Below the pieces are notes generated by a model, which was given only the letters and a program-made list of their open reading frames with translations, ran no database searches and was not told where the DNA came from. From Enterovibrio norvegicus DSM 15893 (GTDB lineage: Bacteria > Pseudomonadota > Gammaproteobacteria > Enterobacterales > Vibrionaceae): DNA of 53,286 nucleotides. The translations under genes and the position numbers were made by a program. Below are positions 1 to 53,286 of the stretch, one piece after another; positions within the stretch are counted from its first letter, which is position 1, and each line of letters opens with the position of its first letter. Where the stretch lies: contig NZ_FOWR01000034.1 of NCBI RefSeq assembly GCF_900115495.1, positions 1-53,286 of the forward strand, given 5' to 3'.

Positions 1-1
1 A

Positions 2-190
2 ACCGAAGCCGCTCAAATGATTGCCGCTATGCAGGCATTCAGAGATTTGTTTGCCGGTGAAAACCCAGCGAAAAAATTGATTCGTGGTATTGGTTTGATG
101 GCCGCAGCGACGCTACCGGGCATTAAGACACAGTTTATTAAGCGTGCATTGGGATTAAGTGGGGATTTGCCGAAGCTGGCGAAGAAATAG
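2..190 (+). CDS. C-terminal fragment of a UbiH/UbiF/VisC-type FAD hydroxylase (5' end outside window)
   Basis: An open frame enters from the left edge and ends at a TAG at 188-190, giving about 62 residues. The motifs LFAGENPAKK, RALGL and GDLPKLAKK are typical of the C-terminal tail of the ubiquinone-biosynthesis aromatic hydroxylases (UbiF, UbiH and UbiI/VisC family). These FAD mono-oxygenases hydroxylate the ring of polyprenyl-phenol intermediates at the inner membrane. The FAD-binding motifs lie outside the window, so which ring position it acts on cannot be decided. The gene converges on eno. The 7-bp tandem repeat starts at the base after its stop codon. Confidence 0.6.
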   Translation, partial: TEAAQMIAAMQAFRDLFAGENPAKKLIRGIGLMAAATLPGIKTQFIKRALGLSGDLPKLAKK

Positions 191-260
191 TTTCGAGTTT
201 CGAGTTTCGAGTTTCGAGTTTCGAGTTTCGAGTTTCGAGTTTCGAGTTTCGAGTTTCGAG
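191..260. repeat. 7-bp tandem repeat, ten perfect copies of TTTCGAG
   Basis: Ten uninterrupted identical copies of TTTCGAG fill these 70 bases, followed by a degenerate TTTTC. The array starts directly after the stop codon of the upstream gene. Because the unit is 7 bp and perfectly conserved, copy number is likely to vary between strains by replication slippage. It does not encode protein in this context. It resembles neither a CRISPR nor an integron attC array. Confidence 0.95.
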
Positions 261-315
261 TTTTCTAGAGTGAGTGCTACTCCATCTGGAATCCAGCACT
301 TTCTTTGATCTACCC

Positions 316-354
316 GCTCTTTCTCGAATCTCGCACCTGCTCTTTCTCTAATCT
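316..354. repeat. imperfect direct repeat, 16-bp unit, 23-bp period
   Basis: GCTCTTTCTCGAATCT (316-331) and GCTCTTTCTCTAATCT (339-354) differ at a single base and are 23 bp apart. They lie between the heptamer array and the eno terminator. An AGTGCT/AGCACT inverted repeat (273-278 and 295-300) lies in the same gap. No gene is visible in 191-435. Confidence 0.7.
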
Positions 355-360
355 GCTTTC

Positions 361-390
361 AAAAAAAACGGCTCCCGAGGGAGCCGTTTT
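361..390 (-). terminator. rho-independent terminator of eno (bidirectional)
   Basis: CGGCTCC (369-375) pairs with GGAGCCG (380-386). The stem is flanked by eight A's on the left and four T's on the right. Read on the minus strand, the GC-rich stem is followed by eight U's about 50 nt past the eno stop, a strong terminator. It may also act weakly for plus-strand transcription. Confidence 0.9.
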
Positions 391-435
391 CATATCTAAA
401 TCAGCGTATCGCCGACTGAATGAAGTGCTAAGCGA

Positions 436-1755
<1,320 letters not shown>

Positions 1756-1775
1756 TCATATAGCTTAAAAATGCG

Positions 1776-1811
1776 AAAAAGCGGTCGCACAACAAACCAT
1801 CGCGACCGCTT
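1776..1811 (-). terminator. hairpin with U-run between pyrG and eno
   Basis: AAGCGGTCGC (1779-1788) and GCGACCGCTT (1802-1811) form a 10-bp inverted repeat with a 13-nt loop. On the minus strand the stem is followed by five T's (A's at 1776-1780). It sits just past the pyrG stop, so it is a terminator or attenuator that separates pyrG from eno. Confidence 0.75.
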
Positions 1812-1821
1812 CTTTGTTCAG

Positions 1822-3486
<1,665 letters not shown>

Positions 3487-3540
3487 TTATTGGAAATCTG
3501 GACGGGACGACATGTTACCAGAGCCCGAAACTTCCCACAA

Positions 3541-3556
3541 CGTGAAAACTATCACA
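3541..3556. promoter_or_regulatory. CRP-like palindrome upstream of pyrG
   Basis: CGTGA-N6-TCACA matches nine of ten conserved positions of the CRP consensus TGTGA-N6-TCACA. It lies 85 bp upstream of the pyrG start, between mazG and pyrG. No convincing sigma-70 hexamers were identified next to it, so its role is inferred from sequence alone. Confidence 0.45.
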
Positions 3557-3596
3557 CAGATCGCCGTTTTTTTTTGTCGTAAATCAATTCAGTGAT

Positions 3597-4415
3597 TTAC
3601 GACGCTGTGTTGTCTTCGTCACGTTTCACTTCTTGCCAAAGCATTTCTAGCTCATCTAGCCCACTTTCCTGCAAGTTTTTACCATTTTCGCGTAATTTCG
3701 TTTCAATATTGCGAAAACGTTTTTCGAATTTTCGATTTGCGTTCCTCAACGCAATGTCAGGATTTGTGCCGAGATGCCTAGCTAAATTAACCACAGCAAA
3801 TAATAAATCACCGATTTCTTCATCGACACGCGTTTGGTCCACATCGACCATCAATGCTTCCTCCATCACCTCATCCAGCTCTTCATGAACCTTCTCAGCA
3901 ACAGGGCCAACAGCATCCCAATCAAAGCCAACGCGCGCACATCGTTTTTGCAATTTCATGGCACGGCCAAGCGCTGGCAAACTGTTTGGCACATCATCAA
4001 GCACGCTAACATGCTCGGGAGCGCCTGCTTTTAATTCACGCTCTTTGGCTTTGATGCCTTCCCAATCCGCCTCAACGAGTGGGTTCCCATCTTGATCTTT
4101 CTCACCAAACACATGAGGGTGGCGACGCACCAATTTCTCACTGATTGCGTCCACGACATCATCAAATTCAAAGTCGCCTTGCTCTTTACCGAGTTGACTA
4201 TAGAACACAATCTGAAACAGAAGATCGCCCAGTTCATCACGGACATCCGGCCAATTTTGGCGCTCTATCGCATCCACCACTTCGTAAGTTTCTTCGATGG
4301 TGTAAGGAATTATGGTGTCGAAAGTTTGCTTTTTGTCCCACGGGCAGCCGTTTTCAGGGTCTCGCAACGTGGTCATAATTTCGAGCAATTCTTGCATTCG
4401 CGACGCATTTTTCAT
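3597..4415 (-). CDS. mazG: nucleoside triphosphate pyrophosphohydrolase MazG
   Basis: MazG hydrolyses (d)NTPs to NMP and pyrophosphate, acting as house-cleaning for abnormal nucleotides, and is linked in E. coli to control of ppGpp levels. The 272-residue protein has two tandem MazG domains. The first carries CPWDKKQT, EETYEVVDAIE and DELGDLLFQIVFY (about residues 24-75). The second carries EELDEVMEEA and EEIGDLLFAVVNLARHL (about 175-215). Paired ExxE and DxxD-type acidic residues for Mg2+ are visible in both. It lies between relA and pyrG, as in other gammaproteobacteria; no mazEF toxin-antitoxin pair is present between relA and mazG. Confidence 0.97.
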   Translation of the reverse strand: MKNASRMQELLEIMTTLRDPENGCPWDKKQTFDTIIPYTIEETYEVVDAIERQNWPDVRDELGDLLFQIVFYSQLGKEQGDFEFDDVVDAISEKLVRRHPHVFGEKDQDGNPLVEADWEGIKAKERELKAGAPEHVSVLDDVPNSLPALGRAMKLQKRCARVGFDWDAVGPVAEKVHEELDEVMEEALMVDVDQTRVDEEIGDLLFAVVNLARHLGTNPDIALRNANRKFEKRFRNIETKLRENGKNLQESGLDELEMLWQEVKRDEDNTAS

Positions 4416-4486
4416 CTTTTTAATCCTTCGTAAACGACGCTTTGCTCATCACTTAAAGCGAGTATGCAGAGCCAATATGTCGTTTT

Positions 4487-4518
4487 AAAGAAAAAGGGAA
4501 AGCCAATGCTTTCCCTTT
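4487..4518 (-). terminator. terminator of relA
   Basis: AAAGGGAAAGC (4493-4503) pairs with GCTTTCCCTTT (4508-4518) around a CAAT loop. On the minus strand the stem is followed by a T-rich tract just past the relA stop at 4536. It separates relA from mazG. Confidence 0.8.
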
Positions 4519-4535
4519 GTTCATGTTTTGATTTT

Positions 4536-6752
4536 TCAGTGCAGGCGTTTTGCCTCATGCACATCTTTGACTTGTTCCAATCGGCTTATCACGCGACTCA
4601 GCACTTCCAAGTCACTGAGCTCCAGATCAAAGTCCATGATCGACATTTGTTTTTTGTAATCAACGCGACTTTGCATGCCGGCGATTTTCACTTTTTCGTT
4701 CGTCAATACACTGCTGAGGTCTTTGATTAATCCGTTTCGCTCAGTCGCAGACACACGCACACTGATTTGATAGCTCCCAACAAAGCCACCGCCCCATACA
4801 GTCTCAATCAAACGCTCAGGGGCATGATGGCGAAGCTCTGCGAGTTGCTCACAATCCGCGCGGTGAACTGAAATACCACGACCTTGTGTGACATAGCCTT
4901 CAATCACATCACCTGGAATAGGCTGGCAACAACGCGCAAGATGTGTCATGAGGTTATCAACCCCTTCCACTACAACCGCATCACGGCGCGGCTTTTTCGG
5001 GGCTGTCGACGTTTCAGCTTGTTCGAGCTTTTCGCGAAGCTGTTGGTCTTCTTCCGCCTTGGTGGGTTTATTCACCAAGGAGTTGATGTAATTCACCACT
5101 TGGTTGATACGTAAATCGCCGCTACCGACACCCGCGTACACTTCTTCCAAGCTGTTCATGTTAAAGCGCTTCATGGCCAACGAGGCATCTTTGCTGACAG
5201 CGCCTATTTTCGCCAGTTCGGTATCGAGGATCTCTTTACCTGCAATCATGTTCTTTTCGCGTGATTGCTTGCGAAACCATGCGTTGATTTTGGCACGAGC
5301 ACGACCCGAGTTGACGAAACCCAAACTTGGATTCAACCAATCACGAGAAGGGTTTGGCTCTTTCTGCGTGATGATTTCAACTTGGTCACCCATTTGCAGG
5401 TGGTAAGTGAACGGCACAATGCGCCCTTCTACTTTGGTACCAATGCAGCGGTGCCCCACTTCAGAGTGAATGTGGTAAGCAAAATCAAGCGGTGTCGCGC
5501 CAATCGGCAAATCGACCACATCACCGCGAGGTGTAAAGGCATAGACGCGATCATCGAAGACTTGGCTACGGAGCTCATCCAGCATCTCGCCAGAATCTGA
5601 CATCTCTTCTTGCCAATCAAGCAGCTTACGCAGCCAAGTAATTTTCTCGTCGTAGCCACTACGACCGCTCGCAGAGGCACCTTCTTTGTACTTCCAGTGC
5701 GCAGCCACGCCCAACTCAGCATCATCATGCATTTGCTTGGTACGGATTTGGATTTCAACGGTTTTGCCTTCCGGCCCAAGTACTACGGTATGAATCGATT
5801 GATAGCCGTTGGGTTTCGGGTTGGCGACGTAATCGTCAAACTCTTTGGGAAGGTGGCGATATTTGGTGTGCACCGCACCTAAGGCGGCGTAACAGTCTTG
5901 CAGTTGGTCTGCGATAATCCGTACAGCACGCACATCAAAGAGTTCATCGAAGTCGAGACTCTTCTTCTGCATTTTGCGCCAGATGCTGTAGATATGTTTT
6001 GGTCGGCCATACACTTGTGCATTGATGTTTGACGCACCCATCGCTTGCTGCAAGTCGGTCACGAAGGTATCGATGTATTCTTCGCGGTCAATGCGGCGCT
6101 CAGCCAGTTGTTTCGCGATTTGTTTATACGTCGCAGAGTGCTGATAGCGGAAAGCGTAATCTTCGATTTCCCACTTTAGCTGTCCAATACCCAAGCGGTT
6201 TGCCAAAGGCGCGTAGATGTTCGCACATTCTTTCGCAACGGATTGTCGAACCTCATCAGGTTCGTTTTTCACTTGGCGAAGGTAGCTGATGCGTTCAGCC
6301 AACTTAATCACCACGCAACGAAAATCATCCACCATCGACAGCAACATGCGTCGAACGTTATCGACCTGTGCAGAGGTGGCGGCTTCTTCTGTTGTCGCGT
6401 TCAAATGACGGATTGCCGCCATTTCTTGCACGCCTTCAACCATCTTGGCAATGGTTGCGCCATAGTGCTCTGCCAACGTTGCGCTATCCAGCAGCCCTTC
6501 TTCCACGACGGGAAAGAGCAATGCAGATACCAACGTTTCTTTGTCCATACTCAGCGTCACGAGGATTTCTATCATCTCGCGTCCGCACCATAAAGGCAGT
6601 GCAAGCGCATCTTCATCACCAAGGGTTTGGCAATAATGATAGGTATCGGTCAGCGTCTGAGAGACCGCGGAGTCTTGTGCTAGGCTCTTTACCCAGCTTT
6701 CAAGAACAAATTCTTTATTGTCATTAAGGTGCGCGCCACGAATTGCGACCAT
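4536..6752 (-). CDS. relA: GTP pyrophosphokinase RelA, (p)ppGpp synthetase I
   Basis: RelA binds stalled ribosomes carrying uncharged tRNA and makes (p)ppGpp from ATP and GTP or GDP, triggering the stringent response. At 738 residues it is close to E. coli RelA (744). The N-terminal hydrolase-like domain is degenerate: the HD motif is replaced by FPVVEEG, as in other RelA proteins, so hydrolysis is not expected. The synthetase domain shows GRPKHIYSIWRKM, DLFDVRA-like and NGYQSIHT motifs (about 240-350). TGS (about 405-470, YAFTPRGDVVDLP), a Cys-containing segment (LARCCQPIPGD) and a C-terminal ACT domain follow. ATG 6752 gives the family's usual N-terminus. It follows rlmD by 63 bp. Confidence 0.97.
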   Translation of the reverse strand: MVAIRGAHLNDNKEFVLESWVKSLAQDSAVSQTLTDTYHYCQTLGDEDALALPLWCGREMIEILVTLSMDKETLVSALLFPVVEEGLLDSATLAEHYGATIAKMVEGVQEMAAIRHLNATTEEAATSAQVDNVRRMLLSMVDDFRCVVIKLAERISYLRQVKNEPDEVRQSVAKECANIYAPLANRLGIGQLKWEIEDYAFRYQHSATYKQIAKQLAERRIDREEYIDTFVTDLQQAMGASNINAQVYGRPKHIYSIWRKMQKKSLDFDELFDVRAVRIIADQLQDCYAALGAVHTKYRHLPKEFDDYVANPKPNGYQSIHTVVLGPEGKTVEIQIRTKQMHDDAELGVAAHWKYKEGASASGRSGYDEKITWLRKLLDWQEEMSDSGEMLDELRSQVFDDRVYAFTPRGDVVDLPIGATPLDFAYHIHSEVGHRCIGTKVEGRIVPFTYHLQMGDQVEIITQKEPNPSRDWLNPSLGFVNSGRARAKINAWFRKQSREKNMIAGKEILDTELAKIGAVSKDASLAMKRFNMNSLEEVYAGVGSGDLRINQVVNYINSLVNKPTKAEEDQQLREKLEQAETSTAPKKPRRDAVVVEGVDNLMTHLARCCQPIPGDVIEGYVTQGRGISVHRADCEQLAELRHHAPERLIETVWGGGFVGSYQISVRVSATERNGLIKDLSSVLTNEKVKIAGMQSRVDYKKQMSIMDFDLELSDLEVLSRVISRLEQVKDVHEAKRLH

Positions 6753-6815
6753 TTTACTATCCTGTTTTTCTTATCCTTTAACCGGCAACCTTCATGGTCG
6801 CCGGTGTCGAGCGGT

Positions 6816-8132
6816 TTAGGCTTTGACGAACAGCGCCATCGACTCTAAATGCCCGGTGTGTGGGAACATGTCCAACATGCCCAACCTAGCCAACTTATAT
6901 CCATTTTCGAGCAACACTTGGCTGTCTCTTGCCAGCGTCGCTGGGTTGCAAGACACATAGACCACTCGCTCAGCGCGTGATTGTGCCACATATGGCATAA
7001 CCCCTAAAGCACCAGCACGTGCTGGATCGAGCAAAATTTTGCTGTAACGCTGCTTGCCCCACGCTGTGTCCTTGGCGTCTAGCTCAAGGTTGGCGTGATA
7101 GAACTCGGCATTGGTCAATGCGTTGCGCTGTGCGTTATCGCTTGCGCGTTGCACCATGGCATCCACACCTTCAACGCCCACAACCGAAGCCGCGTGTTTC
7201 GCCATCGGCAAACTGAAGTTGCCCAGGCCGCAGAACAAATCCAGAACCTTGTCTGTGGGCTCAAGCGCCAACCATTCCAGTGATTGCGCAATCATCTGCT
7301 CATTGATGTTCGCGTTCACTTGAATGAAGTCTTGAGGTTCAAACGACAGCATCAGATCGTCCAAGCCGTATGCAGGCATATCACCGCGCAGACGCTCAGG
7401 TTCATCATCACCTTGCTGAAGATAGAACGTCAGTGCATGTTCATCTGCGAAAGATTGAAGGCGAGATACGTCTTCGTCATGCAAATGTTTCACCGCACGC
7501 ACCAAAAGAACACGTTCTGCGTTGGCATCCACCAGCTCAATGTGACCGATAATTCGGCGCCCACGCAATGCGTTGATAACGTCATACAACGGCGGAAGCA
7601 ACGCATCCAATTTCACGTCCAAGACCGGACAGTGCTTAACCGTAACAATGTCTTTAGCGCTTCGCTGACGAAAGCCCATTTCAAGCTCGCCAGATTTACT
7701 GACTTTTACGCTTAAACGCGCACGGCGACGATAACCTTCACCATGAGAAACCACTGGCGCGTCTTGCACCAACTCTGCAGAAGCGAACTTCTTCATCAGT
7801 TGCGACAAGGTATCTTGCTTGGCTGCGATCTGTGCGTCATGGTCAAGGTGTTGCAGGTTGCACCCACCACACTGGCGATACAGTTTACAAAAAGGGGCGA
7901 CACGTTTTGCGCTCGGCGATACCACTTTGATCAACTTAGCGCGAGCGAATTGACGTTTATCTTCCGTCAATTGCGCCAACACCTCTTCCCCCGGTAAAGC
8001 GCCTGCAATAAAGACAGGCTTCTTGCCGTCGAAAGCGACGCCATCGCCTTGGTGATCAAGACGCTCAACCTTGAGTGATTTGTGTTTGGTATCGAGAGAT
8101 TTTTTCTTCTCTGGCTTAAAAAAACGCGCCAT
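6816..8132 (-). CDS. rlmD: 23S rRNA (uracil-1939-C5)-methyltransferase RlmD
   Basis: RlmD methylates U1939 of 23S rRNA using S-adenosylmethionine. The 438-residue protein has an N-terminal TRAM domain (about 15-70) and four cysteines for a 4Fe-4S cluster (C82, C88 and C91 in the FCKLYRQCGGC segment, plus C168). The Rossmann methyltransferase domain has LDLFCGLGNFSLP (about 297-309), LLDPARAG and the catalytic cysteine C395 in YVSCNPATL. It lies head-to-head with barA and upstream of relA, the same order as in E. coli. The first of the family's conserved lysine-rich residues follow ATG 8132, which supports this start. Confidence 0.97.
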   Translation of the reverse strand: MARFFKPEKKKSLDTKHKSLKVERLDHQGDGVAFDGKKPVFIAGALPGEEVLAQLTEDKRQFARAKLIKVVSPSAKRVAPFCKLYRQCGGCNLQHLDHDAQIAAKQDTLSQLMKKFASAELVQDAPVVSHGEGYRRRARLSVKVSKSGELEMGFRQRSAKDIVTVKHCPVLDVKLDALLPPLYDVINALRGRRIIGHIELVDANAERVLLVRAVKHLHDEDVSRLQSFADEHALTFYLQQGDDEPERLRGDMPAYGLDDLMLSFEPQDFIQVNANINEQMIAQSLEWLALEPTDKVLDLFCGLGNFSLPMAKHAASVVGVEGVDAMVQRASDNAQRNALTNAEFYHANLELDAKDTAWGKQRYSKILLDPARAGALGVMPYVAQSRAERVVYVSCNPATLARDSQVLLENGYKLARLGMLDMFPHTGHLESMALFVKA

Positions 8133-8327
8133 GTATGTGTTCCAACTTCGTCAAATCAGCCCAAAATGTATCGGGCTGACAGCAGTGATTCGTGTATTGA
8201 CGACCAGACAGTTGTGATAACCTGCTGAATTATCGCCGACAGCTTTGGCATAGACTTCTACCAAGGGGTTAGAATATAACTCAGGTACGTCTAAAAATGA
8301 CGTCAATTCTCCCACAGAACAAGCAGC

Positions 8328-11069
8328 ATGACCAAATACGGACTTCGCGCCAGAGTAATAACCCTCACGATTGCACCGACCCTGATTGTCGGTGTATTGC
8401 TAAGTGCGATTTTCATTTCAAATCGCTATCAAGAACTTGAGAACCAACTCAGTGTGACGGGTCAGGCCATTATTGAGCCGTTGGCCATCGCCAGTGAAAT
8501 CGGCCTTGCCAATGAAAGCCGAGAAAACGTGCGTCGCTTAATCGGCCACACTCATAAGCAGTTCAGCAAGTACGTGCGCAGTATCGCGGTGTTTTCAGGG
8601 CAGAATGATTTATTCGTGACATCGAATTATCACCACAACCTTGATTCTCTCGCCGTACAGCGAGACTTGCCAATACCAAGCAAACTTCAAGTGGTTCGCC
8701 TTCAAGATAGCTTGTTACTGCGGGCACCAATCCGCGCTATCGGTCGCTTTAACACCAACCTTGATAACGAGCAGCCCATTGGTTACATCGCCATGGAGAT
8801 GGATCTCTCCTCCGTGCGACTGCAACAATACCAAGAAGTGATTGCCGTCTGTGTTGTACTGCTCCTCGGCATCATCCTTTCGAGTTTTTTCGCTTATCGC
8901 TTGCTGATGGATGTCACCCATCCCATCACCCAAATGGTAAATATGATCGACCGTATCCGTCGGGGGCATCTCGATGTTCGGATTGAAGGCAAATTATTGG
9001 GTGAACTGGATACCTTGAAGAACGGTATCAATGCCATGGCGATCTCCTTGTCTGAATACCATTTAGAAATGCAGCAAAGCATCGACCAAGCGACGTCAGA
9101 CCTTCGTGAGACCCTTGAGCAACTAGAGATTCAAAACGTCGAACTCGACATCGCGAAGAAGAACGCGCAAGAAGCTGCGCGGGTGAAATCTGAATTTTTG
9201 GCGAACATGTCCCATGAGCTTCGCACACCGTTGAACGGCGTTATCGGCTTTACGCGTCAAATGCTGAAAACCCAACTCAGCAGCAGCCAGCAAGATTACC
9301 TCCTGACCATTGAAAAATCGGCGAACAACTTGCTGACCATCATCAATGACATTCTCGACTTCTCTAAACTCGAAGCGGGCAAGCTGCTGCTGGAAAACAT
9401 TCCGTTCGATTTTGAAGATTCACTCGATGAAGTCATGCGTCTTCTTGCGCCAATGGCCCATGAAAAAGGGTTGGAACTTAACCTTCGTATTGATCCTCGT
9501 ATCCCACCGGGTGTGATTGGCGATCCTTTACGTATCCAGCAAGTGCTAACCAACCTTCTCGGTAACGCCACCAAGTTCACCGAGCGCGGGCACATCAATG
9601 TCAGTGTGGAATTGAAGCAATATCGCGACGAAAACCTGGAACTTCAGTTCGTGATCCGCGATACCGGCATCGGCATTTCTGAGCGCCAACAAGCCCAATT
9701 GTTCCAAGCATTCCGTCAGGCTGATACCAGCATCAGTCGCCGCTACGGCGGCACAGGGCTTGGCCTTGTCATCACGCAAAAACTGGTACAGCAGATGGGC
9801 GGCGACATCGGCTTCAATAGCCGACTACACCAAGGTTCAACCTTCTGGTTTACGCTGTCGCTGATGCACACCGATTTGCCATTGATTCAGCCCATTGATA
9901 GCACCGCCCTTCAAGGTAAATCGTTGCTCTTGATTGAACCCGATGGTGAAAGCCGACATGTATTGAGCGAGCGATTGACCCAGCTTGGTCTGGTCGTTCA
10001 TAGCTATCCGAAGCGACCTGATACCTTCGAACGCACCACCTATGCGCTTTACTGCATTGATGCTAACGATGTGCCTGAACCAGAACAATTGCTCGATTGG
10101 GCAAGCAATGCTGACGACGTCGCAGAGAAAGTGATCTTCTGTCTGCCGACGACAGAGTTGGCGCTGTCAGAGCAACTTTTGCAGTCTGGTGTGGCAGCTT
10201 GTTTAGCAAAACCGCTGTCGGTACGTAAGTTGATTGAACAGCTTCAAGGGCCGGTTCAAGAACCAAAACTGCTGCCACCTGTCACCGAGGTGCATTTGAG
10301 TAAAACGCCTGTGACTGTCATGGCCGTGGATGACAACCCCGCCAACCTCAAACTGATCACGGCGCTGCTCAAAGAACGTGTCGCCCATGTCGTTACCGCC
10401 TCAGACGGCACCACCGCACTAGATAAAGCCAAAGAGCGCCATTTCGATTTGATCCTGATGGACATTCAAATGCCTGAAATGGATGGCGTGACGGCAAGTC
10501 AGGAAATTCGCAAAACGCCGCTCAATCAGTACACCCCGATCGTGGCCGTGACGGCGCATGCAATGTCGGGCGAACGTGAACGATTGATTTCAGAAGGCAT
10601 GGACGATTATCTCACCAAGCCGATTGAAGAGCACATTCTTGAGCAAGTGCTGCACCAGTGGACGCACACGCATGCCGACGCGTTTCAGCCCACCACGCCG
10701 CTGATAGCCTCGAACAACGGCAACATGTCGCTGAGCGTCGATTGGTCTCTTGCTATGAAGCAAGCTGCCGGTAAAGAAGCCTTAGCAAAAGAAATGCTGC
10801 ACATGTTGGTGCGCTCATTCTCCGCGGTGGAAGACATTGTTCAGCGCAGCTTGAACGGCGAGGTGATTGATTTGCTTCCTGTGATCCACAAGCTACACGG
10901 CAGTTGTGCGTACAGCGGCGTGCCTAAATTGAAGAAACTTTGTTTTGATTTAGAAAGCGCCCTGAAAGCCAATGCTTCCATCGAAGACGTGGAGCCTGAA
11001 TTGCTTGAGTTGATGGATGAGCTAGACAACATTCGCCAACAAGCTGAGCCTTATTTGGAAAACAACTAA
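8328..11069 (+). CDS. barA: hybrid sensor histidine kinase BarA (VarS)
   Basis: BarA (VarS in vibrios) is the membrane sensor that phosphorylates the response regulator UvrY/VarA, which turns on Csr-system small RNAs. The 913-residue protein has one membrane segment near residues 10-31, a periplasmic domain, and a second segment near 170-190. HAMP, the HisKA phospho-acceptor H296 (NMSHELRTP), and a HATPase with N-box and DTGIGI/GTGLGL motifs follow. Then come a degenerate receiver-like stretch (about 540-650), a true receiver with D712 (LMDIQMPEMDG), and a C-terminal Hpt domain with H854 (HKLHG). This is the tripartite phosphorelay layout of the family. It lies divergent from rlmD and ends at a strong terminator. 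Confidence 0.96.
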   Translation: MTKYGLRARVITLTIAPTLIVGVLLSAIFISNRYQELENQLSVTGQAIIEPLAIASEIGLANESRENVRRLIGHTHKQFSKYVRSIAVFSGQNDLFVTSNYHHNLDSLAVQRDLPIPSKLQVVRLQDSLLLRAPIRAIGRFNTNLDNEQPIGYIAMEMDLSSVRLQQYQEVIAVCVVLLLGIILSSFFAYRLLMDVTHPITQMVNMIDRIRRGHLDVRIEGKLLGELDTLKNGINAMAISLSEYHLEMQQSIDQATSDLRETLEQLEIQNVELDIAKKNAQEAARVKSEFLANMSHELRTPLNGVIGFTRQMLKTQLSSSQQDYLLTIEKSANNLLTIINDILDFSKLEAGKLLLENIPFDFEDSLDEVMRLLAPMAHEKGLELNLRIDPRIPPGVIGDPLRIQQVLTNLLGNATKFTERGHINVSVELKQYRDENLELQFVIRDTGIGISERQQAQLFQAFRQADTSISRRYGGTGLGLVITQKLVQQMGGDIGFNSRLHQGSTFWFTLSLMHTDLPLIQPIDSTALQGKSLLLIEPDGESRHVLSERLTQLGLVVHSYPKRPDTFERTTYALYCIDANDVPEPEQLLDWASNADDVAEKVIFCLPTTELALSEQLLQSGVAACLAKPLSVRKLIEQLQGPVQEPKLLPPVTEVHLSKTPVTVMAVDDNPANLKLITALLKERVAHVVTASDGTTALDKAKERHFDLILMDIQMPEMDGVTASQEIRKTPLNQYTPIVAVTAHAMSGERERLISEGMDDYLTKPIEEHILEQVLHQWTHTHADAFQPTTPLIASNNGNMSLSVDWSLAMKQAAGKEALAKEMLHMLVRSFSAVEDIVQRSLNGEVIDLLPVIHKLHGSCAYSGVPKLKKLCFDLESALKANASIEDVEPELLELMDELDNIRQQAEPYLENN

Positions 11070-11109
11070 GGCTATCAACCTTAGCGATTAACGTCAGAAT
11101 AACGCCCAT

Positions 11110-11145
11110 AAAAAAAGCCACTGGAAACAGTGGCTTTTTGTTTTA
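11110..11145 (+). terminator. terminator of barA (bidirectional)
   Basis: AAAAAGCCACTG (11112-11123) and CAGTGGCTTTTT (11128-11139) pair around a GAAA tetraloop and are followed by more T's. It ends barA on the plus strand. Because the stem has A's on one side and T's on the other, it also insulates the minus-strand flavoprotein gene that stops at 11152. Confidence 0.92.
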
Positions 11146-11151
11146 TTCATC

Positions 11152-12390
11152 TCACTCCGCCGCACATATCTCGGCAAGCGTATTCAATCGTCGCTCAGGA
11201 TTTTTCACGTAAGGGTTATCGGTGTCCCATGCGTACCCTGCCAATATCGAGCAGATCATTTGTTTAATCTTTGGATCAGGCGACGGGTAGAAAATCACAT
11301 CTTGCAGCGTGCCTTTGTACCAACCTTCGACGTAGCAGCGGAAAGTATCAACACCTTTCAGCAAGGGTTCTGCGTACTCTGATTGCCAATCCACAGACTC
11401 ACCGTTTAATTGGCGCAAAAGCGCAGCAACCGATAACTCTGCAGATTTCATGGCAATCGTCACGCCAGAAGAGAAAACAGGGTCAAGGAACTCGCCAGCA
11501 TTTCCAAGCAATGCAAACTGCTTCGTCGCCAAAGTAGATACATTCGCGGAGTAGCCACCAATGGTGCCTGAAGGGTTCGGATAATCTGCCTTGCTCAACA
11601 AGGCGTTTAAGCGCGGCTCTTCCGAAGCAAGTTCAGCCAGCGCTTCTAAGTGATTATCAGGATAACGATCAAAGAACTCAGGCTCACCCACAACGCCGAA
11701 CGAACAAGTGCCGTTGCTGAACGGGATCAACCAATACCACACATCTTTTGAAGTGGGATGGACAGAGACAAGGATTTTTTCGCGGTCGTATTCTTCATCC
11801 TCGATATTGTCGATGATGTGCGTAAAGATGGCTTTGCGTGGCGGCAAGCAAGACGGCGATTCCAGATCGAGTAACCTCGGCAGCACGCGCCCAAAGCCGC
11901 TCGCATCAAGAATAAACTTGGCCTCAACGTCATACTCCAATCCGTGTTCGTCTTTGACACGCAGAACCGGAGAATCAGAAGAAAGGTCAACCGAGAGTAT
12001 TTCGTGCTGGTAACGAATTTCAACGCCTTGGCGCTCCGCTTCATCAGCGAGGACTTTATCAAACTGTGCGCGTTGCACTTGGTACGTCGTGCCCTCGCCG
12101 AGCGAAAATTTGTCGGTAAAATCAAAGGCGGTGTACTGTCCTTGCCAGTTAAACGCCGCCCCATTTTTAAATTGGAAACCGGCGCTATTCACCGCATCGA
12201 GCATGTTGGCAGCTTTAAGCGATTCCATACAGGCAGGGAGAAGGCTCTCCCCAATAGAGAATCGAGGAAAGGTCGCTTTTTCTAACACCAGCGCCTTCAC
12301 GCCTTGTTGGTGTAATAAGGCGGCGGCGATAGAACCAGAAGGCCCCGCACCAATAATGACCACCTCTGTGGATTCACGGCTCAACAACAT
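11152..12390 (-). CDS. flavin-dependent halogenase-like oxidoreductase of the aryl polyene cluster
   Basis: This is a 412-residue FAD protein. The dinucleotide-binding motif GAGPSG is at 14-19, and FPRFSIGESLLP at 41-52 matches the GES motif of flavin-dependent halogenases. K75 in GFQFKNGAAF lies where these enzymes have their catalytic lysine. WYWLIP at 218-223 fits the halogenase fingerprint WxWxIP, and GNAGEFLDPVFSSGV at 296-310 is a further family motif. At 412 residues it is shorter than tryptophan halogenases (about 530). The family also includes hydroxylases and reductases, so ring halogenation or hydroxylation of the pigment is an inference. It is the last gene of the minus-strand arm. 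AGGAG ends only 2 nt before ATG 12390, so TTG codons 2 or 3 may be the true start. Confidence 0.75.
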   Translation of the reverse strand: MLLSRESTEVVIIGAGPSGSIAAALLHQQGVKALVLEKATFPRFSIGESLLPACMESLKAANMLDAVNSAGFQFKNGAAFNWQGQYTAFDFTDKFSLGEGTTYQVQRAQFDKVLADEAERQGVEIRYQHEILSVDLSSDSPVLRVKDEHGLEYDVEAKFILDASGFGRVLPRLLDLESPSCLPPRKAIFTHIIDNIEDEEYDREKILVSVHPTSKDVWYWLIPFSNGTCSFGVVGEPEFFDRYPDNHLEALAELASEEPRLNALLSKADYPNPSGTIGGYSANVSTLATKQFALLGNAGEFLDPVFSSGVTIAMKSAELSVAALLRQLNGESVDWQSEYAEPLLKGVDTFRCYVEGWYKGTLQDVIFYPSPDPKIKQMICSILAGYAWDTDNPYVKNPERRLNTLAEICAAE

Positions 12391-12464
12391 CTCTCCTTAA
12401 TAAAAACCATGCTCGATAACACCAACGCGCAAGCCGTTAAACACGGATTGTCGACACACCTTTT

Positions 12465-13532
12465 TTAGCGTGCTTTTAATTCTAATAGGGTGTGACCCAA
12501 ACCGATATTGTCCGTTTGCTCCACCACATCAAAACCTGCTTCCTCCACAATTTGAAGGAATTCATTGCAGCGGTAAAAACGGCTGTTGCCGTTCGCCAGG
12601 CACGTAAAATATAGCGAGGTCGCATTCAAACTGTACGACGCCGCTTCATATTTTTGCGCATCCCAAAACAATTCAAGAACATACACCACCGCATCCGGCG
12701 CCATTGCTTGTCTCACACGGCGGAGAATACTGAGAATTTCCATCGGTGAAAAGCAATCAAGGAACTGACTCATCCACCACACGTCCGCGCCCTGCGGCAG
12801 TGCCAAAGACGTGTTCAACGCATCAAAAGGATGACCATGAATGCGACCTTCAAATCCTTGCTGTTTCGCATTTTCTAGCGCCATATTGATTTGCTTCGGC
12901 AAATCAATGATGGTGACGTCGACGTTGTCATCATGGTGACAACACTGCATTGCCCATTTGCCCGTGTTACCGCCGATATCAAAAATCTTTTTCGGTGAAC
13001 GCGCGAACACTTTTTTAAGTAGCAATGGGAACGAACGATCAGAGTAGAAATGATCAAACTGGAACCAGCTTTCTTTCGCCTTTTCAGGCAATTCAGATAA
13101 GCCTTCGTAAATCGTGCTCCACTCACCCAGCTCTTTCAATCCAGCTGGCTTACCTTCTTTGATGGCGTCAGTGAGATGCGCCATCGCGGCGTAACACACG
13201 TCTGCGGTGAAATCCATGTTGGCGCGCGTCATGCCATCATGCAGCACAAAATGGCCAATATTCGCGATTCGGTAGTGTGGTTCGTGCCACGTCACCAATT
13301 TTGCACACAGTGCCATGTCGAGCAACACTTTAACGCCGTACTCAGACACACCTGTCACCTCAGAGAGGCGCACTGCATCCAAGCCTTCAGCGTCTGCATC
13401 ATCCAGCGCTTTCAAAATACCCAGATCACGTAATGTTCTGGCGGTATGAAAAACAATCGGCGCAAAAGCAAGCTTTTGCGCCTCGGTCTTAGCATCAAAC
13501 GCGCTAATGGTATCCACATCAAAAGAATTCAA
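12465..13532 (-). CDS. SAM-dependent methyltransferase of the aryl polyene cluster (ApeB-like)
   Basis: The 355-residue protein has a winged-helix-like N-terminal region (about 15-100, with LSEVTGVSEYGVKVLLDMAL) and a class I methyltransferase fold. SAM motif I is FDIGGNTGKWA (about 180-190), followed by the acidic residue in TIIDLPKQ and a QFLDCFS motif-IV-like segment. This is the layout of O-methyltransferase family 2. Known aryl polyenes carry methyl groups on the aryl head, so aryl methylation is the likely role; C- versus O-methylation cannot be told from sequence. The only good frame start is TTG 13532. It lies 25 bp after the lipoprotein gene and 74 bp before the halogenase-like gene, forming one operon. 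Confidence 0.8.
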   Translation of the reverse strand: MNSFDVDTISAFDAKTEAQKLAFAPIVFHTARTLRDLGILKALDDADAEGLDAVRLSEVTGVSEYGVKVLLDMALCAKLVTWHEPHYRIANIGHFVLHDGMTRANMDFTADVCYAAMAHLTDAIKEGKPAGLKELGEWSTIYEGLSELPEKAKESWFQFDHFYSDRSFPLLLKKVFARSPKKIFDIGGNTGKWAMQCCHHDDNVDVTIIDLPKQINMALENAKQQGFEGRIHGHPFDALNTSLALPQGADVWWMSQFLDCFSPMEILSILRRVRQAMAPDAVVYVLELFWDAQKYEAASYSLNATSLYFTCLANGNSRFYRCNEFLQIVEEAGFDVVEQTDNIGLGHTLLELKAR

Positions 13533-13557
13533 ATTAAAACCTATTACTTAACATCAG

Positions 13558-13953
13558 TTACTTTTGAGATGCAGACAGCATTGAAAGCTTTTTACGAATA
13601 TCTACATCTAGGTTGTTGATCCAGCGATTGTAATTACGGTGAATCTTGCCATCGCTGTATTTTAAATTGTCAGAGTCAACATAGTGAATGGAATACACTT
13701 TATCGCTGTACTTCACATCAATGACCGCACTGTGAGAGCGTACAAATAATTCGCCGCGGATAACGCCAGGCTCAATCTCAGTCATCACCCATCCACGGTT
13801 TGACCCAGACTGAAGAATAGCTTGCTTCACGGTTGCAGCCGGCAGGTTATACGCGATAGGGGCATTTTCAACATTTCTGATCGGTTGCACGCGACCACAA
13901 CCAACTAACAAGACAGACAAGGTAAGCAAAACCAGATATTTTTGAATTTTCAC
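13558..13953 (-). CDS. small outer-envelope lipoprotein of the aryl polyene cluster
   Basis: A 131-residue protein with a type II signal peptide: a Lys-containing start, a hydrophobic stretch (residues 6-17), and a lipobox LVGC with the lipidated cysteine at C19. No Asp follows the cysteine, which suggests the outer membrane. The mature part is short, rich in beta-type segments, and of unknown function. It may correspond to the first gene (apeA) of enterobacterial ape clusters, but I am not certain of that equivalence. The start is GTG 13953, chosen because AAGGAG lies 6-11 bases upstream. It is the first gene of the minus-strand arm, divergent from apeC. Confidence 0.75.
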   Translation of the reverse strand: MKIQKYLVLLTLSVLLVGCGRVQPIRNVENAPIAYNLPAATVKQAILQSGSNRGWVMTEIEPGVIRGELFVRSHSAVIDVKYSDKVYSIHYVDSDNLKYSDGKIHRNYNRWINNLDVDIRKKLSMLSASQK

Positions 13954-14011
13954 GACACACTCCTTGTTATTTCACAGGCGGGCTGATTACCTATACCGAA
14001 GATTACGATAT

Positions 14012-14054
14012 GATCATGCATTACAACATTGATCGAACCGTAAGAAAATTGATC
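14012..14054. promoter_or_regulatory. three evenly spaced GATC sites in the divergent ape promoter region
   Basis: GATC occurs at 14012-14015, 14031-14034 and 14051-14054, spaced 19 and 20 bp. The last two sit in direct repeats of ATTGATC with a 20-bp period. This is inside the 134-bp region between the lipoprotein gene and apeC, where the promoters of both arms must lie. Two-helical-turn spacing fits a repeated operator or Dam-methylation-sensitive control, but no regulator is identified. Confidence 0.4.
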
Positions 14055-14087
14055 AATAACATAATCAGCGACGTTATAGCACCTCCC

Positions 14088-14837
14088 ATGAGTAGTATTC
14101 AATTCAATCTGCAACGACTAAATGCACTGTCACCAGGCCTTGAAAACACTGAGGCATGGGAGAATTGGTGTCAGCGAAATCACGCTTGGCCAGAGGGCGC
14201 GCCTGCACCTAGAACAGACGCCATTCCAGCCATGATGAAGCGTAGAATGAGTCCAATCAGCAAGTTAGCGGTGCAAGTTGCCACTGAACTTTCTCGCGCT
14301 GAGCACATCGATTTCGTGGTGTTTTCAAGCCGTCATGGTGAACTGCAACGTACAGCCACCCTGTTGAAAGACATACAGATGGGAGAGCCAGCGTCTCCTA
14401 CCGCGTTCTCACAATCGGTGCACAATACCGCTGCAGGCTTATTCACTATCGCCACCAAAACGCCTGTGCCCGCAACCTCATTGGCGGCGGGAGAAGACAC
14501 CTTTCACTGCGCCCTGACGGAAGCGGCGATTTATCTTAGCGAGCACCCTGAACACCGCGTTCTCGTGATCGATTTCGATGCGCCTACCCCTGAACCTTAC
14601 GATGCATTTGAACAGCAAGCATTCCAACCCTATGCGTTGGGTTTGTTACTCACAAAAGGTGACGACATTCGTATTGATCGACACCCAATGAACGGCGTTA
14701 ACGGTGGTGATACTCAAGAAAAAGACTTGCCACAAGGGCTTGCCTTCTACTCACAATGGCTTGACCAACGCACCCTTTTTGAGATTGAAAGCACACGCCA
14801 ATCTTGGCGCTGGCACATCAAGCAGGCAGAAAAATGA
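14088..14837 (+). CDS. apeC: ApeC, chain-length-factor-like partial ketosynthase
   Basis: The 249-residue protein matches the short beta-ketoacyl synthase-like N-terminal domain family seen in aryl polyene clusters. It has W-rich N-terminal motifs (AWENWC, near residues 20-25) and SVHNTAAG in place of a normal active-site cysteine loop. It lacks the C-terminal thiolase half with the two histidines. In characterised APE systems ApeC pairs with the ketosynthase ApeO as a chain-length-factor-like subunit. An upstream ATG at 14010 would add 26 residues unlike the family, so 14088 is preferred, although no clear Shine-Dalgarno sequence is present. It is the first gene of the long operon and overlaps apeD by 4 bp. 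Confidence 0.75.
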   Translation: MSSIQFNLQRLNALSPGLENTEAWENWCQRNHAWPEGAPAPRTDAIPAMMKRRMSPISKLAVQVATELSRAEHIDFVVFSSRHGELQRTATLLKDIQMGEPASPTAFSQSVHNTAAGLFTIATKTPVPATSLAAGEDTFHCALTEAAIYLSEHPEHRVLVIDFDAPTPEPYDAFEQQAFQPYALGLLLTKGDDIRIDRHPMNGVNGGDTQEKDLPQGLAFYSQWLDQRTLFEIESTRQSWRWHIKQAEK

Positions 14838-15625
14838 TCACTGCCGTCAGCAAAGGATGGCGTGTTTTTGCTACTGGTTTTTGTTTCAGCCTTTTTGGGC
14901 TGGGCGCATTGCTGCTGACATTCCTCGTTTTTCCTTTGATGACCTTTACTGCAAAGGATCATCAAGACAGGGAAAAGCGCGTACAACGGATCATTCAAAA
15001 AACGTTTCTACTGTTCTGTTTGATCATGAAATACACAGGTGCGATCAATTTTCGCATTACGGGTGCCGAAAAGCTGAAGGAAGACAGAAGCTGCCTGATC
15101 CTCGCCAACCACCCAAGCTTGATCGATTACGTACTTATCGCATCGCAACTACCACAATGTGATTGTTTAGTGAAATCAGCCATATGGCATAACCCTTTTA
15201 TGAAGGGCATCGTCAAGGCAGCAGGCTACATCCCCAATAACAGCCCTGATGATCTTTTTTCACGTTGCGGTGAACGCCTTGGCGACGGTAACGTGTTGCT
15301 CATTTTTCCTGAAGGTACGCGCACCACGCCCAATGAGCGGTCCGTGTTGCAACGCGGTGCCTCACAGATTGCCGTAAGAACACAAACGGACATCCGCATC
15401 GTTCATATCACCGTCACACCCAGTTTTCTCACCAAAGAAAAGAAATGGTATCAAGTTCCAGACACGAGACCCTTTTTTCATGTGCAGGTGAAAGGTAAGA
15501 TAGTCGCGAGTGAATTCACAGATTGTGATGTAGCGGAAGCGACACTGGCTCGTCGGCTGAATAAAACGCTGGCATCGGCACTATTTCCAAACACTGACAA
15601 TTCCAAACATCAACACTCAACATAA
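14834..15625 (+). CDS. apeD: ApeD, 1-acylglycerol-3-phosphate-type acyltransferase
   Basis: The ATGA overlap with apeC fixes the start at 14834, giving 263 residues. An N-terminal membrane segment (about residues 10-38) is followed by a PlsC-type acyltransferase domain. That domain has the catalytic HX4D motif in NHPSLIDY (about 90-97) and the substrate motif FPEGTRTTP (about 157-165). Such enzymes move acyl groups from acyl-ACP or CoA to a lipid acceptor on the inner membrane. In the aryl polyene pathway it probably helps attach the polyene or a fatty acid to the lipid anchor; the acceptor is not known from this sequence. Confidence 0.82.
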   Translation: MITAVSKGWRVFATGFCFSLFGLGALLLTFLVFPLMTFTAKDHQDREKRVQRIIQKTFLLFCLIMKYTGAINFRITGAEKLKEDRSCLILANHPSLIDYVLIASQLPQCDCLVKSAIWHNPFMKGIVKAAGYIPNNSPDDLFSRCGERLGDGNVLLIFPEGTRTTPNERSVLQRGASQIAVRTQTDIRIVHITVTPSFLTKEKKWYQVPDTRPFFHVQVKGKIVASEFTDCDVAEATLARRLNKTLASALFPNTDNSKHQHST

Positions 15626-15632
15626 GAAGGCT

Positions 15633-15893
15633 ATGGTGAATACACTACATAACGAGCTAAAAACCTTGATTATCGAGGCATTGAACCTTGAAGATCTGAC
15701 TATTGACGATATTGAAACCGATGCTCCTCTTTTCGGAGAAGGACTTGGGCTTGATTCCATTGATGCCCTAGAGCTTGGGCTAGCCATTAAAAAAGCGTAC
15801 AACGTGGTACTGGATGCTGATGACAGCAACACCCGCGAGCATTTTGCTTCTGTCGCTAACTTGGCTACGTTCATCTCTGCCAACAAAGCGTAA
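15633..15893 (+). CDS. apeE: ApeE, acyl carrier protein
   Basis: An 86-residue acidic acyl carrier protein. The phosphopantetheine attachment site is S42 in LGLDSIDALE. It must be converted to the holo form by a phosphopantetheinyl transferase; none lies inside the ape operon, but acpS is the next gene beyond it. It is one of two adjacent carrier proteins, which differ in sequence apart from the DSIDA core. In the pathway it carries starter, extender or anchor acyl groups for the ketosynthases. AGAAGG upstream is a good ribosome site. Confidence 0.92.
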   Translation: MVNTLHNELKTLIIEALNLEDLTIDDIETDAPLFGEGLGLDSIDALELGLAIKKAYNVVLDADDSNTREHFASVANLATFISANKA

Positions 15894-15900
15894 GTAAATA

Positions 15901-16161
15901 ATGACAGAAGTAAGCAAAACCCAAGTATTTGAACAGGTACGTGACGCTCTTGTTGAGCTGTTTGAGCTCGATCCAGCGGACATCACACTGGAAATCCACC
16001 TGTACCAAGAACTTGATTTAGACAGTATTGATGCGGTTGATTTGGTTGTTCATCTGCAAAATCTCACAGGTAAAAAAATCAAACCTGAAGAGTTTAAATC
16101 AGTACGCACAGTACAAGACGTTGTTGATTCCGTAGTTAATCTGCTTTCTGAAGCCCAATGA
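15901..16161 (+). CDS. apeF: ApeF, acyl carrier protein
   Basis: The second 86-residue carrier protein, 7 bp after apeE. S42 in ELDLDSIDAVDL is the expected phosphopantetheine site. The EEFKSVRTVQDVVDSV tail is the usual fourth helix of carrier proteins. Two carrier proteins side by side are characteristic of aryl polyene clusters. It overlaps apeG by four bases (ATGA), so the two are probably translationally coupled. Confidence 0.92.
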   Translation: MTEVSKTQVFEQVRDALVELFELDPADITLEIHLYQELDLDSIDAVDLVVHLQNLTGKKIKPEEFKSVRTVQDVVDSVVNLLSEAQ

Positions 16162-16712
16162 GGCTACTTACCGTTTTAGCGGGCTTGCTGTTGCTCGCCT
16201 ATCCGCTAGCGGTATACGCAGGACTCTCAAACTTTGGGATCGCTCCCCTCGCACTTGTGCTCGTCATCCTTTTTGGGTTTCGCATCGCTTCTGGTCATTT
16301 AGCCAATCGTGGACCATTGAAACACCTCGCTGTCGTCACTGGCGCAATCGGTATTGTGCTCGTGTCTCTCGGTTATCTGTTTCGACAACACGATTGGCTG
16401 CTGTTTTACCCGGTTGCCGTCAATAGCGTCATGCTGACAGCGTTTGCCTATAGTCTGACTCAATCTCAATCCATGATTGAACGACTCGCACGGTTGCAAG
16501 ATCCCGACCTCCCACCTTCCGGTGTACGTTATACCCGTAACGTCACCAAAATCTGGTGTGTGTTTTTTCTGGTGAATGGCAGCATTGCGTTAGCAACCTG
16601 TTTTATGCCCCTGACATCTTGGACACTCTACAACGGCTTATTAAGCTATGTTGCGGCGGGCGTTTTGTTCGGCATTGAGTTTGTGGTCAGAAAAAGGGTT
16701 CAGACGTCCTAA
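16158..16712 (+). CDS. apeG: ApeG, small integral membrane protein of the aryl polyene cluster
   Basis: The 184-residue protein is mostly hydrophobic, with about five or six membrane segments (near 2-20, 24-45, 53-70, 75-95, 130-150 and 155-172). It matches the membrane protein regularly found between the carrier-protein and ligase genes of ape clusters (COG4648-like). No catalytic motif is visible and its role is unknown; involvement in polyene transfer or export across the inner membrane is a guess from context. ATG overlaps the apeF stop by 4 bp, and its TAA overlaps the apeH ATG by 1 bp. Confidence 0.75.
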   Translation: MRLLTVLAGLLLLAYPLAVYAGLSNFGIAPLALVLVILFGFRIASGHLANRGPLKHLAVVTGAIGIVLVSLGYLFRQHDWLLFYPVAVNSVMLTAFAYSLTQSQSMIERLARLQDPDLPPSGVRYTRNVTKIWCVFFLVNGSIALATCFMPLTSWTLYNGLLSYVAAGVLFGIEFVVRKRVQTS

Positions 16713-18088
16713 TGTCTCTCATTCCTCTTGCACAGTTGCTGGCGTGTGAACGTCCGCATGATCACCCTGTCGCGTTCAGTGACAATCACACAGCAACATG
16801 GGCACAGTTTCAACATGACGTGTCGTCACTTACTGCGCACTTCGAGGCCAAAGAAGAACAACGTTGGGCCTTGGCATTTGATGACAGCTACCTGTTTGCG
16901 ACCGCTTTTTTGGCGCTTTGCCACGCACGAAAAAACATTGTGCTTCCTGGCAATCTCCAACCCGGCGCGCTCAATGAACTGCGTCCGCATTTCGATGCCA
17001 TTGTGCATGATGAGCGCATTCAACTGCTCGCAAACACCCCTGCTGTATCTCTTCCGTACGCAGAGGTAAACACGCACGCCAATCTTTCACGCCCTGCCCC
17101 TTTTAATGCTGTCACGCTGACTTTGTTTACATCTGGGTCAAGTTCGACGCCGAAGGCCATCGTGAAACAGCTCAGTCAGCTCCAAGCAGAGCTCAACCAG
17201 CTTGAGTTTCAATGGGGGGAATCACTGTCGAACACCCGCGTTCAAAGTACGGTATCCCACCAGCATATTTATGGCTTGTTGTTCCGCGTGCTTTGGCCAT
17301 TAAGTGCAGGCCGTGCCTTCTCATGCAGTGATTTGGTTTACCCTGAACAAGTCAGCGCCGCAGCGCAATCCGATGCCACCTTGATCAGCAGCCCAGCGTT
17401 GCTAAAACGCTTAGAAGGCCAATGCAAACACAACGAATACCGCGCGGTATTTTCGTCCGGCGGCCCGCTTCCTTTTGATGCTTCAACGCACAGTGAGCAG
17501 TTACTCGGTCAACGCCCTGTCGAGGTCTATGGCAGCACAGAAACCGGCGGCATTGGTTTTAGACAACAAACCCTTTCGACTCAGCCTTGGCAATTGTTTG
17601 ATGACATTCGTGCCGAACTGGATGAGCACGGCTGCCTACGCTTACTGTCTCCTTACATTGATGCCAATGCGTGGTACCAAACCGCGGATCTTTGCGACCT
17701 CATCAACGACACCCAGTTCGTGCTGAAAGGCCGCGCAGATCGCGTCATAAAATTGGAAGAAAAGCGCGTCTCATTATCTGAGATAGAACAACGACTTTGC
17801 GAAAACGCATGGATTTCTGATGCCGCTTCTTTGGTTTTGTCACTTGATGAGCGCCAAGTTGTTGCCGCAGTCGTGGTATTATCCCCAAAAGGACAGCGGA
17901 AGGTTGCCGACGTTGGGAAAGGAAAATTTCAGCTAGCACTGAGACAACAACTTCGAGATTGGTTAGAGCCGATTGCGATTCCTCGCCAGCTCCGATTTGT
18001 TAATGCAATACCGCAAAACAGTCAGGGAAAACGACAGAAACAGGTGATTGAATCTTTATTTTCACCCGCATCGTCGACGAACGAGTAA
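16712..18088 (+). CDS. apeH: ApeH, AMP-dependent aryl acid:ACP ligase
   Basis: The 458-residue protein belongs to the ANL adenylating enzyme family. The ATP-binding motif is LFTSGSSSTPK (138-148), the A5-type motif is YGSTETGG (273-280), and the hinge and C-terminal part has KGRADRVIKLEEKRVS. A near-terminal NSQGKRQK carries the likely catalytic lysine. It is about 50 residues shorter than many acyl-CoA synthetases, as usual for ApeH. Characterised ApeH loads an aryl acid starter onto an aryl polyene carrier protein. Here the neighbouring ammonia lyase suggests a cinnamate- or coumarate-type substrate. Confidence 0.87.
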   Translation: MSLIPLAQLLACERPHDHPVAFSDNHTATWAQFQHDVSSLTAHFEAKEEQRWALAFDDSYLFATAFLALCHARKNIVLPGNLQPGALNELRPHFDAIVHDERIQLLANTPAVSLPYAEVNTHANLSRPAPFNAVTLTLFTSGSSSTPKAIVKQLSQLQAELNQLEFQWGESLSNTRVQSTVSHQHIYGLLFRVLWPLSAGRAFSCSDLVYPEQVSAAAQSDATLISSPALLKRLEGQCKHNEYRAVFSSGGPLPFDASTHSEQLLGQRPVEVYGSTETGGIGFRQQTLSTQPWQLFDDIRAELDEHGCLRLLSPYIDANAWYQTADLCDLINDTQFVLKGRADRVIKLEEKRVSLSEIEQRLCENAWISDAASLVLSLDERQVVAAVVVLSPKGQRKVADVGKGKFQLALRQQLRDWLEPIAIPRQLRFVNAIPQNSQGKRQKQVIESLFSPASSTNE

Positions 18089-18098
18089 CAGGTAAACC

Positions 18099-18449
18099 AT
18101 GCAAAGAAAACCCACTTTACTCAATACAACATTGAGTGAGAACACCGCCACATTAACCTTGAAAGTGGACGCAAGCCTTGAAGACTTCAAAGGCCACTTT
18201 CCAGTGTTCGCACTTCTCCCTGGCGTGACCCAGATTGATCTGGCGGTGCGTTACGCACGCGATACCCTTGGCATTAATGGCACCTTCGGTGGCATGGAAG
18301 TGATCAAATTCCAAGACCCAATTTTGCCTAATGCCACAGTAGACCTAACGCTTACATGGCACCCAGACAAAGAGAAACTGCATTTCAGCTATCAATCAGG
18401 CACCACTGCGCACTCATCAGGCCGCGTAACCCTTCGTCAGGCACAGTGA
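18099..18449 (+). CDS. apeI: ApeI, 3-hydroxyacyl-ACP dehydratase
   Basis: A 116-residue single hot-dog protein of the FabA/FabZ type. The catalytic histidine is H33 in KGHFPVFALLPGV, and the central helix is VTQIDLAVRYA. It removes water from the 3-hydroxyacyl intermediates so that the growing chain becomes conjugated. It is one of two dehydratases in the cluster (with ApeP); in studied systems the two form a heteromeric dehydratase. Confidence 0.87.
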   Translation: MQRKPTLLNTTLSENTATLTLKVDASLEDFKGHFPVFALLPGVTQIDLAVRYARDTLGINGTFGGMEVIKFQDPILPNATVDLTLTWHPDKEKLHFSYQSGTTAHSSGRVTLRQAQ

Positions 18450-18463
18450 GTGATTAACGTCGT

Positions 18464-20149
18464 ATGAGCAGTTATCGACCCTGTTTTCTGATCCCTTGCT
18501 ACAACCATGGCAATACGGTGCATGGTGTTGTTCAGCAGTTGATGCCCTTTGGTTTTGACGTGTTGCTGGTGGATGACGGTAGCAATGCTGACACCAAAGC
18601 TGCCCTCGCCTATGCCGCCCTTTCACCGAATGTCACTTTGCTGACATTGAAAGAGAACCAAGGTAAAGGCGGCGCGGTCATCGCAGGGCTAAAAGAAGCG
18701 CAGAGACTGGGTTACTCCCATGCGATTCAAATCGATGCCGATGGTCAGCATGACACACAGGCATTGCCAGAACTCATCCAAACCTCGGAAGACAACCCGA
18801 ACGCCTTGGTGTCAGGTAAACCCATTTATGATGCGTCCATTCCCGCGTCTCGTCGTTATGGTCGCTACATTACGCATTTTTGGGTGATGTTAGAAACCCT
18901 CTCCACTTCCGTAAAAGACACCATGTGTGGTTTTCGCGCCTATCCACTGACCCAAACGCTGGCAGTCATCGACGGTGCAGCCATTGGCACACGCATGGAC
19001 TTTGACATTGAGATCATGGTGCGCCTTTACTGGAACGACACTGAGATCTTGTTTGTCGATACGCGGGTGATCTACCCAGAAGATGGCATCTCGCATTTCG
19101 ATGCGTTGAAAGACAACGTGCGCATCAGCAAAATGCACAGCAAGTTGTTCTTCTCGATGTTTCCTAAAATCCCGCATTTACTCAGCAGAAAACGCCGAAA
19201 AGCCAAACACTGGTCAACGCAAAAAGAGCGTGGCACCATTCTTGGCATTAAAATTCTGTTGGGATCTTACCGCTTATTAGGGCGGGGGGTTTTCAGTCTG
19301 TTGCTGCGTGTCGTCATGGCGTATTACTGGCTTACGGGCAAATCCGCAAAGCGCGCATCTGAGCAATATTTAGCGCGATTGAATGCCTACGGTGCGGAGC
19401 AAAACATCACGTTCCCTGAAAAGATGACATCGTATAAGCACTTGTTATCTTTTGGAGAAACCATGCTCGACAAACTCGCGGCATGGCAAGGTGACTTCGA
19501 CGAGAGCAATTTAACTATAAGTGGCGCGGAACATTTTCATGACTCTGTGTCACAAAGCAAAGGCGCAGTGTTATTAGGCTCGCATCTGGGAAATATTGAA
19601 CTGTGTAGAGCGTTGAGCCGTCGACACACAGGTGTGAAAATAAACGCCTTGGTGTTTACTGAACATGCAGTTCAATTTAACTCGGTAATGGAAGCTGTTA
19701 ACCCAGACTCCGCCGTGAACCTGATTCAAGTGACCAACCTTGGCCCTGACACCGCGATCATGTTGCAACAAAAAATCGATCAAGGGGAATGGATTGTCAT
19801 CGTTGGAGACCGGACATCAGTGACCCGCGAAGGGCGCGTTGTGATGGCCGATTTTCTTGGTCAACCTGCGCCATTCCCACAAGGTCCTTTTGTGCTCGCG
19901 TCGGTATTGAAAGCCCCCGTATTTCTTCTCTTCGGCCTCAGAGCCCAAAGCGAAAGCGGTCCGCACTTCAACGTCTACTTCGAACCTTTTCATGACCCGA
20001 TTGTACTGCCTCGCGGAAGGCGAGAAGAAGCACTTCAAGACGTAGTACAACAATACGCTTCGCGTTTGGAACACTACACCCTTTTAGCACCACTCCAATG
20101 GTACAACTTTTTCAATTTCTGGCAGTTAGCGGGTAAAAATAATGAATAA
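18464..20149 (+). CDS. apeJ: ApeJ, fusion of family 2 glycosyltransferase and LpxL-like acyltransferase
   Basis: The 561-residue protein joins two enzymes. Residues 1 to about 240 form a GT-A family 2 glycosyltransferase with LIPCYNHGN, LLVDDGSN and the metal-binding D91-A-D93 (DADGQHD). A hydrophobic hinge lies near 265-290. Residues about 320-555 form an LpxL/HtrB-type lysophospholipid acyltransferase with the HX4E pair H374/E379 (GSHLGNIE) and GDRTSV. This fusion is characteristic of aryl polyene clusters and probably builds the glycolipid or lipid part of the product at the inner membrane. It overlaps the ammonia-lyase gene by 8 bp. Confidence 0.87.
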   Translation: MSSYRPCFLIPCYNHGNTVHGVVQQLMPFGFDVLLVDDGSNADTKAALAYAALSPNVTLLTLKENQGKGGAVIAGLKEAQRLGYSHAIQIDADGQHDTQALPELIQTSEDNPNALVSGKPIYDASIPASRRYGRYITHFWVMLETLSTSVKDTMCGFRAYPLTQTLAVIDGAAIGTRMDFDIEIMVRLYWNDTEILFVDTRVIYPEDGISHFDALKDNVRISKMHSKLFFSMFPKIPHLLSRKRRKAKHWSTQKERGTILGIKILLGSYRLLGRGVFSLLLRVVMAYYWLTGKSAKRASEQYLARLNAYGAEQNITFPEKMTSYKHLLSFGETMLDKLAAWQGDFDESNLTISGAEHFHDSVSQSKGAVLLGSHLGNIELCRALSRRHTGVKINALVFTEHAVQFNSVMEAVNPDSAVNLIQVTNLGPDTAIMLQQKIDQGEWIVIVGDRTSVTREGRVVMADFLGQPAPFPQGPFVLASVLKAPVFLLFGLRAQSESGPHFNVYFEPFHDPIVLPRGRREEALQDVVQQYASRLEHYTLLAPLQWYNFFNFWQLAGKNNE

Positions 20150-21686
20150 GATTTCTGACAACCCTATTGTGTTTGGGGATGATCAGCTCACCATCGAGTC
20201 TGTTGTTGCCATCGCGAATGGACAACACGCTGCATTGAACAGCTCTCCTGAATTTAGCGCGCGCATTGACCGCGGCACCAAATTCTTGGAGCGTTTGTTG
20301 AAAGAAGAAGGCGTGATTTATGGCGTCACCACCGGGTACGGGGATTCTTGTACCGTGGCGATTCCGCCTTCTCTTGTTGATGAACTTCCCCTTCACCTCA
20401 CTCGTTTTCACGGTTGTGGATTGGGACAAAACCTAGACCATGCCCAAAGCCGCGCAGTATTGGCAACGCGCCTGAACTCCTTAACCCAAGGCGTCTCAGG
20501 CGTAAGCATGGAACTGCTCAACCAACTCACAGCTTTGATCAATCACGACATCTCTCCGCGCATTCCACAAGAAGGTTCGGTGGGCGCAAGTGGCGACCTT
20601 ACGCCGCTTTCTTATGTTGCCGCGACCCTTATCGGCGAGCGTGAAGTAATTTACAAAGGCGAGATCCGCCCAACGGCAGAAGTGTTTGCAGAGCTTGGCA
20701 TTAAGCCCATCAAACTCAAGCCAAAAGAAGGCTTGGCGATGATGAACGGGACGTCAGTCATGACGGCACTCGCGTGTCTTGCGTTCAAACGTGCAGAATA
20801 CCTGACCCAGCTTTCAACGCGCATTACCGCCATGGTGTCATTGGCAATGCAAGGCAACGATTTCCACTTTGATGAAGCCTTGTTTGCAGTGAAACCTCAC
20901 CCAGGTCAGCAGCAAATTGCGGCTTGGCTGCGTGATGATCTGCAAGCCGATCGTCCACCACGAAACAGCGACCGTCTGCAAGATCGTTACTCGCTGCGCT
21001 GCGCACCCCATGTCATCGGTGTTCTTCAAGACACCCTGCCATGGCTACGCCAAATGATTGAAAACGAACTAAACAGCGCGAACGATAACCCGATCATTGA
21101 TGGCGACAACGAGCGCGTACTACACGGTGGACACTTCTATGGTGGGCACATAGCCATGGCAATGGACACACTGAAAACCGCCGTGGCAAACATCGCCGAT
21201 CTGCTTGATCGTCAAATGGCACAGTTGATGGACTACAAGTTCAACAACGGACTGCCGTTTAACCTCACAGGCGCTGAAGGCGAGAGAAAGCCAATTAACC
21301 ATGGCTTTAAAGCGGTACAAATCGGCATTTCAGCATGGACAGCGGAAGCGCTGAAAAACACCATGCCAGCCAGTGTCTTTTCGCGCTCAACTGAATGTCA
21401 TAACCAAGATAAAGTCAGCATGGGCACCATCGCCTCGCGCGATTGTCTTCGTGTGTTGGAATTGACAGAGCAAGTCACCGCTGCAAGTTTGCTTGCAGCG
21501 ACACAGGCGCTTGAAATTCGTATTCGCAAAGGCGAACTCAACATGAATCACTTGAGCCCAGCACTTCGTCAAATGATGAAAGACGTGCAGAGCGATTTTG
21601 ACTTTGTGGTTGAAGACCGCCCGTTGGAGCAGGATTTACGTCGCTTTATCGATCGTATCCAGCATCAAGGATGGGAGCTTTACTAG
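20142..21686 (+). CDS. aromatic amino-acid ammonia lyase (HAL/PAL/TAL family)
   Basis: A 514-residue MIO enzyme. The tripeptide A149-S150-G151 in GSVGASGDLTPLSY forms the prosthetic group, and Y60 in YGVTTGYG is the catalytic tyrosine. NDNPIID and FNNGLPFNL are other family motifs. The usual selectivity pair is F89-H90 (TRFHGCG), which matches neither HAL (Ser-His), the Rhodobacter TAL type (His-Leu) nor plant PAL (Phe-Leu). Because it lies inside the ape operon, overlapping apeJ by 8 bp and separated from apeK by 1 bp, tyrosine or phenylalanine deamination to the pigment starter is more likely than histidine catabolism. No hut genes are nearby. Confidence 0.87.
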   Translation: MNKISDNPIVFGDDQLTIESVVAIANGQHAALNSSPEFSARIDRGTKFLERLLKEEGVIYGVTTGYGDSCTVAIPPSLVDELPLHLTRFHGCGLGQNLDHAQSRAVLATRLNSLTQGVSGVSMELLNQLTALINHDISPRIPQEGSVGASGDLTPLSYVAATLIGEREVIYKGEIRPTAEVFAELGIKPIKLKPKEGLAMMNGTSVMTALACLAFKRAEYLTQLSTRITAMVSLAMQGNDFHFDEALFAVKPHPGQQQIAAWLRDDLQADRPPRNSDRLQDRYSLRCAPHVIGVLQDTLPWLRQMIENELNSANDNPIIDGDNERVLHGGHFYGGHIAMAMDTLKTAVANIADLLDRQMAQLMDYKFNNGLPFNLTGAEGERKPINHGFKAVQIGISAWTAEALKNTMPASVFSRSTECHNQDKVSMGTIASRDCLRVLELTEQVTAASLLAATQALEIRIRKGELNMNHLSPALRQMMKDVQSDFDFVVEDRPLEQDLRRFIDRIQHQGWELY

Positions 21687-21687
21687 T

Positions 21688-22116
21688 ATGCCAGAAGCCA
21701 CTTTACAGGCTGAGGTTACTCTAAGGACGGCGTTTCAGGACGCCGATCCTATGGGTGTGATCTACCACGGAAACTATTTCCGCTTTTTCGAAGAAGCCCG
21801 TCGCGCCATGATGGAACAACTCGATTATGGCTACATGGCGATGAAAGAGTCAGGCTACATGTGGCCAATCATTGATGCCGCTGTGCGCTACGTAAAGCCC
21901 ATCAAGTTTGACCAATCCATCATCGTTACCGCCAAGCTCACCGAATGGGAAAATCGCCTTCGCACCGATTACGTGATTTACGATGCAGCCACCCGCAAAC
22001 GCTTAACCAAAGGCCACACCATTCAAGTGGCCGTCAGCATCGACACAGAAGAGATGTGTTTTGTCTCTCCGACCGTCTTTACCCAAAAACTCGAGGCGTA
22101 CCTGAGTGCTCAATAA
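21688..22116 (+). CDS. apeK: ApeK, acyl thioesterase of the 4-hydroxybenzoyl-CoA thioesterase type
   Basis: A 142-residue hot-dog protein. The start at 21688 follows the lyase stop by 1 bp and is preceded by AAGGATGGGAG, a good ribosome site; a longer frame from 21598 would overlap the lyase and is not family-like. DADPMGVIYHGNYFRFFEEAR (about 16-36) is the 4HBT active-site segment, with the aspartate in DPMG. It probably hydrolyses acyl-thioesters, either editing carrier proteins or releasing the polyene. Confidence 0.85.
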   Translation: MPEATLQAEVTLRTAFQDADPMGVIYHGNYFRFFEEARRAMMEQLDYGYMAMKESGYMWPIIDAAVRYVKPIKFDQSIIVTAKLTEWENRLRTDYVIYDAATRKRLTKGHTIQVAVSIDTEEMCFVSPTVFTQKLEAYLSAQ

Positions 22117-22723
22117 ATGCCGCCGTTTGTTCTCTGCGCTATTGCTGTTTGTGTGTGTCTTTCCTGCGCACGCATTAACCTTGTCTGATTTACAGACACG
22201 CCTTTCAGCACATGACATCACACGTGGTGATTTTACCCAAACGCGTCATCTCGCCATGTTGGACATGCCATTGGTGTCCCAAGGTGCATTCCTATTGAGC
22301 CAGACCGACGGCCTATTGTGGCAACAAGCCACCCCCTTTCCGCTGTCCTTGGTATTAACAGGGAAAACCCTGACACAGCGCATCCCTGGGCAAGCAGACA
22401 ACATCGTCAATGCGGATGACAATCCGATGGTGTTCTACTTCAGTCGTTTATTTTTATCTCTGTTCCAAGGAGATACCGACGCTCTAGCAGCGCAGTTTGA
22501 TTTGCAGCTAACGGGAACCACAGAGAAGTGGCATTTGGTGTTAACCCCAAAACAACCGCCGCTGTCTCAGGTATTTAAAGAAATCACGCTTCAAGGCACA
22601 GAGCACATCGATATGTTGACCTTGCACGAAGTCAGAGGCGATCATTCAGAGATTCGCTTTACCAATGTGACCTTCACACCCACGAACCTGACAGAAGAAG
22701 AACTAGGTGAATTTGCTGACTAA
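22106..22723 (+). CDS. apeL: ApeL, LolA-like periplasmic lipid carrier
   Basis: The 205-residue protein begins at GTG 22106, overlapping apeK by 11 bp. A type I signal peptide (hydrophobic 8-20, ending AHA before L24) directs it to the periplasm. The mature part resembles LolA, the chaperone that carries lipoproteins across the periplasm: GDFTQTRHL, SQGAFLLSQ and LLWQQATPFP fit the start of the LolA half-barrel. Being next to an MMPL exporter and lipoproteins suggests it ferries the hydrophobic aryl polyene lipid to the outer membrane. Confidence 0.8.
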   Translation: MLNKCRRLFSALLLFVCVFPAHALTLSDLQTRLSAHDITRGDFTQTRHLAMLDMPLVSQGAFLLSQTDGLLWQQATPFPLSLVLTGKTLTQRIPGQADNIVNADDNPMVFYFSRLFLSLFQGDTDALAAQFDLQLTGTTEKWHLVLTPKQPPLSQVFKEITLQGTEHIDMLTLHEVRGDHSEIRFTNVTFTPTNLTEEELGEFAD

Positions 22724-25013
22724 AGCAACAGGCTGGTTGCTTGTTCTTGTTTTGCTCTTCGCAACCTCACTGTGGCGCCAGCCTAGTGATTTGCCAATGT
22801 TGGACACTGATGTCCTCAATCTTCTGCCTAAAAACCAACAAGACCCATTGGCACAAAAGGCGTTCCAACAAGCGGCTGAGAACATTGAAGATCAGGTTGT
22901 TATTCTTGTCGGTCACGCGTCACCAAGTGTTGCCATTGAAGCCACAAAAGCACTTACCTCTCAGCTAACACAGCTTCCGTTGTTTGATAGCATCAAAGCA
23001 GAAATGTCTGACGATGAACAAAACTCATGGGGCACTGTCTTTGCGCCTGTGAAATCGCAACTGCTGACAACAGAACAACGCCAAAGGCTTGCTGACAATC
23101 CCTCTGCACAAACTGCGCATGTCATTCAATCCATCTATAACCCCTTTTCAGGCGTCACCGGAGCAGAGCTCGCGCACGATCCTTTCTTATTGTTCCGTGA
23201 TTTCTTATTACACCTCGGTGCGCAAAACAGCCGTTTTACGCTAAAAGACAATGTGCTCACCACCCAGTTTGAAGGCAAGACTTACACCTTGGTGCGTGCA
23301 AGCCTGTCAGGCAGTGCCTACAGTGTGCCCATACAAGAACAGCTCATAGATTTGTATCAGGCTGAAGCGCAGCTAAAAACGCAGTACGGTGCGGACGTTC
23401 TGCATACTGGCGCCGTGTTTTACGCGGCCTTTGGCGCAGAGAGTGCTCGGTCAGAAATCAGCACCATTGGTGTTGGGTCCATGGTGGGTATTTTGCTCTT
23501 GGTGTTGTTTGTGTATCGCAGCCTTTTGCCCGTCAGCCTTGCGCTGCTTTCCATTGGCTCAGGGGTTATCACTGCCTTTTCCGTCAGTTTGCTCATCTTT
23601 GGACAAATTCACTTATTCAGTCTGGTCATTGGAGCCAGTTTGATCGGTGTTTCCATCGATTACTCTTTCCATTTCTTAACGGAAAGAATGGCAATGGGCG
23701 ACAAATGGAACGCCAACGCTGGCTGGCGTGCGGTCGCTGTACCTATCACCTTTGGCCTCGCCTCAACGTTAATCGCCTACTTGAGCATGTTTGCTGCGCC
23801 TTTTCCCGGCCTTCAACAACTCGCGGTGTTCTCAGCCGCAGGGCTCATTGGCGCTTACCTCAGCGTGATGTGCTGGTATCCCTTACTTGCCGCGAAGCTG
23901 GCAAAAAAAAGAACGCTGCCATGGCAACGCGCAGCGGTTTGGTGTCTCGCGCCTTGGCAAAAAGCCTCATGGCAGCGAGGCGTCATGTGCATTGCACTGG
24001 GTATCGGCGTGCTCGGGTTAGTGTATGCCGATTACGATGACAACATTCAGAAGTTGCAGTCACTGCCACCGTCACTCAAACAACAAGAACAACGCATTCA
24101 AGATATTTCAGGGATGGGAAGCAGCCAGCCTATGCTGTTGGTGCGCGGCAATAGCGAACAGGCGGTACTCACGTCACTCAATGCATTAACGCCGTCTCTT
24201 GATGCGCTTAAAGCCTTCGGTGATATCAGCGGTTACCAAACGCTCGCCGACTATGTGCCGCCCTTGTCGATACAAAAAGACAACTATCAACGCGTCGAAG
24301 CGCTTTATGCCTCACAGGCAGAAAAACTGGCGACGCAGCTCGGCTTGGCTGAGGTTCCAACACTCAAACAGGCTTTTACACCATTCACACTCCGTGATTT
24401 TTTACAGTCACCGAGTGGCCGTGAATTTCAACCGCTTTGGCTCGGAGACATTGACGATCAATTCGCAGCGCTCGTGTTGCTCCAAGATGTGTCTTCTCCT
24501 GCCAATGTGAAAGCCGCCCTTGCTCATCACTCCCATGTCAGTTGGCTCAACAAAGCCGAGGAGGTATCGCGTCTGTTTGGTGATTACCGCCAGCGTATCA
24601 GCGTGTTCATTGGGTTGTCGTGCATCATCATTCTTATCTTACTTAGCCTTCGCTTTGGCATGAAAAACGCGTGCCGAGTTCTTATCGCGCCCGTATTGGC
24701 AGCGGGTATAGGTTTGGCCGCAGGCGCACTGAGCAGTGTGCCAATGAACTTGTTCAACTTGCTGGCATTGTTTCTCGTGATGGGCATCGGCATTGATTAC
24801 GCCCTCTTCTTTGCCGAGCAGAAAGACAGCCTTCGCGCGTGGGTAGCAAACACCTTAGCGGCGCTCACCACCTTGCTCGCGTTTGGTCTGCTGTCCCTTA
24901 GCAACACAGAAGCCATTCACAGCTTTGGCATTACGGTGCTCGTGGGTATCAGTGCCGCTTGGCTTCTTTCCCCCATCGCGATTCGCGCAAACAGTAAGGG
25001 TATCGCTAAATGA
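22707..25013 (+). CDS. apeM: ApeM, MMPL/RND-type lipid exporter
   Basis: A 768-residue inner-membrane protein. One membrane helix near residues 7-24 is followed by a periplasmic loop of about 220 residues, a group of five helices (about 250-400), a second large loop, and a final group (about 630-765). This duplicated arrangement is that of the MMPL/RND exporter superfamily. GVSIDYSFHF (about 310-320) and GIGIDYALFF in the second half contain the paired acidic residues of the proton relay. The start is GTG 22707, overlapping apeL by 17 bp. It is the best candidate for exporting the finished lipid to the periplasmic carrier ApeL. Confidence 0.85.
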   Translation: MNLLTKATGWLLVLVLLFATSLWRQPSDLPMLDTDVLNLLPKNQQDPLAQKAFQQAAENIEDQVVILVGHASPSVAIEATKALTSQLTQLPLFDSIKAEMSDDEQNSWGTVFAPVKSQLLTTEQRQRLADNPSAQTAHVIQSIYNPFSGVTGAELAHDPFLLFRDFLLHLGAQNSRFTLKDNVLTTQFEGKTYTLVRASLSGSAYSVPIQEQLIDLYQAEAQLKTQYGADVLHTGAVFYAAFGAESARSEISTIGVGSMVGILLLVLFVYRSLLPVSLALLSIGSGVITAFSVSLLIFGQIHLFSLVIGASLIGVSIDYSFHFLTERMAMGDKWNANAGWRAVAVPITFGLASTLIAYLSMFAAPFPGLQQLAVFSAAGLIGAYLSVMCWYPLLAAKLAKKRTLPWQRAAVWCLAPWQKASWQRGVMCIALGIGVLGLVYADYDDNIQKLQSLPPSLKQQEQRIQDISGMGSSQPMLLVRGNSEQAVLTSLNALTPSLDALKAFGDISGYQTLADYVPPLSIQKDNYQRVEALYASQAEKLATQLGLAEVPTLKQAFTPFTLRDFLQSPSGREFQPLWLGDIDDQFAALVLLQDVSSPANVKAALAHHSHVSWLNKAEEVSRLFGDYRQRISVFIGLSCIIILILLSLRFGMKNACRVLIAPVLAAGIGLAAGALSSVPMNLFNLLALFLVMGIGIDYALFFAEQKDSLRAWVANTLAALTTLLAFGLLSLSNTEAIHSFGITVLVGISAAWLLSPIAIRANSKGIAK

Positions 25014-25612
25014 TCAAACGATTTGCGTTTCTCATTATCTTGGCCATAAGCCTTATGGGCTGTTCAACGCTTTTAAGCACGCCTGAATCTGACAACCGCG
25101 TTGAGCTAGCCAAAGGGGTATCTGTCACCCTCCCCACACCCGCAGAATTTGGCGGCAGCGTGAGTGTTAGCCAACTCATTAACGCAGATTGGGAAGGTGA
25201 AGCACATACGCTTCCGGTGCATTTAGAAATATCTTCTGAGCGTGTGGTGTTGGTCGGGTTTTCGGCATGGGGAACCCGCTTGATTACCGCCACGTATGAG
25301 AAGGGCCGACTCGAAGAAGATGCGCTAGCAGGCCTCGGTATTGTGTTACCAGACAGCCGACAAATCTTGATGAATTTGATGATTACACTCTGGCCAGTGG
25401 AAGCATGGGCACCGCATCTCAAGCCCATTGGTTGGACGCTGATCGAACAAGATAAGCATCGCATCTTACGCGATGCGAGCGGCGAAACCGTGGTTGAAAT
25501 ACAGTATGATGAACCCTTCAAATTGGGGACGGTGCCAGCCTTCATCCAATACGAACACAAACAACAACATTATCGCATTACGATTAACACCCTGAGCCCG
25601 AACGGACGCTAA
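25010..25612 (+). CDS. apeN: ApeN, DUF3261-type lipoprotein
   Basis: The 200-residue protein starts with ATGA overlapping apeM by 4 bp. Its lipoprotein signal has hydrophobic residues 5-16 and a lipobox LMGC with C18 modified; Ser19 suggests outer-membrane sorting. The rest has no catalytic motif and fits the lipoprotein of unknown function regularly present after the exporter in aryl polyene clusters. It may be the outer-membrane receptor for the ApeL cargo, by analogy with LolB, but this is inference. Confidence 0.75.
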   Translation: MIKRFAFLIILAISLMGCSTLLSTPESDNRVELAKGVSVTLPTPAEFGGSVSVSQLINADWEGEAHTLPVHLEISSERVVLVGFSAWGTRLITATYEKGRLEEDALAGLGIVLPDSRQILMNLMITLWPVEAWAPHLKPIGWTLIEQDKHRILRDASGETVVEIQYDEPFKLGTVPAFIQYEHKQQHYRITINTLSPNGR

Positions 25613-25637
25613 TTTCAACACCAAGGCGGTAAACTTC

Positions 25638-26822
25638 ATGACTCCCGTTTACATACATGCCTGCGGTGCGCACTCCGCACTTGGCAGCACTCTCGATGAG
25701 ATTCATTCCAGCTTAAAACGAGGCATTAGCCCAGGTATGTCCGGCGAGCGCTTTCGGTTGAACGATGACACCATGGTGACCGTCGGTCGCGCAGTGGGCG
25801 CACTGCCGTCATTGGAAGCTTTTCCTTCACATCAGCAGACACGCAATAACCAACTGGCACTCTCTGCGTTGCTGCAACTGTCTGATGCCGTTAATGATGC
25901 CAAAGCGCGTTTCTGCCCTGATCGCATTGCCGTGGTATTAGGCTCGAGCACGTCCGGCATTTCAGACGGTGAGCGCGCGTTAAAACATTACATTGATCAG
26001 GGTGAATTCCCAAAAACTTACCATTACCACCAGCAAGAACTCGGTAACCTATCAGACTTCGTCAGTGACTATTTTGGCCTAACGGGGTTGCACTATACGG
26101 TTTCAACCGCATGTTCATCCAGCGGCCGCGTTTTTCTCACCGCGAAACGGTTATTAAAAGCAGGCCTTGCCGATGCAGTGATCGTTGGTGGTGCTGATAG
26201 TTTGTGTGCGTTAACAGTGAACGGGTTCCATGGGTTGGATTCAATCTCTCCTGAGCTTTGCAACCCATTCGGAGAGAACCGAAACGGGATAAATATTGGT
26301 GAGGCAGCGGCTTTTATGCTTCTCTCGCTTGAGCGGCCTTCTGACCTTCCTCATATTGCATTACTCGGCGCGGGAGACAGTTCTGATGCGCACCATATTT
26401 CAGCGCCCCACCCTGAAGGGGATGGTGCTGAACGAGCAATGAGAAACGCGCTGGAGGATGCGCATCTCACCGCGAATGACATTGGTTATGTGAATGCGCA
26501 CGGTACGTCTACGCCATTGAACGATGCGATGGAATCTAAAGCCATTTTACGCACCTTAGGTGAACACGTACCTGTGAGTTCGACAAAGCCGCTGACGGGA
26601 CACACTTTAGGCGCAGCCAGTGCCATTGAAGCCAGCATTTGTTGGCACGTATTGAAACATTCACTGCCGCTACCCGTATCAAAGCATCAACAAGCGCATG
26701 CAACGGATGTCGCGCCGATTCGATTGGCACAGCTCGGCGATACACTGGAAAAACCGGCCATTTTGAGTAACTCCTTTGCGTTTGGCGGTAACAATATCAG
26801 CCTGATTTTTGGACACGTATGA
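25638..26822 (+). CDS. apeO: ApeO, beta-ketoacyl-ACP synthase
   Basis: A 394-residue ketosynthase of the FabF/FabB type with the full catalytic triad: C159 in STACSSSG, H288 in NAHGTSTP and H322 in TGHTLGAA. It has the GFGG-like end FAFGGNN. In characterised systems ApeO condenses acyl-ACP with malonyl-ACP, paired with ApeC. It overlaps apeP by 4 bp (ATGA) and follows apeN by 25 bp. Confidence 0.9.
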   Translation: MTPVYIHACGAHSALGSTLDEIHSSLKRGISPGMSGERFRLNDDTMVTVGRAVGALPSLEAFPSHQQTRNNQLALSALLQLSDAVNDAKARFCPDRIAVVLGSSTSGISDGERALKHYIDQGEFPKTYHYHQQELGNLSDFVSDYFGLTGLHYTVSTACSSSGRVFLTAKRLLKAGLADAVIVGGADSLCALTVNGFHGLDSISPELCNPFGENRNGINIGEAAAFMLLSLERPSDLPHIALLGAGDSSDAHHISAPHPEGDGAERAMRNALEDAHLTANDIGYVNAHGTSTPLNDAMESKAILRTLGEHVPVSSTKPLTGHTLGAASAIEASICWHVLKHSLPLPVSKHQQAHATDVAPIRLAQLGDTLEKPAILSNSFAFGGNNISLIFGHV

Positions 26823-27283
26823 AAACAGTACCTCATGTGAATGATTTGCTTCCTCACGAAGCACCCATGATCTTGATCGACGACATGATCGATGTGGGTG
26901 AAAAACACATTCACTGCCGCGTCACCTCAAAAGAGAGCAACCTCTTTTTTGATCAAGAGATAAAAGCGATCCCAGGTTGGGTCGGCATTGAGTTAATGGC
27001 CCAAACCATTGCTGCGTGGTCGGGGTATCACGCTTGGCATGAAGGCGGCGAACCGCCTGTCGGCTTCTTGCTCGGCAGTCGTCGCTACAACACTGACACC
27101 AGCGTATTTCCTGCTGGGCAGGTGTTAGACATTCATGCTGATCACATGATGGAAAGCAACGGCATGGCCGTTTTTGCTTGCCGAATAGAACATGACGGCG
27201 TTGAGATTGCCACCGCGCAGCTCAACGCATTTGTACCGCCAAAAGAAAAACTCGAACAGATGATGAACAGGGATACCCAATGA
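26819..27283 (+). CDS. apeP: ApeP, 3-hydroxyacyl-ACP dehydratase
   Basis: The 154-residue hot-dog protein has the FabA/FabZ-like motif LLPHEAPMILID with H13, and E58 in GWVGIELMAQ as the probable second catalytic residue. It is the second dehydratase of the cluster and is longer than ApeI. In studied aryl polyene systems ApeI and ApeP work together to dehydrate the reduced intermediates. It is flanked by 4-bp ATGA overlaps with both apeO and apeQ. Confidence 0.87.
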   Translation: MKTVPHVNDLLPHEAPMILIDDMIDVGEKHIHCRVTSKESNLFFDQEIKAIPGWVGIELMAQTIAAWSGYHAWHEGGEPPVGFLLGSRRYNTDTSVFPAGQVLDIHADHMMESNGMAVFACRIEHDGVEIATAQLNAFVPPKEKLEQMMNRDTQ

Positions 27284-28005
27284 ACAGAGATGTACTGGTA
27301 ACGGGTGCCAGCAAAGGCATCGGTAAAGCGATTGCACTGCAACTCGCAAAAGATGGGTTTTCTGTGGTGGTGCACTATGGCCGAGATAAAGCAGGTGCAA
27401 AAGACACACTCGCTGCTATTCAAGCTGAAAATGGACAAGGTCGCCTCATCAGTTTTGACATCAGCAACCGTGAACAATGCCGTGAAACTTTAGAAGCCGA
27501 TATTGCAGAACACGGTGGCTACTACGGCGTTGTGAACAACGCTGGCGTTACCGCAGATACCGCCTTCCCAGCGATGACAGCTGAAGAATGGGATGGCGTG
27601 GTTCATACCAACCTAGACAGTTTCTACAACGTGCTTCACCCATGCATCATGCCGATGCTTCAACGCCGCAGAGGCGGGCGCATTGTTACCATGGCGTCTG
27701 TTTCCGGTATGATGGGCAACCGCGGTCAAACCAATTACAGCGCGGCGAAAGCGGGCATTATCGGTGCAACAAAAGCACTGGCATTGGAGTTGGCCAAGCG
27801 AAAAGTCACGGTCAACTGCGTCGCACCCGGTTTGATCGATACAGGCATGATTGACGAGCATGTAAAAGAACATGCGCTACCACAAGTTCCTTTGCGTCGC
27901 ATGGGCGAACCTGAAGAAGTCGCAGGCCTTGTTAGCTACCTGATGTCAGACATCGCAGGCTATGTCACGCGACAAGTCATTTCAGTCAATGGAGGCCTCA
28001 TATGA
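27280..28005 (+). CDS. apeQ: ApeQ, 3-ketoacyl-ACP reductase
   Basis: A 241-residue short-chain dehydrogenase of the FabG type. The NADPH motif is TGASKGIG (8-15), NNAG is at 86-89, and the catalytic residues are Ser140 or Ser142, Y153 and K157 (NYSAAK). The GG end motif is VNGGLI. It reduces the 3-keto group after each condensation. It overlaps both neighbours by 4 bp. Confidence 0.92.
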   Translation: MNRDVLVTGASKGIGKAIALQLAKDGFSVVVHYGRDKAGAKDTLAAIQAENGQGRLISFDISNREQCRETLEADIAEHGGYYGVVNNAGVTADTAFPAMTAEEWDGVVHTNLDSFYNVLHPCIMPMLQRRRGGRIVTMASVSGMMGNRGQTNYSAAKAGIIGATKALALELAKRKVTVNCVAPGLIDTGMIDEHVKEHALPQVPLRRMGEPEEVAGLVSYLMSDIAGYVTRQVISVNGGLI

Positions 28006-29234
28006 ACCGCAGAGTTGTTGTCACTGGTATGTCCGGTGTCACTGCGTTTGGTAACAACTGGCAAGACGTTAGCGCCAAGCTCGATGAGCTTAAAAATGCG
28101 GTACGTTACATGCCAGATTACGAACAGTATGACGGACTAAACACCAAGCTCGCCGCGCCGATCAGCGACTTTCAAGTGCCTTCGCATTACAACCGCAAGC
28201 AACTGCGCGGTATGGGTCGAGTCTCGAAACTTTCCACCGTAGCGACAGAGAACGCTTTGGTTCAGAGCGGGCTGATTGGCAGCGACACGCTCACCGATGG
28301 CCAAACGGGTATCGCTTATGGCTCATCAACGGGCAGTACACCCGCTATCGGCGCTTTCGGTGTCATGTTGAATGACAAAACCACCAAAGCCATTACAGCC
28401 ACCACCTACGTGCAAATGATGCCGCACACCACCGCGGTTAACGTGGGTCTGTTCTTTGGTCTTAAAGGCCGCGTTATTCCAACCAGCAGTGCATGTACGT
28501 CGGGCAGTCAAGCCATTGGCTATGCGTTCGAAGCCATTAAACACGGTTATCAAACAGCCATGGTTGCAGGCGGCGCTGAAGAGCTTTGCCCGACAGAATC
28601 AGCCGTGTTCGATACCCTTTTCGCGACAAGCTTGAGAAACGACGCCCCTGAAACATCACCGCGCCCGTACGACAAAGACCGTGACGGCCTTGTGATTGGC
28701 GAAGGTGCTGGAACCTTGGTGCTGGAAGAATACGAACATGCGGTTGCTCGTGGCGCAACGATTCTGGCTGAATTGGTCGGCTTTGCCAGCAACTGCGATG
28801 CTGCCCACGTGACACAGCCTAAAATGGAAACCATGCAAATTTGTATGGAAATGGCACTGCAAAACGCAGGCTTAACGCCCTCTCAAATTGGGTATGTATC
28901 TGCGCATGGCACAGCAACAGAAAAAGGCGATATTGCTGAATCTCAAGCAACGTCAAACGTCTTTGGCAATCAAATTCCAATCAGTTCGATGAAAAGCTAC
29001 TTTGGCCATACGCTCGGCGCATGCGGTGCGATTGAAGCCTGGCTTGCTATCGAAATGATGAATGAAGGCCGTTTTAGCCCGACACTAAATCTTGAAAACA
29101 TCGATCCAGCCTGTGGCGATCTTGATTACATCCGAGGTGAAAACCGTCATATTGATTGCGATTACATCATGAGCAATAACTTTGCTTTTGGTGGTGTGAA
29201 CACCTCACTGATCTTTAAGCGTTTCCAAGCGTAA
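28002..29234 (+). CDS. apeR: ApeR, beta-ketoacyl-ACP synthase
   Basis: A 410-residue FabF-like ketosynthase with C165 in TSSACTSGSQ, H302 in SAHGTATEKGD and H336 in SYFGHTLGA. In the characterised pathway the third condensing enzyme ApeR complements ApeO-ApeC, possibly making the starter or priming condensation. It is the last gene of the operon and is followed by a strong terminator 40 bp downstream. Confidence 0.9.
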   Translation: MNRRVVVTGMSGVTAFGNNWQDVSAKLDELKNAVRYMPDYEQYDGLNTKLAAPISDFQVPSHYNRKQLRGMGRVSKLSTVATENALVQSGLIGSDTLTDGQTGIAYGSSTGSTPAIGAFGVMLNDKTTKAITATTYVQMMPHTTAVNVGLFFGLKGRVIPTSSACTSGSQAIGYAFEAIKHGYQTAMVAGGAEELCPTESAVFDTLFATSLRNDAPETSPRPYDKDRDGLVIGEGAGTLVLEEYEHAVARGATILAELVGFASNCDAAHVTQPKMETMQICMEMALQNAGLTPSQIGYVSAHGTATEKGDIAESQATSNVFGNQIPISSMKSYFGHTLGACGAIEAWLAIEMMNEGRFSPTLNLENIDPACGDLDYIRGENRHIDCDYIMSNNFAFGGVNTSLIFKRFQA

Positions 29235-29273
29235 ACGCACTCGGTCTCTTTACGTTTAAAAAGAGCCAGAGAC

Positions 29274-29302
29274 AAAAATGCCCGCAATGTGCGGGCATTT
29301 TT
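29274..29302. terminator. bidirectional terminator between apeR and acpS
   Basis: ATGCCCGC (29278-29285) and GCGGGCAT (29291-29298) pair around a 5-nt loop, with A's on the left and T's on the right. It ends the ape operon on the plus strand and the acpS-containing operon on the minus strand. Confidence 0.9.
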
Positions 29303-29318
29303 ATGTTTGTGCGTAGAC

Positions 29319-29702
29319 TCATGAACGCTCTAATAACACCGTCGCCACGGCATAGCGTTTTTCATCCGCAATGGTCAGAAGAATGTTGGTCACGCCACGC
29401 TCGTCCGCCATCTGCTTAGCAACGCCAGAGAAAGCCACAATCGGTTTACCCAAAGCATCGTTGGACACTTCAAAGTCGTGAAACGTGACGCCACAGGCAA
29501 TGCCTGTTCCCAAGGCTTTAGACGCCGCTTCTTTTACGGCGAAACGCTTAGCAAGGTAGCGGGCTGGAAACTTGGTCGCGCCATACTTTTCGAGCTCAGA
29601 GTTCGTAAGCACACGCTTGGCAAAGGCATCTTGATTCCGCGCGATGATGTCATCAAATCGCGCGATTTCAACAATGTCTGTCCCTAGACCCACAACCGAC
29701 AT
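29319..29702 (-). CDS. acpS: holo-[acyl carrier protein] synthase AcpS
   Basis: AcpS transfers 4'-phosphopantetheine from CoA to the serine of carrier proteins. The 127-residue protein has the family motifs GLGTDIVEIARF (5-16, metal-binding D9) and RFAVKEAASKALGTG (about 53-67, with the Glu of KEA). It is the last gene of the minus-strand pdxJ-acpS arrangement; its ATG overlaps the pdxJ stop by 1 base. Standing next to the ape cluster, which has two carrier proteins and no transferase of its own, it could also activate ApeE and ApeF. That sharing is an inference. Confidence 0.97.
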   Translation of the reverse strand: MSVVGLGTDIVEIARFDDIIARNQDAFAKRVLTNSELEKYGATKFPARYLAKRFAVKEAASKALGTGIACGVTFHDFEVSNDALGKPIVAFSGVAKQMADERGVTNILLTIADEKRYAVATVLLERS

Positions 29703-30433
29703 TAGCGACGCGCGTCCTGCATGATCACTTTCATGTCAGCCACGGCTTTTGACAGGCCATCAAACACGGCACGGCCCACAATCGAGTGACCGATGTTCAA
29801 CTCGTAGATTTCAGGGATAGCCGCAATTGGCGTCACGTTGTGGTATGTCAGGCCATGACCCGCATTTACCTTAATGCCTTGATCAGCTGCGTAGCTCGCG
29901 GCGGCGGCAATTTTTTTCAGCTCAGCCTGCATGTCTTCATCAGATTCAGCATCGGCGTAGTGACCCGTATGAAGCTCTATGTAAGGTGCACCACAGGCTT
30001 TTGCTGCATCAATCTGCTCGCGATCAGCATCGATAAACAGTGACACTTTAATACCTGCTTCCGCCAGTGTTTGAGTAGCCGCTTTCACTTTTTCAAGTTG
30101 ACCCACCACGTCCAGTCCACCTTCAGTGGTCAGCTCTTCGCGCTTCTCTGGCACCAAGCAAACATAAGCAGGTTTCACATCCAACGCGATAGCGACCATC
30201 TCATCTGTCACTGCCATTTCAAGGTTCATGCGTGTTTGCAGGGTATCTCTCAGCAAGTAAACATCGCGATCTTTAATATGGCGACGGTCTTCACGGAGGT
30301 GAACAGTAATACCATCGGCACCTGCACGCTCTGCAATTTCAGCGGCATGGACAGGATCAGGGTACTTGGTGCCGCGTGCATTTCGAACCGTTGCCACGTG
30401 GTCAATATTGACGCCCAAATAAATGGTATTCAT
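29702..30433 (-). CDS. pdxJ: pyridoxine 5'-phosphate synthase PdxJ
   Basis: PdxJ condenses 1-deoxy-D-xylulose 5-phosphate with 3-amino-2-oxopropyl phosphate to make pyridoxine 5'-phosphate. The 243-residue TIM-barrel protein has [15 protein letters not shown] (7-21), HLREDRRHI (about 45-53), [15 protein letters not shown] and [11 protein letters not shown], all conserved in the family. It overlaps recO by four bases and acpS by one, so recO-pdxJ-acpS are probably cotranscribed. Confidence 0.98.
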
Positions 30434-31143
30434 TGCGTAGATTTCCTTGTTCGTAACAAAAATAACTCTCTGCTCTTGAGAGGCTTTGAGCCAAGATAAG
30501 GCTTGAGGGCCAGCCGTGTAAAGCGCTTGGCGGCTTTTAACTGTTCAGTGGTCGAGAATTGGCGACTTGAGAGCGCAATTAAATCACTGCCTTGAAATGC
30601 AAGGTTGTGGCTCTTCATGAGCGAGGCAACAAATCCCATTTGCTCTCGGAATATATATGTCATTCCTTCCCCAACAGGTTCACCGCTGCCGGCGCAATGC
30701 AGAAAATCAACACCATAGCCCAATGATTCCAGCAAGGCCAACTCAAATCGGCGTAGTGCAGGTTCAGGGTTTTCGAATTGTGCGAGCTCTGTTAATGCAG
30801 AAACATAATCGAAGAACAATTGGTGATACGCCGTTTCAGGCTCAACCACACGACTGAGAATTTCATTGAGGTAGAAACCAGAAAAGAGAGCGTTACCAGA
30901 AAGAGGAATAGCAAGGCCCATGGCTTCAGCGTGACGCATCGTATGCATCTCACCGCGACCAGACCATTTCATTAAAAGCGGGGTAAAAGGCTGAAGTGCG
31001 CCTTTTAGGGGAGAGCGTTTACCACGAGCGCCTTTTGCCATAAGGCTAACGCGCCCGTGATTTTCGCTAAAGACATCCAGAATAAGGCTGGTTTCGCTAT
31101 AAGGGCGAGAGTGCAAGACAAAGCAACGCTGCAAGCCTTCCAT
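30430..31143 (-). CDS. recO: DNA repair protein RecO
   Basis: RecO acts with RecF and RecR to load RecA on SSB-coated single-stranded DNA. The 237-residue length is typical. The N-terminal OB-fold has [32 protein letters not shown] (split across about 11-41), followed by LQPFTPL; the C-terminal helical part has the [12 protein letters not shown] motif (about 130-141). It belongs to the rnc-era-recO-pdxJ-acpS block and follows era by 32 bp. Confidence 0.95.
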
Positions 31144-31175
31144 ACCCCACCTTTCTTATTCTGAATATTCGGCGA

Positions 31176-32090
31176 TCAAAGATCGTCGATGTAGCCAAGG
31201 CTGCGCAGTGCACGTTCGTCGTCTGCCCAACCTGATTTCACTTTCACCCATAGCTCTAAGTAGACTTTGCGTTCAAACAAATCTTCCATGTCTAGGCGGG
31301 CTTCGCGACCGATGGTTTTGATTTTGTCGCCACCTTTGCCGATCACCATGCGTTTTTGACCGTTACGCTCAACCAAGATCAGGCCATTGATTTCAAAGCC
31401 ATCAGTGTCTGGGTTGTAGTCAAAACGCTCAATTTCAACGGTGACGGCATACGGTAGTTCATCGCCCGTAAAACGCATCAGCTTTTCACGGATGATTTCA
31501 GACGCCATAAAGCGCTGTGAACGGTCTGTCACGTAATCTTCTGGGAAGTACCAATCGCCTTCAGGCAAATGCGCACGCACCAGTTTCTCAACCACATCGA
31601 TGTTTTTACCGCTCTTCGCAGAAACAGGCACAACATCAACGAAGTCCATCTTCTCGCTTAATGCTTGAAGATGTGGGAACAAGTCCGCTTTTTCTTTTAC
31701 GTTGTCGACTTTGTTGATCAGCAAAACAACGGGTAATTCAGACTTCTTGAGCTTGTTCAGCACCATTTCGTCATCTTCGGTCCAGTGTGTACCGTCAACG
31801 AGGAAGAGTACCAATTCAACATCGGTCAATGAGCTTGATGCCGCGCGGTTCATCAATCGGTTGATGGTGCGCTTTTCTTCAATGTGAAGCCCAGGTGTAT
31901 CCACGTATACCGCTTGGAAACCGTCGCGCGTATCGACACCCATGATGCGGTGACGCGTGGTTTGCGGTTTACGAGAAGTAATAGACAGTTTCTGGCCCAC
32001 TAAACGGTTCAGAAGTGTCGATTTACCCACGTTAGGGCGACCAACGATGGCGATAAAGCCACAGTGGTGAATTTCGTGCGTGTCTGTCAT
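31176..32090 (-). CDS. era: GTPase Era
   Basis: Era is a GTPase that binds 16S rRNA and helps assemble the 30S subunit. The 304-residue protein has G1 GRPNVGKST (about 17-25), the switch-region Thr residues of [12 protein letters not shown]3 DTPGLH, G4 NKVD and G5 SAKSG. A C-terminal KH domain (about 205-304) carries [13 protein letters not shown]. It overlaps rnc by 4 bp, the usual rnc-era coupling. Confidence 0.98.
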
Positions 32091-32761
32091 GAGTCCAGCT
32101 TTTCTAATGCCAGTTCTGCAGCCGCTTGCTCTGCCTTGCGACGACTACTGCCTTTACCTACTGCAGGTCGTTCCAGACCTGCCACTTCACATTCAACCGT
32201 AAATTGCTGGTTGTGCGCCTCGCCTTGTACCTTCGTTACATTATAGGCAGGCAATGGCTTACGACGTCCTTGCAAGAATTCTTGCAACCGTGTTTTCGGG
32301 TCTTTTTGGTTCGCGCCGGGCATGATGGTGTCCAAACGTTCTTTATACCAACCCAAAACAATCCCACGGACCGTTTCCAAATCGCTGTCGAGGTAGATTG
32401 CGCCGATAATTGCTTCTACAGCATCAGCAAGGATAGAGTCGCGACGGAAACCGCCACTTTTCAACTCACCCGGCCCCAGTTGCAATACATCACCCAGTTC
32501 GAACTCACGGCCTAGCTCAGCCAGAGTATTACCACGAACCAAGGTCGCACGCATGCGGCTCATGTCACCTTCATCAACGTTCGGGAAACGATGGTAGAGA
32601 TCGTCAGCAACAACGAAACTCAAAATAGAATCACCCAGAAACTCTAAACGCTCGTTGTGTTGACCACTAGCACTGCGGTGAGTAAGGGCGAGACTAAGAA
32701 GCGCCATATCGCGAAATTCATACGCAATACGACGCTGTAATTTATTTGTTGGTGTTGTCAT
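32087..32761 (-). CDS. rnc: ribonuclease III
   Basis: RNase III cleaves double-stranded RNA, including rRNA precursors. The 224-residue protein has the signature [12 protein letters not shown] (about 36-47) with the catalytic acidic residues, a second [18 protein letters not shown] segment (about 106-123), and a double-stranded RNA-binding domain from about 155 to the end. It is 11 bp after lepB and overlaps era by 4 bp. Confidence 0.98.
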
Positions 32762-32772
32762 GTTGTTCCAAG

Positions 32773-33672
32773 TTAATCAATGCCGCCGATACGCTCGAAG
32801 CGCACGCCGACAGGTACCCATGATGGCAAGAAGCTATCGCCTTGCTCATCAAATTCAAAACTGGTCCAGATACCTACTGCTTTACCCACCAAATTGGCTT
32901 CTGGGACAAAGCCCCAGAATCGGCTGTCTTTACTGTTGTCACGGTTATCACCCATCACAAAGTATTGCCCTTCAGGTACAACCCACTCACCCAGTCCAGG
33001 GGTTGGGTAGTACTGACCTGCCTGATTCGGCATGTAAGGGTTAACCAAAATCTGGTGGGGTTCTTGGCCAAGCTGTTCTTGCGCTTGAATAAGCGACACA
33101 CCGCGCTGCGTAAACGGGCTTTCGTGGACATCGTCCACAGCGACCAATTCACACGTAGACTCGCCTTTTTGTTGAACACAAAGGCGTTTGTCTTCGCTGT
33201 AACGCACGATGTCGCCCGGCATACCGACTACACGTTTAATGAAATCAATGCTCGGTTGCGGTGGGTATTTAAATACCACAACATCACCACGTTCTGGTTG
33301 TCCCGTCTCAACAAGCTGATGACGGAACACCGGATCTTTCAAGCCGTAAGCAAACTTCTCAACCAAGATGAAGTCACCCACCAGCAAAGTAGGCATCATA
33401 GAGCCTGAAGGAATTTGGAAAGGCTCGTAAATAAACGAGCGCAATACCAATACAAGGCCGATAACAGGGAACACAGAAGCGGCGGTTTCCACCCAGCTAG
33501 GCTGAGGGGCAACTTGTGCGATCTGTTCTTCACTTATCTCACCACTTGCCAGATTGAGCGTTTCTGCCGCTTGTTCGGCGCGACGTGGTGCCCATCTGAA
33601 TTTATCCAGTGCCCAGATAATCCCAGTCAATAGGGTGACCAGCACCAGAATCAGTGAGAAAGTATTTGCCAT
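32773..33672 (-). CDS. lepB: signal peptidase I
   Basis: Signal peptidase I removes signal peptides from exported proteins at the outer face of the inner membrane. The 299-residue protein has two membrane segments (about 4-22 and 62-80). The catalytic pair is S91 in [11 protein letters not shown] and K146 in [26 protein letters not shown] is the C-terminal family motif. It follows lepA by 30 bp, the conserved lepA-lepB pair. Confidence 0.97.
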
Positions 33673-33702
33673 AGTGTTCCCTTAACCCTTAATCCTTTTT
33701 TA

Positions 33703-35499
33703 TTATTTGTCTTTGCCTACATGCAGAATTGCGAGGAACGCTTCTTGTGGCAGTTCGACGTTACCGATCTGCTTCATGCGTTTCTTACCGTCTTTCTGTT
33801 TCTGCAGTAGTTTTTTCTTACGGCTAATATCACCACCGTAACATTTTGCAATCACGTTCTTACGCAATTGTTTCACGGTTGAACGTGCAATGATGTGTGT
33901 GCCGATCGCCGCTTGGATCGCGATATCAAATTGCTGACGAGGGATGAATTCTTTCATCTTCTCAACCAGATCACGACCACGATTCTGAGCGTGATCTTTG
34001 TGCGTAATGATCGCCAACGCATCCACGTTATCGCCGTTCAATAGCACGTCAACACGCACCATGTTTGATGCTTCATAGCGTTGGAAGTTGTAATCCAGTG
34101 ACGCGTAGCCACGTGACGTTGATTTCAGACGGTCAAAGAAGTCCAAAACCACTTCAGCCATCGGAATGTCGTACGTCAAGGCAACTTGTTTACCGTGGTA
34201 AACCATGTCCACTTGCATGCCGCGTTTTTCGACACACAATGTGATCACATTACCAAGGTATTCAGAAGGCACTAAAATATGGCAGCGAGCAATCGGCTCA
34301 CCCATGATCTCAATGTCGTTTACCGCAGGCAATTTAGCTGGGCTATCGACATACAAGATATCGCCATTTGTTTTCTTCACTTCGTACACTACGGTTGGTG
34401 CTGTTGTAATCAGCTCCAAATTGTATTCACGCTCAAGACGCTCCTGAATGATCTCCATGTGCAACATGCCAAGGAAACCACAACGGAAGCCGAAACCTAG
34501 AGCAGCAGAGCTTTCTGGTTCGTAGAATAGCGACGCATCATTCAGGCTAAGCTTACCTAGCGCATCACGGAAGTTCTCGTAATCATCCGAAGAGATAGGG
34601 AACAAACCCGCATACACCTGTGGCTTCACTTTTTTAAAGCCAGGAAGCGCAGCTTCTGCACCGTTTTTCGCGTGAGTCAGCGTATCACCAACCGGTGCGC
34701 CAAGAATGTCTTTGATACCACATACAACCCAGCCCACTTCACCAGTGCGCAGTCCTTGCGTATCTTTTTGTTTTGGTGTGAAGATACCAATGCGATCAAC
34801 GCCCCAGACTTGACCCGTCGTCATCACCTTGATCTTGTCACCTTTCTTCAGTTCGCCATGTTTAATACGAACGAGGGAAACAACACCTAAGTAGTTATCG
34901 AACCATGAGTCAATGATCAATGCTTGCAAAGGTGCCTTTGGGTCACCTTCTGGCGCAGGGATATTTTTCACGATATCTTCAAGGACAAGATCAACACCCA
35001 AACCTGTTTTCGCAGAACAGCGAACAGCTTCAGTGGCATCAATACCGACAATGTCTTCAATTTCTTCAGCAACACGATCAGGATCGGCAGCTGGCAAATC
35101 AATTTTGTTGAGAACTGGAACCACTTCAAGGTCCATCTCAATGGCTGTGTAGCAGTTAGCTAGTGTCTGAGCTTCTACGCCCTGACCCGCGTCAACCACC
35201 AGCAAAGCACCTTCACAGGCCGCCAGAGAACGTGATACTTCGTAAGAGAAGTCAACGTGTCCTGGGGTGTCGATGAAGTTCAGCTGATAGGTTTCCCCAT
35301 CATTGGCTGTGTAATTCAGCGTCACACTCTGTGCTTTGATGGTGATACCACGTTCGCGTTCTAGATCCATAGAATCCAGAACCTGTGCGGCCATTTCACG
35401 GTCTGATAGACCACCGCAAACCTGGATAAGACGGTCTGACAGCGTCGACTTACCGTGGTCAATGTGGGCAATAATCGAAAAGTTACGAATGTGCTTCAT
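33703..35499 (-). CDS. lepA: elongation factor 4 (LepA)
   Basis: LepA is a ribosomal GTPase related to EF-G that affects translation elongation and initiation under stress. The 598-residue protein has G1 AHIDHGKST (11-19), the GITI switch, DTPGH, NKIDLP and the SAKTG motif. EF-G-like domains III and V and the family-specific C-terminal domain (about 490-598, [10 protein letters not shown]) follow. It lies 76 bp after rseC and upstream of lepB. Confidence 0.98.
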
Positions 35500-35575
35500 A
35501 GATGGTGTGACTAACTCGTTAGTGAAAATTTGACGATCAATAGATCAAGTGGCGGGATTCTACCGAAATTAATGG

Positions 35576-36070
35576 CTAGTCGCTATCCTCAGTTGCGGCA
35601 TTTATCACCGCAGCCCCTGCAACGGAAGCCCCAATAACCCGAATCAGTGACGGTGTTGACCCGGTATCTTGTTCCAATTTACGGGAAAAACGGCGCGCTA
35701 GGCCCATACCTAGGCCACCAGCAAGCAAGGAAGATAAAATGATTATCCCTTCGCCACTTTCCAATAAGTCTGATAAAAATTGCCCGATGAACGCCCCGCC
35801 AATGGCAAACATCAGCGGCAAGACATACACCAGCATGGCAGATTTCAGCACGGTTTGTTCTTCCAAGCCAATTTCGACCAAGGTGCCAGCGGGCACGGGC
35901 TCAGATGACGGCACGCGAATATCAAGCACTTTACCTGGTAACGCGTTGCTCACCACCCCCGTGCCGCAGCTGCTTTTTGACGCGCAACTGCCACAGCTGG
36001 TTTTCTGCTGGCAACGAACAGTGAGATAACCGTCTCCACTGCCCGTCACTTCAGCCAATGCTGTCATCAT
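35576..36070 (-). CDS. rseC: SoxR-reducing system / sigma-E regulon protein RseC
   Basis: RseC is an inner-membrane protein of the rpoE operon. The 164-residue protein has an N-terminal cytoplasmic part with four cysteines (C20, C26, C29, C35) suitable for a metal or Fe-S centre and two membrane helices (about 75-95 and 100-122). Its ATG at 36070 overlaps the rseB stop by 4 bp; the next codon is also ATG. RseC is linked to the SoxR-reducing complex and a minor role in sigma-E control in E. coli. Confidence 0.92.
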   Translation of the reverse strand: MMTALAEVTGSGDGYLTVRCQQKTSCGSCASKSSCGTGVVSNALPGKVLDIRVPSSEPVPAGTLVEIGLEEQTVLKSAMLVYVLPLMFAIGGAFIGQFLSDLLESGEGIIILSSLLAGGLGMGLARRFSRKLEQDTGSTPSLIRVIGASVAGAAVINAATEDSD

Positions 36071-37065
36071 GGGCTTTTCGCCTCGGTTGCGATCGCATCC
36101 GTTGCGGTTTCATCTGATGGTGGATTGAATCGCACGGATTCAGCCACTTTCTTTGCCGTTGCAGGTGGAATATCACCTACCACAGTAATTTCAGCGTTAC
36201 CTGACACATGGCTGTGCAGTGTACGCCCGCCTTTACGAACAAGTTGTTCGCGTACCGACATGTTGTCAGCTTCTGCTAAATACACAGAAAAGCTAAACAA
36301 CCCATCGCTGAACATCTGACTTTCAACAGGTCGCTCCGTCATTAGTAAACGATGACGATTGCTGTAGATCGGTTTAAAACCATTAGGAAGTGCGGTGACC
36401 TGCCAACGTAATTCCGATTTTTCTTGCTTAGGGACTTGCACCACTGGCGGCAATTCCAATGCAGCAAGTTTGCTCATGGCATCGCTCAATTTCGGTGAAA
36501 CCACCAATGACAATGCGCGATATTGCTCGATAGGATCACCATCGCGGTCGAGCAAATCAGCGCGAACCAGCAAGCGAGAACCTTGATCTATCCAAAGTAC
36601 ATAAGAATAGCGCGCACCGTCTTTTGGTGACACACGCACAACATCACACGCAAGACCCGCTTCACGGGCACGCCCTAGCGGGACAAAGTCATACATGCTG
36701 GCAAGGTGGTTCACGTCGGTTTGCAAAATAGAAGGCAAAGGCGCAACCATCTGTGCGCTTTTAATCGTAAACGGATCAACGCCTGGCTCGAAGTAACTGA
36801 CTTCGTCGCCCCGACGGATCACTTCTCGAGGGGGACCGCTTAGGTAGGCAATATGCCCAAAGGATTCGCCTTCCACCAATGCATGGCGGTAACGCAACGG
36901 TTCGATACTGTTCTTTCGAACCAAGATGTACGAGAGTTCGTAGTTTAGTTGCTCGGTAGCCTGGCCCATTTGATGCAACAATGCCTCGGCCGGACTTTCA
37001 TCCGTCGAGGCATTCGCAACCAGACTGACCAGTGCAACAACACCGATCAGGAGGGGTTTCATCAA
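36067..37065 (-). CDS. rseB: sigma-E regulatory protein RseB
   Basis: RseB is a periplasmic protein that binds RseA and shields it from DegS cleavage until lipopolysaccharide signals arrive. The 332-residue protein has a signal peptide (hydrophobic 4-17, likely cleavage after VANA). A LolA-like lipid-binding beta domain (about 25-210) and a C-terminal domain (about 220-315, SDGLFSFSVYLAE) follow. It overlaps rseA and rseC by 4 bp each. Confidence 0.95.
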   Translation of the reverse strand: MMKPLLIGVVALVSLVANASTDESPAEALLHQMGQATEQLNYELSYILVRKNSIEPLRYRHALVEGESFGHIAYLSGPPREVIRRGDEVSYFEPGVDPFTIKSAQMVAPLPSILQTDVNHLASMYDFVPLGRAREAGLACDVVRVSPKDGARYSYVLWIDQGSRLLVRADLLDRDGDPIEQYRALSLVVSPKLSDAMSKLAALELPPVVQVPKQEKSELRWQVTALPNGFKPIYSNRHRLLMTERPVESQMFSDGLFSFSVYLAEADNMSVREQLVRKGGRTLHSHVSGNAEITVVGDIPPATAKKVAESVRFNPPSDETATDAIATEAKSP

Positions 37066-37688
37066 TCTTGTATGCTCACTTCCGGGGTTAGCAGATCGTT
37101 TTTGTCAGCAATATCATCAGCATTTAAGCGCAACTGCAGTTCGTAGTCTTGGAACATCGCGTTTACACGGCGGCGTTGTTCCATCAGTTGAGCTTCGTCA
37201 GACGTGGATTGCAAAGGTTCACGACTCAAGCTGACAGGTTCTGCAGAACCAGACAATGGAATAGTTTGCAGTACTGGAGGCTGTGCACCGGCTAATACAG
37301 GATCTGTTACCGAACCGCCATTGTATTGCTGCACACCAACAATCACAGCCAACGAAACCGCAGCGGCCATACCCACTTGGGTCATTTGCTGAAGCCAAGA
37401 TGGCATACCGCTACGTGCAACCTCTGGGGTTGGTTGAGAGACATGCATAGGTACAACGTTTTCTGCTGTTTCACCTGAGTATGTCGGCTCATTTTCCAAC
37501 GCAGCGGCAACACTGCCGGCGATATCCCAATTCAGATGTTGAGGGACATCGCCACGCATCACATCGCGGGTGACGCTGAAGCTCTTCCATGCTTCTTGCG
37601 CCGACACATCGTTTTCGAGGGCATCAATCAGCCGACGATCTGTCGTATCACCATCAAACAATGCAGATAGGTTTTCTTTTTCAGCCAT
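37062..37688 (-). CDS. rseA: anti-sigma-E factor RseA
   Basis: RseA holds sigma-E inactive at the inner membrane until proteolysis. The 208-residue protein has the N-terminal sigma-binding part (MAEKENLSALFDGD onward, about 1-70), one membrane segment near 107-125 (the MAAAVSLAVIVGV stretch), and a periplasmic C-terminal region bound by RseB. It starts 30 bp after rpoE and is in the same operon. Confidence 0.93.
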   Translation of the reverse strand: MAEKENLSALFDGDTTDRRLIDALENDVSAQEAWKSFSVTRDVMRGDVPQHLNWDIAGSVAAALENEPTYSGETAENVVPMHVSQPTPEVARSGMPSWLQQMTQVGMAAAVSLAVIVGVQQYNGGSVTDPVLAGAQPPVLQTIPLSGSAEPVSLSREPLQSTSDEAQLMEQRRRVNAMFQDYELQLRLNADDIADKNDLLTPEVSIQD

Positions 37689-37718
37689 TTATTTCACCGT
37701 TATTAAACAGGTCATTCG

Positions 37719-38297
37719 CTAGTGGTTCATCAACGGACGAACACGTTTATCCACTGCTTCCCTGGCGCGAAAAATACGCGAACGTACTGTTCCTACCGGG
37801 CAGTCCATTACTTCTGCGATCTCTTCATAGCTTAGGCCATCGATTTCACGCAATGTAATTGCTGTTTTCAGGTCGTCAGGCAAAGCCTCGATTGTACTAA
37901 AAACGACCTGTTTCAATTGTTCTGACAACATAAGGTTCTCAGGGTTCGATATTTCTTTTAGCGCCCCACCACTTTCGTAATTTGCTGCATCTTCTGCATC
38001 AATATCACTGGCTGGCGGACGTCTCCCCTGAGCGACTAAATAATTCTTCGCTGTATTGACGGCAATGCGATACAACCACGTATAAAAGGCACTTTCTCCG
38101 CGAAAACCCGGCAAGGCACGATACGCTTTAATAAAGGCTTCTTGAGCCACATCTGGCACATCACCGCTATTGTTTACATAGCGAGAGATAAGGTTGCACA
38201 CCTTATTCTGATATTTGATGACCAAAAGATTAAACGCTTGTTTATCACCGTTTTGTACGCGTTCGATTAGCGCTTGATCAGTAAACTGCTCGCTCAT
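37719..38297 (-). CDS. rpoE: RNA polymerase sigma-E factor RpoE
   Basis: An ECF sigma factor for the envelope stress response. At 192 residues it is nearly the same as E. coli RpoE (191). Region 2 (about 12-90) has RYVNNSGDVPDVAQEAFIKA, and region 4 (about 130-185) has the helix-turn-helix GLSYEEIAEVMDCPVGTVRSR. It is the first gene of rpoE-rseA-rseB-rseC and is preceded by a near-perfect sigma-E promoter, so it should be autoregulated. The 5' leader from that promoter is about 165 nt. Confidence 0.97.
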   Translation of the reverse strand: MSEQFTDQALIERVQNGDKQAFNLLVIKYQNKVCNLISRYVNNSGDVPDVAQEAFIKAYRALPGFRGESAFYTWLYRIAVNTAKNYLVAQGRRPPASDIDAEDAANYESGGALKEISNPENLMLSEQLKQVVFSTIEALPDDLKTAITLREIDGLSYEEIAEVMDCPVGTVRSRIFRAREAVDKRVRPLMNH

Positions 38298-38468
38298 TCG
38301 AGCGCCTTCTCCTTATTATTGATACCAATACACTAGAGGTACTGCGTAATGCATAACCTACAATTCTTCATCGACATCATGTCTGTGTTTGGTATTTCTT
38401 TATGCTCTTATGCCACTGCGCTCTGCTGCATAATATTTACAGCGAGTCATTTATGAATGAGCACATTG

Positions 38469-38496
38469 TCAGAGTTTGCAGAAAATGAAAAGTTCC
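38469..38496 (-). promoter_or_regulatory. sigma-E-dependent promoter of rpoE
   Basis: On the minus strand GGAACTT (38490-38496) and TCTGA (38469-38473) are separated by 16 bases, the consensus sigma-E promoter. It points at rpoE, with a leader of about 165 nt. It explains feedback control of the operon. Confidence 0.85.
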
Positions 38497-38716
38497 CACT
38501 AGACGCTGAAATCATCTCGTGATCTGATCCAGCTCGCAAAGTCTACCAGATCGAACGGCTACTCTGTAACCGTCAAACCATGACATGCGATATACCCAAT
38601 AACCTCAAGATGAAGGGTTCAGTGCCTATCATTCGCTTCAATGTTGCGTGGTCTAGGTATATACCCACAGTAAAGCATTGTGCCATGCGAATGTCTCTAG
38701 CATGTGAACATTCTCC

Positions 38717-38738
38717 GTTTACACGGTTTCGTGTAAAC
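38717..38738. promoter_or_regulatory. inverted repeat, possible operator of nadB
   Basis: GTTTACAC-N6-GTGTAAAC is a perfect 8-bp inverted repeat, 91 bp upstream of the nadB start. A NadR box would be TGTTTA-N6-TAAACA; here the GTTTA/TAAAC arms are 12 bp apart, so that regulator is not supported. The palindrome is real but the binding protein is unknown. Confidence 0.5.
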
Positions 38739-38829
38739 TGGCTTGATATCTCAGAATAAATCACGCTGTCTCGGACGGACACAGGAAATGCGGGTGCCAA
38801 TTCGTTCGAGTGAAAGGAATACATAATCG

Positions 38830-40446
38830 ATGGGCAATCACCAAGAACATATTTGTGACGTGCTGGTTATAGGCAGCGGCGCAGCAGGACTTTCTTTGGC
38901 GCTTCACCTCGCGCCAACGCAAAAAGTCATGGTGTTAAGTAAAGGACCTCGAAACGAAGGCGCGACCTACTACGCGCAAGGCGGCATTGCTGCCGTTTTC
39001 GATGAAAGCGATTCCGTGGAATCACACGTTGAAGACACTCAAATTGCTGGCGACGGCATTTGTGACGAAGACGTGGTGACATTCATTGCTGAGAACGCAA
39101 AAGATTGTGTGCAGTGGCTCATTGATGGTGGCGTACCCTTCGACCGCGAAGAGAACGACAACGATGATTCGCCAAAGTACCACTTAACGCGAGAAGGTGG
39201 ACACAGTCACCGCCGTATTCTGCATGCTGCCGATGCCACAGGCATGGCGGTGCAAACATCACTTCAAGAAAACGTTCACCAACACCCAAACATTACCGTG
39301 CTTGAGCGCCACAACGCCCTTGACCTGATCACGCGTAAAAAAATTGGCATTTCTGGTGCGAACCGTGTGTTAGGTGCATATGTTTGGAACCGAGACCGAG
39401 AAGCGGTAGAAACAGTACGAGCGAAATTCGTGGTATTAGCCTCTGGCGGCGCATCCAAAGTTTACCAATACACCTCTAACCCTGACGTGTCTTCCGGCGA
39501 TGGTATTGCCATGGCATGGCGTTCAGGGTGCCGTGTCGCCAATCTAGAATTCAACCAATTCCACCCAACGTGCTTGTTTCACCCAGACGCACGTAACTTC
39601 TTGCTGACAGAAGCCCTGCGCGGCGAAGGCGCCTATTTGCGCCGGCCAGACGGTTCCCGTTTCATGCTTGATTTTGACGAGCGCGCGGAACTTGCCCCTC
39701 GTGATGTAGTGGCACGTGCTATCGACTACGAGATGAAGCGTTTGGGTGCAGATTGCATGTACATCGACATCAGCCATAAAGATCCTGAGTTTGTGTCCAA
39801 GCACTTCCCGACCATCCATGAAAAACTGCTGACTTTCGGGTTTGATTTAACCAAAGATGCCATTCCTATTGTGCCAGCCGCGCACTATACCTGTGGTGGC
39901 GTGATGGTAGACAGGAATGGTCAAACAGATCTAAGTGGTTTATATGCCATCGGTGAAGTCAGCTACACTGGCTTACACGGCTCAAACCGCATGGCGTCTA
40001 ATTCACTGCTCGAATGCGTGGTTTACGCGTGGGCAGCGGCGATGCACATTGGCGAACATGCGTCAGAAGCAGAAGTGCCACCTTCCCTCCCCCATTGGGA
40101 TGACAGCCTTGTTTGTTGCTCCGATGAAGAGGTGGTGATCCAGCACAACTGGCATGAATTACGCCTGTTTATGTGGGATTACGTGGGCATCGTGCGTTCG
40201 ACCAAGCGTCTTGAACGCGCACTTCGACGCATTGAATTGCTCAAGCAAGAAACCAATGAGTACTACAGCAACTTCCGTGTCTCTAACAACTTGTTGGAAC
40301 TGCGAAACTTGTTGCAAGTGGCTGAACTGATGGTGCGTTGTGCGATGGCGAGAAAAGAAAGCCGAGGACTGCACTACACCATCGATTATCCCGATAAGCT
40401 TGAAAACAGTGGTCCAACGATTTTGGTGCCTGACTTTCCTTGTTGA
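38830..40446 (+). CDS. nadB: L-aspartate oxidase
   Basis: NadB oxidises L-aspartate to iminoaspartate, the first step of de novo NAD synthesis, using FAD. The 538-residue protein has [13 protein letters not shown] (13-25), the [12 protein letters not shown] segment (about 53-64), [27 protein letters not shown] TEALRGEGA, and the C-terminal helical domain. ATG 38830 is preceded by AAAGGAA. It is the only nad gene here. The region upstream contains an inverted repeat that may control it. A bidirectional terminator follows. Confidence 0.97.
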
Positions 40447-40497
40447 GCTTTTGAGTTGCCATGTTCCTAAAAGGTAAATGGCCAACGCCACGGTAGC

Positions 40498-40523
40498 AAA
40501 AAGCCCTCGAATGAGGGCTTTTT
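40498..40523. terminator. bidirectional terminator between nadB and the chemotaxis receptor gene
   Basis: AAAAAGCCCTC (40498-40508) and GAGGGCTTTTT (40513-40523) form a stem around GAAT. It serves nadB on the plus strand and the receptor gene on the minus strand (stop at 40560). Confidence 0.9.
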
Positions 40524-40559
40524 CATGTCTTGCTGACACATGCTAGTAACGGCTATCTC

Positions 40560-42368
40560 TTAAGATCGGAAGGCGGCAATCGAACGCTCCAGCTCTTCAC
40601 TTTGCTCCGCCACACGATAAGCAGCACGTGCGTTCTCACCTGTCGTTTCAGTATTTTTAGATGTGATGGTTTGAATAGAGTGCACATTCACGTTCACTTC
40701 TCTCGCCACCATGCTTTGCTCTTCAATTGCCGCCGCAATTTGCGTGCTCACATCCATGATCTGCTGCATATCGATGATGATGTTATCAAGTTCAGAAGCC
40801 GCATCTTCCACATAGTTGACCGACGTATTACTCTGGTCTTGGCATGTCGCGATACGCGCCACCACTTCATTGGTTTGCTGCTGAAGCGAAGTGATCATAT
40901 TGCCGATTTCTTCCGTCGATTTATGGGTACGCGTAGCAAGTGAGCGTACTTCATCCGCAACCACTGCAAAACCGCGCCCTTGCTCACCCGCACGTGCCGC
41001 TTCAATCGCCGCATTCAGCGCAAGCAAATTGGTTTGCTCTGAGATACCTTGGATAACATCCACCACACTGCCAATCTCTTGGGAAAGTGACACAAGGCTA
41101 TGAATATCAGTATTCGCCATGCCCAAACCGTCAGAGAGCGATACGATGGCATCACGCGTTGCTTGCACGGTTTTGTGCCCTTTCTGAGCACGGGACAGGC
41201 TTTGATCTGCGTTTGCAGCAGCAGATTCTGTGTTCGACGCAATTTCACGAATGGTTGCTTCCATCTCATTCACTGCCGTCGCCGCCATTTCAGCCTCTGA
41301 TTGCTGCTGATCAAGCGCGCGCTCCGCATCACTGCTTCTTGAACGCACATCTGATGCCGTTGCATTTAACGTGGTGATCGACACTTTCACACCAGCAATG
41401 AGCGTCTGACAATGCTGAAGCACGGTATTGAAATCTCTCGCCACCAAACCAATTTCATCATTGCTTGATTCATTGGCGCGAAGGGTGAGGTCTCGTTCTG
41501 ATGCTACTTTTTCCATGGTGTCTGTCAGCGTTTTCAAACGCTCTTGAATGTCTCGGTTTAACCATATGCAACACGCGATCAACAGAAGTGAAATCACCAC
41601 CAGCACACTGCCCGATGACACAATCAGACTTTTCTCTGAAGAGGACAATTCTTGGTTCAATTGTGTGCGCATTGAATCAAAGTCAGCTTCAACCTGATGG
41701 GTTTGACCACGAATGCTACCAAGTAAACCTGATTTATGGTTTAGCCCGACATCACGCTTTAATTGCATGTAACGCGTGACCAATGCCCGCTGCTCATCCA
41801 GCTTAGGCGCATTAGTGCGCGATGCCATTTCGTCCCATGATGAAAGGTACTCGTCAAAACGCGTTTCTGTTGTATCAGCAACCAACAAACGAGCAAGCGT
41901 TACCGCGTGCTCGATGTCTGCGTTATTGGGTTGATCTGAAAGCAGTGCGGCATTCACCTTAGTAAGCTCACCCCACGTCCCCGACTCACGACGCAAACCC
42001 AGTGTTTTATAACTGCTCGCCAATGTTTTAAAGCCATTGCTGTAGCTTTCCATGGCACGAGAAACAGCGCTCAATTGCGGTAAATCAAGGGATAATTTTT
42101 GCGCTTGTTGATTTAGCGTCTCTAGATTTTGATCAAATATCGCCACGTTATTGGCGAACTTATCCACGTACTTTTCATCCAATCGCGCTAAAAAGTCTTT
42201 CTCGTTACGCCTTAAATTCAATAAACGCACTTCTAGATCGGAGATGAGTGTTTGTTTGGTTTTGAGTTCAACCAACCTGTCAGAAGCCTGCCACCCTATG
42301 GTTGCAAACAGTATCAAGGACACAGCAGAGAATGCAGTAAGTGCGTAGAGCTTGGTTCTTATTTTCAT
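40560..42368 (-). CDS. methyl-accepting chemotaxis protein with HBM-type sensor domain
   Basis: The 602-residue receptor has membrane segments at about 7-27 and 248-270. A periplasmic region of about 220 residues begins with LRRNEKDFL, a signature of the helical bimodular (HBM) sensor domain of McpS and TorS type. A HAMP domain (about 271-325) and a long cytoplasmic signalling helical hairpin follow; its tip is [35 protein letters not shown] (written across about 440-475). HBM sensors of known receptors bind small organic acids, but the ligand here cannot be told. A near-perfect sigma-28 promoter lies upstream, so it belongs to the flagellar regulon. Confidence 0.93.
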
Positions 42369-42426
42369 CGTGTGTCTTCCCTATAAACGTCTTTGGGCGC
42401 ATGAGTGTTCACAAACGCATTCCCAT

Positions 42427-42453
42427 TTATCGACAGAGTGAATGGTTTTTTTA
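42427..42453 (-). promoter_or_regulatory. sigma-28 (FliA) promoter of the chemotaxis receptor gene
   Basis: On the minus strand TAAA (42450-42453), a 15-bp spacer, and GTCGATAA (42427-42434) match the sigma-28 consensus TAAA-N15-GCCGATAA with one mismatch. The start codon is about 50-60 nt downstream at 42368. Confidence 0.85.
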
Positions 42454-42493
42454 GGGACGTTATACGATAAACGACAAGGTTATGAGATCGAAA

Positions 42494-42904
42494 TCACACC
42501 TTTATTGCCAAACATACCCGACTGAGGTGGCGATAGGTGGATTCGGAAAAGGCATCTTTAAAGAAAGGGAGTCGGCGTCGTTGCTGACCATTATGAAGAT
42601 CAATCACCATCAACCACCCACTAAGGAAGTGAACACGATGGACATGCCACACATGGCTATTCAGCAAACAACGGCCTTGAGTATCAAGTTGAAGCGTAGC
42701 GAGTTCTGTCGAAGACAATCGCCAAGAAAGACGGCGATACTCATTAGCAAGGAAGGGAATACAAAGCGCTTTGGCTTCAATAGGTAAGGCGCTGACGGAG
42801 AACAGAAGCACTCCCGTCAGCACAAATCCCACCACCACACAGCGTGAAAGCAAGCGGGATTGACCGATAGACGTATTAACGCAACTTGCTTCGGTTATGA
42901 GCAA
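42494..42904 (-). CDS. ygfX: YgfX/CptA-family inner membrane protein
   Basis: A 136-residue protein with a hydrophobic segment near 22-42 and the C-terminal motif RRLPFFKDAFSESTYRHL (about 110-127), which is the YgfX family end. In E. coli YgfX pairs with SdhE/YgfY. The frame starts at TTG 42904 and overlaps sdhE by 29 bp, as this gene pair does elsewhere. The first residues are uncertain because no ATG is available. Function is debated: a toxin-like effect on cell division has been reported, but the role with SdhE in flavinylation is unclear. Confidence 0.75.
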   Translation of the reverse strand: MLITEASCVNTSIGQSRLLSRCVVVGFVLTGVLLFSVSALPIEAKALCIPFLANEYRRLSWRLSSTELATLQLDTQGRCLLNSHVWHVHRVHFLSGWLMVIDLHNGQQRRRLPFFKDAFSESTYRHLSRVCLAIKV

Positions 42905-43136
42905 TGATCTTGTCCGTCATCGCTGACAACACGGGTGATTCACTGCGTGTGTGTCCCATTAACCATGTAAATAAGTCAGGGTCATCACACTCAAGTAAAG
43001 CAACGAAATCTCGTTTTTCGGCTTCAGTCAAATCATCAAAACACTCTTCAAAGAAAGGCATAATGATAACGTCCAATTCCAACATACCGCGACGGCATGC
43101 CCATTTGACCCGCGCTTTATCTTCTGCGGTCAGCAT
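42876..43136 (-). CDS. sdhE: FAD assembly factor SdhE
   Basis: SdhE promotes covalent attachment of FAD to succinate dehydrogenase. The 86-residue protein starts at ATG 43136 because GAGG lies a few bases upstream and MLTAEDKARVKWACRRGMLELD is the family's N-terminus; a longer frame to 43220 adds 28 unlike residues. Motif RRGMLELDVIIMPF (about 15-28) contains the RGxxE core. It is the first gene of sdhE-ygfX and is divergent from ygfZ, as in E. coli. Confidence 0.93.
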   Translation of the reverse strand: MLTAEDKARVKWACRRGMLELDVIIMPFFEECFDDLTEAEKRDFVALLECDDPDLFTWLMGHTRSESPVLSAMTDKIIAHNRSKLR

Positions 43137-43339
43137 GATTACCTCGTTAAACATCAATAAAAATTCTGACACAAATAGTATCAGTGCCTTGCGCGCGGCG
43201 CTATTTCCATTATCAGACACCTTTAGACCTTGTGATCTAGTTAACTCACCCTCACTTAAAAAGTTAGAAGATGTAAAGTGCTGACTTTACGCCATGGCAG
43301 CATTAACATAACAGCATTGAAAATGAAGCGAGAAATACC

Positions 43340-44317
43340 ATGACAAACTGGTACCAACAGCACGACTTCCCACGCCTGCCACTTTCTCCGGACAGCGAGT
43401 TACCAGCACTGTCAGTGATCGCGCTTGATACGCTCACGCTGATCATCGCAAAAGGTGATGACACCATCAGTTACCTTCAAGGTCAGCTAACGTGTGATTT
43501 GGTTTCACTCGATAAAACCGCGTCAACCCTTGCAGCACACTGTGATGCAAAAGGTAAGGTGTGGTCTGCACTGCGAATGTTCCACCATCTAGATGGTATT
43601 GCTTATACCCAGCCTTCTTCTATCGCAGAAAAGCAGCTTACCGAAATTAAAAAATACGGCATTTTTTCTAAGGTGACGTTTGAAACAAGCGAACTGGTAT
43701 TGCTCGGCATAGCCGGTGAGAAAGCCGATAACGCCATGCTCTCTCGTTACATTGGTGACGGTGATGTGCGCGCAACGCAAACCGGCACCGCCGTTCGCCT
43801 TGCGCCAAACCGTTGGATGTTGGCCATTGAGGCATCTGAAGCGGACCAATTGTTGTCAGAGCTTGGCGATCGCGCAACGTTAAGCGATGCAGCCCTGTGG
43901 GATCTGCTAGAGCTTCGTGCTGCAATCCCTGCCCTTTCAGCGTCAACCTCCAGCGAGTTCATTCCTCAGTCATTGAACCTACAAGCGTTGGATGCCATCA
44001 GCTTTAAGAAAGGGTGTTACACCGGCCAAGAAACCGTGGCGCGCGCTAAATACCGTGGCATCAACAAACGCGCGACCTACTTACTGCAAGGTGAAGCAAG
44101 CACTGCACCGAAAGCAGGTGATGCAATGGAGCGAAGCGTGGGGGAAAACTGGCGTTCAGGCGGCACGATTTTGTCTGGCTATCAGTTCGACAATGGTCAA
44201 GCATTGGCTCTGGTTGTTATGCCAAACAACCTCGACGATGACACCCAATTCCGCCTTGCTGATGCATCGGAGATTTGGCAGAAATTGCCGCTGCCGTACA
44301 GTCTAGAAGACGCGTAA
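43340..44317 (+). CDS. ygfZ: tRNA-modifying, folate-binding protein YgfZ
   Basis: YgfZ is a folate-dependent protein needed for the maintenance of some Fe-S enzymes. The 325-residue protein is the same length as the E. coli one. The conserved signature KGCYTGQETVARAKYRG has the essential cysteine C226. It has a GcvT-like fold with YLQGQLTCD near residues 45-55. It starts 203 bp from sdhE on the other strand. A second gene, of the YbaK family, begins 36 bp after its stop. Confidence 0.95.
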   Translation: MTNWYQQHDFPRLPLSPDSELPALSVIALDTLTLIIAKGDDTISYLQGQLTCDLVSLDKTASTLAAHCDAKGKVWSALRMFHHLDGIAYTQPSSIAEKQLTEIKKYGIFSKVTFETSELVLLGIAGEKADNAMLSRYIGDGDVRATQTGTAVRLAPNRWMLAIEASEADQLLSELGDRATLSDAALWDLLELRAAIPALSASTSSEFIPQSLNLQALDAISFKKGCYTGQETVARAKYRGINKRATYLLQGEASTAPKAGDAMERSVGENWRSGGTILSGYQFDNGQALALVVMPNNLDDDTQFRLADASEIWQKLPLPYSLEDA

Positions 44318-44352
44318 TCGACAGACCAACCTAGAGAGTTCACGGTTTTAGA

Positions 44353-44835
44353 ATGACAGATTTTGATACACCGATTTTATCTGTGCTTCGCTATCACGAG
44401 ATTGCACACCGCATTTTGCCTCATGAAACAGAAGCAACCACCATTGCCGATGCCGCGCAACAGCGCGGTGTTGACCCTCGCCAAATGGTGAAGTCCATGT
44501 TGATGAAAGACATGGGTGGCAACATCGTGTTGGCGTGTGTTCCGGGAACATCATCGGTTGATCCAAACAAAGTCCGCGACGTCATGGGGCTTAGACGCAT
44601 GACCTGTGTTGAGAGCAAACACGTTATTTCCATGACAGGCTATGCGCCAGGCATGGTCACGCCCGTAGCAGTCAATCAGATGTACCCCATCATCTTTGAT
44701 GCGGCACTAAGCGAGTGTGAGCTGATCAACATCAGCAGCGGTTCGCCCATGGCGGGCGTGGAAATGGCTTATCAAGATCTTGTCGAGTTGTGCACCCCAA
44801 TCGTTGCAGACATTCGCCGAGAAGACGCGAGCTAA
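44353..44835 (+). CDS. YbaK/EbsC-family aminoacyl-tRNA editing protein
   Basis: The 160-residue protein fits the YbaK/ProX editing fold, with VKSMLMKDMGGNIVLACVPG (about 45-65) as the lysine-containing active-site segment and SSGSPMAGVEM near the end as the substrate loop. Members deacylate mis-charged tRNAs, for example Cys-tRNA(Pro). Whether this one edits a tRNA or has another role is unclear. It begins 36 bp after ygfZ and ends 7 bp before the LysR-type gene. Confidence 0.85.
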   Translation: MTDFDTPILSVLRYHEIAHRILPHETEATTIADAAQQRGVDPRQMVKSMLMKDMGGNIVLACVPGTSSVDPNKVRDVMGLRRMTCVESKHVISMTGYAPGMVTPVAVNQMYPIIFDAALSECELINISSGSPMAGVEMAYQDLVELCTPIVADIRREDAS

Positions 44836-44841
44836 CCCTGT

Positions 44842-45777
44842 ATGAAACAGGTAAATTGGCGCAGTGTTGACCTTAACTTGTTGGTCGCATTCTCTGCGTT
44901 GATGGAATCACGCAGCGTGACTCGCGCGGCTGAAAAGTTATCTATCGGCCAATCGGCAATGAGCCACAACCTGTCTCGCTTACGCACCTTGCTTGATGAC
45001 CCTTTGTTTCATCGGCAAGGAAATGAAATGCTCCCGACGACCCGAGCGTTAGAACTCGTACCTGTTGTCGAACAGCTTCTTGAAACCATCGCCAGCGACA
45101 TATTGACGCCAGTACGTTTTGAACCCGAGCACTATGATGGGCCAGTTCGCATCGGGCTGACCGATTACGCCGAACTGGTTTTTGCACCAGTGCTTTTTGA
45201 TGAATTTCGCCGCCAAGCGCCACATTGCCAGTTAAGTTGTCGCCCTATTGATCGCGTGAATTATCGCGAAGCGCTTAAATCGGATCATGTTGACGTGGTG
45301 TTAGGGGCAGTAGAGCCGCAGGATACGGCGCTTATCATGGAAGATTTATACACAGAGCGACATGTCTGCCTGTTTGATCCGCACTCTACCGGCCTCTCTA
45401 GCCCTCTAAGCTTAGAGAGCTACACATCAACACCTCATGCCCTTGTGACCGTTGATGGTCAACTCAGCAGCCCTGTGGATGACACATTGCGTGCCTTAGG
45501 GTGTGACCGACAGGTTGTCATGGGTTCACAACGCTTCCTCACGGTGAGGCATTTGCTCTCCGGCCGCAACCTACTCTGCACCGTTGCCGAATTGATGGCA
45601 AAACTCGAAATGTTCAACGACACTTTGGCAATCAGCCCAGCCCCCGTCAACGTCAGCGATTTCGTTATCCGTCAGATTTGGCACAAGAAACACGACAATA
45701 ACGCGAAGAATACGTGGATCCGCCAAACCATTCAGCGCACTGTCATCCAGCAAGTGGCAGATTTACGTGCTAGATAA
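44842..45777 (+). CDS. LysR-type transcriptional regulator
   Basis: A 311-residue LysR regulator. The N-terminal winged helix-turn-helix (about 8-66) has FSALMESRSVTRAAEKLSIGQSAMSHNLSRLR, written in part here. The effector-binding domain (about 95-295) is a periplasmic-binding-protein fold with GLTDYAELVFAPVL and an RMTLS-like core. It lies only 7 bp after the YbaK-family gene and on the same strand, so it is probably in that operon. Its targets are unknown from sequence. Confidence 0.92.
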   Translation: MKQVNWRSVDLNLLVAFSALMESRSVTRAAEKLSIGQSAMSHNLSRLRTLLDDPLFHRQGNEMLPTTRALELVPVVEQLLETIASDILTPVRFEPEHYDGPVRIGLTDYAELVFAPVLFDEFRRQAPHCQLSCRPIDRVNYREALKSDHVDVVLGAVEPQDTALIMEDLYTERHVCLFDPHSTGLSSPLSLESYTSTPHALVTVDGQLSSPVDDTLRALGCDRQVVMGSQRFLTVRHLLSGRNLLCTVAELMAKLEMFNDTLAISPAPVNVSDFVIRQIWHKKHDNNAKNTWIRQTIQRTVIQQVADLRAR

Positions 45778-45869
45778 TACAACGCCTGTCTAACTTTCTG
45801 GAATGTGACCAATCGCTTATTCGTACAAGTCTTTCTATTTTTCTTGGGCTAAGTGCCTTGTATGTCACA

Positions 45870-45896
45870 TTGTAGTCATCACTGCATCGTTATAAT
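45870..45896 (+). promoter_or_regulatory. sigma-70-like promoter of the small gene at 45994
   Basis: A perfect TATAAT (45891-45896) is preceded by TTGTAG (45870-45875), spacer 15 bp, slightly short. It gives a leader of about 90 nt with two small hairpins (TGCAGA/TCTGCA and GTGCC/GGCAC) in front of the small gene. Confidence 0.5.
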
Positions 45897-45993
45897 GCCG
45901 CCCGCCAAAAATGCAGAATCTTACTCTGCACTTTAAGCGGTTGGCTAGCAGTGCCGTGAGGCACGGACATAAAAACGAAAAAGGAATTACGTA

Positions 45994-46197
45994 ATGCGGA
46001 TGTTTAATCGTTATGTCCCTACCATGATAGCTAAACACGTCTACCGTTTGTTTCAAGGACGCATTTATATCGACGGTCGAGGAGATTTCGAATTTCATCA
46101 GGGAATGGTGCAAGCACAGTCTAATGCAGACATTGAGCACTACCGCACGGTCAGTGAAATCAATGCTGAAATTAAACGTCTGAAACAGCAGCACTAG
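45994..46197 (+). CDS. small basic protein, 67 residues, unknown function
   Basis: A 67-codon frame starts at ATG 45994, right after AAAAAGGAATTACGTA (good ribosome site). It encodes a soluble basic protein with aromatic-rich segments (KHVYRLFQGRIYIDGRGDF) and a charged helical C-terminal part (SEINAEIKRLKQQH). A promoter with a perfect -10 box lies upstream and a strong terminator lies 50 bp downstream, so it looks like a real monocistronic gene. I recognise no family or function. Confidence 0.7.
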   Translation: MRMFNRYVPTMIAKHVYRLFQGRIYIDGRGDFEFHQGMVQAQSNADIEHYRTVSEINAEIKRLKQQH

Positions 46198-46246
46198 GGG
46201 CGCGGAGCGCCAAACTTTGAGTGTCCATTTGGACACATCGCTTGAT

Positions 46247-46279
46247 CAAAAACACCGCGGAGCCCGCGGTGTTTTTTTA
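46247..46279. terminator. bidirectional terminator between the small gene and gcvH
   Basis: AACACCGCGG (46251-46260) pairs with CCGCGGTGTT (46264-46273) around a three-base loop, with A's before and a seven-T run after. It ends the small gene on the plus strand and gcvH (stop at 46296) on the minus strand. Confidence 0.9.
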
Positions 46280-46295
46280 TTCCAAGAAAACAAAC

Positions 46296-46691
46296 TTATT
46301 CGTCGTCTTCTTCAATCGCATCAGTGTACGCTTCAGCATCCATCAACTCATCAAGTTCTGAACTATCAGAGATGCGGATCTGGAACAGCCAACCATCGCC
46401 GTATGGGTCAGAGTTAACCAATTCAGGCGAACCGTCCAAATCTTCGTTCACTGCAACGATTTCGCCCGTCAGTGGTGTGTATATATCCGATGCTGCTTTA
46501 ACTGACTCTGCAACGGCACAATCATCGCCCGCATCAACCGTGTCACCAACGTCGGGCAAATCAACGAACACCATATCGCCAAGTAGGGCCTGTGCATGGT
46601 CTGAAATTCCCACAGAATATACGCCGTCACCTTCTGGTCGTACCCACTCGTGAGAGGCCGTAAATTTCAGCTCAGATGGGATATTGCTCAT
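46296..46691 (-). CDS. gcvH: glycine cleavage system H protein
   Basis: GcvH carries the lipoyl group that shuttles the aminomethyl intermediate between the P, T and L proteins of the glycine cleavage system. The 131-residue protein has the lipoylated lysine K65 in [13 protein letters not shown] and the family start FTASHEW. AAGGAAT upstream is a good ribosome site. Here it stands alone: no gcvT or gcvP is adjacent within the window. Its 300-nt leader is unexplained. Confidence 0.96.
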
Positions 46692-46990
46692 AAATCAAAT
46701 TCCTTCTATGTAAACGCGCTGCTATCTCTTAACTGTGTGCCGTCGACGATCCCACCACATCAAAGTCATGCTTGATGATCAAGCTCAACACTTCAAACGG
46801 AAGCCTATACCTCAAAGAAGCTAGGGACATCACCTCAGATACGCAAATTAGGAAAGCCTTCGCGTCTACGCAAGAAAATTCCTCAGCGCGCCCTCAATTG
46901 TTTTAACTCGATCAAGGGTTAATCCCTCAAAGCACCACTGGAGCAACAAACCCATAATGTTTACACACACCACCTCTACGTAAAGACCAG
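46692..46990 (-). other. long gcvH leader with a 33-codon frame
   Basis: About 300 nt separate the mscS-type gene terminator from gcvH. On the minus strand it contains a 33-codon frame (46729-46830, starting at ATG 46830, ending SSTAHS) whose frame is open upstream to about 46893. There is also a 15-bp palindrome (GCTTGAT-N1-ATCAAGC, 46770-46784). The frame ends 37 bp before gcvH. I do not find the glycine riboswitch core. The region could be a leader peptide, a structured RNA, or a decayed gene; I cannot decide. Confidence 0.45.
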
Positions 46991-46992
46991 AC

Positions 46993-47031
46993 AAAAAAAC
47001 GCCAGCCTCCCAAAGAGGAAGCTGGCGTTTT
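46993..47031 (-). terminator. terminator of the first mscS-type gene
   Basis: AACGCCAGC (46999-47007) and GCTGGCGTT (47021-47029), with a 13-nt loop that can pair further. On the minus strand the stem is followed by six or more T's (A's near 46993-46999). It follows the mscS-type gene that stops at 47052. Confidence 0.85.
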
Positions 47032-47051
47032 CCTAGGAAAAACAGACTACA

Positions 47052-47885
47052 TTATGCGTCGTTTTTCTGAACGTGAACGTCCATTTGCGGGAACGGAATT
47101 TCGATACCTTCATTATCAAGCTCTTCTTTAATGGCTTGAAGAAGGTCAAAGTAAACGCCCCAGTAATCTGCTGTTTTCACCCACGGGCGAACAACAAGGT
47201 TTACAGAAGAATCCGCAAGCTCAACCACACCAATGGTCGGCTCTGGCGTTGGAAGAATACGAGATTCTGCTGCAATAACACGCGCCAACACTTCTTTGGT
47301 TTTCTTCAAATCAGCACTGTAAGACACGCCAATCACGTAGTCGATACGACGTGTGTTGTGGCGTGAGTAGTTAGTGATTGGGCTTGAGATAACGCCACCG
47401 TTAGGCACAACAATCATTTTGTTGTCTGGCGTGGTCAGCACGGTTGAAAAGATCTGAATAGATTCAACAGAACCCGCAACACCAGCCACTTCAACGTAGT
47501 CACCGGACTTGAATGGACGGAATGCAACAATCAACACACCCGCTGCGAAGTTAGAAAGAGAACCTTGCAGTGCTAGACCAACCGCCAAACCTGCCGCACC
47601 GATAACAGCAACCACTGACGCTGTTTGAACGCCTAGTTTGCCAAGTGCCGCAATGATAACGATAACGAAAAGTAGGTAACGAACAAAAGAGTGAACGAAC
47701 TCGATAACACTTTCATCAAGTTGCTTCTTACGTAAAACCTTCGCCACAGTGTTCGCGATTTTTTTAACGACCCAGTTACCGACGATGAGAATAACGAGTG
47801 CAGACAATGTGTTCACTGCATATTGCAGTAGGATATCTTGGTTTTCTGTAAACCAGTTAACCGCTCCTTGAGTTGCATCTTCCAT
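47052..47885 (-). CDS. small-conductance mechanosensitive channel, MscS family (first of two)
   Basis: The 277-residue protein has three membrane helices (about 22-44, 66-84 and 90-112) and the pore-helix glycine/alanine pattern GAAGLAVGLALQGSLSNFAAG (about 95-115, written in 20-residue pieces here). The conserved NYSRHNTRRIDY and a C-terminal vestibule domain follow. Such channels open when membrane tension rises and release solutes after osmotic downshock. It is a close paralog of the gene at 48126, with the pore region nearly the same. Confidence 0.93.
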   Translation of the reverse strand: MEDATQGAVNWFTENQDILLQYAVNTLSALVILIVGNWVVKKIANTVAKVLRKKQLDESVIEFVHSFVRYLLFVIVIIAALGKLGVQTASVVAVIGAAGLAVGLALQGSLSNFAAGVLIVAFRPFKSGDYVEVAGVAGSVESIQIFSTVLTTPDNKMIVVPNGGVISSPITNYSRHNTRRIDYVIGVSYSADLKKTKEVLARVIAAESRILPTPEPTIGVVELADSSVNLVVRPWVKTADYWGVYFDLLQAIKEELDNEGIEIPFPQMDVHVQKNDA

Positions 47886-48078
47886 TGCTATGTCCTTGAT
47901 AATTTTAATTAACTAAACCTTCCTGAAATACATCAGAGAGCCGATGCACCTCAATTACCTGACTCAGTTACGCAGGTAAAAATCAGGAGAGAGTGTACAG
48001 TTTAAGCAGCATTGAAAACTGTCTCAAATTTAAAACGATTGAGCTGATCTTTTTGTGACTTATCTGTGTCATAGATAT

Positions 48079-48109
48079 AAAAAAGCCCCGCATATTTGCA
48101 GGGCTTTTT
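48079..48109 (-). terminator. terminator of the second mscS-type gene
   Basis: AAAAAGCCC with GGGCTTTTT forms a stem of nine pairs around 48080-48109. On the minus strand it is followed by T's just after the stop at 48126. It separates the two mscS-type genes, so each is likely transcribed alone. Confidence 0.85.
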
Positions 48110-48125
48110 CTCAGGATGCGAGGGA

Positions 48126-49037
48126 TTAAACCGCTTCAGCAACCGGTTGTTTCTCCGCGTTGGCTTTCGCCTTCACTTCTGCAGCCGCAGCATGGTAATG
48201 AACATCCATTTGTGGGAATGGAATTTCGATACCCGCTTCGTCCAGGCCTTCTTTAATGGCTTGCATCAAGTCGAAGTACGTTGCCCAGTAATCAGAGGTG
48301 TTTACCCAAGGGCGAACAACGAAGTTCACTGAAGAGTCCATCAATGCATGCACACCAATGGTTGGCTCAGGATCTTGCAGAACACGGGGGTCAGCTTTAA
48401 TAACGCGTGTTAACACTTCTTTGGTCTTCTTAAGATCAGCCTTGTAAGACACGCCGATAACGAAATCAATACGGCGAGTATCATGGCGTGAGTAGTTCGT
48501 GATCGGGCTAGAAATCACGGTGCCATTCGGTACAACGACCATTTTGTTGTCTGGTGTGGTCAAGATGGTTGAGAAGATTTGAATCGACGCAACCGAACCT
48601 GATACACCGCCCACTTCTACATGGTCGCCAGACTTGAATGGACGGAACGTCACAATCAATACGCCTGCAGCAAAGTTCGACAGTGAACCTTGAAGTGCTA
48701 GACCAATGGCTAAACCTGCCGCACCAATCACCGCAACGATAGACGCAGTTTCAACGCCAACGCGGCCTAGAGCTGCAATCAGTACGATGGTAAACATCAC
48801 GTAGCGAACCAAGTTTTCGATAAAATCGACAACCGATTGGTCCAATTCACGCTTTTTAAGAACAACGGCTACAGAGCCAGCGACTTTCTTAACAACCCAA
48901 TTACCCACAAGCATGATCATGATTGCGGTAATAATATTCACGCCATACTGAATCATCAGTTCATGGTTTGACGCCAACCAACTCATTGCTTCATTTGCTG
49001 TTTCTTCAACAGCTAGCATCGCATTTTGCTCAGTCAT
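48126..49037 (-). CDS. small-conductance mechanosensitive channel, MscS family (second of two)
   Basis: At 303 residues it is longer than its neighbour because of an N-terminal addition and a C-terminal extension (after YHAAAAEVKAKANAEK) not found in the first copy. Three membrane helices (about 31-52, 73-92 and 98-120), the pore motif GLAIGLALQGSLSNFAAG and the NYSRHDTRRIDF motif are present. It probably works as a tension-gated channel like its paralog. The 240-bp gap contains a terminator, so the two are probably not one transcript. Confidence 0.93.
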   Translation of the reverse strand: MTEQNAMLAVEETANEAMSWLASNHELMIQYGVNIITAIMIMLVGNWVVKKVAGSVAVVLKKRELDQSVVDFIENLVRYVMFTIVLIAALGRVGVETASIVAVIGAAGLAIGLALQGSLSNFAAGVLIVTFRPFKSGDHVEVGGVSGSVASIQIFSTILTTPDNKMVVVPNGTVISSPITNYSRHDTRRIDFVIGVSYKADLKKTKEVLTRVIKADPRVLQDPEPTIGVHALMDSSVNFVVRPWVNTSDYWATYFDLMQAIKEGLDEAGIEIPFPQMDVHYHAAAAEVKAKANAEKQPVAEAV

Positions 49038-49130
49038 CTCTTTCTCTCATCTTAAGATCACACAAGCCAACCCCTCCTGTCGTTTCCAACAATTAGAATT
49101 GGCTTGGTTACATGACTAAATTTCAGCCAC

Positions 49131-49159
49131 AAAAAAACCCGCTAAATTTAGCGGGTTTT
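49131..49159 (-). terminator. terminator of fba
   Basis: AACCCGCTAAA (49136-49146) pairs with TTTAGCGGGTT (49147-49157), a perfect inverted repeat. On the minus strand it is followed by a seven-T run (A's at 49131-49137). It is 36 bp past the fba stop. Confidence 0.85.
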
Positions 49160-49194
49160 GAGAGATTTGTAATCCGTTTTTTTAAAAAACGAAC

Positions 49195-50271
49195 TTACAG
49201 AACGTCGATTGCGTTTAGGTCAGCAAATGCTTTCTCTAGACGGGTAACCATTGACGCTTGACCTGCACGTAGCCATACGCGTGGATCGTAGTATTTTTTG
49301 TTTGGAGCAGCTTCGCCAGTTGGGTTACCGATTTGACCTTGCAGGTAATCAAAGTTGTCTGCAGAGTAAGTACGGATACCGTCCCACGTTGCCCACTGAG
49401 TATCAGTATCGATGTTCATTTTGATAACACCGTAACCGATAGACTCTTGGATTTCTGCTTCAGAAGAACCAGAACCGCCGTGGAATACGAAGTTCAATGC
49501 GTTTGGTGCGATACCAAATTTCTCAGCACAGTAAGCTTGAGAATCACGCAGAATAGTAGGAGTCAGTACAACGTTACCTGCTTGGTAAACACCGTGTACG
49601 TTACCGAAAGATGCTGCGATAGTGAAACGTGGGCTGATAGCGCTCAGTTTCTCGTATGCGTATGCAACGTCTTCTGGAGAAGTGTATAGCTCAGACGCGT
49701 CCATATCAGAGTTGTCTACGCCGTCTTCTTCACCACCAGTACAACCCAATTCGATTTCTAGGGTCATGCCCATCTTTTCCATGCGCGCTAGGTAAGCTGC
49801 ACAGATTTCGATGTTTTCTTCTAGAGACTCTTCAGACAGGTCAATCATGTGTGAAGAGAACAGTGGCTTGCCAGTTTCAGCGAAGTGCGCTTCACCAGCG
49901 TCTAGAAGGCCGTCGATCCAAGGAAGAAGTTTCTTCGCAGCGTGGTCAGTGTGCAGAATAACTGGAACACCGTAAGAAGCAGCTACTGCGTGAACGTATT
50001 TCGCGCCAGCAACAGCACCAAGGATTTGTGCACCTTGACCTTCTAGCTTAACGCCTTTACCAGCGAAGAAGCCTGCGCCACCGTTAGAGAACTGAACGAC
50101 AACAGGTGCTTTCACTTTAGAAGCAGCTTCTAGAACACCGTTGATTGAATCTGTGTTTACTACGTTTACCGCTGGAAGAGCGAACTTGTTCTCTTTAGCA
50201 ATTTCAAACACTTTCTGTACGTCGTCACCAGAGATAACGCCAGGTTTTACAAAATCAAAAATCTTAGACAT
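49195..50271 (-). CDS. fba: fructose-bisphosphate aldolase, class II
   Basis: Class II aldolase cleaves fructose 1,6-bisphosphate to two trioses with a Zn2+ centre. With the start at ATG 50271 (AGGA upstream) it has 358 residues, close to E. coli FbaA (359); a longer frame would add 21 unlike residues. Zn-binding motif HTDHAAKK (about 108-115), GGSGSSEAEI and the phosphate-binding NIDTDTQWA are present. It is the third gene of epd-pgk-fba. Confidence 0.97.
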   Translation of the reverse strand: MSKIFDFVKPGVISGDDVQKVFEIAKENKFALPAVNVVNTDSINGVLEAASKVKAPVVVQFSNGGAGFFAGKGVKLEGQGAQILGAVAGAKYVHAVAASYGVPVILHTDHAAKKLLPWIDGLLDAGEAHFAETGKPLFSSHMIDLSEESLEENIEICAAYLARMEKMGMTLEIELGCTGGEEDGVDNSDMDASELYTSPEDVAYAYEKLSAISPRFTIAASFGNVHGVYQAGNVVLTPTILRDSQAYCAEKFGIAPNALNFVFHGGSGSSEAEIQESIGYGVIKMNIDTDTQWATWDGIRTYSADNFDYLQGQIGNPTGEAAPNKKYYDPRVWLRAGQASMVTRLEKAFADLNAIDVL

Positions 50272-50462
50272 GACAATAGTCCTATTTACTCTGTAGTCTT
50301 TGAATGAATCAGTACCAAGCTGGCTATATCCCAACCAACTCGGCTAAATCGGCAAACGTTTGCGATCAGCGCTGCGCATTGTACCCAAACGTCTCACCAA
50401 ACACATTAGTTTTTGTCTTTGGTGTATGCATCTTCGCGCGTAATTCTCGGCGAAAGACACAT

Positions 50463-50488
50463 AAAAAAACGGAGGCTATTAACCTCCG
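50463..50488 (-). terminator. terminator after pgk
   Basis: CGGAGG with CCTCCG forms a short, strong stem (50470-50488). On the minus strand it is followed by a run of seven T's. It follows the pgk stop at 50498, which suggests that fba has its own promoter in the 226-bp gap. Confidence 0.85.
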
Positions 50489-50497
50489 CTTCATGAA

Positions 50498-51661
50498 TTA
50501 CGCTTTAGCGCGCGCTTCTAGCATTTCTACTGCTGGAAGAACTTTACCTTCAACGAATTCAAGGAAAGCACCACCGCCAGTTGAGATGTAAGAAACATCA
50601 GCTTTAATACCGAACTTGTCGATAGCTGCCAATGTATCACCACCACCCGCTACAGAGAAACCTGCAGATTCAGCGATTGCTTTAGAAATGCCTGCAGTAC
50701 CGGCTTCAAAGTTCTTGAATTCGAATACGCCAACTGGACCATTCCAAAGGATAGTTTTCGCTGCACCGATGATTTCAGCAAGTGCTGCAGTTGATTGAGG
50801 ACCTAGGTCGAAAATCATGTCGTCATCTTGAACGTCAGCAACGTTTTTGATTTCAGCTTCTGCGTTTTCATCGAATGCTTTTGCACATGCAACGTCAGTC
50901 GCGACTGGAATCGCACAGTCTTTCATTAGCTTCTTAGCAGTGTCTACTAGATCAGCTTCGTACAGTGATTTGCCCACATTGTGGCCTTCCGCTGCGATGA
51001 AGGTGTTCGCGATACCACCGCCAACAACCAATTGGTCAGCAATTTTAGACAGAGACTCAAGAACAGTCAGCTTAGTAGACACTTTAGAACCACCAACGAT
51101 AGCAACCAATGGACGCTCTGGGTTGTCCATTGCTTTGCCTAGTGCTTCAAGTTCAGCAGCAAGAAGAGGACCCGCACACGCGATAGGTGCGAATACACCT
51201 ACACCGTAGGTAGACGCTTGAGCACGGTGAGCAGTACCGAATGCATCCATCACGAATACGTCACACAGTGCAGCGTATTGCTTAGACAGCTCGTCTTCGT
51301 TCTTCTTCTCGCCTTTGTTAAAGCGAACGTTTTCTAGAACCACTAGCTCACCCGCGTTCAGCTCTAGGCCGTTCAAGTAGTCTTTTGCTAGTTTAACGTC
51401 ACAATCAAGCGCGTCGTTCAAGTAGTTAACAACAGGTTGTAGAGAGAACTCTTCCGCGTACTCACCTTCAGTTGGACGACCTAGGTGAGAAGTTACCATC
51501 ACTTTCGCGCCAGCATCTAGGCAGGCTTGGATGGTTGGGATTGACGCTAGAATACGTGCGTCAGAAGTTACTTTTCCGTCTTTTACTGGTACGTTCAGAT
51601 CAGCACGGATAAATACGCGTTTGCCAGCCAGATCCAGATCAGTCATCTTGATTACAGACAT
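50498..51661 (-). CDS. pgk: phosphoglycerate kinase
   Basis: Phosphoglycerate kinase transfers phosphate from 1,3-bisphosphoglycerate to ADP in glycolysis. At 387 residues it equals the E. coli length. N-domain substrate motifs (RADLNVP near 19-25, [10 protein letters not shown]) and C-domain nucleotide motifs ([27 protein letters not shown]) are all present. It starts at ATG 51661 after AGAGAGGACA, 69 bp past epd. Confidence 0.98.
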
Positions 51662-51730
51662 TTTGTCCTCTCTCTAAAGTTGCAAAAATTAATAAATTTG
51701 CTTTAGCTCTTACTGAGTAAAAGCCGTGAC

Positions 51731-52771
51731 TCAAGCCTTCGAGCCACTGGAAACTGCATCCATGGCTAACGCGGTGTCTAACATCCGGTTAGCAAATCCC
51801 CACTCGTTATCGCACCACACCAGCATTTTCACCAAGTTGTGGTTACTCACCCGTGTTTGCGAGCCATCGACAATGGCACTGTGGGGGTCATGGTTAAAGT
51901 CAATCGAGACTAACGGTGCCTCGGTATAATCGACGATGCCGTTCAATGTACACCGAGCAGCCTCTTCGAGTGATTGATTTACGTCATTAACTTTCACTTT
52001 TGTGTTAACTGTGACGCTCAAATCCATCGCTGTGACATTTATGGTAGGAACTCTAACTGAAATTGCTTCAAATTTGTCAGAAAATTTCGGAAATATTCTT
52101 CCAATTCCTAAATGTAATTTTGTGTCGACAGGAATAATAGACTGACTTGCAGCACGTGTGCGTCGCAAATCTGGGTGATATGCATCAATCACCTGCTGAT
52201 CATTCATTGAAGAGTGAATTGTTGTGATTGTTCCCGACTCAATGCCGAACTGCTCATCCAGTACTTTTATCACGGGAACAATACAATTTGTGGTGCAAGA
52301 ACCGTTTGAAACGATCACGTCAGATGAGGTCAATGAATCTTCGTTAACACCAAAGATGATGGTGTTATCGAGATCATTACTACCTGGGTGGGAGAACAGC
52401 ACTTTCTTTGCGCCTGCATCAATGTGTGCCTGACCATGCTCTCGGTTACCATATACACCAGTACAATCGAGCACGATATCAATGTCTAGATCTCGCCAAG
52501 GAAGCAATTCAATATCAGGTAAATGAAGAAGGCGAATGGTGTCGTAATCACCATCTTGGTGATGGACATAGAGGTGTTCCTGATTATTGGTGATTTTTTT
52601 CTGGAATCGCCCATGACTGGTGTCATATTGCAGAAGATGAGCCATCGCATCAGGCTGGGCAAGTTCATTCACCGCCACCACTTTAATTTGCTGACTTTTT
52701 CCGCTTTCGTATACGGCGCGTAAAACATTGCGGCCGATACGCCCAAATCCATTGATCGCTACCTTAAGCAT
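51731..52771 (-). CDS. epd: D-erythrose-4-phosphate dehydrogenase
   Basis: Epd oxidises erythrose 4-phosphate to 4-phosphoerythronate in the path to pyridoxal phosphate. The 346-residue protein has the GAPDH-type NAD motif [14 protein letters not shown] (6-19) and the nucleophile C159 in SNGSCTTNC. The features that mark Epd rather than GapA are the [19 protein letters not shown] stretch, HSSMNDQQV and the position in epd-pgk-fba. It begins at ATG 52771. About 200 bp upstream is an IS4-type transposase remnant. Confidence 0.93.
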
Positions 52772-52813
52772 TGCACCCTGTGTCCTAACACGAATTTATT
52801 GTCTTAGATATTA

Positions 52814-52829
52814 CATGATACGGATCACA
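52814..52829 (-). promoter_or_regulatory. CRP-like box upstream of epd
   Basis: On the minus strand TGTGA-N6-TCATG matches the CRP consensus TGTGA-N6-TCACA in eight of ten positions. It is about 45-60 bp before the epd start, and the epd-pgk-fba operon is CRP-regulated in E. coli. A TACGGAT-N9-ATCCGTA inverted repeat (52819-52841) overlaps it. Confidence 0.35.
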
Positions 52830-52979
52830 ATCGCATCCGTAGAATCGTATCTGTTAGAAGCAAGCGCTTTCATTCAAATGGCTAGGCCTTAGCGCGCTGT
52901 TTCTCTTTAAATTACATACGTAATGCAATTGCACTCTGCTCTTTTTCCAACGAAAAAAAACCGAGCCCATTGGCTTAAT

Positions 52980-53009
52980 GCCACTCGCTTAAGAGCGAGT
53001 GGCTTTTTT
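52980..53009 (+). terminator. strong hairpin with T-run at the 3' end of the IS
   Basis: GCCACTCGCT (52980-52989) and AGCGAGTGGC (52994-53003) pair around TAAG and are followed by six T's on the plus strand. It overlaps the transposase stop codon and would stop plus-strand transcripts from entering the element. Confidence 0.75.
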
Positions 53010-53286
53010 CTCTCTGGTTCTGGTTGGATATTTTGCGGGTCTTTTCAACACTGCCCGAGGGTACGCTTTCCTCTTTCTCTTGTTAGGTAATATCAGCCGT
53101 TTGCCATTTTCTCTAAGCATTTTTAGTGCATTTGGGACTGCACCAGGACTTCTGCCACTCGCCCAGATAAACTCATCTTGGATGAGATATAGCGCATTGA
53201 GGAAGCTTATCCTAAGCGGCTCAACTTTGTGCTCTTTCGCCATCGCTGCCATTTCTAAACGGACGATATTGTAAGACGTCAGGATC
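52989..53286 (-). mobile_element. IS4-type transposase, C-terminal part (5' end outside window)
   Basis: The minus-strand frame runs from the right edge to TAA at 52989-52991 and gives about 98 residues. The sequence SYNIVRLEMAAMAKEHK, then FIWASGRSPGAVPNALK and a very basic tail (KRKRKAYPRAVLKRPAKYP), is what I recognise as the end of IS4-family transposases. The DDE residues should lie before the edge. The element ends about 200 bp upstream of epd; the terminal inverted repeat cannot be fixed because only one end is present. Confidence 0.8.

Follow-up and report, generated by a model that had tools for sequence, protein, structure and literature searches.

The window analysed here, a stretch of 53,286 nucleotides from Enterovibrio norvegicus DSM 15893, carries 20 intact genes at 11152-29234, flanked by barA (1316 bits in the profile search against an NCBIfam cut-off of 890) and acpS, which has a Pfam ACPS match. 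X, apeB and apeA lie on the minus strand and apeC to apeR on the plus strand, with AL between apeJ and apeK. The initial annotation had described an aryl polyene cluster with an ammonia lyase and a halogenase-like flavoprotein between barA and acpS, and all its 20 genes were confirmed in the same order and at the same coordinates. Its terminators on both sides were found as well, in the form of a terminator-like stem at each cluster end. Such sites are only slightly in excess in the region (30 observed against a shuffled mean of 22.1, sd 5.2), so these two were judged by length and position. A search of the window for tRNAs and RNA families found none.

11112..11139, no strand: terminator-like stem between convergent barA and X, 12 pairs with a T-rich tail
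11152..12390, minus: X, flavin-dependent-halogenase-like flavoprotein of 412 aa (PF04820, 90.2 bits, cut-off 21)
12465..13532, minus: apeB, FlxJ-like SAM methyltransferase (PF00891, PF21212; NF053543 nearly full length at 480.2 bits, missing the FlxJ equivalog cut-off of 560)
13558..13953, minus: apeA, small lipoprotein with an LVGC lipobox (from translation and apeA-like position; no Pfam or NCBIfam family match)
14010..14837, plus: apeC, ketosynthase-like chain-length factor (PF13723, 245.5 bits)
14804..15625, plus: apeD, lysophospholipid-type acyltransferase (PF01553 from residue 83; true start probably downstream of the mechanical ORF start)
15633..15893, plus: apeE, acyl carrier protein (NF006617, above cut-off)
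15901..16161, plus: apeF, acyl carrier protein (NF003757, above cut-off)
16158..16712, plus: apeG, probable membrane protein (from position, which homologues in relatives share; neither Pfam nor NCBIfam gave a match)
16712..18088, plus: apeH, AMP-forming acyl-ACP synthetase (PF00501; top NCBIfam match 4-coumarate-CoA ligase, 103.5 bits, under the cut-off of 334.7)
18099..18449, plus: apeI, dehydratase (PF22818 ApeI-like, 68 bits)
18464..20149, plus: apeJ, glycosyltransferase/acyltransferase fusion (PF00535, PF03279)
20142..21686, plus: AL, aromatic amino acid ammonia lyase (PF00221, 559 bits)
21598..22116, plus: apeK, hot-dog thioesterase (PF13279 from residue 46; here too the true start is probably downstream of the mechanical one)
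22106..22723, plus: apeL, LolA-like chaperone (PF03548; NF053544, flexirubin LolA2, at 75.6 bits, missing the cut-off of 125)
22707..25013, plus: apeM, RND/MMPL exporter (PF03176)
25010..25612, plus: apeN, DUF3261, LolB-like (PF11659, 108.6 bits)
25638..26822, plus: apeO, elongating ketosynthase (NF006618, 528 bits, above cut-off)
26819..27283, plus: apeP, dehydratase (PF22817 ApeP-like, 89.3 bits)
27280..28005, plus: apeQ, ketoreductase (TIGR01831, above cut-off)
28002..29234, plus: apeR, initiation ketosynthase (NF006587, 759.7 bits, above cut-off)
29274..29302, no strand: terminator-like stem between convergent apeR and acpS, 13 pairs

The set for aryl polyene (APE) biosynthesis is present, with ketosynthase, chain-length factor, ketoreductase, ApeI, ApeP, acyl carrier proteins and acyl-ACP ligase, together with genes for lipid attachment and Lol/RND-type export (apeD, J, L, M and N). 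Since AL matches PF00221 so strongly and ApeI and ApeP match their dedicated Pfam families, the set is beyond chance, and its identity as an APE cluster is virtually certain. The lipoprotein and the methyltransferase, which had been taken for additions, are not: Table 1 of PMC8253772 lists the same two functions for E. coli CFT073, as apeA and apeB, and this gene table rules them out as a decoration. All 18 functions of that apeA-R cluster are common to both systems. The E. coli cluster in that table has neither AL nor X and runs in one direction, and the only extras of the window beyond the standard ape set are AL and X. The idea of a specially decorated version fails on these two genes as well, as both are usual in Vibrionaceae. 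Among 150 genomes of the family, AL was found in 94 (E 1e-120 or better) and X in 65 (E 1e-20 or better); 64 of these 65 contain both, and in 61 the two are divergent, on opposite strands and less than 15 kb apart. In 26 of 43 named loci (Shewanella, Methylobacter, Pseudomonas, Kangiella and others), X has apeM on one side and apeN/apeO on the other. Of the 23 non-Bacteroidota named loci with apeJ and apeK both in view, 20 have AL; the exceptions are L060, L069 and L070. AL and the halogenase-like enzyme are normal parts of an APE pigment kind already known from marine vibrios.

Several known systems can be compared. X has a homologue of 69% identity in A. fischeri, and genomes of one group (g10), taken as Aliivibrio, show X and apeB divergent from apeC-apeR with AL; the likeness to APEVf of Vibrio (Aliivibrio) fischeri ES114 is drawn from these. 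In the loci of this group, apeA was not detected by tblastn. The V. fischeri cluster has been termed flexirubin-like (PMC10286705). The flexirubin (flx) clusters of Chitinophaga pinensis and other Bacteroidota are described with a starter from a tyrosine lyase (PMC3992019), and share with the window an aromatic lyase, in the window the probable starter source, an FlxJ-type methyltransferase and a LolA2-type protein. Two Algoriphagus and one Flavobacteriaceae MAG carry X homologues (40-42%) with distant homologues of AL and apeQ nearby, in loci that would be flexirubin clusters. Nevertheless, dialkylresorcinol genes are absent from the 20 genes of the window, whose proteins stay under the flx equivalog cut-offs. 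Xanthomonadin (pig/xan) also comes from an APE cluster with a halogenase gene, the likeness being one of gene presence; in the two Xanthomonas species covered by PMC3691225 the clusters contain this gene and the pigments are brominated. Its starter, however, is attributed to a XanB2-type chorismate-using enzyme (PMC3949708).

By family and by its Ala-Ser-Gly triad within GSVGASGDLTP, AL is an aromatic lyase. Its selectivity site, RFHG, is mixed and presumably matches neither the textbook tyrosine nor the textbook phenylalanine lyase. An assignment by sequence as histidine, tyrosine or phenylalanine lyase was rejected, every curated NCBIfam cut-off being missed (FlxA, NF053541, 366.4 of 700; BagA/FevW, 426 of 1000; HutH, 407 of 539).

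X contains GxGxxG, K75, WxWxIP at 218-223 and FLDPVFSSG at 301-309, which is the motif set of flavin-dependent halogenases (GxGxxG, catalytic Lys, WxWxIP, FxxPxxSxG) as set out in PMC8407142 and PMC5945002. This fingerprint is invariant in 165 of 165 aligned homologues, a count that leans to close relatives because 120 of them were the nearest of 8000 scored, the 44 locus copies going down to 40% identity. X is the sole PF04820 gene found in its genome; the label itself is loose, since of 14 control genomes 5, among them E. coli, also gave a PF04820 match above the threshold. The top NCBIfam match is the halogenase CmlS, at 134 bits against a cut-off of 900 in a model that covers one enzyme, and the non-halogenase models for GG-reductase (117 bits), QhpG (100) and LodB (76) are likewise missed. 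In sequence comparison, the nearest solved structure is 3nix, named flavoprotein/dehydrogenase, and the solved halogenases 3e1t, 5buk, 7fco and 3i3l are matched as well. No flavin reductase was found among the 20 genes. X is under purifying selection: the comparison with Enterovibrio baiacu gave dN 0.013 and dS 0.343. Of the 23 comparisons made, 13 had a saturated dS.

The barA-acpS interval was compared in 18 genomes of the genus, of which 7 hold the full cluster, 4 a mini operon of 8 genes, 1 a damaged compact set, 2 are empty and 4 are unreadable. Some version is thus present in 12 of the 14 readable genomes, and in the empty state (G014, G055) barA directly adjoins acpS. The mini set comprises apeF, an apeH-apeI fusion, AL, K, P, Q and R, AL being lost in one of the four and broken in another, and compact sets read apeC-E-H-I-AL-(K)-O-P-Q. 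Mini and compact operons keep complementary halves, namely carrier protein F and ketosynthase R in the former versus carrier protein E, ketosynthase O and chain-length factor C in the latter. In one relative, G031, the apeB-apeR segment matches the window at 87-98% identity, with sharp replacement boundaries, whereas X, barA and acpS are at 70-74%, from which an exchange of the core en bloc follows. In the AL tree, a single clade (SH-aLRT 99) takes in the lyases from this site, be the version full, mini or damaged compact, along with those of L084 and L085, two clusters of the genus not assigned to a site. This tree and that of apeQ were built by a quick method with SH-aLRT only, and the full group was reduced to a third of its members (19 rows). 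Rows with a stop or less than 75% coverage were excluded, which left only two of the four mini loci in the AL tree.

The pathway that can be proposed from these genes would start with the deamination of an aromatic amino acid by AL, tyrosine being the likeliest substrate, with 4-coumarate as product. ApeH would load the aromatic acid onto an acyl carrier protein and ApeR would perform the first condensation, before repeated elongation, reduction and dehydration by ApeO-ApeC, ApeQ, ApeI and ApeP give the polyene. ApeB may methylate the phenol ring, on which X would place chlorine or bromine using FADH2, oxygen and halide. ApeK is expected to release the product, ApeD and ApeJ to join the acid to lipid, and ApeA, G, L, M and N to act in transport to the outer membrane. 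Whether the chain holds as a whole, as a complete flexirubin-like (Vibrio-type) cluster for a halogenated, outer-membrane-anchored yellow antioxidant pigment, appears to us evenly balanced.

Its first step is likely, in that the aromatic product of AL, possibly coumarate or cinnamate, would serve as starter. All 95 AL places were typed, window included and some ending at contig ends: AL lies within a full-type ape operon at 82, and it is found in mini and compact operons too, but at 7 it is on its own or accompanied by just apeC and apeE. The latter places, and the RFHG site if the motif has its textbook meaning, speak for AL having another task or another amino acid as substrate, with 4-hydroxybenzoate from UbiC as starter. 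Such a starter has been proposed for E. coli, where pigment is made without AL in the cluster (PMC8253772). Given the operon placement, the flexirubin precedent and the top match of ApeH, albeit under cut-off, this explanation is improbable. For X, we lean slightly towards a real halogenase, and its fingerprint makes a halogenated head group plausible. It is nonetheless a serious possibility that X is a flavoenzyme for redox tailoring or maturation with a retained halogenase active site, leaving the phenol head undecorated or only methylated. The dehydrogenase name of 3nix and the scores to GG-reductase, QhpG and LodB would fit, as would the fact that X stayed behind in the G031 exchange, so that it need not closely match the rest of the cluster. 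No halogenated Vibrio aryl polyene was reported among the literature matches listed; in PMC8253772, halogenation is exemplified by xanthomonadin, and APEVf is listed among the expressed clusters. Against a non-halogenating X stand the invariant lysine, WxWxIP and FxxPxxSxG, the lack of the lysine and WxWxIP in 7 of 7 LodB/QhpG-like relatives used as control, and the proposal that WxWxIP blocks hydroxylation (PMC10696468, PMC8407142). Should X prove to be a real halogenase, halogenation would extend to a large class of marine-vibrio aryl polyenes, for which no report was found in the texts searched.

The initial annotation had also seen the cluster as a self-contained accessory insertion. The interval is variable, as this implies, but the AL clade weakens a simple insertion, and together with the reduced versions at the same site it weakens a recent arrival of the whole set. 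Such a recent insertion into an otherwise empty junction would agree with the two genomes of 18 in which barA is next to acpS, with the sharp boundaries in G031 and with the fact that no version at the site was seen outside the genus, in pieces that extend little past the cluster. We regard it as unlikely, since most readable genomes hold some version, the lyases share one clade in the quick tree and GC content shows no contrast between cluster and flanks. The site looks rather like the home of a long-resident, polymorphic locus that has undergone losses and block exchange, a view that the single AL clade and the G031 exchange fit.

The reduced versions in close relatives are the more interesting part of this locus than the full cluster of the window. 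Tentatively, the locus could be modular at one spot, with the full version giving a methylated, halogenated and anchored polyene, the compact one a free polyene acid, and the mini one, with one extension only, a short acid, e.g. 5-(4-hydroxyphenyl)penta-2,4-dienoate. The mini and compact operons amount to naturally occurring deletion sets that predict how carrier proteins and ketosynthases pair; E. coli mutants described in PMC8253772, which keep the APE lipid without apeR and partial pigment without apeF, pose the same question. The apeH-apeI fusion was discarded as a mini-operon marker, as stop-free near-full-length matches occur in several genomes of other families among the 394 examined from the order. 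In the apeQ tree, rows of other genera were mixed in and branches were long.

The aryl polyene (APE) cluster of Enterovibrio norvegicus DSM 15893 (11152-29234) belongs to an already known kind, the aryl polyene lipid clusters of Vibrio type. Translation and family matches in the window showed that its 20 genes are all intact, in two arms on opposite strands:

Left flank, ordinary core genes: eno, pyrG, mazG, relA, rlmD, barA
11152-12390, minus strand: X, a halogenase-like flavoprotein of 412 aa
Minus-strand arm: X, apeB, apeA
Plus-strand arm: apeC, D, E, F, G, H, I, J, AL, K, L, M, N, O, P, Q, R
20142-21686, plus strand: AL, an aromatic amino acid ammonia lyase
Right flank, ordinary core genes: acpS, pdxJ, recO, era

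As the initial annotation had noticed, the cluster lies between core genes, barA on the left and acpS on the right, and both ends are closed by terminator-like stems (12 and 13 pairs). No GC contrast was observed between cluster and flanks within the window. The closest named relative is Enterovibrio baiacu, with 97% identity for X and 86-99% DNA identity over the 20 genes. The lipoprotein and the methyltransferase, which had been taken for additions, are apeA and apeB, and both belong to the 18-gene set (apeA to apeR) of E. coli CFT073 according to PMC8253772; the extra genes are therefore AL and X only.

Nor is this "decorated" version special, as had been proposed. AL was found in 94 of 150 Vibrionaceae genomes, at 95 places, and X in 65 of the same draw; 64 of these 65 also carry AL, and in 61 the two genes share a contig, where they point in opposite directions with less than 15 kb between them. 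The AL places comprise 82 of full type (18 in genomes that lack X and 64 in X-bearing ones), two mini, four compact, six apeC-apeE-AL trios and one lone AL. Among 43 named loci, X occupies the apeM-apeN or apeM-apeO gap in 26. Six, all from Vibrionaceae, have it in the divergent arm like the window, and in the other 11 it lies elsewhere or the locus is truncated where the contig stops. Such frequency and arrangement make the decorated version the usual Vibrionaceae form. Clusters with X and no AL between apeJ and apeK were seen in Pseudoteredinibacter and Sneathiella (L060, L069, L070), and in another genome (G001, L092) a distant X (41%) adjoins an ape cluster with neither AL nor apeB in view.

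The proposal of an accessory insertion called for comparing the barA-acpS interval across relatives, and this comparison, run in the genus, showed a variable interval: the full set is present in seven of 18 genomes (the window's included), a mini operon in four, a compact-like set with broken frames in one and an empty interval in two, the other four having no barA at threshold (two) or barA, pdxJ and AL on separate contigs (two). Versions from the genus form one group in the AL tree (support 99), which takes in full, damaged compact and mini ones, the last with two rows; in the apeQ tree the mini group has support of 99, and the others are placed weakly. The genus appears to have a polymorphic resident locus here, one that has undergone loss, reduction and block exchange, rather than a one-off insertion.

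Reduced and exchanged versions of the cluster

Mini operon, at barA-acpS (L076, L077, L078, L079): apeF, apeH-apeI, AL, apeK, apeP, apeQ, apeR (eight genes)
Mini operon in L076 (G026), 3480-10191: intact, apeH and apeI in one frame
Compact clusters (L091 in G005, L109 in G138, L113 in G140, L080 in G081): apeC-E-H-I-AL-(K)-O-P-Q
Exchanged block, window 12465-29300 versus L083/L178 (G031): apeB-apeR inside; X, barA, acpS outside

Fused apeH-apeI proteins of 566-572 aa are also recorded for the L077 (assigned Enterovibrio ZSDZ35) and L079 (assigned E. coralii) genomes. Matches are unbroken in L077, and L078 has lost AL. In L079 AL is in pieces, and since barA and recO are likewise fragmented there, the assembly may be at fault. 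Purifying selection was observed on mini apeR (L077 versus L078, dN 0.031, dS 1.545) and mini AL (L076 versus L077, dN 0.099, dS saturated), and L076-L078 retain the ACP serine motif, the motif of the ketoreductase and, in the ketosynthase, the cysteine with one histidine motif. Genes for lipid attachment and export went undetected in the four compact clusters, as did apeA, apeB and X; L080, located at barA-acpS, has broken frames. The two forms keep complementary pathway halves, apeF with apeR in the mini and apeE with apeO and apeC in the compact one. This split agrees with E. coli, where PMC8253772 describes final lipid after apeR deletion and partial pigment after apeF deletion, unlike the Xenorhabdus in vitro work cited there, in which ApeR was required for initiation.

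Compared with the window, G031 is 87-98% identical from apeB to apeR, whereas X (70%), barA (72%) and acpS (74%) match it about as closely as those of other species do, with change points between about 12350 and 12500 (X/apeB) and near 29300 (apeR/acpS). By these identities, apeB-apeR was exchanged between species as one block at the same site, X being left in place. The same comparison gave no such pattern in G036 and Grimontia celer.

X passes the Pfam tryptophan halogenase cut-off, as no other gene found in the genome does; this family also matches five of 14 control genomes, E. coli included, and a match to it says little by itself. Among solved structures, X comes closest to 3nix (flavoprotein/dehydrogenase), with halogenases, 3e1t and 5buk for example, next in line. 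Conservation is complete (165 of 165 homologues) for the dinucleotide motif, lysine 75, WxWxIP (218-223) and FLDPVFSSG (301-309). The set consists of 44 locus copies reaching down to 40% identity, some loci repeating proteins, and of 121 proteins, one from the window plus the best 120 of 8000 scored; the motifs also hold across a spread of 33 homologues. Lysine and WxWxIP are both absent in seven of seven relatives from other genomes (six LodB-like and one QhpG-like by sequence, one of them over its family cut-off). This motif set is the fingerprint of flavin-dependent halogenases as published in PMC8407142, PMC5945002 and PMC10696468. Together, the conserved motifs, the lack of two of them in the controls and the purifying selection that acts on X (dN 0.013, dS 0.343 versus E. 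baiacu) make halogenation the favoured, though hypothetical, activity. Among the matches listed from open-access full texts, none described a halogenated aryl polyene of Vibrio.

AL carries the Ala-Ser-Gly triad, and its selectivity site, RFHG, is identical in the ten AL proteins compared; the lyase scores below every substrate-specific NCBIfam cut-off. By the precedent of flexirubin, AL could provide 4-coumarate as starter; there FlxA is a tyrosine lyase, though one of its two motifs resembles histidine lyase (PMC3992019). A second aromatic lyase gene is present elsewhere in the genome (G000:C21:76335-77714). In six places (L096, L098, L099, L105, L107, L110), AL is accompanied by apeC and apeE but by no other ape gene in the neighbourhood, and their lyases form one group with weak support (65). 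A similar neighbour gene was found near AL in L098, L107 and L095; in the last (G120), the lone AL adjoins a pair of exceptionally long ORFs (1527 and over 2000 aa), nonribosomal peptide synthetase-like by appearance.
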